Positions 1 through 64,000 of a stretch of DNA of 64,000 nt are shown here, in pieces (position 1 is the first letter of the stretch; each line of letters begins with the position of its first letter). Source of the DNA: Collinsella sp. TF08-11AT (lineage in GTDB: Bacteria > Actinomycetota > Coriobacteriia > Coriobacteriales > Coriobacteriaceae); contig NZ_QSRL01000009.1 of the NCBI RefSeq assembly GCF_003437035.1, positions 27,453 to 91,452 of the forward strand, written 5' to 3'. The translations under genes and the position numbers were made by a program. The notes below the pieces were generated by a model. That model was not told the DNA's origin. It worked only from the letters and a program-made list of their open reading frames with translations, and made no database searches.

Positions 1-513
1 CCAGCCGTCACCCACGAACTTCCAGTAGAGCTCGGCGGTATCGGCCCAGTTCATAACCGCACCGGTCATGGTGTAGCTCACGTAGTAGATTGCGCTGTCG
101 CCGCTCTCGTGAGGGCTGAACACCTTAATCTTTACGCCGTCGTCGGACTGTTCCACCGTGTAAACGCCGTCGTCGCCTTTATTTGCGCTGTCGACCTTGT
201 TAAACGCAGTGTCGTCTTCCTCGACGCTCAGCACATTGACGACCACCGAGCCGCCTTGCTGGTTAGAGCCTGTATTGATATCCCAATACACGCCGTTAAT
301 GTCATCGTCGAAATCGAACTGGCGTCCCTCGACAACGGTCAGCGAGCCATCGGCCTCAACCGTGGCACCGATATAGGTTTGGCTCATGGAGTAGCCGTCG
401 GCGTGCGCGACGGCAGGCAGCAGCAACAACGCAAGCGCGACGAGTGCGCAGACGGAAGCGAACCGCGCAAACAGGCGGCGCTGCCGACAGGGCTGGGCAA
501 CGGGGGCGTTCAT
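1..513 (-). CDS. DUF2207 domain surface protein, N-terminal part
   Basis: The visible 171 residues begin with a signal peptide: a basic start (RQRRLFARF), a Leu/Ala core and an AHA cleavage site near residue 40. The mature part starts with YSMSQTYIGATVEADGSLTV and continues with a VYWDINTG stretch, as in DUF2207 predicted membrane proteins, which are exported and anchored by later transmembrane segments. The gene runs off the left edge, so the C-terminal membrane and Gly-rich parts are not seen. An AAAGGATG ribosome site precedes the ATG. Function of the family is unknown. Confidence 0.75.
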   Translation of the reverse strand, partial: MNAPVAQPCRQRRLFARFASVCALVALALLLLPAVAHADGYSMSQTYIGATVEADGSLTVVEGRQFDFDDDINGVYWDINTGSNQQGGSVVVNVLSVEEDDTAFNKVDSANKGDDGVYTVEQSDDGVKIKVFSPHESGDSAIYYVSYTMTGAVMNWADTAELYWKFVGDGW

Positions 514-626
514 AGGCACATCCTTTGTCTGTGGTACCAGTAGCGTCATTGTCCCACGTTTGCGAGTTCATGTGACGAACATCTAGGTCAGCGGAGCGTC
601 AAAACGGGACAAAAGTCACGCCCGCC

Positions 627-659
627 GCCGGCACCTGGGGACGTTCCTTATCTGCCGGC
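627..659. repeat. Stem-loop with 19-nt GGGGAC loop
   Basis: A 7-bp perfect stem (GCCGGCA / TGCCGGC) encloses a 19-nt loop with GGGGAC at loop positions 4-9. The same layout, with different stem sequences, recurs at 55264-55296 and 58584-58624. It lies in the 509-base gap between the DUF2207 gene and gluQ, where I see no convincing gene. Confidence 0.6.
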
Positions 660-848
660 AATCTGGGACACTCCTTGGCATAGCCCGCTCCGGCAATAGA
701 TACCACTTCATAGCTCCATCACAGGTGTAGCGGCTTTGTGTGGGCGCGGCATGCGCTGATTGAGCCGCCAGTTGAGGGGCATAAAGCAGTTGAGCGAAAA
801 CGGTTTGCCCCTTTGCCGTCCGCTTGAGGATCATGTCCCCCTTTTCCG

Positions 849-888
849 CGGAAACCCCGGCAGTTGCGAAGAGCTGCCGGGGTTTCCG
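849..888. terminator. Strong hairpin upstream of gluQ
   Basis: A perfect 15-bp stem (849-863 with 874-888) closes a 10-nt loop. Neither side is followed by a clean T tract, so it may be a weak terminator or a repeat rather than a classical intrinsic terminator. Nothing else is recognisable between 660 and 1022. Confidence 0.45.
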
Positions 889-1022
889 TCGTTTGAGGGC
901 TAGATTGATTGACGACGATTAAGGCGCCGAGCCGGTGGTCCGGCACGCGCAACGTGTGGCCTCAGCAACTTGCAGGCCACGGCAGCGTCTCCCCCACCAC
1001 GCCCCGCGCTATACTCGTCCGC

Positions 1023-2027
1023 ATGGACATCAACGCACGCAACATAGCAACAACCGCCGCCGACGCGCCAACGACGCCGGCCGCTCCCGCGCCCGTCGTG
1101 GGGCGCTTCGCCCCGTCGCCCTCGGGCCGTATGCACCTGGGCAACGTGTTCAGCTGCCTGTGCGCATGGCTTTCGGCCCGCAGCCAGGGCGGCAGCATCG
1201 TGTTACGCATTGAGGACCTGGACGATCGCTGCAAGCGCCCGGAACTTGCCGCCCAATTGATTGACGACCTGGCCTGGCTGGGGCTGGAGTGGGACGAAGG
1301 CCCCTACTACCAGCACGACCGCCTAGACCTGTACGAGAGCGCCTTGCGCCGGCTGAAAGACGCCGGCCTCACCTATCCCTGCTTTTGCACACGCGCCGAG
1401 CTCCACGCCGCGAGTGCACCGCACGCGAGCGACGGCACGCCCATCTACCGTGGCGCCTGCCGAAGTCTTTCGGCCGAGGAGGTGGCCCGCCGCAGCGCCC
1501 TGCGCGCCCCGGCCACACGTCTGCGCGTGCCCACCGTCGACGACCTCGCAGACGACGTGATCGAATTTGTGGATCGCACGTACGGCGCCCAATGCGAAGC
1601 ACTCGCCACCGAGTGCGGCGACTTTTTGGTGCGCCGCAGCGACGGCGTGTTTGCCTATCAGCTAGCCGTGGTGGTCGACGACGCTGCCATGGGCGTCACC
1701 GAGGTCGTGCGCGGATGCGACCTGCTGGGGTCCACGCCGCGCCAGATCTATCTGCAGCACCTGTTGGGACTGCCCACGCCGCACTACGCACATATTCCGC
1801 TGCTCATGGCACCGGACGGCCGCCGCCTTTCCAAACGAGACCGCGATCTGGACCTGGGCGAACTCCGCGCCCGCTTTGGCACGCCCGAAGCGCTGCTGGG
1901 CTGGCTCGCCGGGCAAACGGGCATCGCGCCGGACACCACGCCGCGCTCTGCCGAGCGGCTGGTCGAGCACTTTAGCTGGGACGTCATCCGCGCGCACCGC
2001 GAGAACATCACCGTAATGGCCGAGTAG
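1023..2027 (+). CDS. gluQ: Glutamyl-Q tRNA(Asp) synthetase
   Basis: This 334-residue protein matches the truncated class I glutamyl-tRNA synthetase paralogue that glutamylates queuosine in the anticodon of tRNA-Asp. It has the catalytic domain only, with no anticodon-binding domain. Visible motifs are the HIGH-type MHLGN (residues 37-41), the zinc-site pattern CFC...Y..AC after residue 110, and the KMSKS-type RLSKRD near residue 290. The ATG at 1023 is preferred over an upstream TTG because the extension is unlike the family. Its length is close to the roughly 300 residues of E. coli YadB. It appears to be transcribed alone. Confidence 0.93.
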   Translation: MDINARNIATTAADAPTTPAAPAPVVGRFAPSPSGRMHLGNVFSCLCAWLSARSQGGSIVLRIEDLDDRCKRPELAAQLIDDLAWLGLEWDEGPYYQHDRLDLYESALRRLKDAGLTYPCFCTRAELHAASAPHASDGTPIYRGACRSLSAEEVARRSALRAPATRLRVPTVDDLADDVIEFVDRTYGAQCEALATECGDFLVRRSDGVFAYQLAVVVDDAAMGVTEVVRGCDLLGSTPRQIYLQHLLGLPTPHYAHIPLLMAPDGRRLSKRDRDLDLGELRARFGTPEALLGWLAGQTGIAPDTTPRSAERLVEHFSWDVIRAHRENITVMAE

Positions 2028-2082
2028 TCAAACGCCCTGCCCCCTTCACTACCCCCCCCCGACGAGTGCGTAATTCTGTATC

Positions 2083-2111
2083 TTGTTATGTACGGAATAG
2101 TTCCGTACAAT
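2083..2111 (+). promoter_or_regulatory. Toxin-antitoxin promoter with embedded operator
   Basis: A TTGTTA -35 (2083-2088) and TACAAT -10 (2106-2111) are separated by exactly 17 bp. The perfect inverted repeat GTACGGAA-tag-TTCCGTAC (2090-2108) fills the spacer and touches the -10. A repressor bound there would block polymerase, as expected for autoregulation by the ribbon-helix-helix antitoxin that follows. The predicted start lies near 2118, inside or just before the AAAGGAGG ribosome site, so the leader is very short. Confidence 0.8.
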
Positions 2112-2131
2112 GATGCAAAGGAGGTTTTACC

Positions 2132-2398
2132 ATGCCAACGATTGAGAAACAGCGCCGTATGGATCTAAGGCTGACCGAGCGTCAACGCCTTACTTACGAG
2201 CGCGCCGCGGCCTTGCGCGGGCAAACTCTCACCCAATGGGCCACGGCTCACCTTGACGAGAGCTCCGCACGTGACATCGCCGAGGCGTCAACAACCTATC
2301 TTTCTCCTGATGGTTTTGATGCATTTTGCGAAATGCTCGACTCAGCCATGCCCCAAGCCGCAAAAGCGTTGCTCGACCGTAAAGCGATTTGGGAATGA
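2132..2398 (+). CDS. DUF1778 family antitoxin (TacA-like)
   Basis: An 88-residue protein with the N-terminal ribbon-helix-helix pattern of DUF1778/TacA antitoxins (RMDLRLTERQRLTYERAAAL) and an acidic, Leu-rich tail that would wrap the toxin. These antitoxins neutralise GNAT toxins and repress their own promoter. An AAAGGAGG ribosome site sits 7 nt before the ATG. Its stop overlaps the toxin start in an ATGA junction, so the two genes are translationally coupled. The operator at 2090-2108 is the likely binding site. Confidence 0.88.
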   Translation: MPTIEKQRRMDLRLTERQRLTYERAAALRGQTLTQWATAHLDESSARDIAEASTTYLSPDGFDAFCEMLDSAMPQAAKALLDRKAIWE

Positions 2399-2868
2399 GC
2401 ACGTTTACCAAGCCCGTTCAACTCCCCGTTGGTCAAGGCATCGAGGCTTTCCACTGCGGTAATACCCTTGTAGACGGATGGGCTAAAAACAGATCAGCCT
2501 CGGCGCGAAGAAGAGGGTCGGCGGTTATATACGCATCGTATTACGACGGCGCAGTCGCCGGGTTCTATACGCTATGTACGCACTCCGTAGCTCGCGAAAA
2601 TGTTGACGGAGGATGGTTCGTTCGGAACTCCCCCTCCCAAGTTCCCGCAGTGTTGCTTGGAATGATGGGGGTTGATGAGAAATTCAAGGGGCTTGGTCTG
2701 GGAGCATCGTTGCTCAAAGATGCCATCGAAAACGCCTTGAAAATTTCTGCCCTAGCGGGAGCGCGAGCTTTGGTTGTCGATCCAGTAGATGATGAGGCGG
2801 CAGCGTTCTATGCGCATTTCGGCTTTGCAGCCCTACCCGGCACCAACCGAATGGCGTTGAAACTCTAG
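2395..2868 (+). CDS. GNAT-family toxin (TacT/AtaT type)
   Basis: This 157-residue GNAT acetyltransferase follows the antitoxin with a 4-nt overlap. The acetyl-CoA pyrophosphate loop appears as FKGLGLGASLL after a beta strand VLLGMMGVDE, and the conserved FYAHFGF near the C-terminus carries the usual Tyr. Toxins of this class acetylate the amino group of charged tRNAs and stop translation. The order antitoxin-toxin, small size and coupling fit TacAT/AtaRT modules. Which tRNA is attacked cannot be read from sequence. Confidence 0.88.
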   Translation: MSTFTKPVQLPVGQGIEAFHCGNTLVDGWAKNRSASARRRGSAVIYASYYDGAVAGFYTLCTHSVARENVDGGWFVRNSPSQVPAVLLGMMGVDEKFKGLGLGASLLKDAIENALKISALAGARALVVDPVDDEAAAFYAHFGFAALPGTNRMALKL

Positions 2869-2899
2869 ACCGCCAGCAGCATCTCCTCCAGCTCCCAGT

Positions 2900-2962
2900 A
2901 TGCCTTAAGTTACCCTACAGATAATGACTATTGCCAAAATGTAGGGTAACTACCCAAGGCAT
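2900..2962. repeat. Interrupted inverted repeat after the TA pair
   Basis: Two nested inverted repeats are present: ATGCCTT (2900-2906) with AAGGCAT (2956-2962), and GTTACCCTACA (2909-2919) with TGTAGGGTAAC (2940-2950), around a 20-nt loop. It lies between the converging toxin and phosphoesterase genes. It could be a bidirectional terminator or a small inverted-repeat element; no T tract is present. Confidence 0.5.
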
Positions 2963-2989
2963 CATACGAAGAGCTCGCTATGCCTGCCC

Positions 2990-3715
2990 CTACGCAACGT
3001 CCCAGGGCTGGAGCTCGCCGCCCAGGCGAACGATGCAGTCGTAGAGCACGGTGTGGCGCTCGGCCGGGTTGGCATCCCGATGAAAATGCCCGTAGTACCA
3101 GCGCTTGTAGTCCAAGCGATCTTCCAGCTCGTCGAAAAATGCCGTAAGCCGATCGACAGCTGGATAATTCCAGCCAGGTGCCGGATAGAGCGTGGGCGAG
3201 AGCATGCGCGTGGAGCAGGTGTGGGTGATCACGTAGTCGACCTTCCAGCCCACGCTATCGAGCTTTGCCCGCGCCTCCTCAAAGTTGCGCTCGCCCGGCA
3301 GCTCCTGCGGCCACCAGCTGGAATACGGGATGCGGTATTCCTTGTCCACACTCGTGGCGCCGCCCATGGTAAAGATCGTCGACCCACCGAGCTCAAAAAC
3401 CTCGCCGCGCGTCAGGCGCCGTATAGGCGAGGTGTCCGACAGGCGTTGCGTCAGTCCACCGTGCCACAACTCCAGGGGGCGCTCCGCCCAATGGTCGTAG
3501 CGTTCGTGGTTGCCGTCGACGAACAGCACGGTATAGGGGCGCGACTCCAGCCAGGCGATATCGGCGCATTCCTCGGCAGAAAAATCCCACGGAAAGCCAA
3601 AGTCTCCCGCGATAATCAGATAGTCGTCGCTCGTCAGACTATCCCCAAGCTCCCAGTCGCGGAGCTTTTGCATGTCGATGCCACCGTGGACATCACCCGT
3701 CACATAAACCGTCAT
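2990..3715 (-). CDS. Calcineurin-like metallophosphoesterase
   Basis: A 241-residue phosphoesterase with the full metal-ligand series: GDVHG (residues 7-11), GDFGF (37-41), GNHE near 68-71, a central TH pair and C-terminal GHFH. These residues bind the two divalent metals of the calcineurin-like fold. The substrate is unknown. It is last in a row of three related genes; its ATG overlaps the stop of the preceding gene by 4 nt. It is clearly homologous to the protein at 4399-5115 (shared VGWKVDYV.TH and GHFH/GHYH segments), which suggests local duplication. Confidence 0.85.
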   Translation of the reverse strand: MTVYVTGDVHGGIDMQKLRDWELGDSLTSDDYLIIAGDFGFPWDFSAEECADIAWLESRPYTVLFVDGNHERYDHWAERPLELWHGGLTQRLSDTSPIRRLTRGEVFELGGSTIFTMGGATSVDKEYRIPYSSWWPQELPGERNFEEARAKLDSVGWKVDYVITHTCSTRMLSPTLYPAPGWNYPAVDRLTAFFDELEDRLDYKRWYYGHFHRDANPAERHTVLYDCIVRLGGELQPWDVA

Positions 3716-4350
3716 CGGATCACCACTTCCCTCTTATAGGCTTCGAGATCGTGCTCGATCTGCTCGTCGCCCGTGGCGTTGACCCACCACGGCCATTTAA
3801 CGCAACACGCCGGCTCGTCGACCTGCGCAAACCACGACTTGAGCTCCTCCAGGCTCACCGGGGCGTAGCCGTTGGCGTCCACGCCCACGTCATAGCGCAG
3901 CAGCCCCTGCCTAAGGTTGAACGTGTTGTACGCGCCGCCGCAGCTGTGGATATGTCCGTGAAGATGCCAGCCGCCGTGCGACATGCCTTGCCAGTCGACC
4001 ATGGGATAGTGGCTCAGCACGATTTTTTGGCGGTCGATCTTGAGCACACAAATGGGCGGCTCGACGATAAAAGCATCCGCCACCGCAGGCTGCGTCCAGT
4101 CTTTGTCGTGGTTGCCAGGCAGCAGATGGACGTGCTTGCATGCAATGCTCTTACGCAGCTCGTAGGCGTCTTGCACCGTCATCTTAAAGCTGAAGTCGCC
4201 CAGAATATAAAGCTCGTCGTCCAAAGCGACCTTGCTATTAATGTTGGCGACCATGGCGTCGTTCATCTGCGCACCAGTCGACCAAGGCCTGTCGGCGAGC
4301 CGCAGCATGTTCTCGTGTCCAAAGTGGGTATCGCTGGTAAACCAGATCAT
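3712..4350 (-). CDS. Metallophosphoesterase, smaller subfamily
   Basis: A 212-residue phosphoesterase starting MIWFTSDTHFGH, with GDFSF, LPGNHD, LSHYP and HGHIH metal-ligand motifs. This pattern is typical of the short phosphoesterases often found in phage and plasmid DNA, unlike the longer GDVHG type on both sides. Its stop and the next start overlap (ATGA), so it is coupled to the gene at 2990-3715. The substrate cannot be told from sequence. Confidence 0.85.
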   Translation of the reverse strand: MIWFTSDTHFGHENMLRLADRPWSTGAQMNDAMVANINSKVALDDELYILGDFSFKMTVQDAYELRKSIACKHVHLLPGNHDKDWTQPAVADAFIVEPPICVLKIDRQKIVLSHYPMVDWQGMSHGGWHLHGHIHSCGGAYNTFNLRQGLLRYDVGVDANGYAPVSLEELKSWFAQVDEPACCVKWPWWVNATGDEQIEHDLEAYKREVVIR

Positions 4351-4398
4351 GGGAACCTCCTAACGCTGTTGCCCAGAATTTCCACTCGCCGCCCCACC

Positions 4399-5115
4399 CT
4401 ACTCATCGGTGCATCGCGCCTCAATCGGCACGATATCTTGGTAGATCAGGCGATGCTTGTCGTCGCGCCATTCATCGTCATGGTAATGGCCAAAGAACCA
4501 GGTGCGGTAGTCGAGTCGCCCGTCGAGCTCGCCCAAAAAGGCCTGCAGCGAATCGTCGTAGAACTCGCGATTGCACTCCATGCACAGCTCGTCTGCCAAA
4601 TCGACCGGCGCCTCGTGAGTCACAACATAGTCGACCTTCCAGCCCACACGATCGAGCGAGGCGCGACAGTATTCCATCTCGCTCTCACTCGGCATTTCCT
4701 CGGGCCACCACGTCTTTCCCTCCCGGCGCCACTGTTTGTCATGGCTCGCGGCGCCACCCATGGCGAGCACCGTGTTCCCCGCGATGTCGAACACCTCTCC
4801 GCGCATCAGGTGCAGCACATGCGGGCGAGCCTCGTGAACGAGGCCCCCGTTCCACTCTCGGATCGGCAGCCCCGCCAGCAGATGATAGTTCTCGTGATTG
4901 CCGTCGACAAAACACGTAGTCCAGGGCTTGGACTCAAACCAGTCGAGCCAGTATTTGTCGGTGTTTGAGCCACTCCATATAAAGCCAAAGTCGCCGGCAA
5001 CGATCACCACGTCATCGCGCGTCAGCGTACGGCCCAATGGCCAAACGCGCGACGAGAAGCGGCTCGCCCCGTACTCGGCAACACCGTGAACGTCTCCGGT
5101 AACGAAAATGGACAT
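4399..5115 (-). CDS. Calcineurin-like metallophosphoesterase
   Basis: This 238-residue protein has GDVHG at residues 7-11, GDFGF, GNHE, a central THE and C-terminal GHYH, the complete metal-binding set. It is the first gene of the three-gene leftward cluster and a close relative of the last one. The 48-nt gap to the next gene is compatible with one transcript. It may act on a nucleotide or phosphoprotein; there is no direct clue. Confidence 0.85.
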   Translation of the reverse strand: MSIFVTGDVHGVAEYGASRFSSRVWPLGRTLTRDDVVIVAGDFGFIWSGSNTDKYWLDWFESKPWTTCFVDGNHENYHLLAGLPIREWNGGLVHEARPHVLHLMRGEVFDIAGNTVLAMGGAASHDKQWRREGKTWWPEEMPSESEMEYCRASLDRVGWKVDYVVTHEAPVDLADELCMECNREFYDDSLQAFLGELDGRLDYRTWFFGHYHDDEWRDDKHRLIYQDIVPIEARCTDE

Positions 5116-5200
5116 TAAGCGGCACCTCCGTGCTGTGCGACTCTAGACAAATCGATGGCAGAAATTGCGGGTCTGCCCCGGCATCTGCATCCCTTAGGGC

Positions 5201-5440
5201 TTACCCCTCGTTCTTCCATCCAAACGGGTCAAACACCCAAAAGATCAGATCGAGCACGCCGCCGGTCATCATGGCACCGGCAAGGGCGATGATGACGTGC
5301 AGGGAACTGGCACTTCGGAGCACGTCGAATGGCCCCAGAACAGCCAGCAGCGCGATCGCTGCGCCGGCTGCGCACAGCGCGAGACACGGCCCCGCGTCCT
5401 TGACGCACTTCTTTGCGAGATGTTTGGTGTTGTCACTCAT
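5201..5440 (-). CDS. Small two-helix membrane protein
   Basis: A 79-residue protein, MSDNTKHLAKKC onward, with two hydrophobic segments (CLALCAAGAAIALLAVLGPF and VIIALAGAMMTGGVLDLIFW) separated by a short polar turn. It ends in a charged tail. The ATG at 5440 is chosen because AAGGAG lies 10 nt upstream; an upstream extension is not hydrophobic and lacks a ribosome site. I do not recognise the family. Confidence 0.6.
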   Translation of the reverse strand: MSDNTKHLAKKCVKDAGPCLALCAAGAAIALLAVLGPFDVLRSASSLHVIIALAGAMMTGGVLDLIFWVFDPFGWKNEG

Positions 5441-5593
5441 CGATATCGAACTCCTTAGAGGGTCGCTGTTCAGATGCATGCCGCCGCGACGGAGCATGAC
5501 GGCAGGTTAAGTGTCACATGTCGTGCGGACACGTTTTTAAACCCACGCGTCCGCAGGGACCCATATCCTTGCAGAGCAGCCCTGAAGAATCTC

Positions 5594-5950
5594 CTAAACC
5601 GCCGACGGGCAACATGCTGAACAGGGGATCTTTCCTCGCTTGAGCGCGGTCGCCAAAGGCACGCTTGTTCTGATGGCGTTTTGAGGAAGGTTCTTGCATC
5701 CAGCAGAGCGGTGATAAATCTTGCCGTTCTTAGTGACGATTACCTTGATTTTTGAGGTATCCACACTGCGGGGCTCGATGGGCGCGGTCGCTTCTCGATG
5801 AGCCGACGCTGTTTTCCAAGGCTTGCCTCTCGAAAAACCAGAATCGCAGAACCGATTGATATAGCTGTCGAAACATCCATCGAACAGCAGCCCCGTTGCC
5901 AGGCCCGCCATGAATCCACAGACGATCGTGGCCTCTCCCCTAATTTGCAT
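5594..5950 (-). CDS. Membrane-anchored protein with YHxxxC-CxxC domain
   Basis: This 118-residue protein has an N-terminal hydrophobic segment (TIVCGFMAGLATGLLF) and a C-terminal module reading VTKNGKIYHRSAGCKNL, then KRGKIPCSACCP. That pattern (TKxGKxYHxxxC ... PCxxC) is the small zinc-type module found at the end of many secreted Firmicute and Actinobacterial nuclease-like or competence-related proteins. Here it is alone behind an anchor. The ATG at 5950 has AAGGAGG 5 nt upstream. Role unknown. Confidence 0.7.
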   Translation of the reverse strand: MQIRGEATIVCGFMAGLATGLLFDGCFDSYINRFCDSGFSRGKPWKTASAHREATAPIEPRSVDTSKIKVIVTKNGKIYHRSAGCKNLPQNAIRTSVPLATALKRGKIPCSACCPSAV

Positions 5951-6055
5951 ATGTCCCTCCTTAATCGCTCTTAAAGAACAAGGCAGCGCGCGCCGCATGG
6001 AGCCTCATCACCCCCCACGGTACGCGCCGAAAATGGCCCGCAGTCCCTTCTGTCC

Positions 6056-9000
6056 CTAACGAATCAGCTGGCGGCGTTTATCGGACAGGAAGACACCGGC
6101 GGCTACCAGGACCGTGCCGCCGATAACGAAGGTCTCGCCCAGCAGGTCGAACGCATCGCCCGTGGCAGGCATCGCCGTCTGCTGCGTCGCAATCTCGGTT
6201 GTTGCCACCGCATGTTTGGCCTGGTACGTCACCTGCGTAGCGGTCTGAGCCTGCTCGCCATTCCCGCGTTCGGCGGCCTCTTGGCGAGCAATCTCGGCGT
6301 TGAGCTCGGCAATAGCCTGGTCGAGCTCGGCCTTGGCGGCGGTGTAGTTTGCAAGCGCCTCCAAGTATGCCGGCGCCACGGCATCCGTCGCAGCCACGGC
6401 GGCATCGAGCTCGGCCTTGGCGGTCGCGGCACGCTCGGCGGCATCGTGGGCCGCAGCGATCTTGGCGTTGAGCGCCTCGTCCGCATCGTCAGCGCTGCCA
6501 TTGACGATGGCTTCGGCAAGATTGACGCTGCGCAGGCGGGCAACCGCGGCGGCAGAGGCATCGCGGGCGGCAGTTGCATTCGCCACGGCATCGCCAGCCT
6601 CCACCACGTCGTACTCGGCATCGCTCACGGCCACCTCCGCAGCATCGAGCGCGACATCGGCAGTGGCTTTGCCCTCTGTGGCCCTGGCAAGTGCCGCAGC
6701 GGCATTCTTAAGCTGAGAGGCACGCCCGGCAGCTGCATCAGATTTTGCCTGAGCCGTTGCCACGACGGCGTCGGCATCGCTCGCAGCCTGCTGGGCCATA
6801 TCGAGCTCCGCCTGAGTGGCAGCAGCATCGATGCCTGCCTGATCGGCATCGCCTTGGGCGGCAAGAAGTTCGGCCTCCGCCACGCGCTGATTGGCACGAG
6901 CGTCTTCGAGTGCAGACGATGCCGCATCAAACGCACGCTGAGCAGCGGCGATATCGGCTGAGTATGCCGCCAGCTCATCCTGGGCCGCGGCAAGTGCATC
7001 CTGCTTTTCGTCAACACCGGTACGAGCGGCGTCCAGCGCGCGTTTGGCAGCAGCCGCCTTGCCCTTGGCAATGTCGAGCTCGCCAGACTTGGCAGCCACG
7101 GCATCCTGTGCCGCCGCAACAACGGCGTTGGCAGCGCTCAAATCGGCGCGGGCATCGCTCACGGCACGCGCGGCGGCATCAGCTACAGCTTGTTTCTGCT
7201 CCACAGCAGCCTGGGCATCAGAGGCCTTGGCAGCCGCAGTATCGACGTCAGCGGCAGCACGCTCAACCTGGGCCTGCTTTGCCGCAACGGCCTGCGATGC
7301 AACATTCACCTTGTTGCCCGCATCCTCGGCAACGCCCTGCGCCGCAGCAAGCTCCTTGCGTGCCGCGTCCACGCCCTGCTCGGGATTTGCCAGAGCGTCA
7401 CACCACGCGTTCAACGCAGCCTCATACTCTGCAACCGTCATCGGATTGAGGTTATACGGCTTGTACCATTGACCAGAATATACAAATGTCTGCGCCTGTG
7501 TACTCCCGTACAGCGTCCCTCGCGTGCAAACGCCCATGCCCGTCACGGTGTAATCGGGGTTGATCACGTTGATGTAATGGCCGACCGAGGGGCTTGATCC
7601 ACCGTGCAGTGCGGCGTAGTTATCAATCTGGGAGCTATGCGCCGTATAGAAATCGTAAGCGGCCTTTCCCGTAAGGCCCGATGCGCCCAGCGAGGCGGCG
7701 GCAGCATCAAAGATGGCCTTCTCCTGATCGACCCACTGCTTAAACGGATTGCTTCCGTAGTTCCACGCCACATTCTCGCCCACGTTAAACTGCTGAGCGT
7801 GCGCGACTTTCGTATCCGAGAAGTTCGCATCGGCAATGGCAGTCGCCATCATGGCATACGTCACCTTGAGCTCGCCTAGGCCAACGCTTGCGCGATACTC
7901 GTTGCACGCTTTGAGCCACACGACCGCCTGCTTCATATTGGTCAGGCTTGTCGCGTCGACCTCCTCGCCCACCTTGTTGTAGTTAGCGAGTTTGCAGTTG
8001 AGGATGATATTCGCCGCATCGTCGGCGCCCACACTTTTAAAGAACGCGATAGCACCCTGACGGTAATTCTCCGCCGACGCGTTCGCCGTTGCCTGAGCGG
8101 CATCGAGCTTGGCCTGGGCCTGAGCCACAGCCTGATCGGCCTGCTGCTTTTGGGCCTTCGCCTGATTGAGCGCCTTGTCTGCAGCGTCTTTCTCGTCCTT
8201 GGCTGCCGAGAGCTTGACCTGGGCGTCGGCCAACTCCGTAAGCGCGGAGGCATGATCGGCCTTGGCCTGGTCAAGGGCGGCATCGGCTGCCGTCTTGGCG
8301 GCAGCCGCGTCATCCAGCTTGGTCTGGGCATCGGTGGCAACCTGCTGCTGATTGGCAACTGCCTGCTGGGCAGTCTGCACCTCGCCCTCGACGGCAGTCG
8401 CCTCTTGCTCGGCGGCGGCAAGCTCGCCCTCGCGCTGCGCCTGCGTGGCCTTGGCGGCCGTCAGCGCCTCGGACGCAGCAGTCACCTTTGCCTTGGCGTC
8501 CTCGTACTCCGGGCCCGCAGCGCCCTGCTCGGCTCGATCCAGATCGGCCTTGGCCGCGTCATAGCTCGCCTGTGCGGCGTCCACGTCCGCATCTGCCGCG
8601 GTCTTTGCCTGCTGAGCTGCCGAAAGCTTGACCTGCGTTTCCCGCTGCTTGGCAGCGGCGGCATCGGCAGCCGCCTGGGCATCCGAGAGTTTGGCTTGCG
8701 CATCAGCGGCCTGCTGCTTTGCCTGCTCCAAATCACTCGCAGCCTGCTCTGCGGCCGCCTGAGCGGCGGCTACGGCCTCGGGCGTGGCGTCGGATGCAGC
8801 AGCCTGTGCGGTCTCAAGCGCAGACTGGGCATTGGCGGCCGCCTTCTGCGCGGCAACCAGGGCTTCGTCCTTGTCCGTCAGGTTCTTCTTGGCGGCATCG
8901 AGCGCAGCCTGAGCGTCCTCAAGCGTCTTGACATCCAAATCGGCCTTGTCCTGCGCAGCGCCCAGCTGCTTTTCCAGCCCGGCCGAGGCAGCGGAAACCG

Positions 9001-9406
9001 CGCTATCACTTGCACCGCGGGCCGCGTCATAGACGCCCTGCGCCCGCTGCTGGTTGGCGGCAGCAGCATCGTAGGGAGCAGCAGCCGCTTCCAGATCGGC
9101 CTTGGCAGCAGCAGCTTTGGCACGCGCCGCATCAACTGCAGCCTGCAGGTCGGCGACCTTTTGCGCCGCAGACACAGCACCCGCGCCAGCACCGGCGGCC
9201 GCAGCGCTCGTCAGCGGCGACATCACCGCAGCCGTTGCGCCCGCAGCGCCAATGCCATCCGCACCCTGCGCCGCCGCGGCCAGGGGCGACAGCAGCGAGC
9301 CGCCCGTCATGGCAATCGTCGCCGCAGCAACTGTCGCCACGCGTCCAGCCGCCTTGGCCTTACCCAAAGCCTTGCCGTTCATGTCCTTGTTCATGTTCTT
9401 GCTCAT
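6056..9406 (-). CDS. Wall-anchored coiled-coil protein with CAP domain
   Basis: This 1116-residue surface protein has an N-terminal signal region (AGRVATVAAATIAMTGG) and two very long Ala/Gln/Lys-rich heptad coiled coils. Between them, around residues 460-650, lies a CAP/SCP domain (GENVAWNYG, AYDFYTAHSSQIDN, VGHYINVINP). The C-terminus is a sortase signal: MPATG, a hydrophobic stretch (FVIGGTVLVAAGVFL) and DKRRQ. It is likely a covalently attached stalk that displays the CAP domain, possibly for adhesion. A GGAAGGAA site precedes the ATG at 9406. Extreme Ala content produces long false reading frames on the other strand. Confidence 0.85.
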   Translation of the reverse strand: MSKNMNKDMNGKALGKAKAAGRVATVAAATIAMTGGSLLSPLAAAAQGADGIGAAGATAAVMSPLTSAAAAGAGAGAVSAAQKVADLQAAVDAARAKAAAAKADLEAAAAPYDAAAANQQRAQGVYDAARGASDSAVSAASAGLEKQLGAAQDKADLDVKTLEDAQAALDAAKKNLTDKDEALVAAQKAAANAQSALETAQAAASDATPEAVAAAQAAAEQAASDLEQAKQQAADAQAKLSDAQAAADAAAAKQRETQVKLSAAQQAKTAADADVDAAQASYDAAKADLDRAEQGAAGPEYEDAKAKVTAASEALTAAKATQAQREGELAAAEQEATAVEGEVQTAQQAVANQQQVATDAQTKLDDAAAAKTAADAALDQAKADHASALTELADAQVKLSAAKDEKDAADKALNQAKAQKQQADQAVAQAQAKLDAAQATANASAENYRQGAIAFFKSVGADDAANIILNCKLANYNKVGEEVDATSLTNMKQAVVWLKACNEYRASVGLGELKVTYAMMATAIADANFSDTKVAHAQQFNVGENVAWNYGSNPFKQWVDQEKAIFDAAAASLGASGLTGKAAYDFYTAHSSQIDNYAALHGGSSPSVGHYINVINPDYTVTGMGVCTRGTLYGSTQAQTFVYSGQWYKPYNLNPMTVAEYEAALNAWCDALANPEQGVDAARKELAAAQGVAEDAGNKVNVASQAVAAKQAQVERAAADVDTAAAKASDAQAAVEQKQAVADAAARAVSDARADLSAANAVVAAAQDAVAAKSGELDIAKGKAAAAKRALDAARTGVDEKQDALAAAQDELAAYSADIAAAQRAFDAASSALEDARANQRVAEAELLAAQGDADQAGIDAAATQAELDMAQQAASDADAVVATAQAKSDAAAGRASQLKNAAAALARATEGKATADVALDAAEVAVSDAEYDVVEAGDAVANATAARDASAAAVARLRSVNLAEAIVNGSADDADEALNAKIAAAHDAAERAATAKAELDAAVAATDAVAPAYLEALANYTAAKAELDQAIAELNAEIARQEAAERGNGEQAQTATQVTYQAKHAVATTEIATQQTAMPATGDAFDLLGETFVIGGTVLVAAGVFLSDKRRQLIR

Positions 9407-9492
9407 TGCCGATTCCTTCCCACGGTGAGCCGTTGTTTGCCACAGATAGTCGATCTGACTTGCCCCATTAAAAAGAGGTGATAACGGGGTAA

Positions 9493-9723
9493 TTAAATTG
9501 AGCGAATTGAATCGTGATGAAACTGATCTCCGCAAAAACCAAACTCATAGTTCCGCTCGCGCTCAATCTCATCTAAATACTCGAGTTCTTCGCCGCATGG
9601 CTTCTCTTCATCTAGAAATACAAGCCCGTTCTCTGCGCGAGAGCCGACAGTGCAACCAAAGATAGTCTCGAGATTAATGTAACCACTATTATCGTTGTTA
9701 AAGGAGAAACTGCTGGTGTTCAT
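9493..9723 (-). CDS. Small acidic hypothetical protein
   Basis: A possible 76-residue protein, MNTSSFSFNNDNSGYINLET onward, rich in Asp, Glu and Asn, without membrane segments. Base composition is lower in GC than the flanking wall-protein gene. No clear ribosome site precedes this ATG or the alternative at 9783. It matches no family I know and may be spurious. Confidence 0.35.
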   Translation of the reverse strand: MNTSSFSFNNDNSGYINLETIFGCTVGSRAENGLVFLDEEKPCGEELEYLDEIERERNYEFGFCGDQFHHDSIRSI

Positions 9724-9872
9724 GCTCAAGTCCCGTCTACATAAACTCAAATTGCTGTGCTTGGCCTCTTTTAGAGACCCCATCTCATACGCTATGACTG
9801 CAGTATATGCGCTCCGCTTGTATGTTGCAAGAACAATTTTAGTTTTCTAGCACATATAACTAATCTGTTTCC

Positions 9873-11768
9873 TCACGAGCAAATACCACACTCCCCCGCC
9901 GCGCCCTCACGCGCGGCATATTCGTTGAGATACTTCACCGGAATCGGCCACCTGGAAGGAGCCCCGTGGCGCGAAAGCCCCTCATTGACCAGCTGAACCA
10001 GCAGCTCGGACAGATCGTCGCCTTCGAGCACCTCGACCGAGCGCACATGAATCGACGTTGCCAGATCCTCCTTGGTGCCGTTGTTGACGCCCACAAAGTA
10101 GCAGGTCAACCCTGCACGTTCAAACGTTCCAATACCGTAATAGGGCGAGTTGTAGCTCTCGAAAAACTCCTTCTTACGACCCGCCTTACCCGTAAGCTGG
10201 TAATCGCGCACCAAGGTCACAAAAGTGTTGGAGAAGGTCGTCAAGCCCGTGTCCCGCACGCGTGCCAACATAGATCGTTCGCCTGCCCGCACGTCAAAGA
10301 TGTAGGCATCCTTGTCGAGTTTGCCGTCCGACGTCAGCAGTTCAAGCTCCATCTCGTCCACAGGACCGTCCTCGATGGGATGCGAGGTGTAGTCCATGGT
10401 CCCGTCGACACCAATCGTTAGCGTTGCGAGGCGTTCATCCAGCTCAACCTTATCCTTCTCCTTGCGCGGGACATTGACCACGCCACAGACCGTCACCGAC
10501 CCAACGCCAAAAGAGCCAAGGTCAAACGCCTTCACCCGGCCGTCGGCAACATCCTGCTTAACCAACAGCTCTTTGAGCATGGCGCCCAGGATTCCCTCCT
10601 GTGCGCCGCACACCTTTGCATTCGACGCCGCCTTAAACAGCGGCTCGCACACGTCCGGCGTCACATGCTGCTCAACCACGCCAGCGTGCAGGGCATAGCC
10701 ATCGTTCTCGGCGACCTCGTTGGGCACCATGACGATATTCCACGCCAGCGGATCCACATCCTTCCCGCCATACGACGCGCACACGCCCCACGAGGAATCG
10801 TTGAGTCGATCGACCAACTGGCGCGCCACCCCAGCAAGCCCTTTGTGCGCAAACGACACCACAACCCGCTGTCCCACCGCGCGCTCCGCAACCACGCGGG
10901 CATATCGCTCGCTTTTCAATACCTCGTAGAAGCTCTTGCGCGGATACTCCCTGAGCGACACCCGGGCAAAGTCGCCGTACCGGCGCTCGAGGATCTGCAG
11001 CTCTCGGTACAGGATGCCCTTCTTGGTATAGGCGACCTTTTCCGCTTGGGCCGAAAACGTAAGATCACGGCGCTTGGACGGCTTATCGCCCTTGGCGCGG
11101 CGCAGGATGTACTCGTCACGTTGTCCGTGAGCCAGCACCACCGAAGCCACGGGCGACAGCCTGTAACCAACCTGGCTGTTAATCTTCTCGAGCTCCTTCT
11201 TGTCGCCTGCCGCACGACCGATGAGCACCCGTCGCTTGGTAAACGTTCGGATCTTAAGTTCGAAGGTGCAATCCTCGTTGATAACGGTCTCGACCGTCTC
11301 AATCTTGGCAGGGCCCGTTCCAGCTTCCTCAATGGCGTCGCGGCGAGCACCCTTGGCGCTTACAACATACAAGTGCCCCGTATCATTGGGAATCTCGTCC
11401 TCGATCCCCTCAAATTGCGAGCACGAGTTGAACAGCAGACGCAATGCGATGTAATCATCCAGCTCGTTCCAATGAGTTTTAATCGGAACCATTTGCTCAT
11501 GGTCGAGCGAAGCGCTCAGGTCACCCGTCTGCGCGCCCGCCTTGACCATCAGAAAGACGCGGTTGTCCTCGAGCTGCGTAAGCGCGACGACCTTACCTGT
11601 CTGGCACACATCGGCCATAAAGTTTGCCACGGCATGCTTGTCCGCATCGCCGACGTTGCACCAAAAGACCGAGTAGCGCTTCTCGGCAGCCGCGGCATCG
11701 AGCTGCAATACGAGCTCGGACACAGCGATGTCTCCCAGACCACACGGCTGGTTATGCTTCGATTGCAC
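9873..11768 (-). CDS. Unknown 631-aa protein, PIWI-like C-terminus possible
   Basis: Last gene of the leftward operon A. It starts with GTG inside the end of the helicase gene (17-nt overlap), with GGAGG 9 nt upstream, so translation is coupled. I recognise no family with confidence. Weak hints point to an Argonaute-like fold: a middle part with WNIVMVPNEVAEND and VVEQHVTPD, a strand LTIGVDGT, and a C-terminal end RWPIPVKYLNEYA that resembles the last helix of PIWI domains. No RNase H-type catalytic tetrad can be assigned. Its fixed position behind a helicase-nuclease recalls PIWI-RE operons, but that is inference. Confidence 0.8.
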   Translation of the reverse strand: MQSKHNQPCGLGDIAVSELVLQLDAAAAEKRYSVFWCNVGDADKHAVANFMADVCQTGKVVALTQLEDNRVFLMVKAGAQTGDLSASLDHEQMVPIKTHWNELDDYIALRLLFNSCSQFEGIEDEIPNDTGHLYVVSAKGARRDAIEEAGTGPAKIETVETVINEDCTFELKIRTFTKRRVLIGRAAGDKKELEKINSQVGYRLSPVASVVLAHGQRDEYILRRAKGDKPSKRRDLTFSAQAEKVAYTKKGILYRELQILERRYGDFARVSLREYPRKSFYEVLKSERYARVVAERAVGQRVVVSFAHKGLAGVARQLVDRLNDSSWGVCASYGGKDVDPLAWNIVMVPNEVAENDGYALHAGVVEQHVTPDVCEPLFKAASNAKVCGAQEGILGAMLKELLVKQDVADGRVKAFDLGSFGVGSVTVCGVVNVPRKEKDKVELDERLATLTIGVDGTMDYTSHPIEDGPVDEMELELLTSDGKLDKDAYIFDVRAGERSMLARVRDTGLTTFSNTFVTLVRDYQLTGKAGRKKEFFESYNSPYYGIGTFERAGLTCYFVGVNNGTKEDLATSIHVRSVEVLEGDDLSELLVQLVNEGLSRHGAPSRWPIPVKYLNEYAAREGAAGECGICS

Positions 11769-14700
11769 GGCCGATCGCCTCCATCATCTCCAGGTTGATT
11801 GCTCCATCAGTTGCCATATAGGGGAAGGAGAACACCATCCCCTCGTCATCGATTGGCTTTTGGCGGAGCTCCAGCGCCGCCTCGTCAGCCAAAACATTGA
11901 CGATCAGCAGCCGCTTCGCCCCGACTTTTTGAGCCTTTGCCTTAAAGCGCTCTGCGTCCGTAGTCTCGCCGCCGGAGCGCCTGTAGGCCTCGTAGGCGCC
12001 GATGCGATAGTGCTTAAAATCGATCCACACGCCGGTCTTGTTGCCAGCGGCATCGAGCACCTCAAAATCGCCGCCCGTCTCGGCATGGGCTGCATCGCCA
12101 CGAGTAAGCGAATAGCGACCGTCGTAATACGCCTCGAAGATGGCCCTGCCGGCAGACTCTCCCAGTTCTCCCAGGTATACCGCCTGAAACATATAGGGTG
12201 TCATATGTGCCGTCGCCGCCGGCTGCAGCGTCGCGGGCACCCCGTCGCGTGACCAGCGCTCGCGCACCTCGCGAATCGAAAGCAGCTCGGGTACGCGCGC
12301 CGCCGCTTGGCTTATCTGACGAACCGTCGCGCCCTTTAATCCCTTGTCGTAGCGGCAACATTCCTCCAGGCGAGCGGCAATCTGCTCAACAGGCTCGCCA
12401 TCGTAGCTGGGAAATTCAAAATGCGGCACCTTACACGCTCCGCCCTGCGCATACGCATAGCCACTCGCGGCAAACGGCATGTGCAGTGCGGTGCTTTTGC
12501 GTGCAGGATAGCTCGCAAGCTCCTCCCACGGCAGGCAAAAATGATGCAGATAAAAATTGCGCTCGTCATCGAAAGCGGCCAGATCTTCCTCGCGCGCATC
12601 GAGCGAGGCAACCTTCCACGCCAGCTTTTCGTGCTTCTCTTTCGCCAGGTTGTTCCTAAAGGCAGCAAGGTTCTGCTGCTTACTGGCAGCGTGCTGCTTC
12701 TTGTCCGCCATGTGATTGTTGACGGCCGCACAGGCGCCAACCACCTGCTCCAGCTCGTAGCCCATCGGCAAATCGTGCAAGAACGAAAAATCGCAATCGG
12801 CGGCGATTTCGCGATCGAGCATTACCTGCACATGGAGCATCTTTACGCTCGTACGCATCAAGCGGCCCACCGCCTGCGCCACGATGCGAGCGCCTTCGAC
12901 CTGGTACGAGAGGGTGTCGCGCACCGGCAGTTTTCCGCCGGCGCCCGCCAGTACCGTGCGCACACGATGGCGCTTCTGGATAAACGGAATCTCACCGCGC
13001 GTCACGAGCTCCTCCTGTTCGACCACGCCAAGCAGCGCCTGCTGGTCAAACTTCTTTGAGCTCATATCGACTCCCCAAGCCAAGCGGCTCGTGGGCGACT
13101 CCACGTACAGAAAATCGAGGTCCATCTTGGGATGTCGCCCATCGTTGCCAAAACCACAATCGACCTGGCGCACCGTGTTGCGCAGGCTCTCCGGCACCTC
13201 GTATTTAAGGTTCTTGGAAAAGCCACCAGCGGCAAGGTTGATAAACATCAGGGTCGGCTCTCCGTCCTTCAGACGTTCCTGAGCGCCGTGCCAACCTTCC
13301 TCCCATCCCGCAGCGTTAAAGCACGGCACCATATCCTTTGCCTCCTCGAGCGACTTCTCGTACGAAGCCTCGGGATGCTTAACGTTCCTAATCACCAGTT
13401 CGGCAACGATTTCGCGGGCAAGATCCAGCGCCAAACTATTAAAGTCGCCATGGTTTCCCATGTGTCGTGTCGTAAAGATGGCTCCCGCCTGCTGCTCACT
13501 GCGCGCCACGCCACGCGCCCAGGCGCTCACGGCAACGAGCGTCTTGCTCAGACGCTTTAGTTCAAACTCGATGCTTTCGGCATCGCTCGTGGTCACCCTG
13601 TCGGCAATCTTTCGGCGCAGGCACGCCGCAAGCCCTTCGCTCACGCCAATCTGGTCAAAGAATCCCATCACATGCTCGTACACCTCGTCGGGCGACACGA
13701 TACCGCCGCCATAGGCGCCGCCGGCCACGGCCGCCATGCCGGCAAGCTTCTTGGACTCGTCAACCCAAACGACGTCGACGGCGTACATCGTTGCCGCCTG
13801 CTTGTTGAACAGCCTGGTCTGCCGCACGATCTCCTGGTTGAGCTCGCCAATCCAGGCATCTTTACGAACCACGCCATGCACTTCGTCCAGGTAATCCAGG
13901 TCAAAGTTCTTAATAGTCGGTGCATTCCAGGTGGCGCTCATGCACACACAGGGAGCCTTGGCGGCAATGGATGCCAGATACGCCTCGGGCATGCGCTCAA
14001 TGCCGTGATTAGTCAGGTACGTGGTAAACATATGGTCGATGGTGGTTTCCATCACCAGGTAGTCAACACCACGCGCATACATCGAGTCGTCAACGGCATC
14101 GATTTCATCGTTCTTGCGGTCCTTAAAGAACAGCGCCAGCATCAACGAATTCCAGAAGTATTTCTCGTTGGTCTGGTCGTTCCTAATGCCCAGGGCATCG
14201 ATGATATTCTTGCGCGAAAGATCGTCCTTGTACGAAATGCTGCCGTAGTACAGCTTGTCCATAAGCGTGGCACAGCGGGCAAGATGGCCCACCACCATCC
14301 TGACAAGGCCGCGCGCACGGCGCACCGCCTTATTGACGGTCTGCTGCTCGTCCGTCCCACAAGACGTAATCATGTTGCGGTTGCGGCGAGTATCGAGCTC
14401 ATAGCGCAAGGGATTCGACAGGCCATCGCCCACCGAAATATCGTCGCTGCCAAACAGATGACGACCGGCAAGCTGCTCGTCTTTCGCCTTGTCAGACAGG
14501 GCAAAAGGCTGCTGCAGCTCCATATCCTGAATACACGCAGCGATCATCTTTTGAATACGCTTGGCACCCTTGGCGATCTCTTCGGCAGCCGTCTCCACAC
14601 TTGCGCGCGAAACCTTGCCCGTTGCCGCGTTTGACCCCTCGTGCTCGCCCGAGGTCGAGGCATGCGTATAGACCGCCATCCACTGGTCCCGATTTCCCAG

Positions 14701-15685
14701 CAGCAGAGGATCAACCACGCCGCCATTAAAATGACGGTCAAGAATACGCAGCATCTCGTCGGGCTGAAATTTCATATGTCCCGCCGCCAGCATCGACAGC
14801 ATATCGGCCTTCGCATGGTCGATCTCGTCAAAGATAAACAGGCATTCGTCGGCAACCGCTGCGTTAAAGAACACAACGCCCGCTTCTGTCACCGTATCGA
14901 TTCTATTGACGAGCTTTTGCGGCGTGCATGCAATTACATGCGGCGCGCGCTTATCGTTAAGCAATGCCGAGGGCCAAATCCGGGGAATCTCCTCAATGCC
15001 ACGCGTGATGCTCTGGCGTCCACGGCTCACCGCTCGACGCAAGCTCGCGTCTGCCAACGCCAGCTTATCCCACAGCCCTGGAGTCAGGCGGTCGACAACG
15101 CTTCCCAGACGCTCCTTCTTGTCCAAAAGGCCCAAAAGGTCATCGGCGACCTCCATCACACCGCGCCACGCGTGCGCAATATCGCGAAGAACGGCCTCGT
15201 CCTTTGCTCCAAAGGGGCATGGAATATCGCGCGGCCTTACGCTGCCCTTGTCAAACGTGGCGTCAATCCAGTTTTTGATGTTCTCGCCCGCTCGCGGAAG
15301 ATCGAACACCATGCGCTCCGCATCATCGTCACTCATGCCCTGCTCAACCAACAATTCGCGCACGTTTGCAACATAGTTGTCGCGGTTGTCCTTACCCGGA
15401 ACCACAAACACCAGAGTACGGCGACCGGGACATTTATTAAAACAGCCCGACTCATCCCAGCCGCCGGCAATCAGGTCTGCCGTGACCTGCTCGGCCGTGT
15501 AGTTTTTACCCGAGCCCGTTGTGGCGCCCAAAAAGTACAGGCCGTTGTTGTCCTGATCCTTGGGGACAAACAGCGCACGCTCAAAAAAACTCGCGCATCG
15601 CCTTTTGGCGCGCAAGATAGGGAGAAAGCTCCTTGTCGCCCGCAGACGACGGATTCGATTGACAGTTCAGCTCCCACGTAGCCAT
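11752..15685 (-). CDS. SF2 helicase fused to PD-(D/E)xK nuclease, frameshifted
   Basis: If read through one frameshift, this is a 1310-residue protein. It has Walker A GATTGSGK (K60), motif II FDEID, motif III SAT (CMSATWN) and motif VI QAVGRLMRT, which place it in helicase superfamily 2, DinG/DEAD-like. The C-terminus has a restriction-endonuclease pattern, GGDFEV (D1206) then WIDFKHY (D1222, K1224), followed by the strand RLLIVNVL. The natural start is ATG 15685, with GGAGG upstream; its frame stops after 34 codons at a run of seven T (15583-15589). Removing one T joins it exactly (MREFF-ERALF) to the long frame. It overlaps the next gene by 17 nt. Confidence 0.82.
15583..15589 (-). other. 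Seven-T frameshift point in helicase gene
   Basis: On the coding strand GAG is followed by seven T and then GAGCG. Six T would keep frame; seven give an immediate TGA. Phase-variable length change, transcriptional slippage, +1 ribosomal shift, mutation or sequencing error are all possible. Confidence 0.75.
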
Positions 15686-15814
15686 GGTCAAACCTCCGAT
15701 TTAGTTGTTGCATGTGTTGAATACCATCCCGTGCGGACAAAAACTCACGCAGGGCGGCTGAGCGATGGCATCTATGCCGCTTGAGAAAAGAAAGGAAAGA
15801 GAAGCAGTCGGCGA

Positions 15815-17584
15815 CTACTCGCACGAAGCGAGCAGCTTCTCAAGATCGCATTCCAACGCCTCGCGCTCCTCAGCGTCGATCACCGCGAGGGCGACACGCA
15901 TCAGGGACACATCGGCGGCAAGCTCCTTTACCTGGTCGGGACGCTTGCTAAAGTGGTCGTAAATCCGCAGGGCCTCCCCGGCCGCCAGGTACTGCCACTT
16001 TTCCAACGAAGGCTTTTCGGACCTGCTCATGGCATCGACCCACTCGCCAAGACCCTGAAAACCGTTGCCCGTAGTCGTGCCGTTCATAACCACATCGAGC
16101 GGGCTCAGCAAGCAATCGGGCGATTTTTTGTACACCAATTTGGTGAGCGTAAGCACCTGAGCAAGGTTGCGATACTGTTCCTTGTCGGCATAGAGCACGT
16201 CGTTGTAGCAGGCGCACGCCTTAAGCAGCTCGTGGGCGGCAATGCGCTCCGGCCCATCAAACGGAACGCCGCGCAACAACACCCCAGCAAGATCGAATGC
16301 CTTGCCGCCCTGCACGATCTTGTCGAGCGCCGAACCGTCCACCAAATCCGCCAGCCAAGCAAACTCAGGCTGATACGGCTTATGCTCGTCCTCGTCCTCA
16401 TGCTCCATCCAGTCGCTTACCAACGCCAGGGCTTCAATCTCTCTCCCGTTCAGAAAGGGCGAATTCTCCCCCATCTCTTCCTGCAAAAAGCCCCGCGGCT
16501 CATGAGAGCGCTCGTACGCAACCGCAAGTTCCCCGTCGCTCACGACCAAGGTCGCACGGGAAATATAGGTATCTTCCCGCATGTCCCTCCAGGCGTACAT
16601 CATAAGGGGACGCAGTTGACGGAGCATGCCGCGCGCGCCGGCACCTTCCTTAACCGCGCGCTTCGCCGCAAGGCGAGCAGCATCTGCCATCAGCTCCATC
16701 TTGGCGCCATTTCCCATCATGTTGTTGTACTTGGGCAGGTACTGTTCATACGCAATCTGGACCAGATCGTCCACGCTCAAGGCGTTAAAGTTAATCACCG
16801 AGCCAATGCGCCCGCACAGCTCGGACATAATACCCCAAGTCTCAACATCCTCGATGGTCGCACTGTCTCGCAGCTCGTTTGCCGATTTTGCGGCGGTGCA
16901 CACGGCGGCATACGAGGATCCGAAGCCGACCGTGGTGCCAGACTTGTCACTCAGGCGCTTGCGCACCAGAGCATCCAAGCCCATAAAGGCGCCGCCCAAA
17001 ATGCAAACAACCTGATCGAGGTTGAGCGTCTTAATGGCCGCACTCTTGGAGGTATCGCATTCAAACGGCATCTCCCCGCCTTCCAAGAGCTTAAGGAACG
17101 ACTGCGATGGACTAAAGCTTGATGCAACTTCGCCCCCATCGGGCTCGGCACGAACTGCCTTGTCAAACTCGTCAAAGAGCACCAAACAGATATCGCCGGG
17201 ATTGGCAGCCTGATAGTCCGCGACCTGCGACAGGCAGTTGCTCATGCTGGCACCGCGCCAGCCCTCGCCCGTCATGGTGGAGACATCGAACACAAACAGC
17301 TTGAGCCCCGCGGCATCCGCCACGGCCTTGATGGTGTGGGTCTTTCCCGTGCCAGTGGAGCCCATCACCAAAATGGCAGCGGGCGAAAGAACGTCGCGCG
17401 GGTCGGCGCCGCGTGCCAACATCACGCAGCGGTTGACCTCAAAGCTCAGCGCCGTCACAAAGGCCTCCAAGCTTCCTTCGTGGCCAATAACACTCTGACG
17501 CGTCTGCTCCACCAGACGCGTAGGCGCAATTCGATTGAGCAAGTCCTGGTAGCGATCGATGTTTCGATACTGCTTCTGAGTCAT
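15815..17584 (-). CDS. ClpX-like AAA+ unfoldase with ClpP-docking loop
   Basis: A 589-residue AAA+ ATPase clearly homologous to ClpX but without its N-terminal zinc domain. Walker A is GSTGTGKT (75-82), Walker B FDEFD (137-141), and sensor-2 GARG (316-319). The pore loop GYVG of ClpX is replaced by GWRG (108-111), keeping an aromatic residue. ILGGAFMGLD aligns with ClpX ICGGAFAGLD. The next loop reads TTVGFGSS (V219-G220-F221), matching the ClpX IGF loop that docks on ClpP. About 250 extra C-terminal residues are unlike ClpX and may choose substrates. ATG 17584 has AAAGGAAGG upstream. A ClpP is encoded at 32729-33331. Confidence 0.88.
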   Translation of the reverse strand: MTQKQYRNIDRYQDLLNRIAPTRLVEQTRQSVIGHEGSLEAFVTALSFEVNRCVMLARGADPRDVLSPAAILVMGSTGTGKTHTIKAVADAAGLKLFVFDVSTMTGEGWRGASMSNCLSQVADYQAANPGDICLVLFDEFDKAVRAEPDGGEVASSFSPSQSFLKLLEGGEMPFECDTSKSAAIKTLNLDQVVCILGGAFMGLDALVRKRLSDKSGTTVGFGSSYAAVCTAAKSANELRDSATIEDVETWGIMSELCGRIGSVINFNALSVDDLVQIAYEQYLPKYNNMMGNGAKMELMADAARLAAKRAVKEGAGARGMLRQLRPLMMYAWRDMREDTYISRATLVVSDGELAVAYERSHEPRGFLQEEMGENSPFLNGREIEALALVSDWMEHEDEDEHKPYQPEFAWLADLVDGSALDKIVQGGKAFDLAGVLLRGVPFDGPERIAAHELLKACACYNDVLYADKEQYRNLAQVLTLTKLVYKKSPDCLLSPLDVVMNGTTTGNGFQGLGEWVDAMSRSEKPSLEKWQYLAAGEALRIYDHFSKRPDQVKELAADVSLMRVALAVIDAEEREALECDLEKLLASCE

Positions 17585-17644
17585 GGGCGCCTTCCTTTCC
17601 ATATTGGTTTTCTTTCCTTCGATGTGGGCCGAGCCCTTAAACCA

Positions 17645-17851
17645 CTACAGTGCCAGCGATGTCGCCGACTCCAGATAGATCACGTTGCCCGGCTGGGTAA
17701 AGACCGGAATGTGGTAGAGCAGCTGCAAAATGCCCTGCTTGAGCAGCGGAAACAGTGTGGGATGCAACACTTCGTACATCAGGGCACCAGCCATAAGAGC
17801 GGTAAGTATGGCAAGCAGCAGAAGCTTTTGAGCGTTAGAGAATACCGACAT
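17645..17851 (-). CDS. Small membrane protein in operon A
   Basis: A 68-residue protein with a strong transmembrane helix (KLLLLAILTALMAGALMYEV) and a second, weaker hydrophobic stretch (FPLLKQGILQLLYHIPVF). AAAGGA lies 6 nt before the ATG at 17851. It sits between a larger membrane protein and the ClpX-like gene with short gaps (44 and 60 nt), so it is probably cotranscribed. Family not recognised. Confidence 0.65.
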   Translation of the reverse strand: MSVFSNAQKLLLLAILTALMAGALMYEVLHPTLFPLLKQGILQLLYHIPVFTQPGNVIYLESATSLAL

Positions 17852-17895
17852 GGTCGTTCCTTTCTTCATGCGAGATATTTGGATTGCGTTGTGGG

Positions 17896-18633
17896 TTAGC
17901 GACTCATAGCGATGGCAATGCCAATAACCGTGATAACCACGGGGATCGCAAGCGATGCAAACAGAATCCCGGCAAAAAGGCCCACCACCAGCGCGCACAC
18001 GATGATGACCAGCGTGGTGGGTACAAGCGCAAGCAGAGGAGTAACCACGCAGGCGGATGCAAAGCGAAGCCCGTGGAACTTGTGCTCATCGGGAAATAGA
18101 GCGTTAAGGACCCCTTCGACAATTCGCCACTCGACAATCGTTCCGATGGTTAAGACAACCGCCCAAAGCAGGTAATCATTTGCACGGGAATCCGAAGCCA
18201 TCTTTCCGGTGACGCCAGCCCAACAATCAAATGCCGCGGTATAACCCAGCAAACAGACGATCGCGCAGACGACGGATGCAAATGCGCCCGCGCTCTCGAT
18301 TGCACCGAGCAGCTCGCACATGTCGGATTCGCGCCCTCCCGTTAACAGCACGATCCATTTGTGGGCAAGCGCCGCAACAAACGCCGCGCCCAGCACAACC
18401 CAGTACACCCTAAACGCCACCAGGCGCCATGAATGGAGCGGGATCACCGTGTTGCTCTCACTAATCTCGAACATAAACCCGCCGAGCCACGTCGTCAGCA
18501 AGCACATCATGTCGATGGCGACCACGTAGAGTACAACCGCAAAGACGGTTTGCAGAATCATGCCGAAAATATTCATCGCCGTTGGCTTCTTGGGGGCGTC
18601 CGGCTCGATTCTGTACATGTCGTATCCGTTCAT
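17896..18633 (-). CDS. Multi-pass membrane protein heading operon A
   Basis: This 245-residue protein has a cytoplasmic-looking start (MNGYDMYRIEPDAPKKP) and five or six hydrophobic helices, ending in a long double segment (VVITVIGIAIAMSR at the C-terminus). AAAGGAC precedes the ATG. It is the first gene of the leftward operon, facing the divergent methylase-like gene at 18903. With the next small gene it could anchor the operon A machinery to the membrane; that is inference. No family is recognised. Confidence 0.7.
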   Translation of the reverse strand: MNGYDMYRIEPDAPKKPTAMNIFGMILQTVFAVVLYVVAIDMMCLLTTWLGGFMFEISESNTVIPLHSWRLVAFRVYWVVLGAAFVAALAHKWIVLLTGGRESDMCELLGAIESAGAFASVVCAIVCLLGYTAAFDCWAGVTGKMASDSRANDYLLWAVVLTIGTIVEWRIVEGVLNALFPDEHKFHGLRFASACVVTPLLALVPTTLVIIVCALVVGLFAGILFASLAIPVVITVIGIAIAMSR

Positions 18634-18656
18634 TAGCTGTCCTTTCGTTGCTGAAA

Positions 18657-18711
18657 CAACTAGTTGGTTTATCCACTGTAGCTTGATACAACTAGGAGAT
18701 ATGCAAATCTC
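18657..18711. promoter_or_regulatory. Palindromes between divergent operon A and M-S gene
   Basis: The perfect palindrome CAACTAGTTG (18657-18666) is followed by a half copy CAACTAG (18689-18695) and an inverted repeat GAGAT-atgcaa-ATCTC (18696-18711). All lie just upstream of the leftward operon start, in an AT-rich divergent region (18634-18902). They are candidate operators for a shared regulator; the methylase-specificity protein transcribed to the right is one possibility. Confidence 0.45.
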
Positions 18712-18902
18712 TTAGTGTTAGTATCTAGCGAAATATTACCCAATGCGTACGGCCTCATACGCACCATTCGATTTTTTTCTTTTTCATTTGAGTGCCCCGT
18801 CTGAAAAACGCCGCAACTGCTCTTCTTGTAGACTGAAGGCAATTGAGCCGCGACGGGCCAGTCAGCGAACCGCGCAATATAGGGAATATGCAGGAGGTGC
18901 GC

Positions 18903-20546
18903 ATGCTCAAAACTAAAGCAGAATTTGCAACTCTTCGCTTAAACGAAGATCTCAAGCCATATATGAGCCGATATCTATCGGATCTTGTGTCTCATATGGT
19001 CGAGAAATATCAGCCTTCGTCGAGAACGAAAAGGCTCATTGAACTGTGCTGTCGCGATTTTGAGTTTTCGAGCGAGCACGTCGATGGCCCCTCGTGGTCT
19101 GTTTTGGGGATTGACCTCAAGCGACCTTCGGCCGCCTCGTTTGAGTTTGAGGACCGCGTTTACAACGAAGCAACCGACGAATGGGATTATGTGCCCGCTT
19201 GCGTTTGCAAAAACCGAGTCAAAGTCCCGACGTCGACGTTTACTGCCATCGAGGAGAATATCTTTTTATACGACTACGAGCAGGACGCAGCCTCTCACAC
19301 GTACGAATCAGCACTCATTTACTGCAGGCCCCCCGAGCTACGACCGCTATCCCAATTCCCGGCATCTATCGATGCGGCAAATGCGCGAGTCCTGGATTTC
19401 CTCAGAACGCGCTCGAAGCAGCTGCAACGCAGCGCAGGCATCCCCGATCTGCTTTCGGTCACTGAGTGGTACTACATCTTTCTTGCGGCATCCATTGCCT
19501 GCTCTCAGTCCCATGCCACGGCCGTCATTCAGATTTCGGACCGTCTGTTCAATCTGGCGCGAGCCGTAGATGGACGTCGCCTTCTTTGTGACCTCGGCCT
19601 GCTAAAGAGCATTGTGCTTCTTCCCAACACCATTGCCAAAAAGGCCGAGGGTCGCGCGCTGCTCTTTATTGGCGACGGCGAGCCCAATGATCCGTATTTC
19701 CTTTTTGACGGCAGGAGCTTTGACGACAAGCAAATGACCGATGAGATTCTGCACCAGCTCCTCGATTCCGTCGACCGAGCCTACGGCGATCAAAAGAATC
19801 CAGTCTATTGGCATCGGCTCGAGGATCAGGGCAACGGCATATATCCCCTATTACCCAATACAAAGAGCGGATCGTTCGACGAGAGAATGTTCATCCCCCT
19901 TGGGTCGCTAGCGCCAATCTACCGCGGCACCGCCCGCAGCGTTGTAACCAAACTGCCCGAATCAGATCCGACAGACAGTTACCAACAGCACGACTGCTAC
20001 TACCTGTCGCTAAAGCATCTTCATGATGGCGCAATCATTGCCGCAGAAGATGTACTTGAGCGTGTCCCCGATACAGATATCTACGATGTAAGCCGTGTAG
20101 ACTACGAAGATTTTCGGAAGGCCAAACCGATCGACGCCCGCGAGGCGAGCCTTCTCATATCACGCGTCGGGCCTCCATTCAAGCTTGCCCTCATCACGCC
20201 AGGCCACTTTTCTGTCGGTTCTGAGCGCGCCGTGGAGCGCGGTCTTTTGTTTGAGAGCATTGTCCCCTGCGACGCCATGTTCTGCGCTACCTTTGAGGAC
20301 GAGCTGCTTGCCCAGTTTGTCCTGGCATACCTGTCGTCCGATGAGGGGCAGAAGAAACTGGCGGACACCTCGCACGGAGACGCGCTTGTGCAACTTGCCC
20401 CAATGGACCTGCGAAGCATGACCGTGCCTGTTCCCGGGCGAGCGGAGCAGGAGCGCTACGCGCTAGAGTACGAAGCAAAGCAGCGCGCCTACGAGGACGC
20501 CCTTAAGCAGGCGGAACATTACGCTGCGAGCAAGGGAACGATGTAG
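18903..20546 (+). CDS. Degenerate type I methylase-specificity fusion, copy 1
   Basis: A 547-residue protein. The first half resembles the later part of type I N6-adenine methylase (HsdM): SHATAVIQISDRLFNLA...LGLLKSIVLLPN matches the HsdM strand-helix-strand after motif IV. However, no NPPY/NPPF motif IV and no proper SAM-binding motif I remain, although LIELCCRDFEF...GIDLKRPS may be its remnant. The second half looks like a specificity subunit (target-recognition region, then EQERYALEYEAKQRAYEDAL coiled coil). It is probably a DNA-binding protein rather than an active methylase. ATG 18903 has AGGAGG 6 nt upstream. It is divergent from operon A and paralogous to 36177-37613. Confidence 0.72.
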   Translation: MLKTKAEFATLRLNEDLKPYMSRYLSDLVSHMVEKYQPSSRTKRLIELCCRDFEFSSEHVDGPSWSVLGIDLKRPSAASFEFEDRVYNEATDEWDYVPACVCKNRVKVPTSTFTAIEENIFLYDYEQDAASHTYESALIYCRPPELRPLSQFPASIDAANARVLDFLRTRSKQLQRSAGIPDLLSVTEWYYIFLAASIACSQSHATAVIQISDRLFNLARAVDGRRLLCDLGLLKSIVLLPNTIAKKAEGRALLFIGDGEPNDPYFLFDGRSFDDKQMTDEILHQLLDSVDRAYGDQKNPVYWHRLEDQGNGIYPLLPNTKSGSFDERMFIPLGSLAPIYRGTARSVVTKLPESDPTDSYQQHDCYYLSLKHLHDGAIIAAEDVLERVPDTDIYDVSRVDYEDFRKAKPIDAREASLLISRVGPPFKLALITPGHFSVGSERAVERGLLFESIVPCDAMFCATFEDELLAQFVLAYLSSDEGQKKLADTSHGDALVQLAPMDLRSMTVPVPGRAEQERYALEYEAKQRAYEDALKQAEHYAASKGTM

Positions 20547-20617
20547 CGACCGAGATTGGCAGACTGTCCGGACTTTTCCGACGGCCTGTCAATCAGGCGC
20601 GCCATTCAGCGCGGCGG

Positions 20618-21235
20618 CTAGAAATTGTCATCGGACTTTGCGCTGGCTTTGGCTGCCTCTTCGCCCGCGATCAGGTCCCTAACCGTTATATGCGCACCGT
20701 ACGTAGCATCCTCAATCTTTTCCATAACATCAGGGTCGCAAGTTCCCCAAATATCTTTAAGGACTCGAGCCAATCCCCAAGCGGCGCTGAGCAGGACGTC
20801 AACATCCTTTAGATCTAAGTGGCTGACCGCAAAGGGACAGTACTCGCGCTCCAGCAGATAGGTGTCAACGGCGCCAATTGCCTCAGCCACGTACCGCTCA
20901 AGATCGGGATGGGGATGGAAGGCGCACAGCGCCTTGTGCGGATCGGTCGGCTCAATCAAATACAGCGTTGTCGCATCCTCGCATTTCTCGAGCGGATAAC
21001 GCTCAACCGCCTTCTCCCAACTTTCATACCAAGGATCGGCATCGCCGTCCGTCATTGACTTGCAAAGATCAATCGCCGCAGAAACAGTCGCACACGAATA
21101 TCTATAGCTGGCGTCTTTCTTAAACTCATCATTGAGCTCGACATCGCCAGACAGCTCCGCCTCCATGATCAGGAACGGACCATCCTCATCCGTAACGCTC
21201 ATGGGGTAGTTGTTGCACTCATAGTCCGGATACAT
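20618..21235 (-). CDS. Hypothetical acidic protein
   Basis: A 205-residue soluble, acidic protein beginning MYPDYECNNYPMSVTDED. It contains PFAVSHLDLKDVDVLLSAAW and a C-terminal Lys/Ala tail. No membrane segment or known motif is visible. The ATG at 21235 has TTGGAG upstream; a longer reading frame upstream covers the tandem hairpins and is unlikely. It converges with the methylase-like gene and follows the membrane protein at 21407-22231. Confidence 0.65.
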   Translation of the reverse strand: MYPDYECNNYPMSVTDEDGPFLIMEAELSGDVELNDEFKKDASYRYSCATVSAAIDLCKSMTDGDADPWYESWEKAVERYPLEKCEDATTLYLIEPTDPHKALCAFHPHPDLERYVAEAIGAVDTYLLEREYCPFAVSHLDLKDVDVLLSAAWGLARVLKDIWGTCDPDVMEKIEDATYGAHITVRDLIAGEEAAKASAKSDDNF

Positions 21236-21320
21236 TTTGTCTCCAATCAATCGTTCGGACACATTAATGACCAATATCGAAACCGCGCTCGCGCGGAGGG
21301 ACGTCGTCCTCGCGCCAATC

Positions 21321-21395
21321 TGCAAGTTTTTCTCATCGCGTGAAAAGAACTTGCGATTTCTGCAAGTTCTTCTCACGCTGCGATAAGAACTCGCA
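21321..21395. repeat. Tandem pair of similar hairpins
   Basis: Two 35-nt hairpins, 21321-21355 and 21361-21395, repeat with a 40-nt period. Each begins TGCAAGTT and ends in AACTTGCG or AACTCGCA. The first has a 7-bp core stem (21322-21328 with 21348-21354); the second has GCAAGTTCTT facing AAGAACTCGC with one mismatch. They lie between two leftward genes and could be tandem operators or an attenuator for the gene at 20618-21235. Confidence 0.55.
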
Positions 21396-21406
21396 TGATC
21401 GCCCCG

Positions 21407-22231
21407 CTACCTGCGCCACGAGGCAGCAAGGATAATGGGAATCCCGGCAAGGCACACCACCAAGGCTACGGCCGCGAACGCAAGCGCGATGGCCACGCTC
21501 GCGACGACATAGGCCACGGCAATGAAGGCCAGCGCCAGCAGGCAGGCAAGCAGCTCGGCCACGTAGCACAACACCAGGTTCGAGCTCGCGCGCTTCAGCA
21601 GGACGTCGGCAAGGCGGACAAGCTCGACGGCAAAGCCGCTGCCGAAATTACGGCCAGGGCCCTTGGCAAGGAACCACTTGAACAGGCACATCAGGGCGCA
21701 GCCCAGCATGATCATGATGGAAACGGTCCATACATTGTGCCCCGACTCAACAAGGTTCTGGTCACCCATCGCGCTGCCGTTGATGAGCCAACTCGTTCCA
21801 TAGCCCATGAACAGCATCGCCAGCAGCAGGCAGGCGCTTACCGCGGCAAGAGAGCGCGACACGCGCCTGCTGAACACCGGAGCTTTGCAGCTGAGCCCAA
21901 ACCCCTCGCGAACGCGCCAGACGGCATGGTAGGCAGGGTAGGCCGCGATGAGCACGGCCACGAGCAGCGACGCCCAATCGGACCCGGGTGCCGCTGACGC
22001 GTACTCCGCGATCGCAGAAACTGAGCAGTTGGTGTGGAACGACTCGTTCAGAAACAGCGCGACCTCGCCCTTCCAAACACAAAACGGAGCGGCGACGGAG
22101 GCGATGCCGGCAACGGCAACCGCAGCAACGACAATAAGCGGTGCGCCCTGCACGAGCTTGACGACCTCGCCCTTGGCGGTGCGGGGTGAAGCTTCAACGG
22201 TGCTGGCCGAAATTTGGATAGAAGTGTTCAT
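21407..22231 (-). CDS. Multi-pass membrane protein
   Basis: This 274-residue protein has about six hydrophobic helices, including PLIVVAAVAVAGIASVAAPF, SLAAVSACLLLAMLFMGY and a long C-terminal run ending CLAGIPIILAASWRR. A soluble loop between the first two helices carries a few Cys and acidic residues. AAAGGAAG precedes the ATG. It resembles the membrane protein of operon A only in general character, and may be a second membrane component of the island. Family not recognised. Confidence 0.68.
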   Translation of the reverse strand: MNTSIQISASTVEASPRTAKGEVVKLVQGAPLIVVAAVAVAGIASVAAPFCVWKGEVALFLNESFHTNCSVSAIAEYASAAPGSDWASLLVAVLIAAYPAYHAVWRVREGFGLSCKAPVFSRRVSRSLAAVSACLLLAMLFMGYGTSWLINGSAMGDQNLVESGHNVWTVSIMIMLGCALMCLFKWFLAKGPGRNFGSGFAVELVRLADVLLKRASSNLVLCYVAELLACLLALAFIAVAYVVASVAIALAFAAVALVVCLAGIPIILAASWRR

Positions 22232-22333
22232 GATCTTCCTTTCAAAGAAGGCTACGTTCGCAAGCTAATGTAAGAAAACACTGTCTTCGAGGGATTGAAC
22301 AAGACTGTTGCCCTCAGAGACAAACAAACGTTG

Positions 22334-22639
22334 CTATCGGCATATTGGCCGCTCGGGTACTTCATCATTACGCATCTGTAATTCATCAAATCGCAGGATC
22401 TCATTACGCTCAAGCAGAACAGATTGAATAAGCTCATGGACAGCGGCATTGCGGTAGCACAACGACTCCCACGTGGCCAACAAGCCGTCAACAACTCCCT
22501 TGTAAGCAACAGAGGAGTCCTCGAGCTCATAGGCAAGATCAATTGCCTCGTCAACTATCTGCCTCATCTGCAAAAGCGTGCACGTGAGATCCGCCTCACT
22601 CGACTCGTCGCAAATATAAATACAATCGGACTCAAGCAT
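22334..22639 (-). CDS. Small helical hypothetical protein
   Basis: A 101-residue protein, MLESDCIYICDESSEADLTC onward, predicted mostly helical and acidic, with an amphipathic centre (LQMRQIVDEAIDLAYELED). The ATG at 22639 has AGGGAG upstream. It follows the giant SF1 helicase gene after a strong terminator, so it probably has its own promoter. No known family. Confidence 0.6.
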   Translation of the reverse strand: MLESDCIYICDESSEADLTCTLLQMRQIVDEAIDLAYELEDSSVAYKGVVDGLLATWESLCYRNAAVHELIQSVLLERNEILRFDELQMRNDEVPERPICR

Positions 22640-22697
22640 CTTTGAATCTCCCTTCGAACAACTGACACCTGCAGAATAGTGAAAAGAGATAAAAAGC

Positions 22698-22737
22698 AAC
22701 CCGCAATCTACCGCTATATAGCGGTAGATTGCGGGTT
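22698..22737 (-). terminator. Perfect 40-bp palindromic terminator of helicase gene
   Basis: A 40-bp sequence identical to its own reverse complement (arms AACCCGCAATCTACCGC, centre TATATA). On the minus strand it is followed by GCTTTTTATC, giving a T5 tract. It lies 32 bp after the SF1 helicase stop and is the strongest intrinsic terminator in the island. Confidence 0.8.
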
Positions 22738-22769
22738 AAACCATAAAGCGCACTTAGCCTTGGGCCAAA

Positions 22770-25700
22770 TTACGACTTAGATTCAAATAGGTCGCATATC
22801 TCTTTGGCTTTCGCCAGGGGATACTGCGCGTAGTAGAATACGTCGCCGTTCTTTTCTCCGCACACAAAGACTGCGCCCAGCCCCAAGCCTTTAGCGGACG
22901 GAACTTTGCATTGTTGTACGCTCTCTTCGCCTTCATCGAAAGGTCGCAGATACCCTTGTTCCATCAGAATAGTGTTGGCATCTTCAGCCCTAATCCCTGA
23001 GCCACCCTCTCTCAGTATTTTCGAAATCGAGGCATAGCCCTTAGCGCTTGCCTGATCCATTGAGTAACAGACCGGCAAACGCTCGGCCCCCGCAAAAGCC
23101 GCTTCGTAAGCAATACCCTCTCGCATGATTTCCACACTCTTATGACCAGATTCATCAAGCTGAAAAGCAACGAAAAGGCATCGAAGCGCCAGCCAGACCT
23201 CGCCCGCGCTAACCATCTCTTTTCGGTCGGTGTGACAGGCGCTATTACGAAATTCAGTAAATCGACCCAGTGTTTCGCCGAGTGTCCTCCACCAGTCCCC
23301 CTTTGACGCCTGCGTCAATTCAGCATTTTCAACTCGAACAGAGGATGCCAGTAGCTCACTCTTTTTTTCAATTAACCTTTTGTATTGACCGAGGTTAAGG
23401 CCCTCAAGCTCCTTGAGTGGCTTTCTTGCAACAACATAATCGGGAGCAATGGCCTTCAAGGTCGGCAGCAATTTCAAACGCAAGTATCTCTCCGCCGCAC
23501 GGCAGAACATTAGCAGGCAAAATGCGCAATCTGAATCGCTATCGGTGCCAACACTGCCAATGCCAAATATCTTGCACAGAAGAAGCCCCTGCTCGATATT
23601 CTCAAGCACCCTATTTTTGCCATTTTGGTCGCACTCGCAATCAGCGAATGCGCTTTGAAGAGCTTCGCGCGAAGAAAAGCCTATGATTCGACAGTCTTCT
23701 GCATCCAGATTAAAGCTTTTGAACGCTTCGCCCACGTTGTCCAAATAGGAATCGGTGTTTACATCAGGGCACCAAACATCTTTATTGTCATCTTTCTTGT
23801 CGTCTTCATTGATATGTTCCTCGTCCGCGCCAGCTGTCTCCCTTGGAAGAGATTCTCCTCGCGGCAGCATATCCTTGGCTGCATTGAGTTCCTCAATAGC
23901 GCCGGTTTTCTGGTAATTTTCCCAATGCACAACCCATGCCGTATCGAGAATGCGCTTCATCGTTGCAACGTTCTCGTTAATCTTCCACGCTGCATAGTCG
24001 GCAATTACGTAGAGGCGATACTTGGCTCGGCTTGCCGCAACATTCACGATATTTGGGTTTACAAACTTGATTGCGCCCTCACAACTGCGCCTTGTATCAC
24101 ACCCCAAGACAAATACCACTTGATAGGCTTCTTTACCTTGGAACGTATGAACCGTACCAATATTATGCTTTGCGAAATATTGCCATGCATCTTTGTCAGC
24201 CACTTCAGTCCTAGCACTTAACAGCCGGTCCTGAAGCCCCCTGACAACGGTTTTAAACGGAGAAATAATATAGAGACTTGGAATAACAATTCCCTCGGAC
24301 TTGCCCGATTCGCAAGCTTTTTTCTCAGCCGTAGCTACGGCCTTATCAAAAGCGTCCTTGACAATCTCGAACACTCTATCGCCCTGGGCATCAACATAAT
24401 GATCGCGATTGCCACGTTCAAATCCCGTAACATTGATCCACTGTGAGGACTTTAGATAAAAGCTGTCAGCGAGATCCTTTTTTGGGCTAGCCGTCTCGTT
24501 AAGCATGGAGCCCTGATACGAGATCTCATTTGAGATATCGAACATGGGTGATATGCAGCGACGGTGAACCACAAGCGGGCAGCCAATCCATTGATCATCC
24601 TCGCCGTTGCTGCGCAGGTGGCCATAGGGGTTAACGGCGTCGGCAAGTCGCTGGACCGAAGCCATATCCCCCTTATAAGGTAGTAATACTTTTTTACCGA
24701 GGACAGCGCGGAGCTCCTTAACATCCCCTGTGATCACAGGCTCAATCTGAGAGGGGTCACCGACAATCATTGCACGTCGACTGCGAGCAAGGGCGCCCAA
24801 AGCAGCATACGGCACCGCCTGTCCCGCCTCATCTATTATCAGCAGGCCAAATAAAGGGTCTTTCCCAATCTGAATGTCCTCAAACATGCGGCCAATCGAC
24901 GCAAACGTGGAAGAAATCACTGGGGTAAGCAAACTGAGCGTCTGAAAGAGCGCAGGGGCCATACTCCTTCTATCGGCTTGCGTGAACTCTATTAACTCCT
25001 TTTTACCAGAATCGACGCCCTTGTCTTTGGCTCCCCAGTATGTTCGTAGAAGCGCAATGTTATTCCGCATACATTTTGATTCAAGGATGAACTCGCGTGT
25101 CACCTGCAATGCATAGAGAAATAGCAGGTTGCGGTCCTTTTTTAGGTCAGGGTCATCGGATGGATTATATAGATGAGTCTTTTTTCGGCTTTCGCTATCC
25201 CCCTTTGAGATGCACTCGACAAAATGCCCATTAATCGTCTCAACAGATTCAGCACCATCAACTCTGTTGCGCTTTTGACCTTGGATCTTCACCCACAAAG
25301 AGGATAGTTCCTTCTTTTCATTCTCTAGTTTTTCGTATTTGTTCTCGAATTTCGTACGCAGCGCAACAAGCCTCTGGTCCGGTGCGGTTTGCAGCATAAA
25401 GGAATCGAGCTTCTCGCGGCTATCGGACAAACGGCCCCTATTGAAGATGCTCCCGATCAGCCCACTGGCCTTTTCTTCCGCATCGCGCAATTCTGCTTCA
25501 AGCCTATTCCTTCTCGCCTCATAATCAGCAGTATCCTTCGCAATGTCATCAAGATATTTCCGGACATCACCTGCGGAACTGCCTTCAAAAGGACGAGACA
25601 GACATACCGTTTCGGTTGTCAGTTCTTCAACTATCTCTCGCTCGTCCTTTTGACACCTACAATTCAATTGGGACAAATGCTTCTTGCGGTTCAGAAGTTC

Positions 25701-27395
25701 GCGCTCCCCGGCTGCTTGCTCCTCCATTCTGTTGAATCGATCGGTTATCTTTTTGTATTGAGCAAGAAACAGCTTCTTCGCCTCAGAAAACCGTCCGCCC
25801 TTTCCCAGCCCGCCGTTAAACTGCAGCGAAGAAAGCTCGCAATCTCTGAAGTTATTAATATTCCTACGGTTTCCCAGACATGCCGCAACCATAAGCCCAG
25901 GATGCGTAGGGTCGCGAAGATTGCCTTTATTGTCAACGAGCGCCGAAGAGAAATAGAGATCATCCACCGGTTTCTGCTCGTTTTTCTTTCCCCAAACAAT
26001 GTTGGACAAATCTGACTCTAGAAACTCCTTTTTCTCAGATTCGTCAATACCCTCCAAAAAGGCCTTCCCATCAGGAAGCTCTTTGGCGATGTTCTCAACT
26101 GCTGCATTGTTTGTCGAGCAGACCAAGATGCTGAGACTTTTTATCGCATCTCCCGTTCTGCCCTCTTTGAAGCGATAAGGATTCTTGGCGTACTTGAGAT
26201 ACCGTTTGCTAAGTTCTACCTCTTCGAAGGCGTCATCGGGCTTGTCATATTCGCACAGCAGACGGGCTTTTTCGACAACGTTAGCCGCAACGATATCCTT
26301 GAGCAGGGTTGTTTTTCCCGTGCCCGGAGGACCGTTAACCGACATAACGTCGTTTGCCGGGTATTTGCGTGTCGAACCGCCACGACCAACCGCAAGATTT
26401 ACCGCCACTTGTTGCATCAAACTCAAGGAGTATTTACTCGGCCAGCGACCGATAGGTGTAGCGCCGGCTCCCAACACTTCAGAAAAGAAGTCTGCACGAT
26501 CAGCCAGATCTTCATCGTCTTCGCCGTCCAGAAGATCGATCTCTCCGCAGGCAGATTCATTCCTCAAGCCACCTTCAAGGTATGCGGCGACAAGAGACAG
26601 CGATCCCTCACGAAGATCGTCGAAAGACCCTGACTTGTTGCACAGCTCATTTATCATGGAAATGTCTTTTGCGAAAAATGAGTGACAGAGTGATTGGTCG
26701 AACGTTGGACACGCATCGTCCCCGCTGTCCTTTGGCTTCATTGCTCTATATTCGACAAGCAGCCTTGAACACCACTCGCTGATACGTTTAGCCCCGTCAC
26801 CGTCGGGAAGGCAGCTGGCTATCCCCTTAATCATTGGCCGGACGCAACTATTGACAATGCCCCTAATGACACCATATGTCAGCTTTGTTCCAACGAGTTC
26901 TTGATTGAGCTTCTTGCAAATATCGTCCTGCTCTTTCTCAAAGCTACCGATGGCATTTAGGCTATTCCCGACGTTCCTCTTCAACCACCAAAATAAGGAG
27001 GACAACTCGAAGCTGACAAATTGACCATCAGGACTCACACCTAATAGTGCAACCGTCATGCACTCATCCTCTTTTTCGATTTCATTCCCCGGTTTTTCTG
27101 CAAGATAAGTCATGACCGCTTCGCGTGGAACGGAGCCCAGGTGACAATAAATCGTTGAGATCGGCCAGTTTTCGCCGTTTGTGACACTATCCGTACGCTC
27201 TCTCGCTTCTTCAGAAGGCGTCCTTAGCTCCTGGTCGTCCCGCTCTTCAGGGACAAAGCAGTCATCAAGCATTCCTTTTCTGGGCCTAGGCGGGTCCTTT
27301 TTCTCTTCGGGTTGGTCGCCTTGGCTCAAAAAATCAAGCAAATACCAGTAATCTAACGCATCGCCAATTGCTTGCTTTTTCTCAGCAGGGGTCAT
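22770..27395 (-). CDS. Giant SF1 helicase with C-terminal HEPN-like domain
   Basis: A 1541-residue protein. The helicase core is superfamily 1, DNA2/NAM7-like: GPPGTGKT (355-362), motif II IIDEAGQ, VGDPSQIEPV, and VHTFQGKEAYQVVFVLG with VAASRAKYRLYV at the C-terminal side. A coiled-coil insertion separates motif I from motif II. After the core comes a helical region with RNSACH (1383-1388), which fits the Rx4H motif of HEPN ribonucleases, preceded by the helix FCLLMFCRAAERYLRL. A phage-triggered helicase plus toxic RNase is a plausible role. ATG 27395 (GAGGA upstream) overlaps the WYL gene by 14 nt, so it is coupled to that regulator. Confidence 0.85.
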   Translation of the reverse strand: MTPAEKKQAIGDALDYWYLLDFLSQGDQPEEKKDPPRPRKGMLDDCFVPEERDDQELRTPSEEARERTDSVTNGENWPISTIYCHLGSVPREAVMTYLAEKPGNEIEKEDECMTVALLGVSPDGQFVSFELSSLFWWLKRNVGNSLNAIGSFEKEQDDICKKLNQELVGTKLTYGVIRGIVNSCVRPMIKGIASCLPDGDGAKRISEWCSRLLVEYRAMKPKDSGDDACPTFDQSLCHSFFAKDISMINELCNKSGSFDDLREGSLSLVAAYLEGGLRNESACGEIDLLDGEDDEDLADRADFFSEVLGAGATPIGRWPSKYSLSLMQQVAVNLAVGRGGSTRKYPANDVMSVNGPPGTGKTTLLKDIVAANVVEKARLLCEYDKPDDAFEEVELSKRYLKYAKNPYRFKEGRTGDAIKSLSILVCSTNNAAVENIAKELPDGKAFLEGIDESEKKEFLESDLSNIVWGKKNEQKPVDDLYFSSALVDNKGNLRDPTHPGLMVAACLGNRRNINNFRDCELSSLQFNGGLGKGGRFSEAKKLFLAQYKKITDRFNRMEEQAAGERELLNRKKHLSQLNCRCQKDEREIVEELTTETVCLSRPFEGSSAGDVRKYLDDIAKDTADYEARRNRLEAELRDAEEKASGLIGSIFNRGRLSDSREKLDSFMLQTAPDQRLVALRTKFENKYEKLENEKKELSSLWVKIQGQKRNRVDGAESVETINGHFVECISKGDSESRKKTHLYNPSDDPDLKKDRNLLFLYALQVTREFILESKCMRNNIALLRTYWGAKDKGVDSGKKELIEFTQADRRSMAPALFQTLSLLTPVISSTFASIGRMFEDIQIGKDPLFGLLIIDEAGQAVPYAALGALARSRRAMIVGDPSQIEPVITGDVKELRAVLGKKVLLPYKGDMASVQRLADAVNPYGHLRSNGEDDQWIGCPLVVHRRCISPMFDISNEISYQGSMLNETASPKKDLADSFYLKSSQWINVTGFERGNRDHYVDAQGDRVFEIVKDAFDKAVATAEKKACESGKSEGIVIPSLYIISPFKTVVRGLQDRLLSARTEVADKDAWQYFAKHNIGTVHTFQGKEAYQVVFVLGCDTRRSCEGAIKFVNPNIVNVAASRAKYRLYVIADYAAWKINENVATMKRILDTAWVVHWENYQKTGAIEELNAAKDMLPRGESLPRETAGADEEHINEDDKKDDNKDVWCPDVNTDSYLDNVGEAFKSFNLDAEDCRIIGFSSREALQSAFADCECDQNGKNRVLENIEQGLLLCKIFGIGSVGTDSDSDCAFCLLMFCRAAERYLRLKLLPTLKAIAPDYVVARKPLKELEGLNLGQYKRLIEKKSELLASSVRVENAELTQASKGDWWRTLGETLGRFTEFRNSACHTDRKEMVSAGEVWLALRCLFVAFQLDESGHKSVEIMREGIAYEAAFAGAERLPVCYSMDQASAKGYASISKILREGGSGIRAEDANTILMEQGYLRPFDEGEESVQQCKVPSAKGLGLGAVFVCGEKNGDVFYYAQYPLAKAKEICDLFESKS

Positions 27396-28567
27396 TTGAA
27401 TCAGTCCTCGCACTCACATAGATACATTTATGTCCAATAATGTCCACAACGTCATCGCGCAATTTCTTTGGTTGAAGTATCTCAAACACATCGAGCCACT
27501 TCATTGCCCATGTTTTCATGCCATCATACGACGCCATAAACGAATACTCTGGATTTGGATGCCCGTCCTGTGTCTCGCGCCGAAACCCATCGTTTCCGGC
27601 AAATTCGGCTAAAAGATACTTCTCCTTTGCTTGGTTATGACACCTTACGTGAACCGTAACGATGTCGTCACTAAACATCCTGTTCACGCCAGCACAAGAG
27701 AACCTTTTTGCTTCTTCGGCCATCGCCTCAAAATGACCTTTTGCATCGTCCGATGGTCCAGCAATGGTTATATCCCGCAGGCTATCAACTCGAATTGCGT
27801 CAAAAGACCTCGCGGCACCCTTGTGGCCCACAAACAGGTAGTAGTAGCCATCGTGCATACATAGATGATATGGCGTATGACTATGCAATCGCCCCTTATC
27901 AGAAGTTCGAAAGCGGACTCTCTGCCTTTGGCTAATGGCCTTTTCCAATAACTTCAAATTTGCAAGCGTTGCTTCCATATTTGCAATTCTGCCGCTTTTG
28001 AGCAGAGCATTTTCTTGAGCCAAACGATCTTCGATCTGCCGTCTTTCTTCGCCGCACAGTAGGCGAAGAACTGCATGCTCAAGTACGTCGGCTCCACCCA
28101 CGCCCGTAGAGGCTTCAATGAGACGGCACAGATGCTCAATTTGCGCACTATCAATTTGACGCTCTATGCTGTACAGGCGCTTCGCATTTTTAGGTGCAGA
28201 TTCCCCATCGCCATTCGTCAGCCGCTCGCCCTTACAAGCCAATCGACTTGCAATCACCGTGTAGAACGGATTCAGACAACTGTTGTCGAGATCGATACTA
28301 TTCATCTCGGTTAACGGACTGGCGCCCGCATTATTGCAGAGCGAAGGCTTTTTTTGATCCAGAATCAACAAGTGCGTTCAATACGCCCTGCACTGTGTCG
28401 CGCTTAACTTCATAGCCATAACGGGCTTTAAGCTCCGCCATTATGTCAGAAACGCTCAACCCTTTGCCAAGCCCAGCATCAGTTTCCTCCAATAGGATAC
28501 GCTCGACATATATCGCCAGCTCCTTTGGATATGCTCGGTGATTTCCCTGGATTTTCGGTTGAACCAT
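27382..28567 (-). CDS. WYL-domain regulator, split by frameshift
   Basis: Two overlapping frames together make one WYL regulator. The first (ATG 28567, GGAGG 5 nt upstream) encodes a winged helix: ELAIYVERILLEETD...LSVSDIMAELKARYGYEV, then RDTVQGVLNALVDSG. It stops shortly after a run of seven A (28349-28355 on the minus strand). The next frame carries the WYL core (RQRVRFRTSDKG, YHLCMHDGYYYLFVGH, DAIRVDSLRDI) and a C-terminal extension. Deleting one A fuses them without a gap. WYL proteins commonly control defence genes by sensing nucleic-acid ligands. The overlap with the helicase start indicates a two-gene operon. Confidence 0.75.
28349..28355 (-). other. Seven-A frameshift point in WYL gene
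   Basis: The coding strand reads GGATC, seven A, then GCC. With six A the helix-turn-helix frame continues into the WYL frame; with seven it stops about 8 codons later. It is the same kind of lesion as in the helicase gene at 15583-15589. Confidence 0.7.
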
Positions 28568-28635
28568 AGCCGCCTCCAATCTGAACAATCAACATTTTAC
28601 TCAGTCGATATGACCAAGAGATTGAAAGTGCCGCT

Positions 28636-28688
28636 ATTTAACGGTGAACGGCGAAGCCATCCATAAAGGGCTCCGCCGTTCACAAATA
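28636..28688. promoter_or_regulatory. Long hairpin between WYL and EcoRV-type genes
   Basis: The stem GTGAACGGCG (28644-28653) with CGCCGTTCAC (28674-28683) is extended inside by AGCC/GGGCT and outside by CTATTT/AAATAG with a small bulge. It sits in the 317-base divergent region upstream of both genes. It could be a WYL operator, a terminator or a small RNA; nothing decides between these. Confidence 0.5.
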
Positions 28689-28798
28689 GATTAGCACAAC
28701 TCGTATACGACGTAATGACTGTTAGGGCGCACTCGCAGCAAACTTGAATCACCTTGATTGGCAACCTCGAGCAGAGCCGAAGGCGACCGAATGCATCC

Positions 28799-28826
28799 TT
28801 GTTTTTATTCATTGGCGAGCTACAAT
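28799..28826 (+). promoter_or_regulatory. Candidate promoter of the restriction gene
   Basis: TTGTTT (28799-28804) and TACAAT (28821-28826) with a 16-bp spacer, about 52 bp before the predicted transcription entry into the EcoRV-like gene. The leader between the -10 and the ATG at 28885 is AT-rich with only a weak AGAGA ribosome site, which would keep nuclease expression low. Confidence 0.45.
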
Positions 28827-28884
28827 CAACGCAAACCGACCCATCGATATTTCTCTGCAGGCATCGATTGAAATAGAGACAACA

Positions 28885-29718
28885 ATGTTTGATTTAATTA
28901 GCGAATTCAATAAAACTGTAGCCGAGCATAATGTCGATTGGGTTGCTAAGGGATTTGCTTTTCGCGACGAAACCATCTATCCAATCGGATATGACACGAA
29001 ACTGCTCGGAAGAATTTTCGAGATGCTTACCGAGCCGTTGCTCAAGGAGATTGCCGACGACTTCGGGTTTACGCTAACGACCCCAGACAAACAAAACTAC
29101 TATCCGGACTTTGTACTAACCCCTCAAAACGAAGAGGGGAATCGAATTGCTGTCGATGTCAAATCAACTTATCGAAAGCACCTAAAGAGAGGAGGCATTG
29201 CTCCATATAAATTTACACTTGGATCATATGCATCTTTTCTGCGCGATGGGAGGAAGAACATCCTCTATCCCTATAATCAGTTCTGCAAACACTACGTAAT
29301 CGGATTCGTCTACGACCGAAACGACGAAATAGAGAGCGCACGTCCCTGCTACCCCCTTAACCAATTAAAAGAAATACCCGAACCCTACAGCAATGTTGAA
29401 TTCTTTATTCAAGAGAAATACCGCATTTCAGACTTCACCACCGGTAGCGGCAATACCGAAAATATCGGAACTATTTCCTCGAATTCAATCAGCCCATTCA
29501 CTCAGGGTTCAGGGCCTTTTTCAAAGATGGGGAACGATGCATTCGAACTTTATTGGCGAAACTATCCAAAATATACAGCGAAAGAAAAGAGTTACACCGA
29601 CTTTCAGGGATTCAGAAGATGGGTCGAAACAAACGTTATTGAAATTGATTCAAGCCTACGCGATCGAATTCTCTCCTATGGCGATGTCGTCAACGACAGC
29701 CGGGGCGACAGAAAGTAA
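28885..29718 (+). CDS. EcoRV-like type II restriction endonuclease
   Basis: A 277-residue homologue of R.EcoRV (245 residues), which cuts GATATC to blunt ends. The catalytic set is conserved at nearly the same positions: E46 (IFEML), D75 (YYPDF), D91 and K93 (AVDVKSTY), against E45, D74, D90 and K92 in EcoRV. Other shared pieces are YPIGYDTK, YASFLRDGRKNILYP, TGSGNTENIG and LYWRNY. ATG 28885 is chosen because the homology begins there. It converges with the matching methylase. The region is AT-rich relative to the core genome, consistent with horizontal transfer. GATATC specificity is inferred from homology. Confidence 0.93.
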   Translation: MFDLISEFNKTVAEHNVDWVAKGFAFRDETIYPIGYDTKLLGRIFEMLTEPLLKEIADDFGFTLTTPDKQNYYPDFVLTPQNEEGNRIAVDVKSTYRKHLKRGGIAPYKFTLGSYASFLRDGRKNILYPYNQFCKHYVIGFVYDRNDEIESARPCYPLNQLKEIPEPYSNVEFFIQEKYRISDFTTGSGNTENIGTISSNSISPFTQGSGPFSKMGNDAFELYWRNYPKYTAKEKSYTDFQGFRRWVETNVIEIDSSLRDRILSYGDVVNDSRGDRK

Positions 29719-29842
29719 CGGCTATTAGGAGAAAAGTGGACGAAGGAAAGGGAAACACGAGATTAAAGGTGGACTAGGGGACGTTATTCCATCTACTTCT
29801 ATATCATCATTTCCAGCACATGAACCAAGTAAGAGTTATTTC

Positions 29843-30676
29843 TTAGGCCTTCACGAGAAGCGCTTCGATCATTGAATTGCGTAAGCTCTGCTTCGAGCCG
29901 ACGTGATAAAAATGGGAGAATTCAAAGCACTCAAAATCACTCCAACAGTTTTCAATATGCTCATTCACCCTGTACTTATTCTCTTTCCACATGGAAAGAT
30001 AGACATCCGCCTGAGTCGCATGAGCAGCATCAGCCAGAGCAACAGCTTCAGACTCTGGCCATTCACCCACATAATTTGTATCGCGGCCGATATAAGGAGG
30101 GTCGAGATAAACACAGTCGCCTTTTCTTGGCGCCCGCATAATCTCTTTCCAATCGCAAGATTTGAACTCCCAGTCTTTGCCTTCCATGGCAGCCTGCACC
30201 CTATCAATCTGATTGCATATCTTAGTTATATACGACCTGGAAAAACGCTCGGGCTTCTTGCAAAATGGAACGTTAAACATCCCGCTCCTATTGAAACGCA
30301 TAACGCCGTTAAAACAGGACCTATTTAAGAAGATAAAGTCATACGGTGAATGACTTGTATTGAATCTGTCCCTTACCTCGTAGTAGTATTCCGCTCCACC
30401 AGTACGCAACATCACAGATTCGCGTTCAAGGTATTCCCGCATAGACTCTGATGTTATTTCATGCCGCTGCACGCTTCTATAAAAATCAATAATGTGTTGA
30501 TTGCGATCACCGACCACCGCTCTCTGTGGACAAACGTTAAATAGCACAACCCCGCTCCCCAAAAACGGCTCGTACCATATCCCCTGCTGCTTATCCCAGT
30601 TTATTGTCTCCTCAATGAAGGGGACTAGCTTCGTTTTAATTCCCTGGCATTTAATGGGGGGAACAATTACCGACAT
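29843..30676 (-). CDS. EcoRV-type DNA adenine methyltransferase
   Basis: A 277-residue Dam-family N6-adenine methylase: SAM-binding motif I EPFLGSG (about 36-42), FIFLNRSCFNGVMRFN, and the catalytic DPPY in VYLDPPYIGRDTNYVG. M.EcoRV belongs to this alpha-class, so this enzyme should protect the GATATC sites cut by the converging nuclease. Starts are TTG 30679 or ATG 30676; GGAGG lies 4 nt before the ATG. It is separated from the HNH gene by a 295-base AT-rich gap, so probably has its own promoter. Confidence 0.92.
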   Translation of the reverse strand: MSVIVPPIKCQGIKTKLVPFIEETINWDKQQGIWYEPFLGSGVVLFNVCPQRAVVGDRNQHIIDFYRSVQRHEITSESMREYLERESVMLRTGGAEYYYEVRDRFNTSHSPYDFIFLNRSCFNGVMRFNRSGMFNVPFCKKPERFSRSYITKICNQIDRVQAAMEGKDWEFKSCDWKEIMRAPRKGDCVYLDPPYIGRDTNYVGEWPESEAVALADAAHATQADVYLSMWKENKYRVNEHIENCWSDFECFEFSHFYHVGSKQSLRNSMIEALLVKA

Positions 30677-30971
30677 CAAACCTCCGATGCGCCGTCCATG
30701 TTCAGACTCAAGGATTTTAGTTTAGACGCTAGCTGGGACACAACACACGTTGCGCACATCAATATCCCTTTCCTCAACCCAAGAATCGGCAGCGAAGCAT
30801 GGCACGCACCCCCATATCCATCGTTAAGCCAAATAAAGCCAATACTCTTCGAAAATCATTCCTAATAATTAATAACGACCCTCAAATACTAAAAATGTCT
30901 CCGGATAACGAGGACGCTTAAGCAACGTCTTAACAACAATCGCTTTCAACTCGGGCTTTCCATACGGACCC
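30677..30971. other. AT-rich gap upstream of the methylase
   Basis: No recognised gene lies in these 295 bases. One minus-strand frame ending with TAA at 30869-30871 encodes PYGKPELKAIVVKTLLKRPR and more, about 35-45 residues, starting within the end of the HNH gene; it has no good start and may be a remnant. Promoter signals for the methylase should be here but none is clear. Confidence 0.4.
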
Positions 30972-31748
30972 CTACCCCTTAAACACCATATCGTTGTGAT
31001 ATTCAATAAACTCAGCTCTTGGGGCGAATCGTTTCGGAAGCGTAATCGGCTCTCCGTTGTAGCGCCACAAGTACTCGTCCTCAGGAGTTTCGTGCTCGAC
31101 CACGCTAGACACCACTATCTTTAGGTCCTTCGTAATGGTGATTAGTCCCCGGTCGAACGCTTTATCGTGCAATGCGTTCAAAAGCAAGCCGTTGTCGGGC
31201 GCGAGTCGCTCCGTCTTTGGATCAGAGACTTTCCAGGGCTTGATATGGCTAGCAACCAACAGAGCCTTGTTCGTTAGCCCCGTCAAGCAGCATCTTGAAT
31301 CGTAATTGACGAGCAGGGTATTTCGAAAGAACTCCTGGTTCACCCGCATCGAAACAATTGCCTCGCGCTCCTTGCCCTCTGGCAAATCAAAGCCGATCGT
31401 CTCTTTCAGCTCATCACTTAGCGGTTCTTTAAAATCGAAACGGTTGAGGAAAACCTCAGTCGCCTCCTCGACAAGCTCATCACCAGCAGAGGAATACTCA
31501 GCCCAAACCATCTTGTCCATTTTGCTTGCATGGGTCATTCCAACCTTGCCGCGAGCACGTCGACGCTCATCGAATGATGCAAGGTTCCAGATTTTTAGAG
31601 CAACCGCGCCCGGCGTTCTGCCAATGGCCTTAGCTAGCGCCTGGACATCCTCGTTTGTATCATCAACCTTTTTCGATGGTAGGGCGAGGTACAGAAACAG
31701 AGCCGCAAGGGTTTCTTCCCTCGACCATTTGCTTCCACGACCAGCCAT
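30972..31748 (-). CDS. HNH endonuclease
   Basis: This 258-residue protein has an N-terminal helix-turn-helix-like part (WSREETLAALFLYLALPSKK, then IGRTPGAVALKIWNLASFD) and a C-terminal HNH nuclease domain. The HNH segment reads SRCCLTGL, LVASHIKPW, LAPDNGLLLNALHDKAFDRG, with the metal-binding His/Asn residues in place. Related proteins are stand-alone restriction-like nucleases. GAGGAG precedes ATG 31748. It follows the unknown gene at 31827 by 78 bp and is probably the last gene of operon B. Confidence 0.85.
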   Translation of the reverse strand: MAGRGSKWSREETLAALFLYLALPSKKVDDTNEDVQALAKAIGRTPGAVALKIWNLASFDERRRARGKVGMTHASKMDKMVWAEYSSAGDELVEEATEVFLNRFDFKEPLSDELKETIGFDLPEGKEREAIVSMRVNQEFFRNTLLVNYDSRCCLTGLTNKALLVASHIKPWKVSDPKTERLAPDNGLLLNALHDKAFDRGLITITKDLKIVVSSVVEHETPEDEYLWRYNGEPITLPKRFAPRAEFIEYHNDMVFKG

Positions 31749-31826
31749 GATTGCTCCTCGCCCGCGCACCGCTCACGTAATAGGTCCAGGATAATCCCGC
31801 GGGGGACCGCGGCCGCCGCCTTTTTC

Positions 31827-32654
31827 TCATTCGTCGGTGAATGATTGAAACAACGGCACCTCCCTGCGCTCCTCATACCCTCGCTCAAGTTTCTTCCCAA
31901 GCTCGGCAGCGCAGCGCTTCGTTTCCTTAGAAAACAGGTCATCGATAGCCCTGTCGATTCGCGTGCAAGTCTGCCGGTGCTCGTTCTTCCAGGGCAGGTT
32001 GAGTCCCAAACTCGCATCCCAATAGCCGCCGAGTTTGGCGTTGATCACTTCCTCGGGATACAGCACGTCGCGGCGAATCCCTTCGATCGCCTCGTCCTCG
32101 TCCATATCACAGGCTGTCTCGCCCTGCACGAGGCACTTGCGCAGCTCCTTTTGCGCCCGGATGCTGTTCAGCATGCGAACGCACACCACGGCCAAAAAGC
32201 GGTAGCGCTCGCACAGGTCCCACTCGCCGCCGAGCCATACGCGATAGCCCAGCATTTCGCTCGCGGACTCATCATCCATCAAGATCAATTCCCACGGACG
32301 TACTTTGGCGAGCACATCCTCACCTAGCATTTGAACGCCGCCGCGTGTAAAGATGCACGGCTCCACGTCGTAATAGCCAAAGCCGTGGCCTGCACCACGA
32401 CGATTGATGACGTGCTTGGGCAGCAGGACGATATTGTCGCTGGGCTCGGGGTCAACCTTGCGCAGCTTTTTGACCTTGCGGCGGGCGCGCTTTAAGCTGC
32501 GCTCGTTATCGACACGGCCGCGGCCGTCCGGCTTGCCGCCGTATCGCAGGGCAACCTCGCGCGCCAGGATCTTTGTGTCCGCAGCGCACAGCAGGTCGCT
32601 CACGGTGGGCAGGTCTTCCCACTCAATGCCGTCGACATCCCAAATCCTGCTCAT
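31827..32654 (-). CDS. Unknown charged protein in operon B
   Basis: A 275-residue soluble protein. The start MSRIWDVDGIEWEDLPTVSD and a basic stretch (RSLKRARRKVKKLRK, about 54-68) suggest contact with nucleic acid. The middle contains ILMDDESASEMLGYRVWLGG, and the tail is rich in Lys, Arg and Glu. I do not recognise the family. ATG 32654 (AGAGG upstream) is preferred over an upstream TTG. It lies 74 bp after clpP and 78 bp before the HNH gene. Confidence 0.65.
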   Translation of the reverse strand: MSRIWDVDGIEWEDLPTVSDLLCAADTKILAREVALRYGGKPDGRGRVDNERSLKRARRKVKKLRKVDPEPSDNIVLLPKHVINRRGAGHGFGYYDVEPCIFTRGGVQMLGEDVLAKVRPWELILMDDESASEMLGYRVWLGGEWDLCERYRFLAVVCVRMLNSIRAQKELRKCLVQGETACDMDEDEAIEGIRRDVLYPEEVINAKLGGYWDASLGLNLPWKNEHRQTCTRIDRAIDDLFSKETKRCAAELGKKLERGYEERREVPLFQSFTDE

Positions 32655-32728
32655 GTTCAACCTCTTTCTGGCCGTTAAACTACGCGATCGTTCGCCCCGC
32701 TCTATATGCCCACAAGATATGAGCCCCG

Positions 32729-33331
32729 CTAGAGCGCCTTCTTACTCGGAGCAATCGCCTCGTCCACCAGACCCAACTCCAGAGCGCGCCTGGCGTTGCA
32801 CCAGCAGTCGCGCTCGGTGAGCTCGTGGAACTCCTGGGCGCTCAGGTTGCCATGCTCGGCCAGCAGCTCGTCCAGCTCGGCGCGCATGGCCGCCGTGTGC
32901 TGGGCCACGATCTCGATATCGGTCTGCTGCGCCATGCCCGTGCCGCCCATCAACTGGTGGATGAGCACTTGCGTGTGGCGGTATACCTGGCGGTGGTCGC
33001 CGCAGGCCAAGATCACCGCGGCCATCGAGGCCACGACGCCCTCGCCCACCGTGATCACGGGGCAGTCGAGCGACTGCATGGTGTCGATGAGCGCCAGCCC
33101 CGCCGTAACGCTACCGCCCGGGCTGTTGATGATGAGGGTGATGGGCTCGGTGGCGCTCTGATGCTCCAACACCAGCATGGACTTAATAAGGCCATTGCAG
33201 GTCACATCTTTGACCTCGCCTTCCAGCAGCAGCACGCGGCTGTTAAGCAGCTCACTTGCCATATCGACGGCGGCAACGCGACCGTCCTTGGACTTCTTGA
33301 TAATGCTAGGCTCACGATACATAACGGACAT
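32729..33331 (-). CDS. ClpP-like serine protease subunit
   Basis: A 200-residue ClpP homologue with an apparently intact triad: Ser102 in VVASMAAVILACG, His125 in VLIHQLMGG and Asp175 in ERDCW. The INSPGGSVTAGLA oxyanion segment and the closing GLVDEAI are also typical. ClpP forms tetradecameric chambers fed by ClpX or ClpA. It is unusual that this copy lies in an operon with a VirD4-like ATPase, far from any housekeeping clpX. The ClpX-like gene at 15815-17584 is the obvious partner by its retained docking loop. Its divergence from housekeeping ClpP (e.g. MAAVILACG for MGAFLLAAG) suggests a dedicated protease. Confidence 0.9.
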   Translation of the reverse strand: MSVMYREPSIIKKSKDGRVAAVDMASELLNSRVLLLEGEVKDVTCNGLIKSMLVLEHQSATEPITLIINSPGGSVTAGLALIDTMQSLDCPVITVGEGVVASMAAVILACGDHRQVYRHTQVLIHQLMGGTGMAQQTDIEIVAQHTAAMRAELDELLAEHGNLSAQEFHELTERDCWCNARRALELGLVDEAIAPSKKAL

Positions 33332-33445
33332 GGTAATTCCCTTCTAAACGGAATCGGTAAGGAAGTAAAACGAGGCCGCACGGCTAGCGGCCAATGGAAG
33401 CCGTGCGGTCAAATAGGCAAGATGGAGCGCGCGAAGCTGCAAGGA

Positions 33446-34930
33446 CTAATCCCTCAGCCACTTGGCCGCATTGGGATGGTCGCCGCAAAAATACTTCTTG
33501 GCACGGAAGGGGCGCATGCCGGTTACTTTGACCAGGCAGTCGGTACGCGGCATAAGCCCCACCTCGCCCGGGGTTATCACGCAACCGCGCACATCGACGG
33601 CAGTACGCTCGGCGCCCACGTAATTGGTGCCCAGAACCGACTCGCCGCACAGATTGCTTATGTACTCCTGTGTCGCGATGTTGCTGCCGCCGCCCATATA
33701 GATCAAGCTGTCGCAGTTATCGAGGATGGTAAGCGCTGCGGATTTGCCGTACGCACCATCGAGCTGACTCAGCGATTGCGCGCACATCAAAAAGCTAATG
33801 CCACGGCTGCGCACGGTCGCAATACTCCGCTCAAAATCGGGAATGCGGCCCACGTTGGGAAACTCATCCAGAATAAAGTGCACGTGGCGCTGCAAATGCC
33901 CGCTGGGGTTGGAATCAGCGCGGCGCTGGGCCAGGTTAAACAGCTGCTTAAGGGCAACGTTCGCAAGCCATGCATTGGTCGAGTCGTTGTCGCTCACCTT
34001 AAGATCGATTACGCGCTTGCCCTCGTCGATACGGTCGAGGCGCATCTCGTCTTTCTCAAAGACGCGCATGAGCTGGGGGGTCTTAAGCCGCGAGATGGTC
34101 GCGTTAAGCGTGATCAGAATGCTCTTAAGCGTTCTATCGGCTGCCCCGCGAAAATCACGATACTGTTCAACGCCATACAGGTCCGCGTTCGCAGAATCAT
34201 ACTTGCCAAGAAATTCCTTGGACTCCACCTGCTCCACAAGGTGATCCAGCGGAAATCGTCCCTCGCCATCTCCCGTAACCTTGATGAGTGCCGCCAGCTT
34301 AAAGACGTTGTTCATCTTAAGATAGCGTCGCGGAGCTGCGGGATCCCCGTCCGGCGCAAATGTGCCGGCAAGGCACTCTAAGAGGAACAGGATTCCAATA
34401 ATCGCTCGAAGTAGCAGATCGCTCGCATTGTCCCAAAACGGATCGTCCCTAAAGCTACGCCTGTCAGGATCGACCCCCTCCATGATTGACGCCACTGTGG
34501 TGGGGATATCCTCGACATCCATCACGTAGCGCAAAGGATCGTACCCGGACGACTGCTCGGGATTGATGGTGTCGAGAACCGTTACCTCGTAGCCGTCCTC
34601 CTCGAAGCCCTTCCCCGTACGGCGCAGCAGCTCGCCCTTGGTGTCCGTGACCACATAGCAGCACTCGTGGTGATTGAGCAGGTTGGGCAAAATGAAACTC
34701 GCCGTTTTGCCGCTGCCGGTACCGCCAAAGGCAAACACATTGTTGGACACGCTCGTCTCCCAGTGCTTGTCGCCCTCGTAGAAAGCCACCGTGGCACCTT
34801 GCGCCAAGATCACATCGCGCTGCTCATCGCCGGATGACAGCGTCTGCATTTCCTCCTTGGTCGCCCACTTCTTGGTCTGATACTCCGTTTGCTGCGCGGC
34901 CTCGTAGCCGTACATCTTAATGACCGACAT
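33446..34930 (-). CDS. Soluble VirD4/TraG-like coupling ATPase
   Basis: A 494-residue T-DNA-motor ATPase of the VirD4/TraG family, closest in pattern to the CD1115-type coupling proteins of integrative elements. Walker A is GGTGSGKT (69-76), followed by FILPNLLNHHECCYVVTDTKG; Walker B is FILDEFPNVGRIPDF, then SIATVRSRGISFLMCAQSLS. Unlike normal coupling proteins it begins directly with the cytosolic part (YQTKKWATKEEM) and has no transmembrane helices. No relaxase or mating-pair genes are present, so a role outside conjugation is likely, perhaps as a DNA-pumping hexamer. ATG 34930 has GAAAGGGG upstream. Confidence 0.9.
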   Translation of the reverse strand: MSVIKMYGYEAAQQTEYQTKKWATKEEMQTLSSGDEQRDVILAQGATVAFYEGDKHWETSVSNNVFAFGGTGSGKTASFILPNLLNHHECCYVVTDTKGELLRRTGKGFEEDGYEVTVLDTINPEQSSGYDPLRYVMDVEDIPTTVASIMEGVDPDRRSFRDDPFWDNASDLLLRAIIGILFLLECLAGTFAPDGDPAAPRRYLKMNNVFKLAALIKVTGDGEGRFPLDHLVEQVESKEFLGKYDSANADLYGVEQYRDFRGAADRTLKSILITLNATISRLKTPQLMRVFEKDEMRLDRIDEGKRVIDLKVSDNDSTNAWLANVALKQLFNLAQRRADSNPSGHLQRHVHFILDEFPNVGRIPDFERSIATVRSRGISFLMCAQSLSQLDGAYGKSAALTILDNCDSLIYMGGGSNIATQEYISNLCGESVLGTNYVGAERTAVDVRGCVITPGEVGLMPRTDCLVKVTGMRPFRAKKYFCGDHPNAAKWLRD

Positions 34931-34968
34931 TGCACGGCCCCTTTCTTGTCGATAGTTCTGCGTGATTG

Positions 34969-35886
34969 CTAGGAAATACGGTCGACGTCTGCGCCCTCCT
35001 TGGGGCTCGTCGCACACGGCAACTTGACCGCACCGTCAATCAGACGCTCGGTTTGCGCCACATAGCTCTCGCGCGCCGCGATTGAGACTGACCCGTCGCG
35101 CAGATATGCAAGCAATGCATCAATCATCAGCTTGTCGAGCAGGCCATACTCTTTGGCCTGAGCGAAGTTGAGGGTGTAGCGGTCCTGGAGCTCCCGTACC
35201 TTAGTTGCCAAATCGATTTCCATCTTTTCCTCCATGCAATAAAAGTTCTCCCGATTGTCCGAAAGAGCCTCAAACGGGCGTTTGACGCATAGCTCAAAGT
35301 TGAAACGCGGACTGGTATCGAATACGTGTCTCTGCACCTTGAGATAGCGCTTATAAAACATGACGGCATCGTCCTCGTCCGCCGTAAAACCGCGCGACCC
35401 ATCGCGATGCACGTGGTCGCAGGGTCTTTTGTAGTCAATGCTTCGCACAAAGCGAGACAGAATATATCCACCTTGTTCAGACGAGTACTTCATACCTGTC
35501 GTAACCTGCTCGAACATGCGCACACCGCTCGACTTAAAGCGCGGATTGCTTCCGTGCTCAAACATGCCAATTAAGATGGCCATGCAGTGCGCGCAGTTAT
35601 CGCGCTGGGGAAAATACAGCGACAACAAAGCGAGCGACGCTGCGGCCAAAAGCTCGCGGGCCTCGTGCACATCGTCTCGATACTGCTCGGGCACCAGCCC
35701 GGGAATATCGGGCGAGTGCTTTTCCAGCACGTCAACGAGTGCCTTGGCCAAGCGCTCGGTATCCTGCTCGCCGCAGTACGGATACGGAAACGGCATCTCT
35801 GCCTTCCCGTTCTTTTTGCACATGCTGCGGAGATCTTCGTCGATCGTGTTGAGGAACACCTCGTAAATGCTGTCTTCATTCTTCAT
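34969..35886 (-). CDS. Unknown protein heading operon B
   Basis: This 305-residue soluble protein starts MKNEDSIYEVFLNTIDEDLR and includes LLAAASLALLSLYFPQRDNC, four-Cys-containing stretches (CAHCM) and MFYKRYLKVQRHVF. It has no membrane segment or catalytic motif I recognise. AGGAAG precedes the ATG. It is directly upstream of the VirD4-like gene (38-bp gap) and is probably an accessory subunit or adaptor of that ATPase. Confidence 0.7.
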   Translation of the reverse strand: MKNEDSIYEVFLNTIDEDLRSMCKKNGKAEMPFPYPYCGEQDTERLAKALVDVLEKHSPDIPGLVPEQYRDDVHEARELLAAASLALLSLYFPQRDNCAHCMAILIGMFEHGSNPRFKSSGVRMFEQVTTGMKYSSEQGGYILSRFVRSIDYKRPCDHVHRDGSRGFTADEDDAVMFYKRYLKVQRHVFDTSPRFNFELCVKRPFEALSDNRENFYCMEEKMEIDLATKVRELQDRYTLNFAQAKEYGLLDKLMIDALLAYLRDGSVSIAARESYVAQTERLIDGAVKLPCATSPKEGADVDRIS

Positions 35887-36006
35887 GAATGCTTCTTCCT
35901 ATCCGGTTGCGGATGTTTGTCGATAAGTCTGTTCTATGTTTTAGAATGGTCTGAGGCATGGACGATGACAATCGACCTAACCTGTAGCTTCGTTAGTGAA
36001 ATCACC

Positions 36007-36112
36007 CTGCTTGATAGCGCAGTTTACCTAAAGGCTGTGTAGCGATTGCATCAAGCAGTTTGTATTGAGTTGGTTTTGGATTACTTCGAGAATAGCACAG
36101 TGCTCTGTTCTC
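36007..36112. promoter_or_regulatory. Inverted repeats between divergent operon B and M-S gene
   Basis: The 290-base AT-rich gap 35887-36176 holds two dyads. CTGCTTGAT (36007-36015) pairs with ATCAAGCAG (36050-36058). Farther right, AGCAC-A-GTGCT (36094-36104) is a perfect palindrome framed by GAGAA (36088-36092) and TTCTC (36108-36112). Both are good operator candidates. A TAATAT -10-like hexamer lies at 36141-36146 before the rightward gene, without a convincing -35. Confidence 0.5.
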
Positions 36113-36176
36113 GTCATTAGAAATTATCAAATTTTTCTGCTAATATATAACCCACTAAGAAGAAAGGGCTCTATAC

Positions 36177-37613
36177 ATGCGTGAAACAACATCATTGCCA
36201 CGTCTCACCGCCGCCGCCCTCTCACGCGCGCTTAATCTGGAGCAGGGCAGCCGTCTACTCACCGTCCGTCTGCCTGGCGCCATCGACTGTAAGGCGCTTC
36301 GTGAATGTTTCAGCCTGAACAGCAACGGCGTACCCGATATTTGCGAGCTTGAACCCGGCAGGCAGGGCGCGGGCAATGGCGATGCGGCTCCGGTGTTTAT
36401 CGACGCATCGGGGTATTACCGTACGGGCAAACACGACATCGAAAAAGAATGTATCGCCTTGATCGATTACTTAGAGCCCGGCTACCTCGATTTCTGTGAC
36501 TGGGGTCCCTTTATTTGGTGTCTGTATGCGCTCGCCCTTTCGAATCGCACTCGCGCAGCCGTAGTGCTGCCCGCCGACCTACTCGATAAAGCCGAGCAGG
36601 CGCGCACGATCCTGATACGCGAAGGACTCATCGAGAGCGTCGTGTATTTGCCACTTTCTGAACCCAGGCCCTACATGACAAGCGCGCTTCTCATATTGTC
36701 TTCAGGAAATCGCAGCGTTGCATTTCGCAGCGCAATCGAATCCGGGCCGCGTTTTCGATATGTGACAGAAACATCGTATTACTCAGATATCACCTTTTCC
36801 ATCTCCCCCGACTGGGCCCGCATTGATACCAATACGCCCAGATCAACGCCTATCGAAACGTCCACTTTTGCCACGCGTGAATTGCTGCTGCATCGCGCAG
36901 CCCTCTCAAAAGGCAAAATCAGCCTTATCAGCCTCACCCGAAACTACAGGGCTACGCTCGGTGACGCTTTTACGCGAGTAGCTCCATTTATGCCCCGCGA
37001 GAGCACCACATCAAACGACATTGATGCAATCGAGGTACGCCGCATCTCATCTCAGGATTTTCAAGATGGCAACCTTCTACCCGCATATGCTGTAGAGAGT
37101 GCAAATAGCTCGGATTCCAAAATCGTAAAGGTGAACCCCAGCGTTCTCGATCGATATGAGCTCCGCGCTGGAGATATCGTCATGCCACGCATGCTGGGTC
37201 GCTACGGCGCGTCCAACCTGCTCGTCGTCAGCGCCGATGACGCGAAGCAACACCTAGTTGCTTCGCATAACACCACCGTCATTCGCCCGTCGTTCCAAAC
37301 GATGACCGAAGAGGAGCGCGTAGTGTTTTCGGAGATAATCGTTGGATACCTTACCGAAGGCCATGGGGCACAGCTGATTCAAGCATTAACCGAAGCAGCC
37401 AGCATCCGCGCCATCCGCCCTAACGACCTGTTCGAGATCGAAGTCCCGCCAGCGCTCGACCCGCGCACGCGCGAGTACAGCGAATCCATCAATCGCTTTG
37501 CCGAGGTCGTAGAAACAAAGAAACAAGCCGAGGCTGCCGTCGCCCAAGCCCAGCGCAACCTCGAAGTCGCAAAAAAGACCATCACCGAAGTGCTCGACCA
37601 AATCTGCGAGTAA
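36177..37613 (+). CDS. Degenerate type I methylase-specificity fusion, copy 2
   Basis: A 478-residue paralogue of the protein at 18903-20546. The first half keeps the HsdM-like element RAAVVLPADLLDKAEQ...LIREGLIESVVYLPL...MTSALLIL but shows neither a SAM-binding motif I nor NPPY. The second half is HsdS-like: LRAGDIVMPRMLGRYG, HLVASHNTTVIRP, and a C-terminal coiled coil (ETKKQAEAAVAQAQRNLEVA). It likely recognises DNA without methylating it. AGAAAGGG precedes the ATG. It is divergent from operon B just as copy 1 is divergent from operon A, which links the two loci. Confidence 0.72.
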   Translation: MRETTSLPRLTAAALSRALNLEQGSRLLTVRLPGAIDCKALRECFSLNSNGVPDICELEPGRQGAGNGDAAPVFIDASGYYRTGKHDIEKECIALIDYLEPGYLDFCDWGPFIWCLYALALSNRTRAAVVLPADLLDKAEQARTILIREGLIESVVYLPLSEPRPYMTSALLILSSGNRSVAFRSAIESGPRFRYVTETSYYSDITFSISPDWARIDTNTPRSTPIETSTFATRELLLHRAALSKGKISLISLTRNYRATLGDAFTRVAPFMPRESTTSNDIDAIEVRRISSQDFQDGNLLPAYAVESANSSDSKIVKVNPSVLDRYELRAGDIVMPRMLGRYGASNLLVVSADDAKQHLVASHNTTVIRPSFQTMTEEERVVFSEIIVGYLTEGHGAQLIQALTEAASIRAIRPNDLFEIEVPPALDPRTREYSESINRFAEVVETKKQAEAAVAQAQRNLEVAKKTITEVLDQICE

Positions 37614-37636
37614 CACATAGGCAGCAGTAACGCCCC

Positions 37637-37671
37637 AAGCCGGCGGCGGGACCAGCTCCTGCCGCCGGCTT
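37637..37671. terminator. Bidirectional hairpin between convergent genes
   Basis: AAGCCGGCGGC (37637-37647) pairs with GCCGCCGGCTT (37661-37671) around a 13-nt loop. It lies between the converging methylase-like gene and abiEii. T tracts are poor (TTAACTG), so termination strength is uncertain. Confidence 0.6.
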
Positions 37672-37682
37672 AACTGTCTGGG

Positions 37683-38573
37683 CTACTCCCATCCCGTAGT
37701 CTGGGGATTCCATTTGCGCACATTCTCCGAACGATCGAAGCACGGAGCATACAACCGATTGACGACCTCTTCTGCTCCAGTGATACTCCCCGCGAGATCA
37801 AGTACCCCCGCCTGCCTTGCCATCTTCACATACTGCGCAGAACCATTTTGTTTCCACCAGAGAGGCGCCACGAACTCTTCCGGCATTACCACCTTGCGGG
37901 CAGACGCTTCTTTCTCGACTCTCTCGACAAGCGTAGCTCCATCGACGAAGCAAGTTCTCGCGTACACCAAGATGTCGACTATATCCTTGATTCGCGATGA
38001 AGCACGGCCCTCATGTATCTCTATCATTGCAAGCAATTTATCTGCAAGAGCGCTCTCCACTCGGCATACTCGATAGTCGCAGACTGGAAGCCCCTCGATA
38101 TTCAAACGATCGATCGGCGCAAGAACCTCAGGCTCAAGTCCCCGCACTTCATCAATTACCAAGTCAATTGAAATTGGCTGTAGCTTCTTGGTTCCCATAA
38201 AGGGGGTGAACCACACCTTAGCACCGCACCGATACTCATCTTCTTCTTTGATCCGCTCTGCACGATCAAAGACAAACGAAACGAAATCGTCCAGATCAAT
38301 CGAAGCCGCCTGCACCAGATCGGCAATAGCATCTTCGAGACTTTCCTCTTGAGCAACCAAGTCGATATCTCTTGTGACACGCGCATCGAGTGTTCGCGCC
38401 AGGACGCTTTGGCCGCCCTTGAGCACAAAGCTGCCGTCATCTTCTGAAAAAACGCGACATAGGAAGCGATGAAAGTAGAAACCGACGATCGCCCGATTGG
38501 TATCCATTGGCGATTCTCTTGCGGCATTCCTAACAGCCATCTCCAATGCGGCAGGCGTTTTGTACTTCACCAT
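37683..38573 (-). CDS. abiEii: AbiEii/AbiGii nucleotidyltransferase toxin
   Basis: A 296-residue member of the AbiEii family of nucleotidyltransferase toxins, which arrest growth during phage infection by adding nucleotides to tRNA. Motifs visible are FVLKGGQSVLAR (about 48-59), the metal-binding TRDIDL, and the later D in ISIDLVIDEV, plus KDIVDILVYAR in the C-terminal helical part. It lies 15 bp after the antitoxin gene. The ATG at 38573 follows GGAGG very closely, which may lower expression. Confidence 0.9.
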   Translation of the reverse strand: MVKYKTPAALEMAVRNAARESPMDTNRAIVGFYFHRFLCRVFSEDDGSFVLKGGQSVLARTLDARVTRDIDLVAQEESLEDAIADLVQAASIDLDDFVSFVFDRAERIKEEDEYRCGAKVWFTPFMGTKKLQPISIDLVIDEVRGLEPEVLAPIDRLNIEGLPVCDYRVCRVESALADKLLAMIEIHEGRASSRIKDIVDILVYARTCFVDGATLVERVEKEASARKVVMPEEFVAPLWWKQNGSAQYVKMARQAGVLDLAGSITGAEEVVNRLYAPCFDRSENVRKWNPQTTGWE

Positions 38574-38588
38574 GTCCTCCGTTTCGCA

Positions 38589-39212
38589 TTACCCGTTCAG
38601 TACCATCAGCAAAGGCCTCATTAGTTCGCGTCGTTTGGCGGTTTTAGAGCTCTCCTTTACGAGTTCTTTCAGCCGCTGTATATCGAGCCCTCGCCCAAGC
38701 GCGTCGTGATAGGCATCGATAATTAATGAGGGGTCTTCGCAATCGAGGCAAAGATCGACAAGCGTGCGCTCGGGTTTAGTTGCCGGCAGGCCGTCGAGCC
38801 AAACGATATCCCGCTCGGCAATCTCGCGCTTTACAAAAGATAGGGATTCGCTTCTCGTATTGATGCGCATGGGCGCGGTCATCCTGTAGGGGGACAGATA
38901 GAAATCGCCCATTTGCTGCAGGTTCGCCGCAGTCGTACCGCTCACGGCAATGCCATCCCACTGGCGCTTTCTCTCCCACGCGCAAAGGGAAGGATTGGTG
39001 AGCTTCCAAAAAGCGTTGAGCTCGTCGGTGTCTCGGCGCTGTGTTCCAGCCATCCGGTAGGCGCCGTGGCATATCCGCTCAAGACGACCCGCACGGCATG
39101 AGTGTGCCAGCGCATCTCGAGAGATGTCCATGCGAGCCGCCTGAGCTGTGGTGAACACGCCCTCGCTCTCAGAGAGCTCACTTATCGCCGTTATGTTACT
39201 AAAGTACTTCAT
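38589..39212 (-). CDS. abiEi: AbiEi antitoxin/repressor
   Basis: A 207-residue antitoxin with an N-terminal winged helix (GVFTTAQAARMDISRDALAH, RAGRLERICHGAYRM) and a C-terminal antitoxin domain (WLDGLPATKPERTLVDLCLD). AbiEi represses its own promoter by binding inverted repeats and neutralises AbiEii by a non-classical mechanism. The ATG at 39212 lies 7 nt from the -10 with no ribosome site, so the mRNA is probably leaderless. An alternative in-frame ATG at 39236 lies inside the promoter and is excluded on that ground. Confidence 0.88.
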   Translation of the reverse strand: MKYFSNITAISELSESEGVFTTAQAARMDISRDALAHSCRAGRLERICHGAYRMAGTQRRDTDELNAFWKLTNPSLCAWERKRQWDGIAVSGTTAANLQQMGDFYLSPYRMTAPMRINTRSESLSFVKREIAERDIVWLDGLPATKPERTLVDLCLDCEDPSLIIDAYHDALGRGLDIQRLKELVKESSKTAKRRELMRPLLMVLNG

Positions 39213-39247
39213 GTTGCAATTGTAGGATATTTTCATACTTTTGCAAC
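39213..39247 (-). promoter_or_regulatory. abiE promoter-operator, leaderless start
   Basis: On the minus strand TTGCAA (39246-39241) and TACAAT (39224-39219) form a promoter with a 16-bp spacer. The perfect repeat GTTGCAA (39213-39219) / TTGCAAC (39241-39247) overlaps both hexamers, as expected for AbiEi autorepression. Six bases separate the -10 from the ATG of abiEi, predicting a leaderless transcript. Confidence 0.75.
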
Positions 39248-39330
39248 GTAGTTTTGATCCATGCGATCCATACACCTTTCTTATCCCATTTCTGCCGCCG
39301 GCTTGATACCGGCTCACCATCCCCCGCTAT

Positions 39331-39512
39331 CGAGGTCTAATACTTTTCCGTGAAGTGAGCGTCTGTTTTTGGACCCCTGGAGCATCCGCATTTTTCGGCG
39401 GTGAAATCGCAGGATTCCGGCATTAAAACCGCAGGAAACGACACGCTCAGAGTGTCGATGCTTCGGGGGTCCGATTTAGCTCGTTCACTTCTCGGAAAAG
39501 TATTAGACCTCG
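39331..39512. repeat. 182-bp inverted-repeat element
   Basis: Perfect 20-bp terminal inverted repeats (39331-39350 and 39493-39512, starting CGAGGTCTAATAC) bound a sequence that pairs farther inside (TGAAGTGA with TCACTTCT, GGACCCC with GGGGGTCC). A small internal hairpin CGACAC/GTGTCG is at 39439-39457. No open frame fits inside. It resembles a miniature inverted-repeat element or a long structured RNA. It occupies most of the gap between abiEi and the DUF4342 gene. Confidence 0.75.
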
Positions 39513-39580
39513 CTGCTAGCTACCCAGAAGGACACCTCTCCCTTCCCCACCGCCACCCAAAAACTCATCCAACATTAATC

Positions 39581-39608
39581 TTGGCTCAAGAATCGCTTAA
39601 TCTATAAC
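39581..39608 (+). promoter_or_regulatory. Candidate promoter of the DUF4342-regulator operon
   Basis: TTGGCT (39581-39586) and TATAAC (39603-39608) with a 16-bp spacer, about 110 bp before the DUF4342 start. It is the best sigma-70-like match in this gap and would drive the rightward three-gene set. Confidence 0.4.
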
Positions 39609-39721
39609 CTGCACTATAGAGTTCGACCAAGGGCGGAGCGGTGCAACGCAGGCCGCCGAACACAACGCTCGCGCCTGGGTAGATCGCCCGGCGTCGCGCC
39701 CATCGAACGAAAGGAAAGGTC

Positions 39722-40264
39722 ATGGACGACCTCGAAAAAGTTGAAACTATCCGCACCAAGTGCAACGTGAGCTATACCGATGCCAAGGCCGCGCTCGACG
39801 CCTCCGACGGCAACGTTCTGGACGCCATCATTTGGCTCGAGTCGCAGGGCAAGACCCAGACCACGTCGGCGCACGCCGCCACCGAGTCCGCGCCGGCCGA
39901 CGAGCCCTCGGCCGAGATGGTCGCCGCGCAGGTCGCCTACGAAAAGTCGAGCGAAAAGACCGACTTCTCCAAGAAGATGGACGGCGTGTGGGAGTACCTC
40001 AAAAAGCTCTTCCGTCTGAGCCTGGACACCAAGTTTATCGCCACGCGCCGCGACGCGATCATCCTCAACATCCCCATCCTGATTCCCATCGTCGCCCTGT
40101 TTGCCTGGGGCGCCACGATATGGCTGATGCTGCTTGGCCTGTTCTTTGGCATGCGCTACCGCATCGATAGCGACGGCGACGTGCCCGGCAGCATCAACAA
40201 CCTGATGGACAGCGCTGCCAATGCCGCGGACGACATCAAGCAAAATCTGAACGACGACAAGTAA
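39722..40264 (+). CDS. UBA-like/DUF4342 membrane-associated protein
   Basis: A 180-residue protein with an N-terminal UBA-like three-helix module (VETIRTKCNVSYTDAKAALDASDGN split at the turn, then VLDAIIWLES), a charged linker, and a DUF4342-type region. The latter contains two adjacent hydrophobic stretches (AIILNIPILIPIVALFAWGA and IWLMLLGLFFGM). GAAAGGAAAGG precedes the ATG. It is followed after 18 bp by the response regulator gene, so it likely belongs to the same envelope-signalling operon. Function unknown. Confidence 0.8.
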   Translation: MDDLEKVETIRTKCNVSYTDAKAALDASDGNVLDAIIWLESQGKTQTTSAHAATESAPADEPSAEMVAAQVAYEKSSEKTDFSKKMDGVWEYLKKLFRLSLDTKFIATRRDAIILNIPILIPIVALFAWGATIWLMLLGLFFGMRYRIDSDGDVPGSINNLMDSAANAADDIKQNLNDDK

Positions 40265-40282
40265 TCGCAGATGGGGGCACGT

Positions 40283-41059
40283 ATGGCACGAATCCTGATC
40301 GTAGAGGACGAGGAGAAAATCGCCCGCTTTGTGACGCTCGAGCTGGAGCACGAGGGCTACCAGGTGGAGCACGCCGCCGACGGCCGCACCGCCGTGGACA
40401 TGGCGCTGGAGCGCGACTATGATCTGATTCTGCTCGATGTGCTGTTGCCGCAGCTCAACGGTATGGAGGTACTGCGGCGTATCCGCAAGCGCAAGGATGT
40501 GCCGGTGATCATGGTCACTGCGCGCGATGCCGTGATGGACAAGGTTGCCGGGCTCGATGCCGGCGCCGACGATTACCTGACCAAGCCGTTTGCGATTGAG
40601 GAGCTGTTCGCACGGATCCGCGTGGCGCTGAAGCGCTCGGAGGCCGTGCGGACGGCTTCGGGCGTTAGCGGCGCTGGGACCGGGGAGGGCGCTACGGGTG
40701 CCGGTACCGCCGCGACGTCCCCGGCTAGCGACTCGGCCAAAACCTCTGCCGTGCCCTCCCCCGCCGTGCTCACCGTGGGCTCGGTTGCGCTCGATCCCGA
40801 CCGCCGCGAAGTCATCGTTGGTAGTTCAACCATCGTACTCACGGCCCGAGAGTTCGACGTCCTCGCCCTGCTTATGGCGCATGCCGGCACCGTGCTCACG
40901 CGCGAGCGCATCGCGCACGAGGCGCTGGGCTACGAATACGTAGGCGACACCAACAACGTCGACGTGCACATCGCGCACCTACGCGCCAAGATTGAAGACG
41001 CCGGCGGCGCCCGCATCATCCAGACCGTGCGCGGGGTGGGCTATGTCTGCCGCGCATAA
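40283..41059 (+). CDS. OmpR-family response regulator
   Basis: A 258-residue two-component regulator. The receiver domain has the acidic pair ED (9-10), phosphoacceptor Asp52 in ILLDVLLPQ, and the TKPF switch Lys near 102. The C-terminal winged helix reads VILTAREFDVLALLMAHAG through the recognition helix, ending TVRGVGYVCRA. Between them lies an unusually long Gly/Ala/Thr/Pro linker of about 45 residues. The ATG at 40283 is used; an upstream ATG at 40271 has no ribosome site. It overlaps the kinase start by 17 nt. Confidence 0.9.
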   Translation: MARILIVEDEEKIARFVTLELEHEGYQVEHAADGRTAVDMALERDYDLILLDVLLPQLNGMEVLRRIRKRKDVPVIMVTARDAVMDKVAGLDAGADDYLTKPFAIEELFARIRVALKRSEAVRTASGVSGAGTGEGATGAGTAATSPASDSAKTSAVPSPAVLTVGSVALDPDRREVIVGSSTIVLTAREFDVLALLMAHAGTVLTRERIAHEALGYEYVGDTNNVDVHIAHLRAKIEDAGGARIIQTVRGVGYVCRA

Positions 41060-42338
41060 CGCCGAGACCAAGCGCGTCACCTCCATTGCCCGCGCCATCA
41101 ACTGGAGCTACATGTGGCGCCGCCTGATGAGCTACGTCTGGCTCGATCTGTGGCTGCTGGTTGTTGCGGCGGCGATCCTGGTCTATGGCTACAACCAGAC
41201 GCTGCCCGACGGCGCGTTTACCGCAGGCTGGATCCCCGGCGCCACCGTTCACGGCATGTCGTTCGCGCCCGCGCGCGGCTTGGACCTGGCCACGCTCACC
41301 TATACCGTCGAGCTTGCGCGCACCACCAAGACCTTCCCCCTCGCGCAGGACCTCATCGCGCTGTGGCCCCTCTATCTTGTCGTTGCGGGCGGGCAAGTCA
41401 TCAGCGTGCTCAACATGCTCAGCGGCGCTCGCCGCGTGCGCCGCACCATGGCACCGCTCAACGACCTGGCCCTGCGCGTGGACGAGCTCGGCCGCATGCA
41501 GCTCTCCGGCGGCAAGATGGAAACGCTGGAGCAGGCAATCGAACGCGCGAGTGTCGACTCGCCGAGCGTCACCACCGGCGACGCCGACCTGGCGAGCATC
41601 GAGGTCGCGCTCAACCGCCTGCTGCGCCAGATGCAAGAGGCCAAGCTACAGCAGATGCGCTTTGTCAACGATGCGAGCCACGAGCTGCGCACGCCCATCG
41701 CGGTGATTCAGGGCTACGTGAACATGCTCGACCGCTGGGGCAAAGACGACCCGGACGTGCTGACAGAATCCATCGCGTCCCTCAAGGCCGAAAGCGAGCA
41801 CATGCAAGAGCTCGTGGAGCAGCTGCTGTTTTTGGCGCGCGGCGATGCCGGCCGCACCGTACTGAGGCGCGTGGACACCAACATGGCCGCACTGGTCGGC
41901 GAGGTGTGCGAGGAATCGCAGATGATCGATGCCGAGCACACGTATCGGCTGGCGTACGACACTGCGCTCGCCAGCGACCCGCGCTGCGATGCTTCTGTCG
42001 ACGTGGCGCTCGTGAAGCAGGCCCTGCGCGTGATCGTGCAAAACGCCGCCAAGTATTCGGACGCGGGCACGTCCATCACCTTTGGCGTAGCGCAGGATAC
42101 GGGCACGGGCGCGATCGACATAAGTGTTGAGGACGAGGGTATCGGCATGAATCAGGAATCCGCAGCTCACGCGTTTGAACGGTTCTACCGTGCCGACAAC
42201 GCACGCGATGCCGGCGCGCAGGGCTCGGGTCTGGGGCTTGCCATTGCCAAGTGGATTGTCGATAGCCATGGCGGCGTTATTGGCGTGACCTCGGTCGAAG
42301 GCGTCGGCAGCCGCTTTACGATTCGCCTGCCACGGTAG
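41043..42338 (+). CDS. Membrane sensor histidine kinase
   Basis: This 431-residue kinase has two transmembrane helices (LWLLVVAAAILVYGY and LYLVVAGGQVISVLNML) around a roughly 75-residue extracytoplasmic sensor. A HAMP-like segment follows, then the H-box VNDASHELRTPIAV, N-box IVQNAAKYSD, G1 DEGIGM and G2 GSGLGLAIAKW. It should phosphorylate the regulator encoded just upstream. The start at 41043 lies inside the end of that gene, so translation is coupled. The stimulus is unknown. Confidence 0.9.
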   Translation: MSAAHNAETKRVTSIARAINWSYMWRRLMSYVWLDLWLLVVAAAILVYGYNQTLPDGAFTAGWIPGATVHGMSFAPARGLDLATLTYTVELARTTKTFPLAQDLIALWPLYLVVAGGQVISVLNMLSGARRVRRTMAPLNDLALRVDELGRMQLSGGKMETLEQAIERASVDSPSVTTGDADLASIEVALNRLLRQMQEAKLQQMRFVNDASHELRTPIAVIQGYVNMLDRWGKDDPDVLTESIASLKAESEHMQELVEQLLFLARGDAGRTVLRRVDTNMAALVGEVCEESQMIDAEHTYRLAYDTALASDPRCDASVDVALVKQALRVIVQNAAKYSDAGTSITFGVAQDTGTGAIDISVEDEGIGMNQESAAHAFERFYRADNARDAGAQGSGLGLAIAKWIVDSHGGVIGVTSVEGVGSRFTIRLPR

Positions 42339-42353
42339 GAAGCCCCTCGGCGT

Positions 42354-42390
42354 AAAAAAGGGATAAGGCCATGCGGCCCTATCCCTTTTG
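42354..42390. terminator. Bidirectional terminator after kinase gene
   Basis: AAAAGGGATA (42356-42365) pairs with TATCCCTTTT (42380-42389), with GGCC/GGCC extending the stem. A-rich and T-rich flanks on both sides make it work for the kinase gene and for the converging VOC gene. Confidence 0.85.
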
Positions 42391-42411
42391 TTCGTTATGG
42401 CAGTTTGTGCG

Positions 42412-42786
42412 CTACTCGCGACACAGATGCACGGCGAAGCCGGCGAACTCGCGCTTAAAGTACACGAGCTTGGTAGAACCGTCGGGCAGCAGCGCGCGCG
42501 ACTCCTCGTTAACCTCGAGCCCACGCTCGGCAAACCACTTCTCGGCCGCATCGATGTCGTTGACGGCAAAGCCGATGTGGCCCTTGGTGCCACGACCGTT
42601 CTGCTTCATGACCTCGATCAGCGAATCGTTAAAGTACGAAACCGGGGTCTCGATAACGGGCAAGCCCATCATCGTCGAGAACAGCTCCGCGATCTCCAAG
42701 GCGTCTGCCGGGTCGGCGGCGTTGATGCCCACATGGGCGACGCGCATGCCAAAGAGCTCGACCGGATTGGCGTTCTGCTCATTCAT
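42412..42786 (-). CDS. VOC superfamily protein
   Basis: A 124-residue single vicinal-oxygen-chelate domain (glyoxalase/dioxygenase fold): VAHVGINAADPADALEIAELF at the start of the first module and GTKGHIGFAVNDIDAAEKWF in the second. Metal ligands would be the His residues in HVGI and HIGF with a C-terminal Glu. It follows the PTS IIB gene by 11 bp, so it may act on an intermediate of the imported sugar. The substrate is unknown. ATG 42786 is used; upstream extension is out of context. Confidence 0.82.
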   Translation of the reverse strand: MNEQNANPVELFGMRVAHVGINAADPADALEIAELFSTMMGLPVIETPVSYFNDSLIEVMKQNGRGTKGHIGFAVNDIDAAEKWFAERGLEVNEESRALLPDGSTKLVYFKREFAGFAVHLCRE

Positions 42787-42797
42787 ACAGGCAGCGC

Positions 42798-43085
42798 CTA
42801 CTGAGCCATGACGTCGAGAACGGCCTTCTCGGCAGCAACGCGGTTCATGCCGGTCATGAAGGGCACGCCGCTCACGTACGGGCAGGTGAGGCCCTCGGGG
42901 GCAACGGTGGTGGCGATCAGCAGGTCGGCGCCTTCGTCGCAAGCGTCCTTAGCCTCGGAGATGGCGCACTGCACGATCTCATACTTGCCGGCATAACCGT
43001 TGGCGTCGAGCATGGTAGCGACCTTCTGGGCAACGAGCGTGGAAGTAGCAGCGCCAGCACCGCAAGCCAAAACGATCTTCTTCAT
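42798..43085 (-). CDS. PTS IIB component, galactitol-like
   Basis: A 95-residue phosphotransferase IIB protein. The phosphocysteine is Cys8 in VLACGAGAATST, the P-loop of galactitol/sorbitol-type IIB (GatB) subunits; DLLIATTVAP and GVPFMTG are also typical. It would pass phosphate from a IIA protein to a membrane IIC porter. Neither IIA nor IIC is near, so it must work with components encoded elsewhere, or serve a regulatory role with the adjacent VOC protein. Confidence 0.88.
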   Translation of the reverse strand: MKKIVLACGAGAATSTLVAQKVATMLDANGYAGKYEIVQCAISEAKDACDEGADLLIATTVAPEGLTCPYVSGVPFMTGMNRVAAEKAVLDVMAQ

Positions 43086-43248
43086 AGGTAATGTCTCCCT
43101 TCATGGTTTACTTTAGGTAAGTGTACCGCAGCGAGCGATGGTGCTCGGCCTCGATGCACTTTTGTACCAGTTTGCCTGCGCGCTGCGTATAATACATCTA
43201 GTACGTGTTGTCATACCGCTTGTTTTACGAGCGACTAAGGACCCTAAT

Positions 43249-43872
43249 ATGCCCGATTCCCGCACACTCTGGACCGCCGTCGTCATTATTTGTATCGCCG
43301 TGTCGGTGTTCTTTAGCATCAAAAAACGCACCACGTTTAAGCACCTGCAGCAGCTTATGGCCGCCAAGCAGTGGGACGAGTTCGATCGTTTGCTCGACGG
43401 CAAGCTCACCAGCATGCTGTACCCGCGCTACAACCGCGACTACCTGCGCCTGAACTCCTATCTGTTGCGCGAGGACCACGAACACGCCAACGAGATGTTC
43501 GACCTGTTGCTGGGACTCAACCTGCCCAAGATGCAGCGCGTCGACCTGGTAATTAAGGCCTTTAACTACTACGTTGGCCAGGAGGACCGCAAAAAGTCCA
43601 AGGAGTTGCTGCACGAGATCAAGGGCTTTGAGGGCGGTCAGGCCGAAGCAGTCGCGCACGAGTGTCAGCTGATGTACGACACGATGATCCTCAAGCGCCA
43701 CAATGACATTCCCGAACTGGAGCGCATGCTCAAGGAGGCCGGTGACGACAAGGTCAAAAGCTGCCGCCTGGAATACCTGCTGGCCCTGCAGTACAAGAAC
43801 AAGGGCGACGAGGCCAAGTTTGCCGAGTACTTGGAAAAGTCGGGCCAGCACTCGATGGCTGTCAACGCGTAA
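43249..43872 (+). CDS. Membrane-anchored TPR-like protein
   Basis: A 207-residue protein with one N-terminal transmembrane helix (TAVVIICIAVSVFFSI) followed by a helical-repeat cytosolic region (KHLQQLMAAKQWDEFDRLLDG, NEMFDLLLGLNLPKMQRVDL, LEYLLALQYKNKGDEAKFAEY). The repeats look like tetratricopeptide units. The ATG at 43249 follows AAGGA and a TATAAT -10-like hexamer at 43188-43193. It is monocistronic and followed by tRNA-Leu. Role unknown, probably scaffolding. Confidence 0.75.
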   Translation: MPDSRTLWTAVVIICIAVSVFFSIKKRTTFKHLQQLMAAKQWDEFDRLLDGKLTSMLYPRYNRDYLRLNSYLLREDHEHANEMFDLLLGLNLPKMQRVDLVIKAFNYYVGQEDRKKSKELLHEIKGFEGGQAEAVAHECQLMYDTMILKRHNDIPELERMLKEAGDDKVKSCRLEYLLALQYKNKGDEAKFAEYLEKSGQHSMAVNA

Positions 43873-43903
43873 CGGGCGGCTTGTGCTAGACTTCTAGTCT
43901 CAC

Positions 43904-43988
43904 GGGGGCGTGGCGGAATTGGCATACGCAGGAGACTTAAAATCTCTCGCCGCAAGGATTGTGGGTTCGAGTCCCACCGCCCCTACCA
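43904..43988 (+). tRNA. tRNA-Leu (anticodon TAA)
   Basis: The sequence folds as a class II tRNA. The acceptor GGGGGCG pairs with CGCCCCT (one G-T end pair), the anticodon loop CTTAAAA carries TAA, the variable arm is long, the T-arm has GTTCGAG, and the CCA end is encoded (43986-43988). It reads UUA leucine codons. Confidence 0.95.
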
Positions 43989-44037
43989 TTGGCTTTTACG
44001 GGCCCGTATCTCCCAGGGATGCGGGCCCGTTTCTTTT
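43971..44037 (+). repeat. tRNA-Leu 3' end plus terminator, copy 1
   Basis: The last 15 bases of the tRNA-Leu gene body, its CCA and its terminator form a 67-bp unit repeated at 44166-44232 with three mismatches. Inside it, ACGGGCCCG (43998-44006) pairs with CGGGCCCGT (44022-44030) and is followed by TTCTTTT, the tRNA terminator. Confidence 0.85.
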
Positions 44038-44080
44038 GCACGCCGGTGGGGCTCGAACCCGCGAGGGGGCGAGCGTTAAG

Positions 44081-44161
44081 CAAACGCGGAGCGTTTGTAG
44101 CGAGCCGACGAGGGCGCCGGCAGGCGACCGAAGCCGGTGCGTATTTGCGAAGCAAATACGC
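44081..44161. repeat. Two short-loop palindromes between tRNA-end copies
   Basis: CAAACGC-gga-GCGTTTG (44081-44097) and GCGTATTTGC-gaa-GCAAATACGC (44139-44161) are perfect hairpins with purine triloops. They lie in the 128-bp insert between the two tRNA-end copies. The insert also holds GGTGGGGCTCGAACCC (44045-44060), which looks like an inverted tRNA T-arm. Confidence 0.6.
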
Positions 44162-44165
44162 AGAC

Positions 44166-44232
44166 GTCCCACCGCCCCTACCATTGGCTTTTACGGGCCC
44201 GTGTCCCCAAGGGATGCGGGCCCGTTTCTTTT
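44166..44232 (+). repeat. tRNA-Leu 3' end plus terminator, copy 2
   Basis: Second copy of the 67-bp unit, offset by 195 bp. It starts exactly at GTCCCACCGCCCC of the T-arm and has no tRNA 5' part. Duplicated tRNA ends often mark integration or excision of an element, but the insert is far too small to encode one. Confidence 0.8.
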
Positions 44233-44259
44233 AGATGCCGTCAACTGCAGGGCAGCTAA

Positions 44260-44425
44260 TTTGGGACGGGGCTTTTTTGACTACTTTTCCGCCCACCCAA
44301 TGAGTTTTCTGGGACGGGGATTAAAAAATCATTAGGTACACAATGATTTTTTAATCCCCGTCCCAGAAAACTCATTCACGGAAAGGCTCGGGCGGACCAT
44401 GTAGCTAAAAAAGCCCCGTCCCAAA
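44260..44425. repeat. 166-bp nested inverted-repeat element
   Basis: The outer arms TTTGGGACGGGGCTTTTTT (44260-44278) and 44407-44425 are exact reverse complements. The inner 35-bp arms (44299-44333 and 44342-44376) are also perfect around an 8-nt loop. GGGACGGGG occurs in both the outer and inner arm on each side. It forms a near-complete long hairpin between the tRNA region and ppx and could also terminate ppx transcription. Confidence 0.85.
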
Positions 44426-44435
44426 AAGACTACTT

Positions 44436-45437
44436 TTAGAGTGTGCTGAGAGTGGGGGTCCAGGCGATGGTGGGGGTCGCGCCGTCGAGAGTCTCGTTGA
44501 TGGTTGCTGCCATGCCGGCGAGGAGGCTGTTCTCGCTTACGGTGAGCGTCTCGTAGCCACCAGCGCGCATGAGCTCGCGAATCACCACGGCGCCGGCCAA
44601 GATCACGCCCGCACGCTTGGGCTGCACGCCTGGCAGCGTGGCGATGCCCGCAACGTCCAGCGCAGACATGCACTCGATAGCGGTCGAGACCTGCTCCATC
44701 GAAAGCTCGCGCAGGTGCACAAAGCTCGAATCGTACGGCTCCAGCTCGTGAACGAGTGCAACGAGCGTGGTGACGGTGCCACCCACCGCGACCAAGCGCT
44801 CGGCGCGCTCAAAGTTGTTGGGCAGGCTCTCAAAGTACGCCGTAAACTGCTCGTTTGCCCAGTCGGCAGCAGCCGCAAGCTCACCTGCCAAAGGCGGCAG
44901 CGCCGAGAAAAACCGCTCTGTTACACGACGGCAGCCAATGTCCAGCGAACGCGTGCCCTCCAGCGCAAAGACCCCGCGCTCCGGAGCGTATACACCCGTC
45001 GCAAGCTCCGTCGACCCGCCGCCCGAATCCGCGACGATGATGCGCTCGCCCGCAAAGTCGTGCGCCACACCAAAAAACGTCAGGCGCGCCTCGACCTCGC
45101 CCGGAATCACCTGCGGTTCGAGCCCCAGCTCGCGCAGGCCGCCTAGCAGCAGGGCGGCGTTGGACGCATCACGCGCGGCGCTCGTGCATGTGGTGCAGAT
45201 GCGCACGGCCCCAAAGGCACGGGCTTCGTCCACAAACATGCGGCACGCAGCGAGCACGCGCTCAACGGCCGCCTCGCAAAAGCGCCCCGTCGCGTCCACG
45301 CCCTCGCCCAAGTCGGTGATCTCGGTATGCTTGGACGATTCCACGATCGCCCCGGCCTCGACCTGCGCCAGCACCAGTCGCGACGACACCGTTCCCAGGT
45401 CGATCGCGGCCACCTTATATCGTTTGCACTCTGCCAT
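44436..45437 (-). CDS. ppx: Exopolyphosphatase/pppGpp phosphohydrolase family
   Basis: A 333-residue Ppx/GppA protein of the ASKHA fold: phosphate-1 loop AAIDLGTVSSRLVLAQ, phosphate-2 loop VADSGGGSTELATG, and C-terminal AVGGTVTTLVAL. It releases phosphate from polyphosphate or pppGpp; the short form without the C-terminal HD domain is usual in Actinobacteria. ATG 45437 (MAECKRYKVAAID) is used. Its place after eno and divIC is the conserved actinobacterial order. Confidence 0.9.
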   Translation of the reverse strand: MAECKRYKVAAIDLGTVSSRLVLAQVEAGAIVESSKHTEITDLGEGVDATGRFCEAAVERVLAACRMFVDEARAFGAVRICTTCTSAARDASNAALLLGGLRELGLEPQVIPGEVEARLTFFGVAHDFAGERIIVADSGGGSTELATGVYAPERGVFALEGTRSLDIGCRRVTERFFSALPPLAGELAAAADWANEQFTAYFESLPNNFERAERLVAVGGTVTTLVALVHELEPYDSSFVHLRELSMEQVSTAIECMSALDVAGIATLPGVQPKRAGVILAGAVVIRELMRAGGYETLTVSENSLLAGMAATINETLDGATPTIAWTPTLSTL

Positions 45438-45465
45438 TGCGGGCTCCCTTCCGGGCGTTACTCGC

Positions 45466-46230
45466 CTACTCGCCGCTGGACGCGACCGTCTGACCCTCGA
45501 CGCCGTTAAATCCAAACAGCATGTCGAGCGTCTGAATGTACCACGGCGCGTCCTTGCCGACTTCTTCGATCTCCTTGGCCACCTCGCTGGCCTTCTTGGC
45601 GTTCGACGACTTCTTTTCAACCGACGACGAGTCCGAATCATCGTGCAGGCCAAAGACATCAATCCTAGTCTCACCAGGCATCACCAGGCCCAGGTCCTCG
45701 GACGCCGCATCCTTGATGCCCTCCTCCGAGAGCAGCTTGTCGACGCTTTTTTGCAGCTCGTCGTTATATTGCTCGCGAATCTCAACCTGCTTGGCCAAGA
45801 TGTCGCTCGAGCGTTTTGCCACGTACAGGTCGCGCACGGGGAAATACAGGCTCACAAGCGCCAGCGCCACCACGATACCGATAAACAGCAGGCGCAGAGA
45901 GCCATGCGTAAAGTCATAGATTGCCTTGACCACCGCATTGTCGTTGGCGTAGCGCATAAAGTCCGCGCCCGAAAGACGGCTCGAGGGCCTGCTCGACCTG
46001 TCATGCGTCTGGGCCGAGGGACACGACGCATGCAACGAACGTGCCGGGCGCACCGGTCCATCTGCCGAAGTATTCACTTGAGCATTAGGGCGCGAGGTAC
46101 TTGTCGGGCGCTGCGTGGAGCGGTCGGCGCCGGCGTAGGCGGACCCACCGAGCTGCACCGTGCGCGCACGGCGAGGCGACGGCTCACGCGAACCGGCGGA
46201 ATAGTACCTGTTGTCGTAAATCTGATCCAT
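45466..46230 (-). CDS. divIC: FtsB/DivIC septum-formation protein
   Basis: A 254-residue cell-division protein. It has a long, disordered, Ser/Arg/Pro-rich cytosolic start (about 110 residues), a transmembrane helix (RLLFIGIVVALALVSLYFPV), and an extracytoplasmic coiled coil (VEIREQYNDELQKSVDKLLS) ending with EDLGLVMPGETRIDVFG, the FtsB/DivIC pattern. It would join FtsL and FtsQ/DivIB in the divisome. The Ser/Lys-rich tail is longer than usual. It lies between eno and ppx. Confidence 0.88.
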   Translation of the reverse strand: MDQIYDNRYYSAGSREPSPRRARTVQLGGSAYAGADRSTQRPTSTSRPNAQVNTSADGPVRPARSLHASCPSAQTHDRSSRPSSRLSGADFMRYANDNAVVKAIYDFTHGSLRLLFIGIVVALALVSLYFPVRDLYVAKRSSDILAKQVEIREQYNDELQKSVDKLLSEEGIKDAASEDLGLVMPGETRIDVFGLHDDSDSSSVEKKSSNAKKASEVAKEIEEVGKDAPWYIQTLDMLFGFNGVEGQTVASSGE

Positions 46231-46327
46231 GTGCGCCTTGTGCGGTTGAGGTTTGTTTGCGCTAAGTCCTTTAGTTATAGCACGAGCATGCGCACCGCCT
46301 TCGCCAGCCTTTGCTCGACATAAAAAA

Positions 46328-46353
46328 GGCGCTGAGCCGTGTGGCCCAGCGCC
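46328..46353 (-). terminator. Terminator after eno
   Basis: On the minus strand GGCGCTG pairs with CAGCGCC (46347-46353 with 46328-46334), followed by TTTTTT (46327-46322). It separates eno from divIC, leaving divIC-ppx to partial read-through or their own promoter. Confidence 0.8.
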
Positions 46354-46415
46354 CAATGGCGGCCATCAGAAGTGGAGCGGAGCCGAGTCAACCCCGCCCC
46401 GCGAGCACCGCTTGT

Positions 46416-47717
<1,302 letters not shown>

Positions 47718-47781
47718 TCACTTGGAAACGGGTTGAATGCTTGGCGACACGGCTTGCACGCTACAGCGGCGCGCAGGTTCA

Positions 47782-47837
47782 TAAGTTAGCCTTATCGCAC
47801 TTTTTGCATTATGCCCTAAGTTAGCCAAGGGATACAA
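47782..47837 (-). promoter_or_regulatory. eno promoter with repeated GGCTAACTTA
   Basis: Reading leftward, TTGTAT (47837-47832) and CATAAT (47813-47808) are 18 bp apart. GGCTAACTTA lies between them (47826-47817), and a second copy is at 47791-47782, just past the predicted start. The 35-bp spacing of the copies fits binding on similar faces of the helix, suggesting repression or activation of eno. Confidence 0.5.
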
Positions 47838-47854
47838 TCTTTTTAAAAATAATA

Positions 47855-47886
47855 GGGGCGATGGGACAAGTCCGTCCCGTCGCCCC
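47855..47886 (-). terminator. Terminator of the yfcE-mazG unit
   Basis: Minus-strand stem GGGGCGACGGGAC with GTCCCATCGCCCC (one mismatch; 47874-47886 and 47855-47867) followed by TATTATTTTTAAAA. It directly follows the mazG stop. Confidence 0.8.
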
Positions 47887-47893
47887 CGCAGTC

Positions 47894-48754
47894 TTACTCC
47901 TCTGCCTTTGCGGCATCCCAGAGGTCATTGAGGCCGTGGGTCGAAAGCTCGGCCAGATCCACGTGGGCGTCGGCCGCCATCTGCTCCATCGCGGCCCAGC
48001 GACGACGGAACTTGGCCGTGCTCGCGCGCAGGGCGCTCTCGGCGTCGATGCCCTCTTTGCGTGCAACGTTGACCAGAGCAAAGAGCAGGTCGCCAAACTC
48101 CATCTCGCGCTCGGGCGAGCCGGGGGCCTCGGCCTCAAACTCGGCACGCTCCTCGGCAACCTCGTCCCACACGTCCTGGACCGTCTCCCACTCAAAGCCC
48201 ACGGCCGCTGCCTTGCGCGACACCTTCTGGGCCTGCATCAGCGCCGGCAGGTGCGTGGGCACGCCGTCGAGTAGACCCTCGGGTGCGGCCTCGCCTGCCG
48301 CCACGGCCTTGTCCTTGGCAGCCTTCTCGGCAAGTTTGACCTCGTCCCAGATCTTGAGCACCTCGTCGGAGCTCTCGGCATCCGCATCGCCAAACACGTG
48401 TGGGTGGCGGCGAATGAGCTTGGCGTCGATATCGCGTGCCACATCGGCCAGCGTAAACTCGCCCGCGTCCGCCGCAATCTGCGCATGCAGCACCACCTGC
48501 ATGAGCACATCGCCCAGCTCCTCGCGCAGATGCGCCACGTCGTCCGCCTCGATGCAATCGAGCGCCTCATAGGCCTCCTCGATCATGTTCTTGCCGATGC
48601 TCCGATGCGTCTGCTCGCGATCCCACGGGCAGCCATCGGGCTGACGCAGACGCCAGATGGTCTGCACCAGATGCTGCAGCTCGACCGACGCGTCGACCAG
48701 CGTGGACAGATCGCGCGAGCCCTCGGCATTTTGCTGAGCCATGTGCTGCGCCAT
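47894..48754 (-). CDS. mazG: Nucleoside triphosphate pyrophosphohydrolase MazG
   Basis: This 286-residue protein has two MazG-type four-helix modules. The first shows DGCPWDREQTHRSIGKNMIE and EEAYEALDCIEADD, then EELGDVLMQVVLHAQ (EExxE...ExxD metal site); the second shows EREMEFGDLLFALVNVARK. It hydrolyses NTPs or dNTPs to the monophosphate and pyrophosphate, cleaning aberrant nucleotides. ATG 48754 is used; its start is 2 bp past the stop of yfcE, so they are cotranscribed. Confidence 0.92.
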   Translation of the reverse strand: MAQHMAQQNAEGSRDLSTLVDASVELQHLVQTIWRLRQPDGCPWDREQTHRSIGKNMIEEAYEALDCIEADDVAHLREELGDVLMQVVLHAQIAADAGEFTLADVARDIDAKLIRRHPHVFGDADAESSDEVLKIWDEVKLAEKAAKDKAVAAGEAAPEGLLDGVPTHLPALMQAQKVSRKAAAVGFEWETVQDVWDEVAEERAEFEAEAPGSPEREMEFGDLLFALVNVARKEGIDAESALRASTAKFRRRWAAMEQMAADAHVDLAELSTHGLNDLWDAAKAEE

Positions 48755-48756
48755 GG

Positions 48757-49305
48757 TTATTCCTCCTCCAGGATCACGTGGCGGAACGCGCCGCCCTCGT
48801 AGATGCCGTAGCTGTGCGTACCGTCCTTGGGAATACTCACGCTGCCGGGATTGAAGAGCCACAGGCCCGGGTGCGCCTCGCTTGCCTCGTTAACCTTGAT
48901 GTGCGTGTGGCCGTAGACGAGCGCGGAGCCCTCGGGCAGCGCGGGCGCGTGGTCGACGCTGTTGTGCATGCCGGCGCCAAAGACGTGGCCGTGCGTCAGG
49001 AACAGCTCGCGGCCGGTCTCGTCGAACAGCGTGGCGTAGTCGGCCATGACGGGAAAGGCGAGCACCATCTGGTCGACCTCGGCGTCGCAGTTGCCGCGCA
49101 CCGCGATGATGCGGTCGGCCAGGGCGTTGAGCAGCGGAATCACGCGCTTGGGGGCGTAGTCGCGCGGCAGGTCGTTGCGCGGGCCGTGGTAGAGCAGGTC
49201 GCCCAGCAGCACGACGCGGTCGGGCTGCTCGGATTCGATGGCGGCGACCAGGCGCTCGGTCCAGTATGCCGAGCCGTGAATGTCGGAAGCGATGAGGTAT
49301 TTCAT
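48757..49305 (-). CDS. yfcE: YfcE-type phosphodiesterase
   Basis: A 182-residue metallophosphoesterase of the YfcE group: SDIHGS, GDLLYHGPRND, RGNCDAEVD, LTHGHVFG and GHTHI form the bimetal site. YfcE of E. coli is a manganese-dependent phosphodiesterase of unclear natural substrate. It is coupled to mazG, which suggests a shared nucleotide-housekeeping role. It is distinct from the three phosphoesterases at 2990-5115. Confidence 0.9.
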   Translation of the reverse strand: MKYLIASDIHGSAYWTERLVAAIESEQPDRVVLLGDLLYHGPRNDLPRDYAPKRVIPLLNALADRIIAVRGNCDAEVDQMVLAFPVMADYATLFDETGRELFLTHGHVFGAGMHNSVDHAPALPEGSALVYGHTHIKVNEASEAHPGLWLFNPGSVSIPKDGTHSYGIYEGGAFRHVILEEE

Positions 49306-49376
49306 GGTGGTCCTTTCGGGTAGGGTTGATGGGGGCTGAATACGGGGTCCGGCGGATGTGGAGCCCATCTACCGTG

Positions 49377-49862
49377 TTACTCGAATCGTAGCGCCGCGCT
49401 CTGAGCCGCCTGCATCACGCGTTGGAGTGGCACGCCATGTTCGCGGGCAAGACGGGCGCAATCCTCGTACTCGGGAGCCGCGCGCTCGCTGCCGTCTGGC
49501 AGGGTCGCCACCTTAACGGATACCTCGCCCCAAGGCGTCGCTACCTGCTCAAAACGACGCGGCAGGCAAACGCGTTCCATCACCTGGCGACGAACGGCGT
49601 TGGTCGTGGTTTCCAAAAAGATAATCGTCTGCAGGCGTTCGATATCCTCATGCGAGCAGATCACCTGCAGCTGCCAGCCGGGGCGGCCTTTTTTGCAGTA
49701 GAGGGGCAGCCAGTGCACCTCGCGGGCGCCCGCCTCGCGCAGGCGGTCGGCGGCATAGGCGAGTACCTCGGGCGACGCATCGTCGATGTCGCACTCCAGC
49801 TTGACGATGGTTTCGGGCGCATCGGTCTCGCGGGACAGCGGAGATGTACTTCCACGTTGCAT
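49377..49862 (-). CDS. LarC C-terminal domain (LarC2), stand-alone
   Basis: A 161-residue protein matching the C-terminal half of LarC, the CTP-dependent nickel insertase of the nickel-pincer cofactor: ECDIDDASPEVLAYAADRL, LYCKKGRPGWQLQVIC, IIFLETTTNAVR, VATPWGEVSVKVA, PEYEDCARLA. In Lactobacillus plantarum LarC1 and LarC2 are joined by a programmed frameshift. Here no LarC1, LarB or LarE is within the window. ATG 49862 follows AAAGGA. Confidence 0.85.
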   Translation of the reverse strand: MQRGSTSPLSRETDAPETIVKLECDIDDASPEVLAYAADRLREAGAREVHWLPLYCKKGRPGWQLQVICSHEDIERLQTIIFLETTTNAVRRQVMERVCLPRRFEQVATPWGEVSVKVATLPDGSERAAPEYEDCARLAREHGVPLQRVMQAAQSAALRFE

Positions 49863-49975
49863 ACGGTCCGGATCCTTTCCGCACGGGCTCGTTTTATTCA
49901 CCCAAACGCTAGCACATCGAACGTGGCACAGGCGTGACTTTCGTCCGTCGTCGCCCTTGCCCCTATCCAAACATG

Positions 49976-50028
49976 TACGTCAGCCTCCAAACATGTCATT
50001 TTTTGTCGGTTTTGGAGGCTGACGTACA
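49976..50028. repeat. Long inverted repeat upstream of cydDC
   Basis: GTACGTCAGCCTCCAAA (49976-49992) and its exact reverse complement (50012-50028) enclose a 19-nt T-rich loop. CCAAACATGT is repeated directly at 49968-49977 and 49988-49997. It lies in the 382-base gap between larC2 and the ABC gene; the rest of the gap shows no gene. Confidence 0.7.
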
Positions 50029-50244
50029 CGTTTTGGAGCGGGCCGCACACGATCAAAATTGCGCCCGCATTCCGTCCACCACAAAGTTCGCCGCACTCAA
50101 CAATTTTGAACTTTCTACGCAGTTCATCGGCTAAAAATTACCCTCGGCATACTTACCCGCTGCACGATGTTACTCTAGTTGCATTTGGCTAACTAAGCGG
50201 CTGCCGAGGACCCAGCCCGGCACCGTTACGGCATAGGAGGTTTC

Positions 50245-53200
50245 ATGTTCGAGAAGCGGCTCTTCTCCCTGGTTCCGCAGGCAACGCCCTACATTATGGC
50301 AAGCGTCCTGTTTAAGTGGATCGCGCTCATGGCAAACATCACGGTGATGTGGATGCTTGCGCGCATCTTGGGCGGCATCGTCACGAACGGTCTTTCCGCC
50401 GCGCTCGCCGTCGATGCCCTCGCACAGGCGGCCCTGCCGCTCGCCGCCGCCATCATCGTGCGCGCCGCCTCCATCTACCTGGCCAAACGCGCCGGCGACA
50501 AGGCCGCGTTCGAGGCCGTCCGCCGCGTGCGCTCGCTCGTCTACGACAAGCTCACCGCACTCGGCCCCTCCTACACCGAAACCGCCCCCACCGCCGAGGC
50601 CGTCCAGACCAGCGTCGAGGGCGCCACGCAACTCCAGGTGTACTTTGGCGGCTACCTGCCGCAGCTCTTCTTTGCGGGCTTGGCACCCATCACGCTGTTT
50701 GTACTGCTCGTGGGCCAGGCGGGTCTTCCCGCCGCGCTGCTGCTCGCCTGCGTTCCGGTCATCCCCGTCTCCATCATGATGGTCATGCGCAACGCCAAAA
50801 AGATCGGTGCCGAGTACTGGGGCAGCTATGTCGATCTGGGCGGCATGTTCCTGGAGGCCGTGCAGGGTCTCACCACCCTTAAGGTCTACCAGGCCGATCG
50901 CAGCTGGCACGAGCGCATCAACGCAGAGTCCGAGCGTTTCCGCACAGCGACCATGCGCCTGCTGGTGATGCAGCTGCGCTCCATTTGCGTTATGGACCTG
51001 GTCGTCTATATGGGCGCCGCGCTCGGCATTATCGTAGCCGCGCTGCAGCTCGCCACGGGCAAGATTGGCTTTGAGGCTGCCTTCCTCATCGTCTTTCTGT
51101 CGCAGGAGTTCTTTTTGCCCATGCGCCGCCTGGGATCGCTGTTCCACACGGCCATGAACGGTATGGCCGCCTCGCGCCGCATGTTTGGCATTTTGGATAC
51201 GCCCGAGCCCGAGCGCGGCGATGTTGAGCTTGACGGTCGCGGCGATATCGAGCTCGCGGGCGTGAGCTATGCATACGGCAACCGCACGGTGCTGGACAGC
51301 GCCAGCGCGACCATTGCGCACGGCTCGCTCGTGGCACTCGTGGGCGAAAGCGGCGGCGGCAAGTCCACGCTCGCGGGGATTATCGCGGGCCGCAAGGGTG
51401 CCTACCGTGGCAGCGTTCGCATTGGCGGCGTCGAGCTGCGCGATGCCACGGCCGCCTCACTCATGCGCGCCGTCACCCTGGTGCCCACCAACGGCTACCT
51501 GTTTGCCGGCACCCTGCGCGACAACCTGCTGCTCGCCCAGCCCAACGCCACCGATACCGAGCTCATGGACGCGCTCGACCGCACGCGCGTGGCGGCCTTT
51601 GTGCGGGCCAACGGCGGGCTCGACATGGTGATTAACGAGGGCGGCACCAACCTTTCGGGTGGCCAGCGCCAGCGCGTGTGCATGGCACGCGCCCTGCTGC
51701 ACGACTCGCCGATCTATGTGTTTGACGAGGCTACGAGCAACGTCGATGCCGCAAGCGAAGCCGCAATCGGCGAGGTCATTGCATCGCTCGCCGGCGGGCA
51801 CACTGTAATTGTGGTGGCACACCGCCTGTCGACAATCGTGGACGCCGATCAGATTCTGGTGCTGGAGCGCGGTCGCATTGCCGAGCGCGGCACCCATGAT
51901 GAGCTCCTATCGGGCGCGGGCACCTATGCGCGCATGTGGAACAGTCAGGAGCAGCTCTCGGCATATGCGTATGCGGAGGATGATGCTGAGGATGCCGGCG
52001 CGGTTGAGGCTGTTGGCGGCAGTACTGCCTGTACCGATAGCCTCAACGGTGCCGGCTCGTCTTCCGCTACCGCGGCGCCTGACTCCGGCCGCGCCCGTCG
52101 CTCGGCGCCGTCCATCATGTGGCGCATGATGGGGCTCGTCCGACCGCTTGCCGGCTGGCTTGTGCTAGCCGTCGCGCTGGGCAGCATTGGCATGCTCACC
52201 GCCGCGTTCGTGCCGGCCTTTGGCGCCCTCGGCCTTATGGCCGCGCTGGGCCGCAACGCCTTGGGGCTTGGTCTGATCGCAGCATGCGCGGCCTGTGCCG
52301 CCTGCGGCATCGCACGCGGGCCGCTCCACTACGGCGAGCAGCTCTGCAACCATTACATCGCATTCCGTCTGCTCGCGCACATTCGCGACCTGGTGTTTGG
52401 CGCCCTGCGCCAGCTCGCCCCCGCCAAGCTCGAGGGCCGCGGCAAGGGCGAGCTCGTGAGCCTGGTCACCTCGGATATCGAGCTGCTCGAGGTCTTCTAC
52501 GCGCACACCATCTCGCCCATTGCCATAGCTCTGGTCTGCACCGTTGTGTTTGAGGGCTTTTTGCTGGCTGTAAACCCCGAGCTCGCGGGCATCGCGCTCG
52601 TGGCCTACGCGGTCCTGGGCGTGCTGCTGCCCCTGACCTCGGCCAAGGCATGCGGCACCACCGGCCGCCAGAGCCGCGAGGGCGCCGGTAAGCTGGGTGC
52701 CTTTGTGCTCGACAGTCTGCGCGGCGCATCCGAGACTATCCAGTTTGCCGGTGGCGCCGATCGCAGCCGTGCCCTGGGCAAGCTGACCGAGCAAGTCGGC
52801 GCCGTGGACGCGCGCCTCAAGCGCCGCCAAGCGGCCAGCGAGGCCGCGGCCGATGCGCTTATTCTTGCGGCCAATCTGGTGATGCTCGGACGTGCGCTGC
52901 AGCTGGTGGCTGCGGGAACGATTAACTTTGCCGCAGCGTTTGTCGCCGTCTTTACCTTTGTGTCGTCGTTTGGCTCGGTGATGGCCGTGAGCCGCCTGGG
53001 TGCCTCACTGCAGGAGACGCTCGCCTCGGGCGCACGCGTGCTCGATTTGCTCGACGAGCAACCCCAGTGCGCCGAGGTCGCCGACGGACAGGACGTTGAG
53101 TTTGCCGGCGCCGCAGCCGAGCGTGTGAGCTTTAGTTATGCGGGCGGCGTGGACGCGGGCGGTGCGGGCGCCACGGAGCAGATCGCGAACGACACCGCTG

Positions 53201-53811
53201 CGAGTCTCATCCTCGACGACGTGACCTGCACCTTTGCGCCCGGTACCATGACCTGCATCATGGGGCGCTCGGGCTCGGGCAAGTCGACGCTGCTTAAGCT
53301 GCTCATGCGTTTTTGGGACCCCGCGGCTGGCACCATCACGGTAAGCGGCGTCGATGCCCGCCACATCAACACGGCGAGCCTACGCAGCCACGAGGCCTAT
53401 ATGACCCAGGACACACATCTGTTCTGCGGCACCGTACGCGAGAATCTGCTGGTTGCGCACGCCAGCGCCACCGATGCCGAGCTGCTCGACGCTTGCCGCT
53501 CCGCTTCGCTTACCGCCCTCATCGACCGCCTGCCGCAGGGTCTCGACACGCCCGTTGCCGAGCTGGGCGACTCGCTTTCGGGCGGCGAGCGCCAGCGCAT
53601 CGGCCTTGCGCGCATCTTCCTCAACGACGCGCCTTTCATCTTGCTCGACGAGCCCACCAGCGCACTTGACGCTCTCAACGAGGCAGCCGTAATGCAGGCC
53701 GTTGACGAGCTCAAGCGCCGCGGCAAGACCATTGTGCTCGTAAGCCACCGTGCCAGCACCTGCGCGTTTGCCGATTGCTCGCTTTCGGTCGAGCACGGGA
53801 GGCTGAGCTAA
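50245..53811 (+). CDS. cydDC: Fused CydDC-type ABC exporter
   Basis: A 1188-residue double ABC transporter combining the CydD and CydC halves. Each half has a six-helix membrane domain and an ATPase. Half 1: GESGGGKST, LSGGQRQRV, IYVFDEATS. Half 2: GRSGSGKST, LSGGERQRI, FILLDEPTS. A Ser/Ala/Gly linker near residues 585-620 joins them. In E. coli the CydD-CydC heterodimer exports thiols and is needed for cytochrome bd assembly; a fused form is unusual but known in Actinobacteria. AGGAGG precedes the ATG. The next gene starts in its stop codon. The exact substrate is uncertain. Confidence 0.87.
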   Translation: MFEKRLFSLVPQATPYIMASVLFKWIALMANITVMWMLARILGGIVTNGLSAALAVDALAQAALPLAAAIIVRAASIYLAKRAGDKAAFEAVRRVRSLVYDKLTALGPSYTETAPTAEAVQTSVEGATQLQVYFGGYLPQLFFAGLAPITLFVLLVGQAGLPAALLLACVPVIPVSIMMVMRNAKKIGAEYWGSYVDLGGMFLEAVQGLTTLKVYQADRSWHERINAESERFRTATMRLLVMQLRSICVMDLVVYMGAALGIIVAALQLATGKIGFEAAFLIVFLSQEFFLPMRRLGSLFHTAMNGMAASRRMFGILDTPEPERGDVELDGRGDIELAGVSYAYGNRTVLDSASATIAHGSLVALVGESGGGKSTLAGIIAGRKGAYRGSVRIGGVELRDATAASLMRAVTLVPTNGYLFAGTLRDNLLLAQPNATDTELMDALDRTRVAAFVRANGGLDMVINEGGTNLSGGQRQRVCMARALLHDSPIYVFDEATSNVDAASEAAIGEVIASLAGGHTVIVVAHRLSTIVDADQILVLERGRIAERGTHDELLSGAGTYARMWNSQEQLSAYAYAEDDAEDAGAVEAVGGSTACTDSLNGAGSSSATAAPDSGRARRSAPSIMWRMMGLVRPLAGWLVLAVALGSIGMLTAAFVPAFGALGLMAALGRNALGLGLIAACAACAACGIARGPLHYGEQLCNHYIAFRLLAHIRDLVFGALRQLAPAKLEGRGKGELVSLVTSDIELLEVFYAHTISPIAIALVCTVVFEGFLLAVNPELAGIALVAYAVLGVLLPLTSAKACGTTGRQSREGAGKLGAFVLDSLRGASETIQFAGGADRSRALGKLTEQVGAVDARLKRRQAASEAAADALILAANLVMLGRALQLVAAGTINFAAAFVAVFTFVSSFGSVMAVSRLGASLQETLASGARVLDLLDEQPQCAEVADGQDVEFAGAAAERVSFSYAGGVDAGGAGATEQIANDTAASLILDDVTCTFAPGTMTCIMGRSGSGKSTLLKLLMRFWDPAAGTITVSGVDARHINTASLRSHEAYMTQDTHLFCGTVRENLLVAHASATDAELLDACRSASLTALIDRLPQGLDTPVAELGDSLSGGERQRIGLARIFLNDAPFILLDEPTSALDALNEAAVMQAVDELKRRGKTIVLVSHRASTCAFADCSLSVEHGRLS

Positions 53812-54233
53812 TGGCGCGCCCGGTCGACACGCCGGAGCTGGCGCGCAAACGTGCACGCGAGGCCCAGATGGTGTCGCAGATGATTGCACTGTGGTGCCGC
53901 GGGCATCATCGCGGCGGCCACGAGGGTAAGCAGGCTCCCAACGGCGAAAAGCCCACTCGCGTCAAACTCGGGCTCCGAACCGTTACGCTCTGCCCCGAAT
54001 GCGCCGAGCTGCAGAAATACGCCATCGCGCGCATTGAGCACTGCCCGCACATGGGCACCAAGACATTTTGCTCGGCCTGTCCTTCGCATTGTTACCGGCC
54101 TGCCATGCGCGAGAAGATCCGCGAGGTCATGCGCTGGTCGGGACCGCGTATGATCCGCTATCGCCCCATCACCGCCGTGAGGCACGCGATGGTAACAGTG
54201 CAGGCCAAACGCGTGGCGGCACGAAGCAAGTAG
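53811..54233 (+). CDS. Nitrous oxide-stimulated promoter family protein
   Basis: A 140-residue Cys-rich protein: VSQMIALWCRGHHR, LCPECAELQKYAIARIEHCP, KTFCSACPSHCYRPAMREK, VMRWSGPRMI. This arrangement of Cys pairs and the VMR-GPRM ending is the family named after a Pseudomonas N2O-responsive locus; it probably binds metal or an Fe-S cluster. The ATG shares one base with the stop of cydDC (TAATG), so it is coupled, hinting at a link to respiration. Function not established. Confidence 0.82.
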   Translation: MARPVDTPELARKRAREAQMVSQMIALWCRGHHRGGHEGKQAPNGEKPTRVKLGLRTVTLCPECAELQKYAIARIEHCPHMGTKTFCSACPSHCYRPAMREKIREVMRWSGPRMIRYRPITAVRHAMVTVQAKRVAARSK

Positions 54234-54352
54234 TCGCCGGCGCCGGCACGCGCCGCCTGCCCTTTCCAGTCGGTTTCGACTTGCAGCGTTCCCGCCGCGC
54301 CGAGGCTGCGCCATTACAATGAAGCGGATTCGCTTGACGCAAAGGAGCCGCC

Positions 54353-55264
54353 ATGTCCGCTTGCCCGCTGGTCGATTGTCACACCCACACCTCGTTTTCG
54401 GACGGGCACGCCTCGTTCGAGGACAACGTCCGTGCCGCTGCTGCCGCCGGCTGCCGCGTCATGGTCTCGACCGACCACCTTACCCTGCCCGCCAGTATGG
54501 ATGCTAACTGCGAGGTGCAGGTCGTCGAGGGCGACTTGCCGGCACATCGTTTGGCCTTTGAGGACGCCCGCAAACTCGCCGCGCAGATTGCGCCGGAGCT
54601 CACCTTTATCTACGGTTTTGAATGCGATTGGTACGAGGGCTGCGAGCCCTTGGTAGAGCACTGGTCCCAGGGCGCCGTCGTACGTCTGGGCAGCGTGCAC
54701 TGGATTGGCAACCCGGACGATATTGCGGCAGGCGCCGCGGGCACGGCAGGGACAGAGGACGTCGCGCGCCCCGATACACCCGATTCCCTTTGCGGTTGGA
54801 TCGACGACGATACCAACTTGCATGTTTGGGAAAACTTAGGCGTGCGCGGCGTGTGGGAGTGCTACGTCGACGACTGGTGCCGTGCTTGCGAAAGCTCACT
54901 CAACTTTGACGCGATGGCCCATCCCGACCTGGTCATGCGCTTTTCGAAGGACGGCTTTGCACCCGACTTTGACCCCGCGCCGTTTTGGGAGCAGATGGCC
55001 GAATGCGCCCACGATACGGGTCGCCGCGTTGAGGTCTCGACCGCCGCACCGCGCAAGGGGCTCGACGATTACTACCCCGCGACCGGGCTGTTGCGCCGCT
55101 TCGCCCATGCCGAGGTGCCCATCACCTTTGGCTCGGACGCGCACCGCGCCTGCGACATCTGCTGGAACATCCGCGAGGCCCAGGCCCACGCCTACGACTG
55201 CGGCTACCGGGCCTTCGATATCCCCCACCCCACCGGCGAATGGGAATCCACGCCCCTCGCCTAA
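54353..55264 (+). CDS. hisK: PHP-type histidinol-phosphatase
   Basis: A 303-residue PHP phosphatase: DCHTHTSFSDGH, STDHLTLP, FECDW, GSVHWI, AHPDLVMRF and FGSDAHRACD supply the trinuclear metal site. This family dephosphorylates histidinol phosphate. The neighbouring his operon has a monofunctional hisB without a phosphatase domain, so this enzyme fills the missing step. It converges with the operon. Confidence 0.88.
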   Translation: MSACPLVDCHTHTSFSDGHASFEDNVRAAAAAGCRVMVSTDHLTLPASMDANCEVQVVEGDLPAHRLAFEDARKLAAQIAPELTFIYGFECDWYEGCEPLVEHWSQGAVVRLGSVHWIGNPDDIAAGAAGTAGTEDVARPDTPDSLCGWIDDDTNLHVWENLGVRGVWECYVDDWCRACESSLNFDAMAHPDLVMRFSKDGFAPDFDPAPFWEQMAECAHDTGRRVEVSTAAPRKGLDDYYPATGLLRRFAHAEVPITFGSDAHRACDICWNIREAQAHAYDCGYRAFDIPHPTGEWESTPLA

Positions 55265-55296
55265 CTAGTCGTTTAAGAACGTCCCCAATGACTAGT
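55264..55296. repeat. Stem-loop with 19-nt GTCCCC loop
   Basis: ACTAGTC (55264-55270) pairs with GACTAGT (55290-55296) around a 19-nt loop. Read on the minus strand the loop has GGGGAC at positions 4-9 and GGGGACGTTC as at 627-659. It sits exactly at the end of the converging hisK and hisE genes and includes the hisE stop. Confidence 0.6.
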
Positions 55297-55609
55297 GGCG
55301 GCGGGCGTTGAGTTCGCCGGCCAGCTCGTCGAGGGTAATGCCGTAGCGCTCGAGCGTCACGAGCAGGTGGTAGATCAGGTCGCCGGCCTCGTAGCGAATG
55401 TGATCGTGGTCGTTATCCTTGCAGGCCATGATCACCTCGCTCGCCTCCTCGGCAAGCTTCTTGAGCAGCTCGTCCTCGACGTCGGTCAGCAGACGGGCGG
55501 TGTAGCTCTCCTGTGGCGACGCATCGCGACGACCGTGAATCACCTCGGCCAGACCCGTCAGCGTCTCGCCGATATTTCCCGGCTGCACGTTAGCTGTTCT
55601 GACTCCCAT
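55292..55609 (-). CDS. hisE: Phosphoribosyl-ATP pyrophosphohydrolase
   Basis: A 105-residue HisE: LTGLAEVIHGRR, SYTARLLTDVEDELLKKLAEE, ASEVIMACK, EAGDLIYHLLVTLERYGI. It hydrolyses PR-ATP to PR-AMP, the second step of histidine synthesis. HisE and HisI are separate here, with the RDAC gene between them. It is the last gene of the leftward his operon. Confidence 0.94.
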   Translation of the reverse strand: MGVRTANVQPGNIGETLTGLAEVIHGRRDASPQESYTARLLTDVEDELLKKLAEEASEVIMACKDNDHDHIRYEAGDLIYHLLVTLERYGITLDELAGELNARRH

Positions 55610-55624
55610 GGTTATTTCCTCTCG

Positions 55625-55852
55625 TTACTGCAGCGTAAAGTAGGTACCGGTCTCATCGAACCGAGGCTTTGCGCCCTTTTTCTCAAAGAACTCGACGATG
55701 ACGGCATGGGCCTCATCGAGCCTTTCCTTCTCGGCCTCGAGCCAAAGCGACTGCGCCCCGCAGGTATCAGTCAGGTGCACGCGGCATGGCACGCCCGCGC
55801 GGAGGAGTTCGGCGTTGCAGTCGGCGACTTCGAACGGCGTCACGACCTTCAT
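55625..55852 (-). CDS. RDAC-family small protein
   Basis: A 75-residue protein: [55 protein letters not shown]. It matches the RDAC family of small proteins, in which an RDACG-type sequence (here TDTCGAQ) is the hallmark. Its ATG overlaps the hisI stop by 4 nt, so it is translated with the histidine enzymes. Function unknown; the fixed position suggests an accessory role in histidine synthesis. Confidence 0.72.
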
Positions 55853-56190
55853 CGTGTTCCCCCCTTTACGCGCTTAAAGAAGCAGGTACGGTTGCCGGTA
55901 TGGCAGGCCGGGCCCGGTGAGTCCACCTTGACCAGCAGCGTATCGCTATCGCAGTCGGCCCAGAGCTCCTTGACCTCCTGCATGTTGCCACTCGTCGCGC
56001 CCTTGTTCCAGAGCTCCTGACGGCTGCGACTCCAAAACCACGTGGTCCCGGTCTTGAGCGTCAGCCCCACCGATTCCTCGTTCATCCAAGCAACCATAAG
56101 CACCTCGCCGGTGTCATATTGCTGAACCACACAAGGAATCAGCCCGTGGGCGTCGTATTTAAGCTCGGTAGCATTTATTACCTCAGTCAT
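55849..56190 (-). CDS. hisI: Phosphoribosyl-AMP cyclohydrolase
   Basis: A 113-residue His[73 protein letters not shown]. The Cys/Asp residues form the zinc and magnesium sites for opening the adenine ring of PR-AMP. ATG 56190 with GGGAG is chosen; ATG 56193 is next to it. It is separated from hisF by a structured 147-base spacer. Confidence 0.93.
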
Positions 56191-56238
56191 CATTTCTCCC
56201 AAGTAACAAACGAAATCCCACAGGTCGGCGAGGGTTGT

Positions 56239-56324
56239 CCAGGTGCCGCAGGTTGCCGCGAAAGAGGAGCGACGCGTACTTTGGTACGCGAGCGACGGTT
56301 TGAGCGGCAAGATGCGGTGCCTGG
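56239..56324. ncRNA. Three-stem structured element between hisF and hisI
   Basis: Stem 1, CCAGGTGCCGCA (56239-56250) with TGCGGTGCCTGG (56313-56324), has two G-U pairs. Stem 2, TTGCCGC (56253-56259) with GCGGCAA (56304-56310), stacks on it. A terminal hairpin CGCGTAC-tttg-GTACGCG (56273-56290) tops it. No frame crosses it. It may be a cis-regulatory RNA, a processed spacer or a repeat element; strand is undecided. Confidence 0.5.
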
Positions 56325-56337
56325 GCAAGCCGCAGCA

Positions 56338-57120
56338 CTAGAAGTCCAGCCTCACAGGGATGCCTTGGCTGGCCATATACTCCTTCACCTGGCGAATGCT
56401 GAAAGTTCCAAAGTGAAAGACGCTGGCCGCCAGCACGGCGTCGGCTTCGCCCTCGATCACGCCCTCGGCAAAATGCTCGAGCGTGCCCACGCCACCGCTC
56501 GCGATGACGGGAATCGGCACCGCACGCGCCACGGCGCGGGTGAGTGCCAGGTCAAAGCCGGCCTTGGTGCCGTCGCGGTCCATGCTGGTCAGCAAGATCT
56601 CGCCGGCGCCGCGGCGAGCCACCTCCTCGGCCCACGCCACCGCGTCGATACCCGTGGCATTGCGGCCTCCCGCGGTAAAGACCTCCCACTTGTCGGCATC
56701 CGGCTGCCCAGGCAGGCCGACGCGCTTGGCATCGATCGCCACGACCACGGCCTGGCTGCCAAACGCCGCGGCAGCTTGGCTGATCAGCGACGGGTCGCGC
56801 ACGGCGGCAGAGTTGAGCGATACCTTGTCGGCACCGGCCGCCACCATCGTTCGCATGCCCGCAAGGTCGCGAAAGCCACCGCCCACGGTGTAGGGAATGG
56901 CGAGCTCCTCGGCCGCATGCGCCGCCATCTCGATGGTCGTCGCACGGTTGTCGCTCGTGGCAGTGATGTCCAGGAACACGACCTCGTCCGCACCCTCGCG
57001 ATCGTAGGCACGGGCAAGCTCCACCGGATCGCCCGCATCGCGCAGGCTCACAAAGTTGACGCCCTTGACCACGCGGCCGTCCTTAACGTCCAGGCAGGGA
57101 ATGACGCGTTTGGTAAGCAT
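56338..57120 (-). CDS. hisF: Imidazole glycerol phosphate synthase, cyclase subunit
   Basis: A 260-residue TIM barrel: [17 protein letters not shown] carries the first catalytic Asp, and VVVAIDAKR the second. [10 protein letters not shown] and [11 protein letters not shown] are the phosphate loops. It makes IGP and AICAR from PRFAR with ammonia from HisH. It lies 3 bp after hisA. Confidence 0.96.
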
Positions 57121-57123
57121 GGG

Positions 57124-57867
57124 CTACTCCTCCCCTCGCGCGGCGGCCAACGCCTGTACCAGCGTAAAGTTGCCCTCGTAGAGCGCGCGACCGGTGATGG
57201 CGCCCTCAATAGCGCCCTCGCCCACCGCGGCGAGCGCACGGATATCATCGAGCGTCGAGATGCCGCCCGAAGCCACGACGGGAAAGCCCGCGACCTCGGC
57301 CACATGGCGATACGCCGCCACGTCGATGCCCGTCTGCATGCCATCGCGCGCGATGTCGGTATACACCAGATGCTTAAAGCCCAGCTCGGTGAGCTGCGCC
57401 ACGGCGTCGTCGAGCGCCACACCCGCGCCGTCGCGCCAACCATTCACCTTGACCTGGCCGTCACGGGCGGCAATGTCTGCCACCAGTAACTCGCCAAAGC
57501 CTTGCGCCGCCACCTCGGCAAATCCCGGCTCGGTCACGAGCACCGTGCCTAGCGCGATGCGACGCGCGCCGTAGCCGGCCAGCTCGTCGATGCGCGCGAG
57601 CGAGCGAACGCCGCCGCCCACGTCCGCGGACAGACCGTCGACGCCGCAGATGGCCTTAATCGCTGCCAAGTTGGCAGCGCACGCGTCCTCGTCCTCGCCA
57701 AAGGCAGCGGACAGGTCGACGACGTGCACCCAGCTCGCGCCCTGCTCGGCAAAGGAGCGGGCAACGGCCACGGGGTCGTCAGAATACACCTTACAGCGGC
57801 TCCGGTCGCCGCGCTCCAGGCGCACGACCTTGCCGCCGATCAAATCGATTGCGGGAAACAGAATCAT
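57124..57867 (-). CDS. hisA: ProFAR isomerase
   Basis: This 247-residue TIM barrel starts FPAIDLIGGKVVRLERGD with the catalytic Asp, has SADVGGGVRS, VYTDIARDGMQTG with the second catalytic Asp, and VASGGISTLDD phosphate loop. It isomerises ProFAR to PRFAR. Its start overlaps the hisH stop by 4 nt. Confidence 0.95.
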   Translation of the reverse strand: MILFPAIDLIGGKVVRLERGDRSRCKVYSDDPVAVARSFAEQGASWVHVVDLSAAFGEDEDACAANLAAIKAICGVDGLSADVGGGVRSLARIDELAGYGARRIALGTVLVTEPGFAEVAAQGFGELLVADIAARDGQVKVNGWRDGAGVALDDAVAQLTELGFKHLVYTDIARDGMQTGIDVAAYRHVAEVAGFPVVASGGISTLDDIRALAAVGEGAIEGAITGRALYEGNFTLVQALAAARGEE

Positions 57868-58559
57868 CGGCCGGCCCCCTCGACGATGTTGACGAAGTTC
57901 TTAAGGATGCGCTGTCCCAGCGCGGAGGATTTCTCGGGATGGAACTGGCAGCCCCACACGTTGCCGTGGCGCACGATGCACGGGAAGCTCCGCGTGTAGT
58001 GCGTGCGCGCCAGAACATCGGCGGCATCGACATCGTCGGCCACCGCATAGCTGTGGGTGAAGTACATGTTGGCGCCCTCGGCAAAACCGGCGAGCAACGG
58101 ATCGGCCGCGCCGGCGGGCGTCATGTGCACCTGGTCCCAGCCCACGTGCGGCACCTTCAGGCGACTCGATTCCAAGCGCGTGCACGAGCCGCGCATAATG
58201 CCCAGGCCATCGACCCAGGGACCGCCGGCCTGCTCGGAGGCATCGTCGTCCGCGCCCTCGTCCGCCGGCACGCCCTCGTCGCCGCGTTCAAAAAACAGCT
58301 GAAGGCCCAGGCAGATGCCGAGCAGAGGAGTTCCGGCGGCAACGGCGTCAAGCACGGCCGCCTCCTCGCCGCTCTGGCGCATAAAGGCGATCGCGTCATA
58401 GAACGCGCCCACGCCCGGGATGACCAGGCCGTCGGCGTTGCGGATCTGCTCCGGATCGTCCGATGTGCAGGCAGCGGCACCGGCGCGCGCAAGCCCGCGC
58501 ACGACGCTCGACAAGTTGCCCTTGTGGTAGTCGACCACCACGATCTTCGGTTCGCCCAC
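57864..58559 (-). CDS. hisH: Imidazole glycerol phosphate synthase, glutaminase subunit
   Basis: A 231-residue class I glutamine amidotransferase: VVVDYHKGNLSSV, VIPGVGAFYDA, nucleophile Cys in GICLGLQLFF, and His/Glu in WGCQFHPEKSS. It feeds ammonia to HisF. It is somewhat longer than usual because of an acidic insertion (about 95-115, VPADEGADDDASEQAGG) after the nucleophile elbow. It is separated from hisB by a GGGGAC-loop hairpin. Confidence 0.94.
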   Translation of the reverse strand: MGEPKIVVVDYHKGNLSSVVRGLARAGAAACTSDDPEQIRNADGLVIPGVGAFYDAIAFMRQSGEEAAVLDAVAAGTPLLGICLGLQLFFERGDEGVPADEGADDDASEQAGGPWVDGLGIMRGSCTRLESSRLKVPHVGWDQVHMTPAGAADPLLAGFAEGANMYFTHSYAVADDVDAADVLARTHYTRSFPCIVRHGNVWGCQFHPEKSSALGQRILKNFVNIVEGAGR

Positions 58560-58583
58560 GCGACCCTCCTTTTTCCATCATCC

Positions 58584-58624
58584 AAAACCACCACGAAGGT
58601 GCCTGTCCCCTTTGTGGTGGTTTT
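58584..58624. repeat. Stem-loop with 19-nt loop inside his operon
   Basis: AAAACCACCAC (58584-58594) pairs perfectly with GTGGTGGTTTT (58614-58624) around a 19-nt loop. On the minus strand the loop has GGGGAC at positions 4-9. It fills the hisB-hisH gap and could partly terminate or stabilise the transcript. Confidence 0.65.
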
Positions 58625-58638
58625 TACCCTTGTGGCGG

Positions 58639-59226
58639 TTACAGTGAGCCCTTGGTGCTGGGGATTCCTTGCACGCGGGGATCAAGCTCGCAGGCGTGGC
58701 GCATCGTGCGGCCCACGGCCTTAAAGGCGGCCTCGATAATGTGATGCGAGTTGCCGCCCGCCAGCTCGCGCACATGCAGCGTGAGCTTAGCATCGCGCGC
58801 AAAGGCATAGAAGAACTCGACGGCCAGCTCGGTATCAAAGCTGCCCACGCGCTCGGTCGGCACGGGCAGATCGCAATAGGCCTGCCCGCGACCCGAGATA
58901 TCAACGGCGGCCATCACGAGCGTCTCGTCCATGGCAATCGCCGCATCGGCAAAGCGCGTAATGCCCGCCTTGTCACCCAGTGCCTGGCAAAACGCCTCGC
59001 CCAGCACAATGCCCGTGTCCTCGACGGTGTGGTGCGCGTCGACCTCCACATCGCCCATCGCATGTACCGTCAAATCGAACAGGCCATGGCGGCCAAAGGC
59101 GTTGAGCATGTGGTCGAAAAACGGCACGCCGGTCGAGATATCGCACACGCCGGATCCGTCCAGATCGAGCCTAACGACAATGTCGGTCTCGCCCGTCTTG
59201 CGGGTCACCTCGACATAACGGCCCAT
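58639..59226 (-). CDS. hisB: Imidazoleglycerol-phosphate dehydratase
   Basis: A 195-residue monofunctional HisB: FFDHMLNAFGRHGLFDL, DAHHTVEDTGIVLGEAF and GGNSHHIIEAAFKAVGR hold the His/Glu manganese ligands. It dehydrates IGP. There is no histidinol-phosphatase domain, unlike E. coli HisB. Its start abuts the hisC stop directly. Confidence 0.96.
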   Translation of the reverse strand: MGRYVEVTRKTGETDIVVRLDLDGSGVCDISTGVPFFDHMLNAFGRHGLFDLTVHAMGDVEVDAHHTVEDTGIVLGEAFCQALGDKAGITRFADAAIAMDETLVMAAVDISGRGQAYCDLPVPTERVGSFDTELAVEFFYAFARDAKLTLHVRELAGGNSHHIIEAAFKAVGRTMRHACELDPRVQGIPSTKGSL

Positions 59227-60342
59227 CTACATCTCCTCCTTCACCAGCGCGGCAAACGCTGCCAGCACCTCGTCGTTTTCCTGCGGGATACCCACGGTAA
59301 TGCGCAGACAGTCCGCAAGCCCCGGCGCGTAGCTAAAGTCACGCACCAAAATCGAATACTCATCGCGCAGACGCTCGCGCACGCGCGTGGCGTGCGGCGT
59401 GCGCACGAGCACAAAGTTTGCTGCGCTCGGCCACGCCTCCACGGGCAGGCCCTCGGCAGCCATTGCGCGCAGGGCGCACAGCTCGCGTTCGCGCTCGGAT
59501 GCAACTTGCGCCACCACGGGCGCATACGCATCGCGGGCACGCACGCAGGCAAGCGCCGCGGCCTGGCTCAGCACGTTGACTGAATAGATCTGGCGAATCG
59601 CCGCGAACACGTCGATGACCTCGGGGGTCGCGATCACGTAGCCCAGACGCGTGCCGGCGGCGCCAAACGCCTTGGACAGCGTATGCAAAATCACCAGGTT
59701 AGGATGCTCGGCGATAAGCCCTTGCGCCGTGGTGGCCGCGCCAAACGAATCGTCGGCAAACTCCACGTAGGCCTCGTCGACCATCACCATGCCGGGGCAG
59801 GCATCGCACAGGGCCGCGATAAAGTCGAGCGGCGCCACGTCGCCCGTAGGATTGTTGGGCGAGGTCACAATCGCCAGGTTGCACTCGGGTGCGGCCGCGA
59901 GCACAGCCGCCTGGTCGAGCTCAAAAGTTGCCGGGTCGCGCCACACGTCGCGCACCTCGGTCTGACAGAGCGACGCAAAGAACGCGTACTCGCTAAAGCA
60001 CGGCGGGCAGTTAAGCAGGGTCCGCCCCGCGCCGCCAAACGCCAACAGGTAGTTATAGAGCAGCTCGTCGCCGCCGTTGCCCACGCAGACATTCTCGCGC
60101 GCCACACCATGCCAAGCGGCCAGCTCGTCGCGCAGATCGTTGGACATGGGATCGGGATAACGGTTGAGCGGCGTGGCAGCCAGGGCGGTGTCGACCGCCT
60201 CGCGCACGCCAGCCGGCATGGGATAGGTGTTCTCGTTGGCCGAAAGGTTGATGCGCGTGGGCGTAAAGTTGGGATCGTAGGGCTCAATGCCGGCCAAGTG
60301 GGGCTGGACGAGCTCCTTCATACGGGGCGTGAGCTCGGCCAT
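59227..60342 (-). CDS. hisC: Histidinol-phosphate aminotransferase
   Basis: A 371-residue PLP aminotransferase of fold type I: INLSANENTYPMP, VGNGGDELLYN, TSPNNPTGDV, and the PLP-Lys segment HTLSKAFGAAGTRLGY. It transfers the amino group from glutamate to imidazole acetol phosphate. ATG 60342 lies 1 bp from the hisD stop; upstream in-frame codons belong to hisD in another frame. Confidence 0.95.
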   Translation of the reverse strand: MAELTPRMKELVQPHLAGIEPYDPNFTPTRINLSANENTYPMPAGVREAVDTALAATPLNRYPDPMSNDLRDELAAWHGVARENVCVGNGGDELLYNYLLAFGGAGRTLLNCPPCFSEYAFFASLCQTEVRDVWRDPATFELDQAAVLAAAPECNLAIVTSPNNPTGDVAPLDFIAALCDACPGMVMVDEAYVEFADDSFGAATTAQGLIAEHPNLVILHTLSKAFGAAGTRLGYVIATPEVIDVFAAIRQIYSVNVLSQAAALACVRARDAYAPVVAQVASERERELCALRAMAAEGLPVEAWPSAANFVLVRTPHATRVRERLRDEYSILVRDFSYAPGLADCLRITVGIPQENDEVLAAFAALVKEEM

Positions 60343-60343
60343 A

Positions 60344-61780
60344 TCAGGCCTCCTTGCCAGTCGCGCCGGCGCCATCCGCGCCCGCAGCCGCCAGGTCCAC
60401 GCCCTCGGCAACCGTCGCCACGGCGTCGCCCGGCCAGGCAACCTTGGTCAGGTCGGCCGCGGCGATCGACTCGGCGCTCACGGCATCCTCGCCCTGCTCC
60501 AACACGCGGCGGCGCAGTGCGGCGGAAAGCGCGTGTGCCCACAGACCCTCGGCCTCGGCTAGACGCTGCGTGGCAGGAGCATCGGAGAGCAGGCCCTCGG
60601 GTGTATAGCAAATGACACTCGAGCGCTTAACGAACTCTTCGACCGAAAGCGGGTTGGAGAACATGGCCGTGCCGCCGGTCGGCAGCGTGTGGTTGGGGCC
60701 AGCAACATAATCGCCGAGCGGCTCGGAGCTCCAGGCGCCCACAAAGATGGCGCCGGCGTTGCGGATGCCGCCGAGCAGGCCCATTGCATCCTTGCAGTGC
60801 AGCTCCAGGTGCTCGGGCGCCACGGTGTTCACGGCCTCGACGGCGGCAGCCATATCGGCGGCCACCACGATGGTGCCCTCGTTGTCGAGCGAGGAGCGCG
60901 TGATCTCGGCACGCGGCGACTGCGCCACTAGAATGTCGATACCCGCCTCGACCTCGCGCGCAAACTGCTCGTCGCAGGTCACCAGATAGCAGGCGGCCAG
61001 CGGATCGTGCTCGGCCTGGGCCATCAGGTCGGCCGCGACCACCATGGGCTTGGCCGTGGCATCGGCCAGCACGCAGACCTCGGAGGGGCCGGCGACCATG
61101 TCGATGCCCACGTCGCCCGAAACAATCTGCTTGGCCGCGGCGACAAAGGCGTTGCCCGGGCCGGTGATCTTGTCGACGCGCGGAATGGTCTCGGTACCGT
61201 ACGCCAGCGCGGCCACGGCCTGGGCGCCGCCCACCATATAGATCTCGTCCACGCCGCCGAGCTTGGCCGCGGCGAGCGTATAGGGGCTGATCAGGCCGTC
61301 CTTTTGTGGCGGCGTCACCATGACCACGCGCTTAACGCCGGCCACCTTGGCAGGGATAGCGTTCATGAGCACGGTGGAGGGATACTGCGCGCGACCGCCC
61401 GGCACGTAGATGCCGGCCGCGGCAAGCGGGGTCACCTTAACGCCGAGCATCGTGCCGTCCGGGCGCGTGGTAAACCAGCTCTGCTCGACCTCGCGCTGGT
61501 GAAACTCACGGATCTGGCGCGCAGCCTTCTCGAGCGCGGCGACAAAGGCCGGGTCGAGGCCTTCGAGCGCAGCATCGATCTGCTCTTGCGGCAGACGAAA
61601 GCTTTGCAGCTCGACACCGTCAAAACGCTGGCAGTAATCGCGCACCGCAGCATCGCCGTTGGCACGCACGTTGGCCACGATATCGCGGGCGGCGTCGACG
61701 ATGTTTTGCGGCAGCACACCCTTGCGGTTGAGCTGGTTGGTAACGAGGCGCTCACCGGGAGCAAGCTTGATGGTCTTCAT
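60344..61780 (-). CDS. hisD: Histidinol dehydrogenase
   Basis: A 478-residue His[65 protein letters not shown] and [12 protein letters not shown] contain the zinc and NAD-binding elements. It oxidises histidinol to histidine in two steps. The last 45 residues form an Ala-rich tail beyond the usual end. Confidence 0.96.
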
Positions 61781-61885
61781 ATCGGTATCCCCTATCGGTC
61801 GAGGTTGCGTTTGGAAAACGAGATGCCGGGCAGCGGCACCAATCGGCCCGCAGTCCGGATATGGGGGCGCCCGTGCGCGCTCGCG

Positions 61886-63601
61886 CTATTGTGCCGAGCC
61901 CGCGACGGGCTCAAAATGCTTGTCCTTCACGGCAGCCGCCAGGCGATCGGCCAGGTTGCGAACGCGCGGATCCAGGCGCGCGGCACCCGGGTTGACGAAG
62001 AAGCGGGCCGTGCAGTCCATAATGCGGCCGGTGATGACCAGGTCGTTGTCGCGCAGCGTGGCACCCGTGGCGGTGATATCCACGATGCGATCGGTCATAC
62101 CGACGATGGGTCCCAGCTCGATGTTGCCGTGCAGCGAAACAATGTCGGCGTTCACGCCGCACTCGGCATACCAGGCACTCGCGATGCGCGGGTACTTGGT
62201 TGCCACGCGAAGCGAACCGCGGCGGGCATAGTTGCGCTCGGCCTGACCGGCGCGCCAAACGGGCTCAGCCTCAATAAAGGTGCACAGGCCGTAACCCAAA
62301 TCGACCAGCTGCAGCAGGTTGAGGTCGGCCTCGATAAGCGAATCCCAGCCGCAGATGCCGCAATCGGCACCACCGCAGCCCACAAAAGCGGGCGCATCGC
62401 TGGGGCGCACGATGACAAACTCGATATCGCCGACCGCGCCCTCGCCGGCACGCGTATCGCGACCGCGCACGATCAGGTGACGGCCGGGGTCGCGCAGCTC
62501 GGAGACGTCCAGGCCCGCGGCCTCGAGCACGTCGAGCGTGTCGGCCTTAAGCGAGCCCTTGGGAACGGCGATGCGCAGCGGACCCTCGGCACCACGGCCC
62601 GCGGCGTGGTCGCCGTCGGAAGCGGCGTCCTCAGCCGAAGTGTGCGCGGCCTCCAGACGCTCGAGCGAAAAGGCAAATCCCGCCGCCGGTACCTCGATGC
62701 CATCGCCAAACGCGCCGGTAAAGATGGAGTCGTAGCGACCGCCCGAACCCACCGGATCGGGCAGGCCACCGGCATAGGCCTTAAAGACCAGGCCCGTGTA
62801 GTAATAAAAAGAGTTCATGATGGAGAAGTCGAAGGACAGCACCTGGGCGTCCTCGGGAGCCAGGCCCTCGACCAGGGCACGCAGCTCGCGCGTCAGCGGC
62901 GCGACGATACCGGCAGCTTCCAGCAGCGCATCCACACGGTCGAGTATCTCGGCACCGCCGTGCAAGCGCGGCAGCTCGCTAATGGCGGCCTTGACGGCCT
63001 CGGACTCGGCGCTTGCCGCCACGCGGGCATCGAGGCCCACAAAGTCATTGGCGTGCACGCAGCGCAGGGCCTCGGCAGCCAGCTCGCGATCCTCGCACGC
63101 CGCGAGCAGCTCCTTAAAAGGACGCACGCTACCTGCGATAATGCGCGCATCGGGCAACGCCAGCTTGCGCACGGCCTCGGCTACCAGCGAGACAATCTCG
63201 ACATCGCCCGCGGCGTCGCCCGCACCGATGAGCTCAAAGCCCAGCTGCGTAAACTGACGCGAGCCGCCGGCATTGCGCTGGCACTCGCGAACCACCGGCG
63301 CCTCGTAGCGCAGGCGCAGGGGCAGGTCGGCCGCGCGCATGCGGGTCGAAACCAAGCGCACGATCGGCAACGTGTTGTCGGGACGGACCACCAGCAAACG
63401 CCCATCATCGTCAAAGAGCTTAAACGGCGTGTCCGCAATGCGGCCACCTTCCTCGAGCGAACCCTTGTCCTCGAGCAGCGGCGTCTCAACCGGCAGGTAA
63501 TGATGCTCCCTAAAGCAGCCCTTCACCGTACATGCGATCTCCTCGCGTGCCTGAGCCTCCTCGGGCAATATGTCCCGGAATCCCCACGGTGTGGCCGTCA
63601 T
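61886..63601 (-). CDS. hisZG: HisZ-HisG fusion ATP phosphoribosyltransferase
   Basis: A 571-residue fusion. Residues 1 to about 325 are HisZ, the histidyl-tRNA-synthetase-like regulatory subunit (TPWGFRDILPEEAQAR, RLRYEAPVVRE, QLGFELIGA, GSGGRYDSI). An acidic linker (AEDAASDGDHAAGRGAEG) follows. From about 345 on is short-form HisG, the catalytic subunit (LRIAVPKGSLKADTLDVLE, WDSLIEADLNLLQLVDLGYG, ATKYPRIA, ELGPIVGMTDRIVDITATG). It catalyses and feedback-controls the first committed step. HisZ and HisG are normally separate proteins. It is the first gene of the operon. Confidence 0.93.
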   Translation of the reverse strand: MTATPWGFRDILPEEAQAREEIACTVKGCFREHHYLPVETPLLEDKGSLEEGGRIADTPFKLFDDDGRLLVVRPDNTLPIVRLVSTRMRAADLPLRLRYEAPVVRECQRNAGGSRQFTQLGFELIGAGDAAGDVEIVSLVAEAVRKLALPDARIIAGSVRPFKELLAACEDRELAAEALRCVHANDFVGLDARVAASAESEAVKAAISELPRLHGGAEILDRVDALLEAAGIVAPLTRELRALVEGLAPEDAQVLSFDFSIMNSFYYYTGLVFKAYAGGLPDPVGSGGRYDSIFTGAFGDGIEVPAAGFAFSLERLEAAHTSAEDAASDGDHAAGRGAEGPLRIAVPKGSLKADTLDVLEAAGLDVSELRDPGRHLIVRGRDTRAGEGAVGDIEFVIVRPSDAPAFVGCGGADCGICGWDSLIEADLNLLQLVDLGYGLCTFIEAEPVWRAGQAERNYARRGSLRVATKYPRIASAWYAECGVNADIVSLHGNIELGPIVGMTDRIVDITATGATLRDNDLVITGRIMDCTARFFVNPGAARLDPRVRNLADRLAAAVKDKHFEPVAGSAQ

Positions 63602-63637
63602 CTGGTGAGCCTCCTCATGCTGTGCTTCGCATAGAAC

Positions 63638-63667
63638 AGAAGACCGGCATAGCTCCGCCGGTCTTCT
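63638..63667. terminator. Hairpin in the his operon leader
   Basis: AGAAGACCGGC (63638-63648) pairs with GCCGGTCTTCT (63657-63667) around an 8-nt loop, 37 bp before hisZG. It could attenuate the operon. No histidine-rich leader peptide or T-box was found in the 346-base gap to the next gene. Confidence 0.55.
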
Positions 63668-63866
63668 GGGTACTTTAGCATACTAGAGTGCTTGCGGGGA
63701 AAATCGTCTCCCTCGGCTCACAGCGTATTCATTTAGAAACATAGGGGCGGGCCCTCAGCTCAATCTGGCGATTCCCCCAGCCCAGCAGGAAAGCGCGTCC
63801 CACTCCGAGCCGCAAGCCCGGGATGAACTTTCCGCCGAAGACACCCTGCGCCGACAGCAACGCAAA

Positions 63867-63896
63867 AAGGGCGCCCGCGCAAATGCGGACGCCCTT
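63867..63896 (-). terminator. Terminator of the gene at the right edge
   Basis: Minus-strand stem AAGGGCG (63896-63890) with CGCCCTT (63873-63867), extended by inner CCGC/GCGG pairs, then TTTTT (63868-63864). It follows the partial gene at 63948. Confidence 0.8.
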
Positions 63897-63947
63897 GTGT
63901 AGGGTCGAGATATCAACCAGCCAAGATATCGGACCTGCGACCAGCTC

Positions 63948-64000
63948 TTAGTAGTCGAACTGGTGGTAGTAGCGGCGGTACTTGAGGTTGTGCTTGGTGA
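63948..64000 (-). CDS. C-terminal end of an unknown gene
   Basis: Only the last 16 codons are inside the window, ending TKHNLKYRRYYHQFDY and a TAA stop. The terminator 50 bp downstream supports a real gene. The tail is too short to identify. Confidence 0.55.
   Translation of the reverse strand, partial: TKHNLKYRRYYHQFDY

Follow-up and report, generated by a model that had tools for sequence, protein, structure and literature searches.

Background

In known DdmDE systems, the guide-carrying Argonaute DdmE calls in the helicase-nuclease DdmD against plasmids, as described in PMC12409362. For ApsAB, another report gives anti-plasmid activity and, in ApsB, a conserved MID motif (PMC11096173).

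Here we refer to the whole 64,000-nucleotide stretch of DNA analysed, from Collinsella sp. TF08-11AT, as the window, and to the compared genomes by number (e.g. G001). An initial annotation had suggested that two leftward operons of the window, operons A and B, are one modular system split in two. We found that both lie in one variable defence hotspot of gut Collinsella, within an island that is a mosaic, and it is probable that they are two separate modules sharing that hotspot, a divergent DdmDE (operon A) and an independent VirD4-ClpP unit (operon B).

Layout of the locus

An ORF check of the window confirmed all coordinates of the two leftward operons and of the two rightward divergent genes that they face (Table 1). 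Operon A, from 18633 to 9873, has the order A1, A1b, A2, A3, A4 and faces MSa, while operon B, from 35886, has the order B1, B2, B3, B4 and faces MSb. The SF2 helicase-nuclease, the ClpX-like AAA+ protein and the ClpP that had been read from the sequence were all borne out by profile and PDB sequence matches, and membrane proteins by the multi-span hydrophobicity of A1. One of the proteins listed before as unknowns, of 631 aa, turned out to be DdmE-like. Operon B had also been drawn to reach 30972; however, the HNH gene at that end had no tblastn match in the read stretches of G001, G029, G043, G019, G028 and G034, and it thus reads as local cargo. In G001 and G029, a 145-aa gene adjoins B4 at the place of the HNH gene.

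Table 1. Features of operons A and B and of their divergent genes in the window
Feature	Position	Strand	Description
A4	9873..11768	-	Predicted DdmE-like Argonaute, 631 aa
A3	11752..15615	-	Predicted DdmD-like SF2 helicase with C-terminal PD-(D/E)xK nuclease (from family, motifs, lengths and frame)
A2	15815..17602	-	ClpX-like AAA+ unfoldase with VGFG at the position of the ClpX IGFG loop and a C-terminal part of its own
A1b	17645..17851	-	Small hydrophobic ORF, 68 aa; kept in G001; absent from the initial annotation
A1	17896..18633	-	Membrane protein, 245 aa; seven hydrophobic segments above threshold; 94% identity in G001
Divergent gap A	18634..18842	.	Swapped jointly with MSa between the window and G001
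MSa	18843..20546	+	HsdS-like C-terminus; possible degenerate HsdM part
HNH endonuclease	30972..31769	-	PF13391; PADLOC HNH; apparent local cargo rather than a member of operon B
B4	31827..32660	-	277 aa; kept in G001, G029 and G043; a piece in G039
B3	32729..33331	-	ClpP peptidase; Ser, His and Asp aligned to ClpP residues; dN/dS 0.04
B2	33446..35017	-	Soluble VirD4-like ATPase, CD1115 family; PF02534; NCBIfam NF045973
B1	34969..35886	-	Helical protein, 305 aa; homologues in G028 and G034
Divergent gap B	35887..36176	.	Conserved across five Collinsella copies
MSb	36177..37613	+	HsdS-like C-terminus; divergent gene in the same layout in G034

A probable divergent DdmDE pair at the core of operon A

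In the PDB, DdmE was the sole match of the A4 profile. With the predicted model of A4 (pLDDT 74), Foldseek ranked six DdmE hits highest, at E values from 2e-13 to 7e-23. The A3 profile matched six sequences from DdmD entries (E 2e-20 to 3e-16), and its motifs, those of the SF2 helicase core and of the C-terminal PD-(D/E)xK nuclease, were invariant in ten homologues. Identity to DdmE and DdmD was low, at 13-17% in structure alignments, and the PADLOC 2023 DdmE model made no call on the window's own A4 protein. The two genes overlap in the window and are adjacent in G001, G029 and G043. On the profiles and the model, A4 is a putative DdmE and A3 a putative DdmD, and the pair is predicted to be a divergent DdmDE. 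The core of operon A thereby belongs to a described family, as a new divergent variant, and operon A is therefore not an undescribed system. What stands of the initial proposal of an undescribed defence or DNA-processing system is that the locus appears to serve defence by targeting DNA.

Homology to the solved systems suggests that A4 would carry a short DNA guide and pair with plasmid DNA, and would then recruit A3, which would move along the displaced strand and degrade it. A further mark of DdmDE is a PIWI catalytic site that is inactive. In relatives A3 is about 1310-1316 aa long; compared with them, the window's frame is shifted near the N-terminus, which may mean a misread sequence or an inactive copy.

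A3 was found in 3 of 43 genus genomes (G001, G029 and G043). A pattern-based scan of 84,980 species genomes gave three A4 loci, in the same genomes as A3, and A4 was present in one of 396 phylum genomes, again G001. A4 matched 122 protein clusters, one of them named Collinsella aerofaciens. No confirmed relatives of A4, B1 or A3 were found by pattern scans of viral contigs, and none of A4 in the plasmid records searched. On the evidence of operon A, Collinsella of the human gut would carry a plasmid defence built on a divergent Argonaute.

Accessory genes of operon A

The 15 best PDB sequences for A2 were all ClpX or mitochondrial ClpX (E 4e-22 to 2e-12), and it scored below the NCBIfam clpX cut-offs (109.1 versus 359 bits and 84.6 versus 370.75 bits). 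Its VGFG aligns with the IGFG of ClpX, the loop by which ClpX docks to ClpP, and A2 would probably feed proteins to a ClpP through it. Matches to A2 at E <=1e-25 occurred in 40 of 148 genomes, G028 and G034 not being among them, and the relatives in G124, G133, G117 and G100 had no other window gene alongside in the stretches read.

Of A2, no more than the last 45 residues matched in G029 and G043, and A1 and MSa had no match there, whereas A3 and A4 aligned over nearly their whole length, both being open at full length in G029. These two genomes are close kin, so we count a single loss of A2. Since one lineage (two genomes) lost A2, A1 and A1b and kept full-length DdmDE, we consider these three genes accessories. 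Operon A raises the question of whether Argonaute-guided removal of plasmids involves proteolysis and a location at the membrane.

The M-S genes and the divergent gaps

Both rightward genes had been described as degenerate HsdM-HsdS fusions. The HsdS half found weak to moderate support, whereas the HsdM half was seen by eye only. Similarity to the HsdS target-recognition domain was weak in MSa and MSb and clearer in the G034 relative (E 6e-11); in Pfam it reached 18.4 bits versus a cut-off of 22. There was no Pfam methylase match in the M-S proteins, and hhalign of shallow profiles against one HsdM gave no match. MSa and MSb have a 77-column stretch in common, and the sole PDB match of the MSb profile was 'Esub1' (8vsr, 8vsq; E 7e-5).

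Window and G001 agree closely as far as a point a little upstream of A1; from there, divergence extends across the intergenic region and into MSa, for which dS is 1.64, versus about 0.1 for A1 and A2. Gap A and MSa were thus swapped together between the two genomes, which fits a recognition or regulatory protein moving with its own promoter region; most likely MSa would be a DNA-binding regulator or adaptor. Gap B, unlike gap A, was conserved in all five copies compared.

Palindromes had been noted in both gaps. By a simple inverted-repeat score they did not rise above chance: of 60 first-order Markov shuffles per gap, 31 scored at least as high as the observed sequence for gap A and 9 for gap B, and we rejected the palindromes as operators for that reason.

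Operon B, a VirD4-ClpP unit

B2 scored 330.1 bits against the CD1115 coupling-protein family (cut-off 250). Conjugative coupling proteins of the CD1115 type have an N-terminal membrane anchor. B2 has only one hydrophobic stretch, at residue 198, and no such anchor, which together with its PF02534 match upholds its earlier reading as a soluble VirD4-like ATPase. The Walker motifs are kept at 42% identity. Purifying selection on B2 and B3 is strong (dN/dS 0.04-0.12).

The search of 148 genomes yielded 27 VirD4 loci (L007-L033), among which G001, G029 and G043 do not figure. Flanks extended up to 1.5 kb, and a contig end truncated L007 and some other loci. ClpP lies beside VirD4 in two of these 27, in G028 and G034, with VirD4 at 41-42% identity. 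The B1-like genes of these two genomes are 47% identical to each other, and matched the window's B1 at 28% (E 2e-8) and at 40% over 40 residues (E 9e-6). The B1-VirD4-ClpP unit is kept together at about 41% VirD4 identity. At the place of MSb, G034 carries a divergent gene of HsdS type, and no match was found at that place in G028; the VirD4 frame of G034 holds one stop codon. A VirD4 of the B2 type above 300 bits was found in one of 396 phylum genomes (G001).

The predicted model of B1 was weak (best Foldseek E 0.78), and its comparison with the all-alpha domain of B2 gave a faint hint only (hhalign probability 4.5%, E 0.009). B1 matched 182 protein clusters (120 among the matches listed).

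A possible alternative is that operon B was left behind by an integrative conjugative element and is not a defence module. B2 passes the coupling-protein cut-off, and relatives sharing about 30% identity with it turn up in 38 phage records and 2336 plasmid records (1587 of these for conjugative plasmids). However, the purifying selection on B2 and B3, the persistence of the B1-VirD4-ClpP unit at about 41% VirD4 identity and the missing membrane anchor all speak against a remnant, as do Pfam scans, since neither a relaxase nor a VirB4 domain came up in the island proteins that they covered; we regard this origin as unlikely.

We prefer to see operon B as an independent unit, made up of a soluble VirD4-like motor, the helical partner B1 and ClpP; most copies also include an HsdS-like gene. 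As to its role, our best guess, which falls short of an even chance, is that it interferes with conjugative DNA entering the cell or with the relaxosome of that DNA, ClpP removing the bound proteins. B1-VirD4-ClpP is a conserved cassette and may be a conjugation-derived motor turned defence component. Family searches and searches of mainly open-access literature returned no description of B1-VirD4-ClpP; the same literature yielded no paper that combines Argonaute or DdmDE with ClpX in this way.

A defence hotspot with mosaic middles

The phosphoesterase gene at 2990 has a counterpart of at least 93% identity in 22 of the 43 genus genomes. We read across the hotspot in 18 of them (the 22 minus G001, G043, G019 and G029). 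It was empty in 10, the distance from the phosphoesterase start to the right flank being 1.95-2.16 kb, and filled in 8, with a distance of 4.1-9.4 kb. None of the 18 had an intact operon A or B. G039 has a degraded copy, in which the ends of the coiled-coil gene and of MSa and most of B4 are left; G006 keeps the outer edge genes of the island, and in G004 the hotspot is filled with type IV restriction and PDC-S01-type genes.

The four island copies have three different middles, those of G029 and G043 being 99.9% alike. In the window, the middle consists of the SF1-HEPN/WYL and EcoRV modules; in G001, of a type II nuclease and methyltransferases; in G029 and G043, of a PDC-S25 gene (SIR2 type by eye) and a Dcm-like gene (by eye). 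G001 and G029 share 2.6 kb next to operon A (89%) and the region of the 145-aa gene next to operon B (77%), while the middle of the window has 98 bases in common with that of G029 and nothing with that of G001.

The SF1-HEPN/WYL and EcoRV modules had been suggested as a possible insertion between two halves of one system. With three different middles, none of the four island copies has A beside B, the arrangement sought in relatives, so no unsplit copy backs an insertion into a once-contiguous locus.

One system or two

Among the 43 genus genomes, all three with operon A (G001, G029 and G043) also carry operon B, and descent of one shared island would explain this co-occurrence. Operon B, at about 90% or higher VirD4 identity, is found in four genomes, these three and G019 (to the contig end). 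G019 was considered as a case of B without A and was dropped, its contigs ending inside the island, one stopping just past the coiled-coil gene and another beginning inside B2. Only two Collinsella genomes, G028 and G034, carry B without A3, and in both of them B is divergent (VirD4 41-42%), so that cases of one operon without the other, which if regular would count against one system, number two.

Between the window and G001, dS was about 0 for A3 and A4, 0.25-0.45 for operon B and MSb, and 0.17 for AbiEii; this contrast between A and B suggests that the halves recombine separately. Pairwise dN/dS was 0.04-0.34 wherever dS was at least 0.089, and the comparison with G001 was uninformative on this ratio for A4 (dS 0.002, ratio 1.00) and A3 (dS 0).

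In a single bipartite system, DdmDE would destroy the plasmid, A2 and B3 would form a dedicated protease that joins the VirD4-like motor in attacking that invader, and the middle would be inserted cargo. The ClpP-docking-like loop of A2 and the ClpP encoded by B are consistent with it, as are the presence of B in every genome with A, the remnants of both sides in G039 (the MSa end and B4) and the HsdS-like gene faced by each operon, with the stretch that these two genes have in common. Yet G029 and G043 lost A2 and keep ClpP at 97.5% identity, and G028 and G034 have VirD4-ClpP without A3 and are not among the genomes matching A2. The sharp difference in dS between A and B and the lack of any unsplit copy also speak against it. 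We consider such a system rather improbable, and two separate modules in one hotspot the better account.

Membership in MADS (methylation-associated defence) was hinted at by weak mad5 matches from PADLOC for the two M-S proteins and by a match of MSa to MAD5 in NCBIfam. We rejected it as most improbable, since the NCBIfam match reached 16.5 bits against a cut-off of 400, mad5 hits are common to many ordinary HsdS families, and the matches to mad8 (E 0.005 for A2, E 1e-5 for B2) seem to reflect similarity among ATPases in general.

With two modules in one hotspot, a layered defence against conjugation can be imagined, in which DdmDE would destroy plasmid DNA, the soluble VirD4, with B1 as an extra protein resembling the all-alpha domain, would serve as a decoy coupling protein capturing incoming relaxosomes, and ClpP, served by A2 where present, would degrade the proteins so caught. 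We hold this to be a speculative and rather unlikely reading; if true, it would mean a conjugation coupling protein turned against conjugation.

Comparison with known systems

The M-S proteins have an HsdS-like part, as in type I HsdM/HsdS, and no HsdR gene was recognised next to them. B2 passes the family cut-off of the CD1115 coupling proteins but differs from them in having no N-terminal membrane segment and in adjoining ClpP and B1; no transfer genes were seen among the scanned island proteins. Like ClpXP, the locus has a ClpX AAA+ core with its loop (A2) and a ClpP (B3), but A2 scores too low for the curated ClpX families, carries a C-terminal part of its own and is not encoded in the same operon as the ClpP.

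ApsAB is of the same wide family as the A3-A4 pair, with a helicase-nuclease and an Argonaute-like protein, whereas the Argonaute partner found here matches DdmE. As in DdmDE of Vibrio cholerae and Lactobacillus casei, a helicase-nuclease and a long Argonaute-like protein are adjacent, with matching fold and motifs, although sequence identity is low here. Compared with the two-component DdmDE described in PMC12409362, operon A adds an upstream ClpX-like unfoldase and membrane proteins, and it faces a divergent HsdS-like gene.

Reading frame of DdmD and variability of MSb

In a homopolymer run near the start of the gene for the DdmD-like protein of operon A, the window differs from the related Collinsella genome G001 by one base, which shifts the frame. 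Frames of full length are present in relatives, and the frameshift in the window may stem from a sequencing error, decay or phase variation. A gene of 719 aa, which adjoins the operon A flank in G001 (locus L035, 6346-8505), is common to G029 with 89% DNA identity.

When MSb, the protein with an HsdS-like C-terminus encoded opposite operon B, was compared between the window and G029, residues 161-240 showed an identity of only 35-40%, and the remaining 40-residue blocks 57-95%.

Edges and middle of the island

Features of the defence island in the window
Feature	Position	Remark
Coiled-coil protein with CAP domain	6056-9535	left island edge
One-base difference near DdmD start	15580-15690
SF1 helicase protein and adjoining WYL gene	22770-28371	PADLOC MkoC, E 3e-60 (SF1 helicase protein)
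D12-class methyltransferase with EcoRV-type restriction enzyme	28744-30679
HNH gene	30972-31769
MSb	36177-37613
AbiEii/AbiEi pair	37683-39320	right island edge

A coiled-coil protein akin to that of the left edge adjoins ClpP in G034, and AbiEi with a truncated AbiEii is left over in G006, adjoining the left-edge genes. G028 (loci L044-L045) carries a protein 37% identical to the SF1 helicase protein of the window, with a WYL gene adjoining, about 9 kb from VirD4-ClpP. At 82.6 bits, which is below the cut-off of 180 bits, the HNH gene resembles the phosphorothioate-DNA restriction family.
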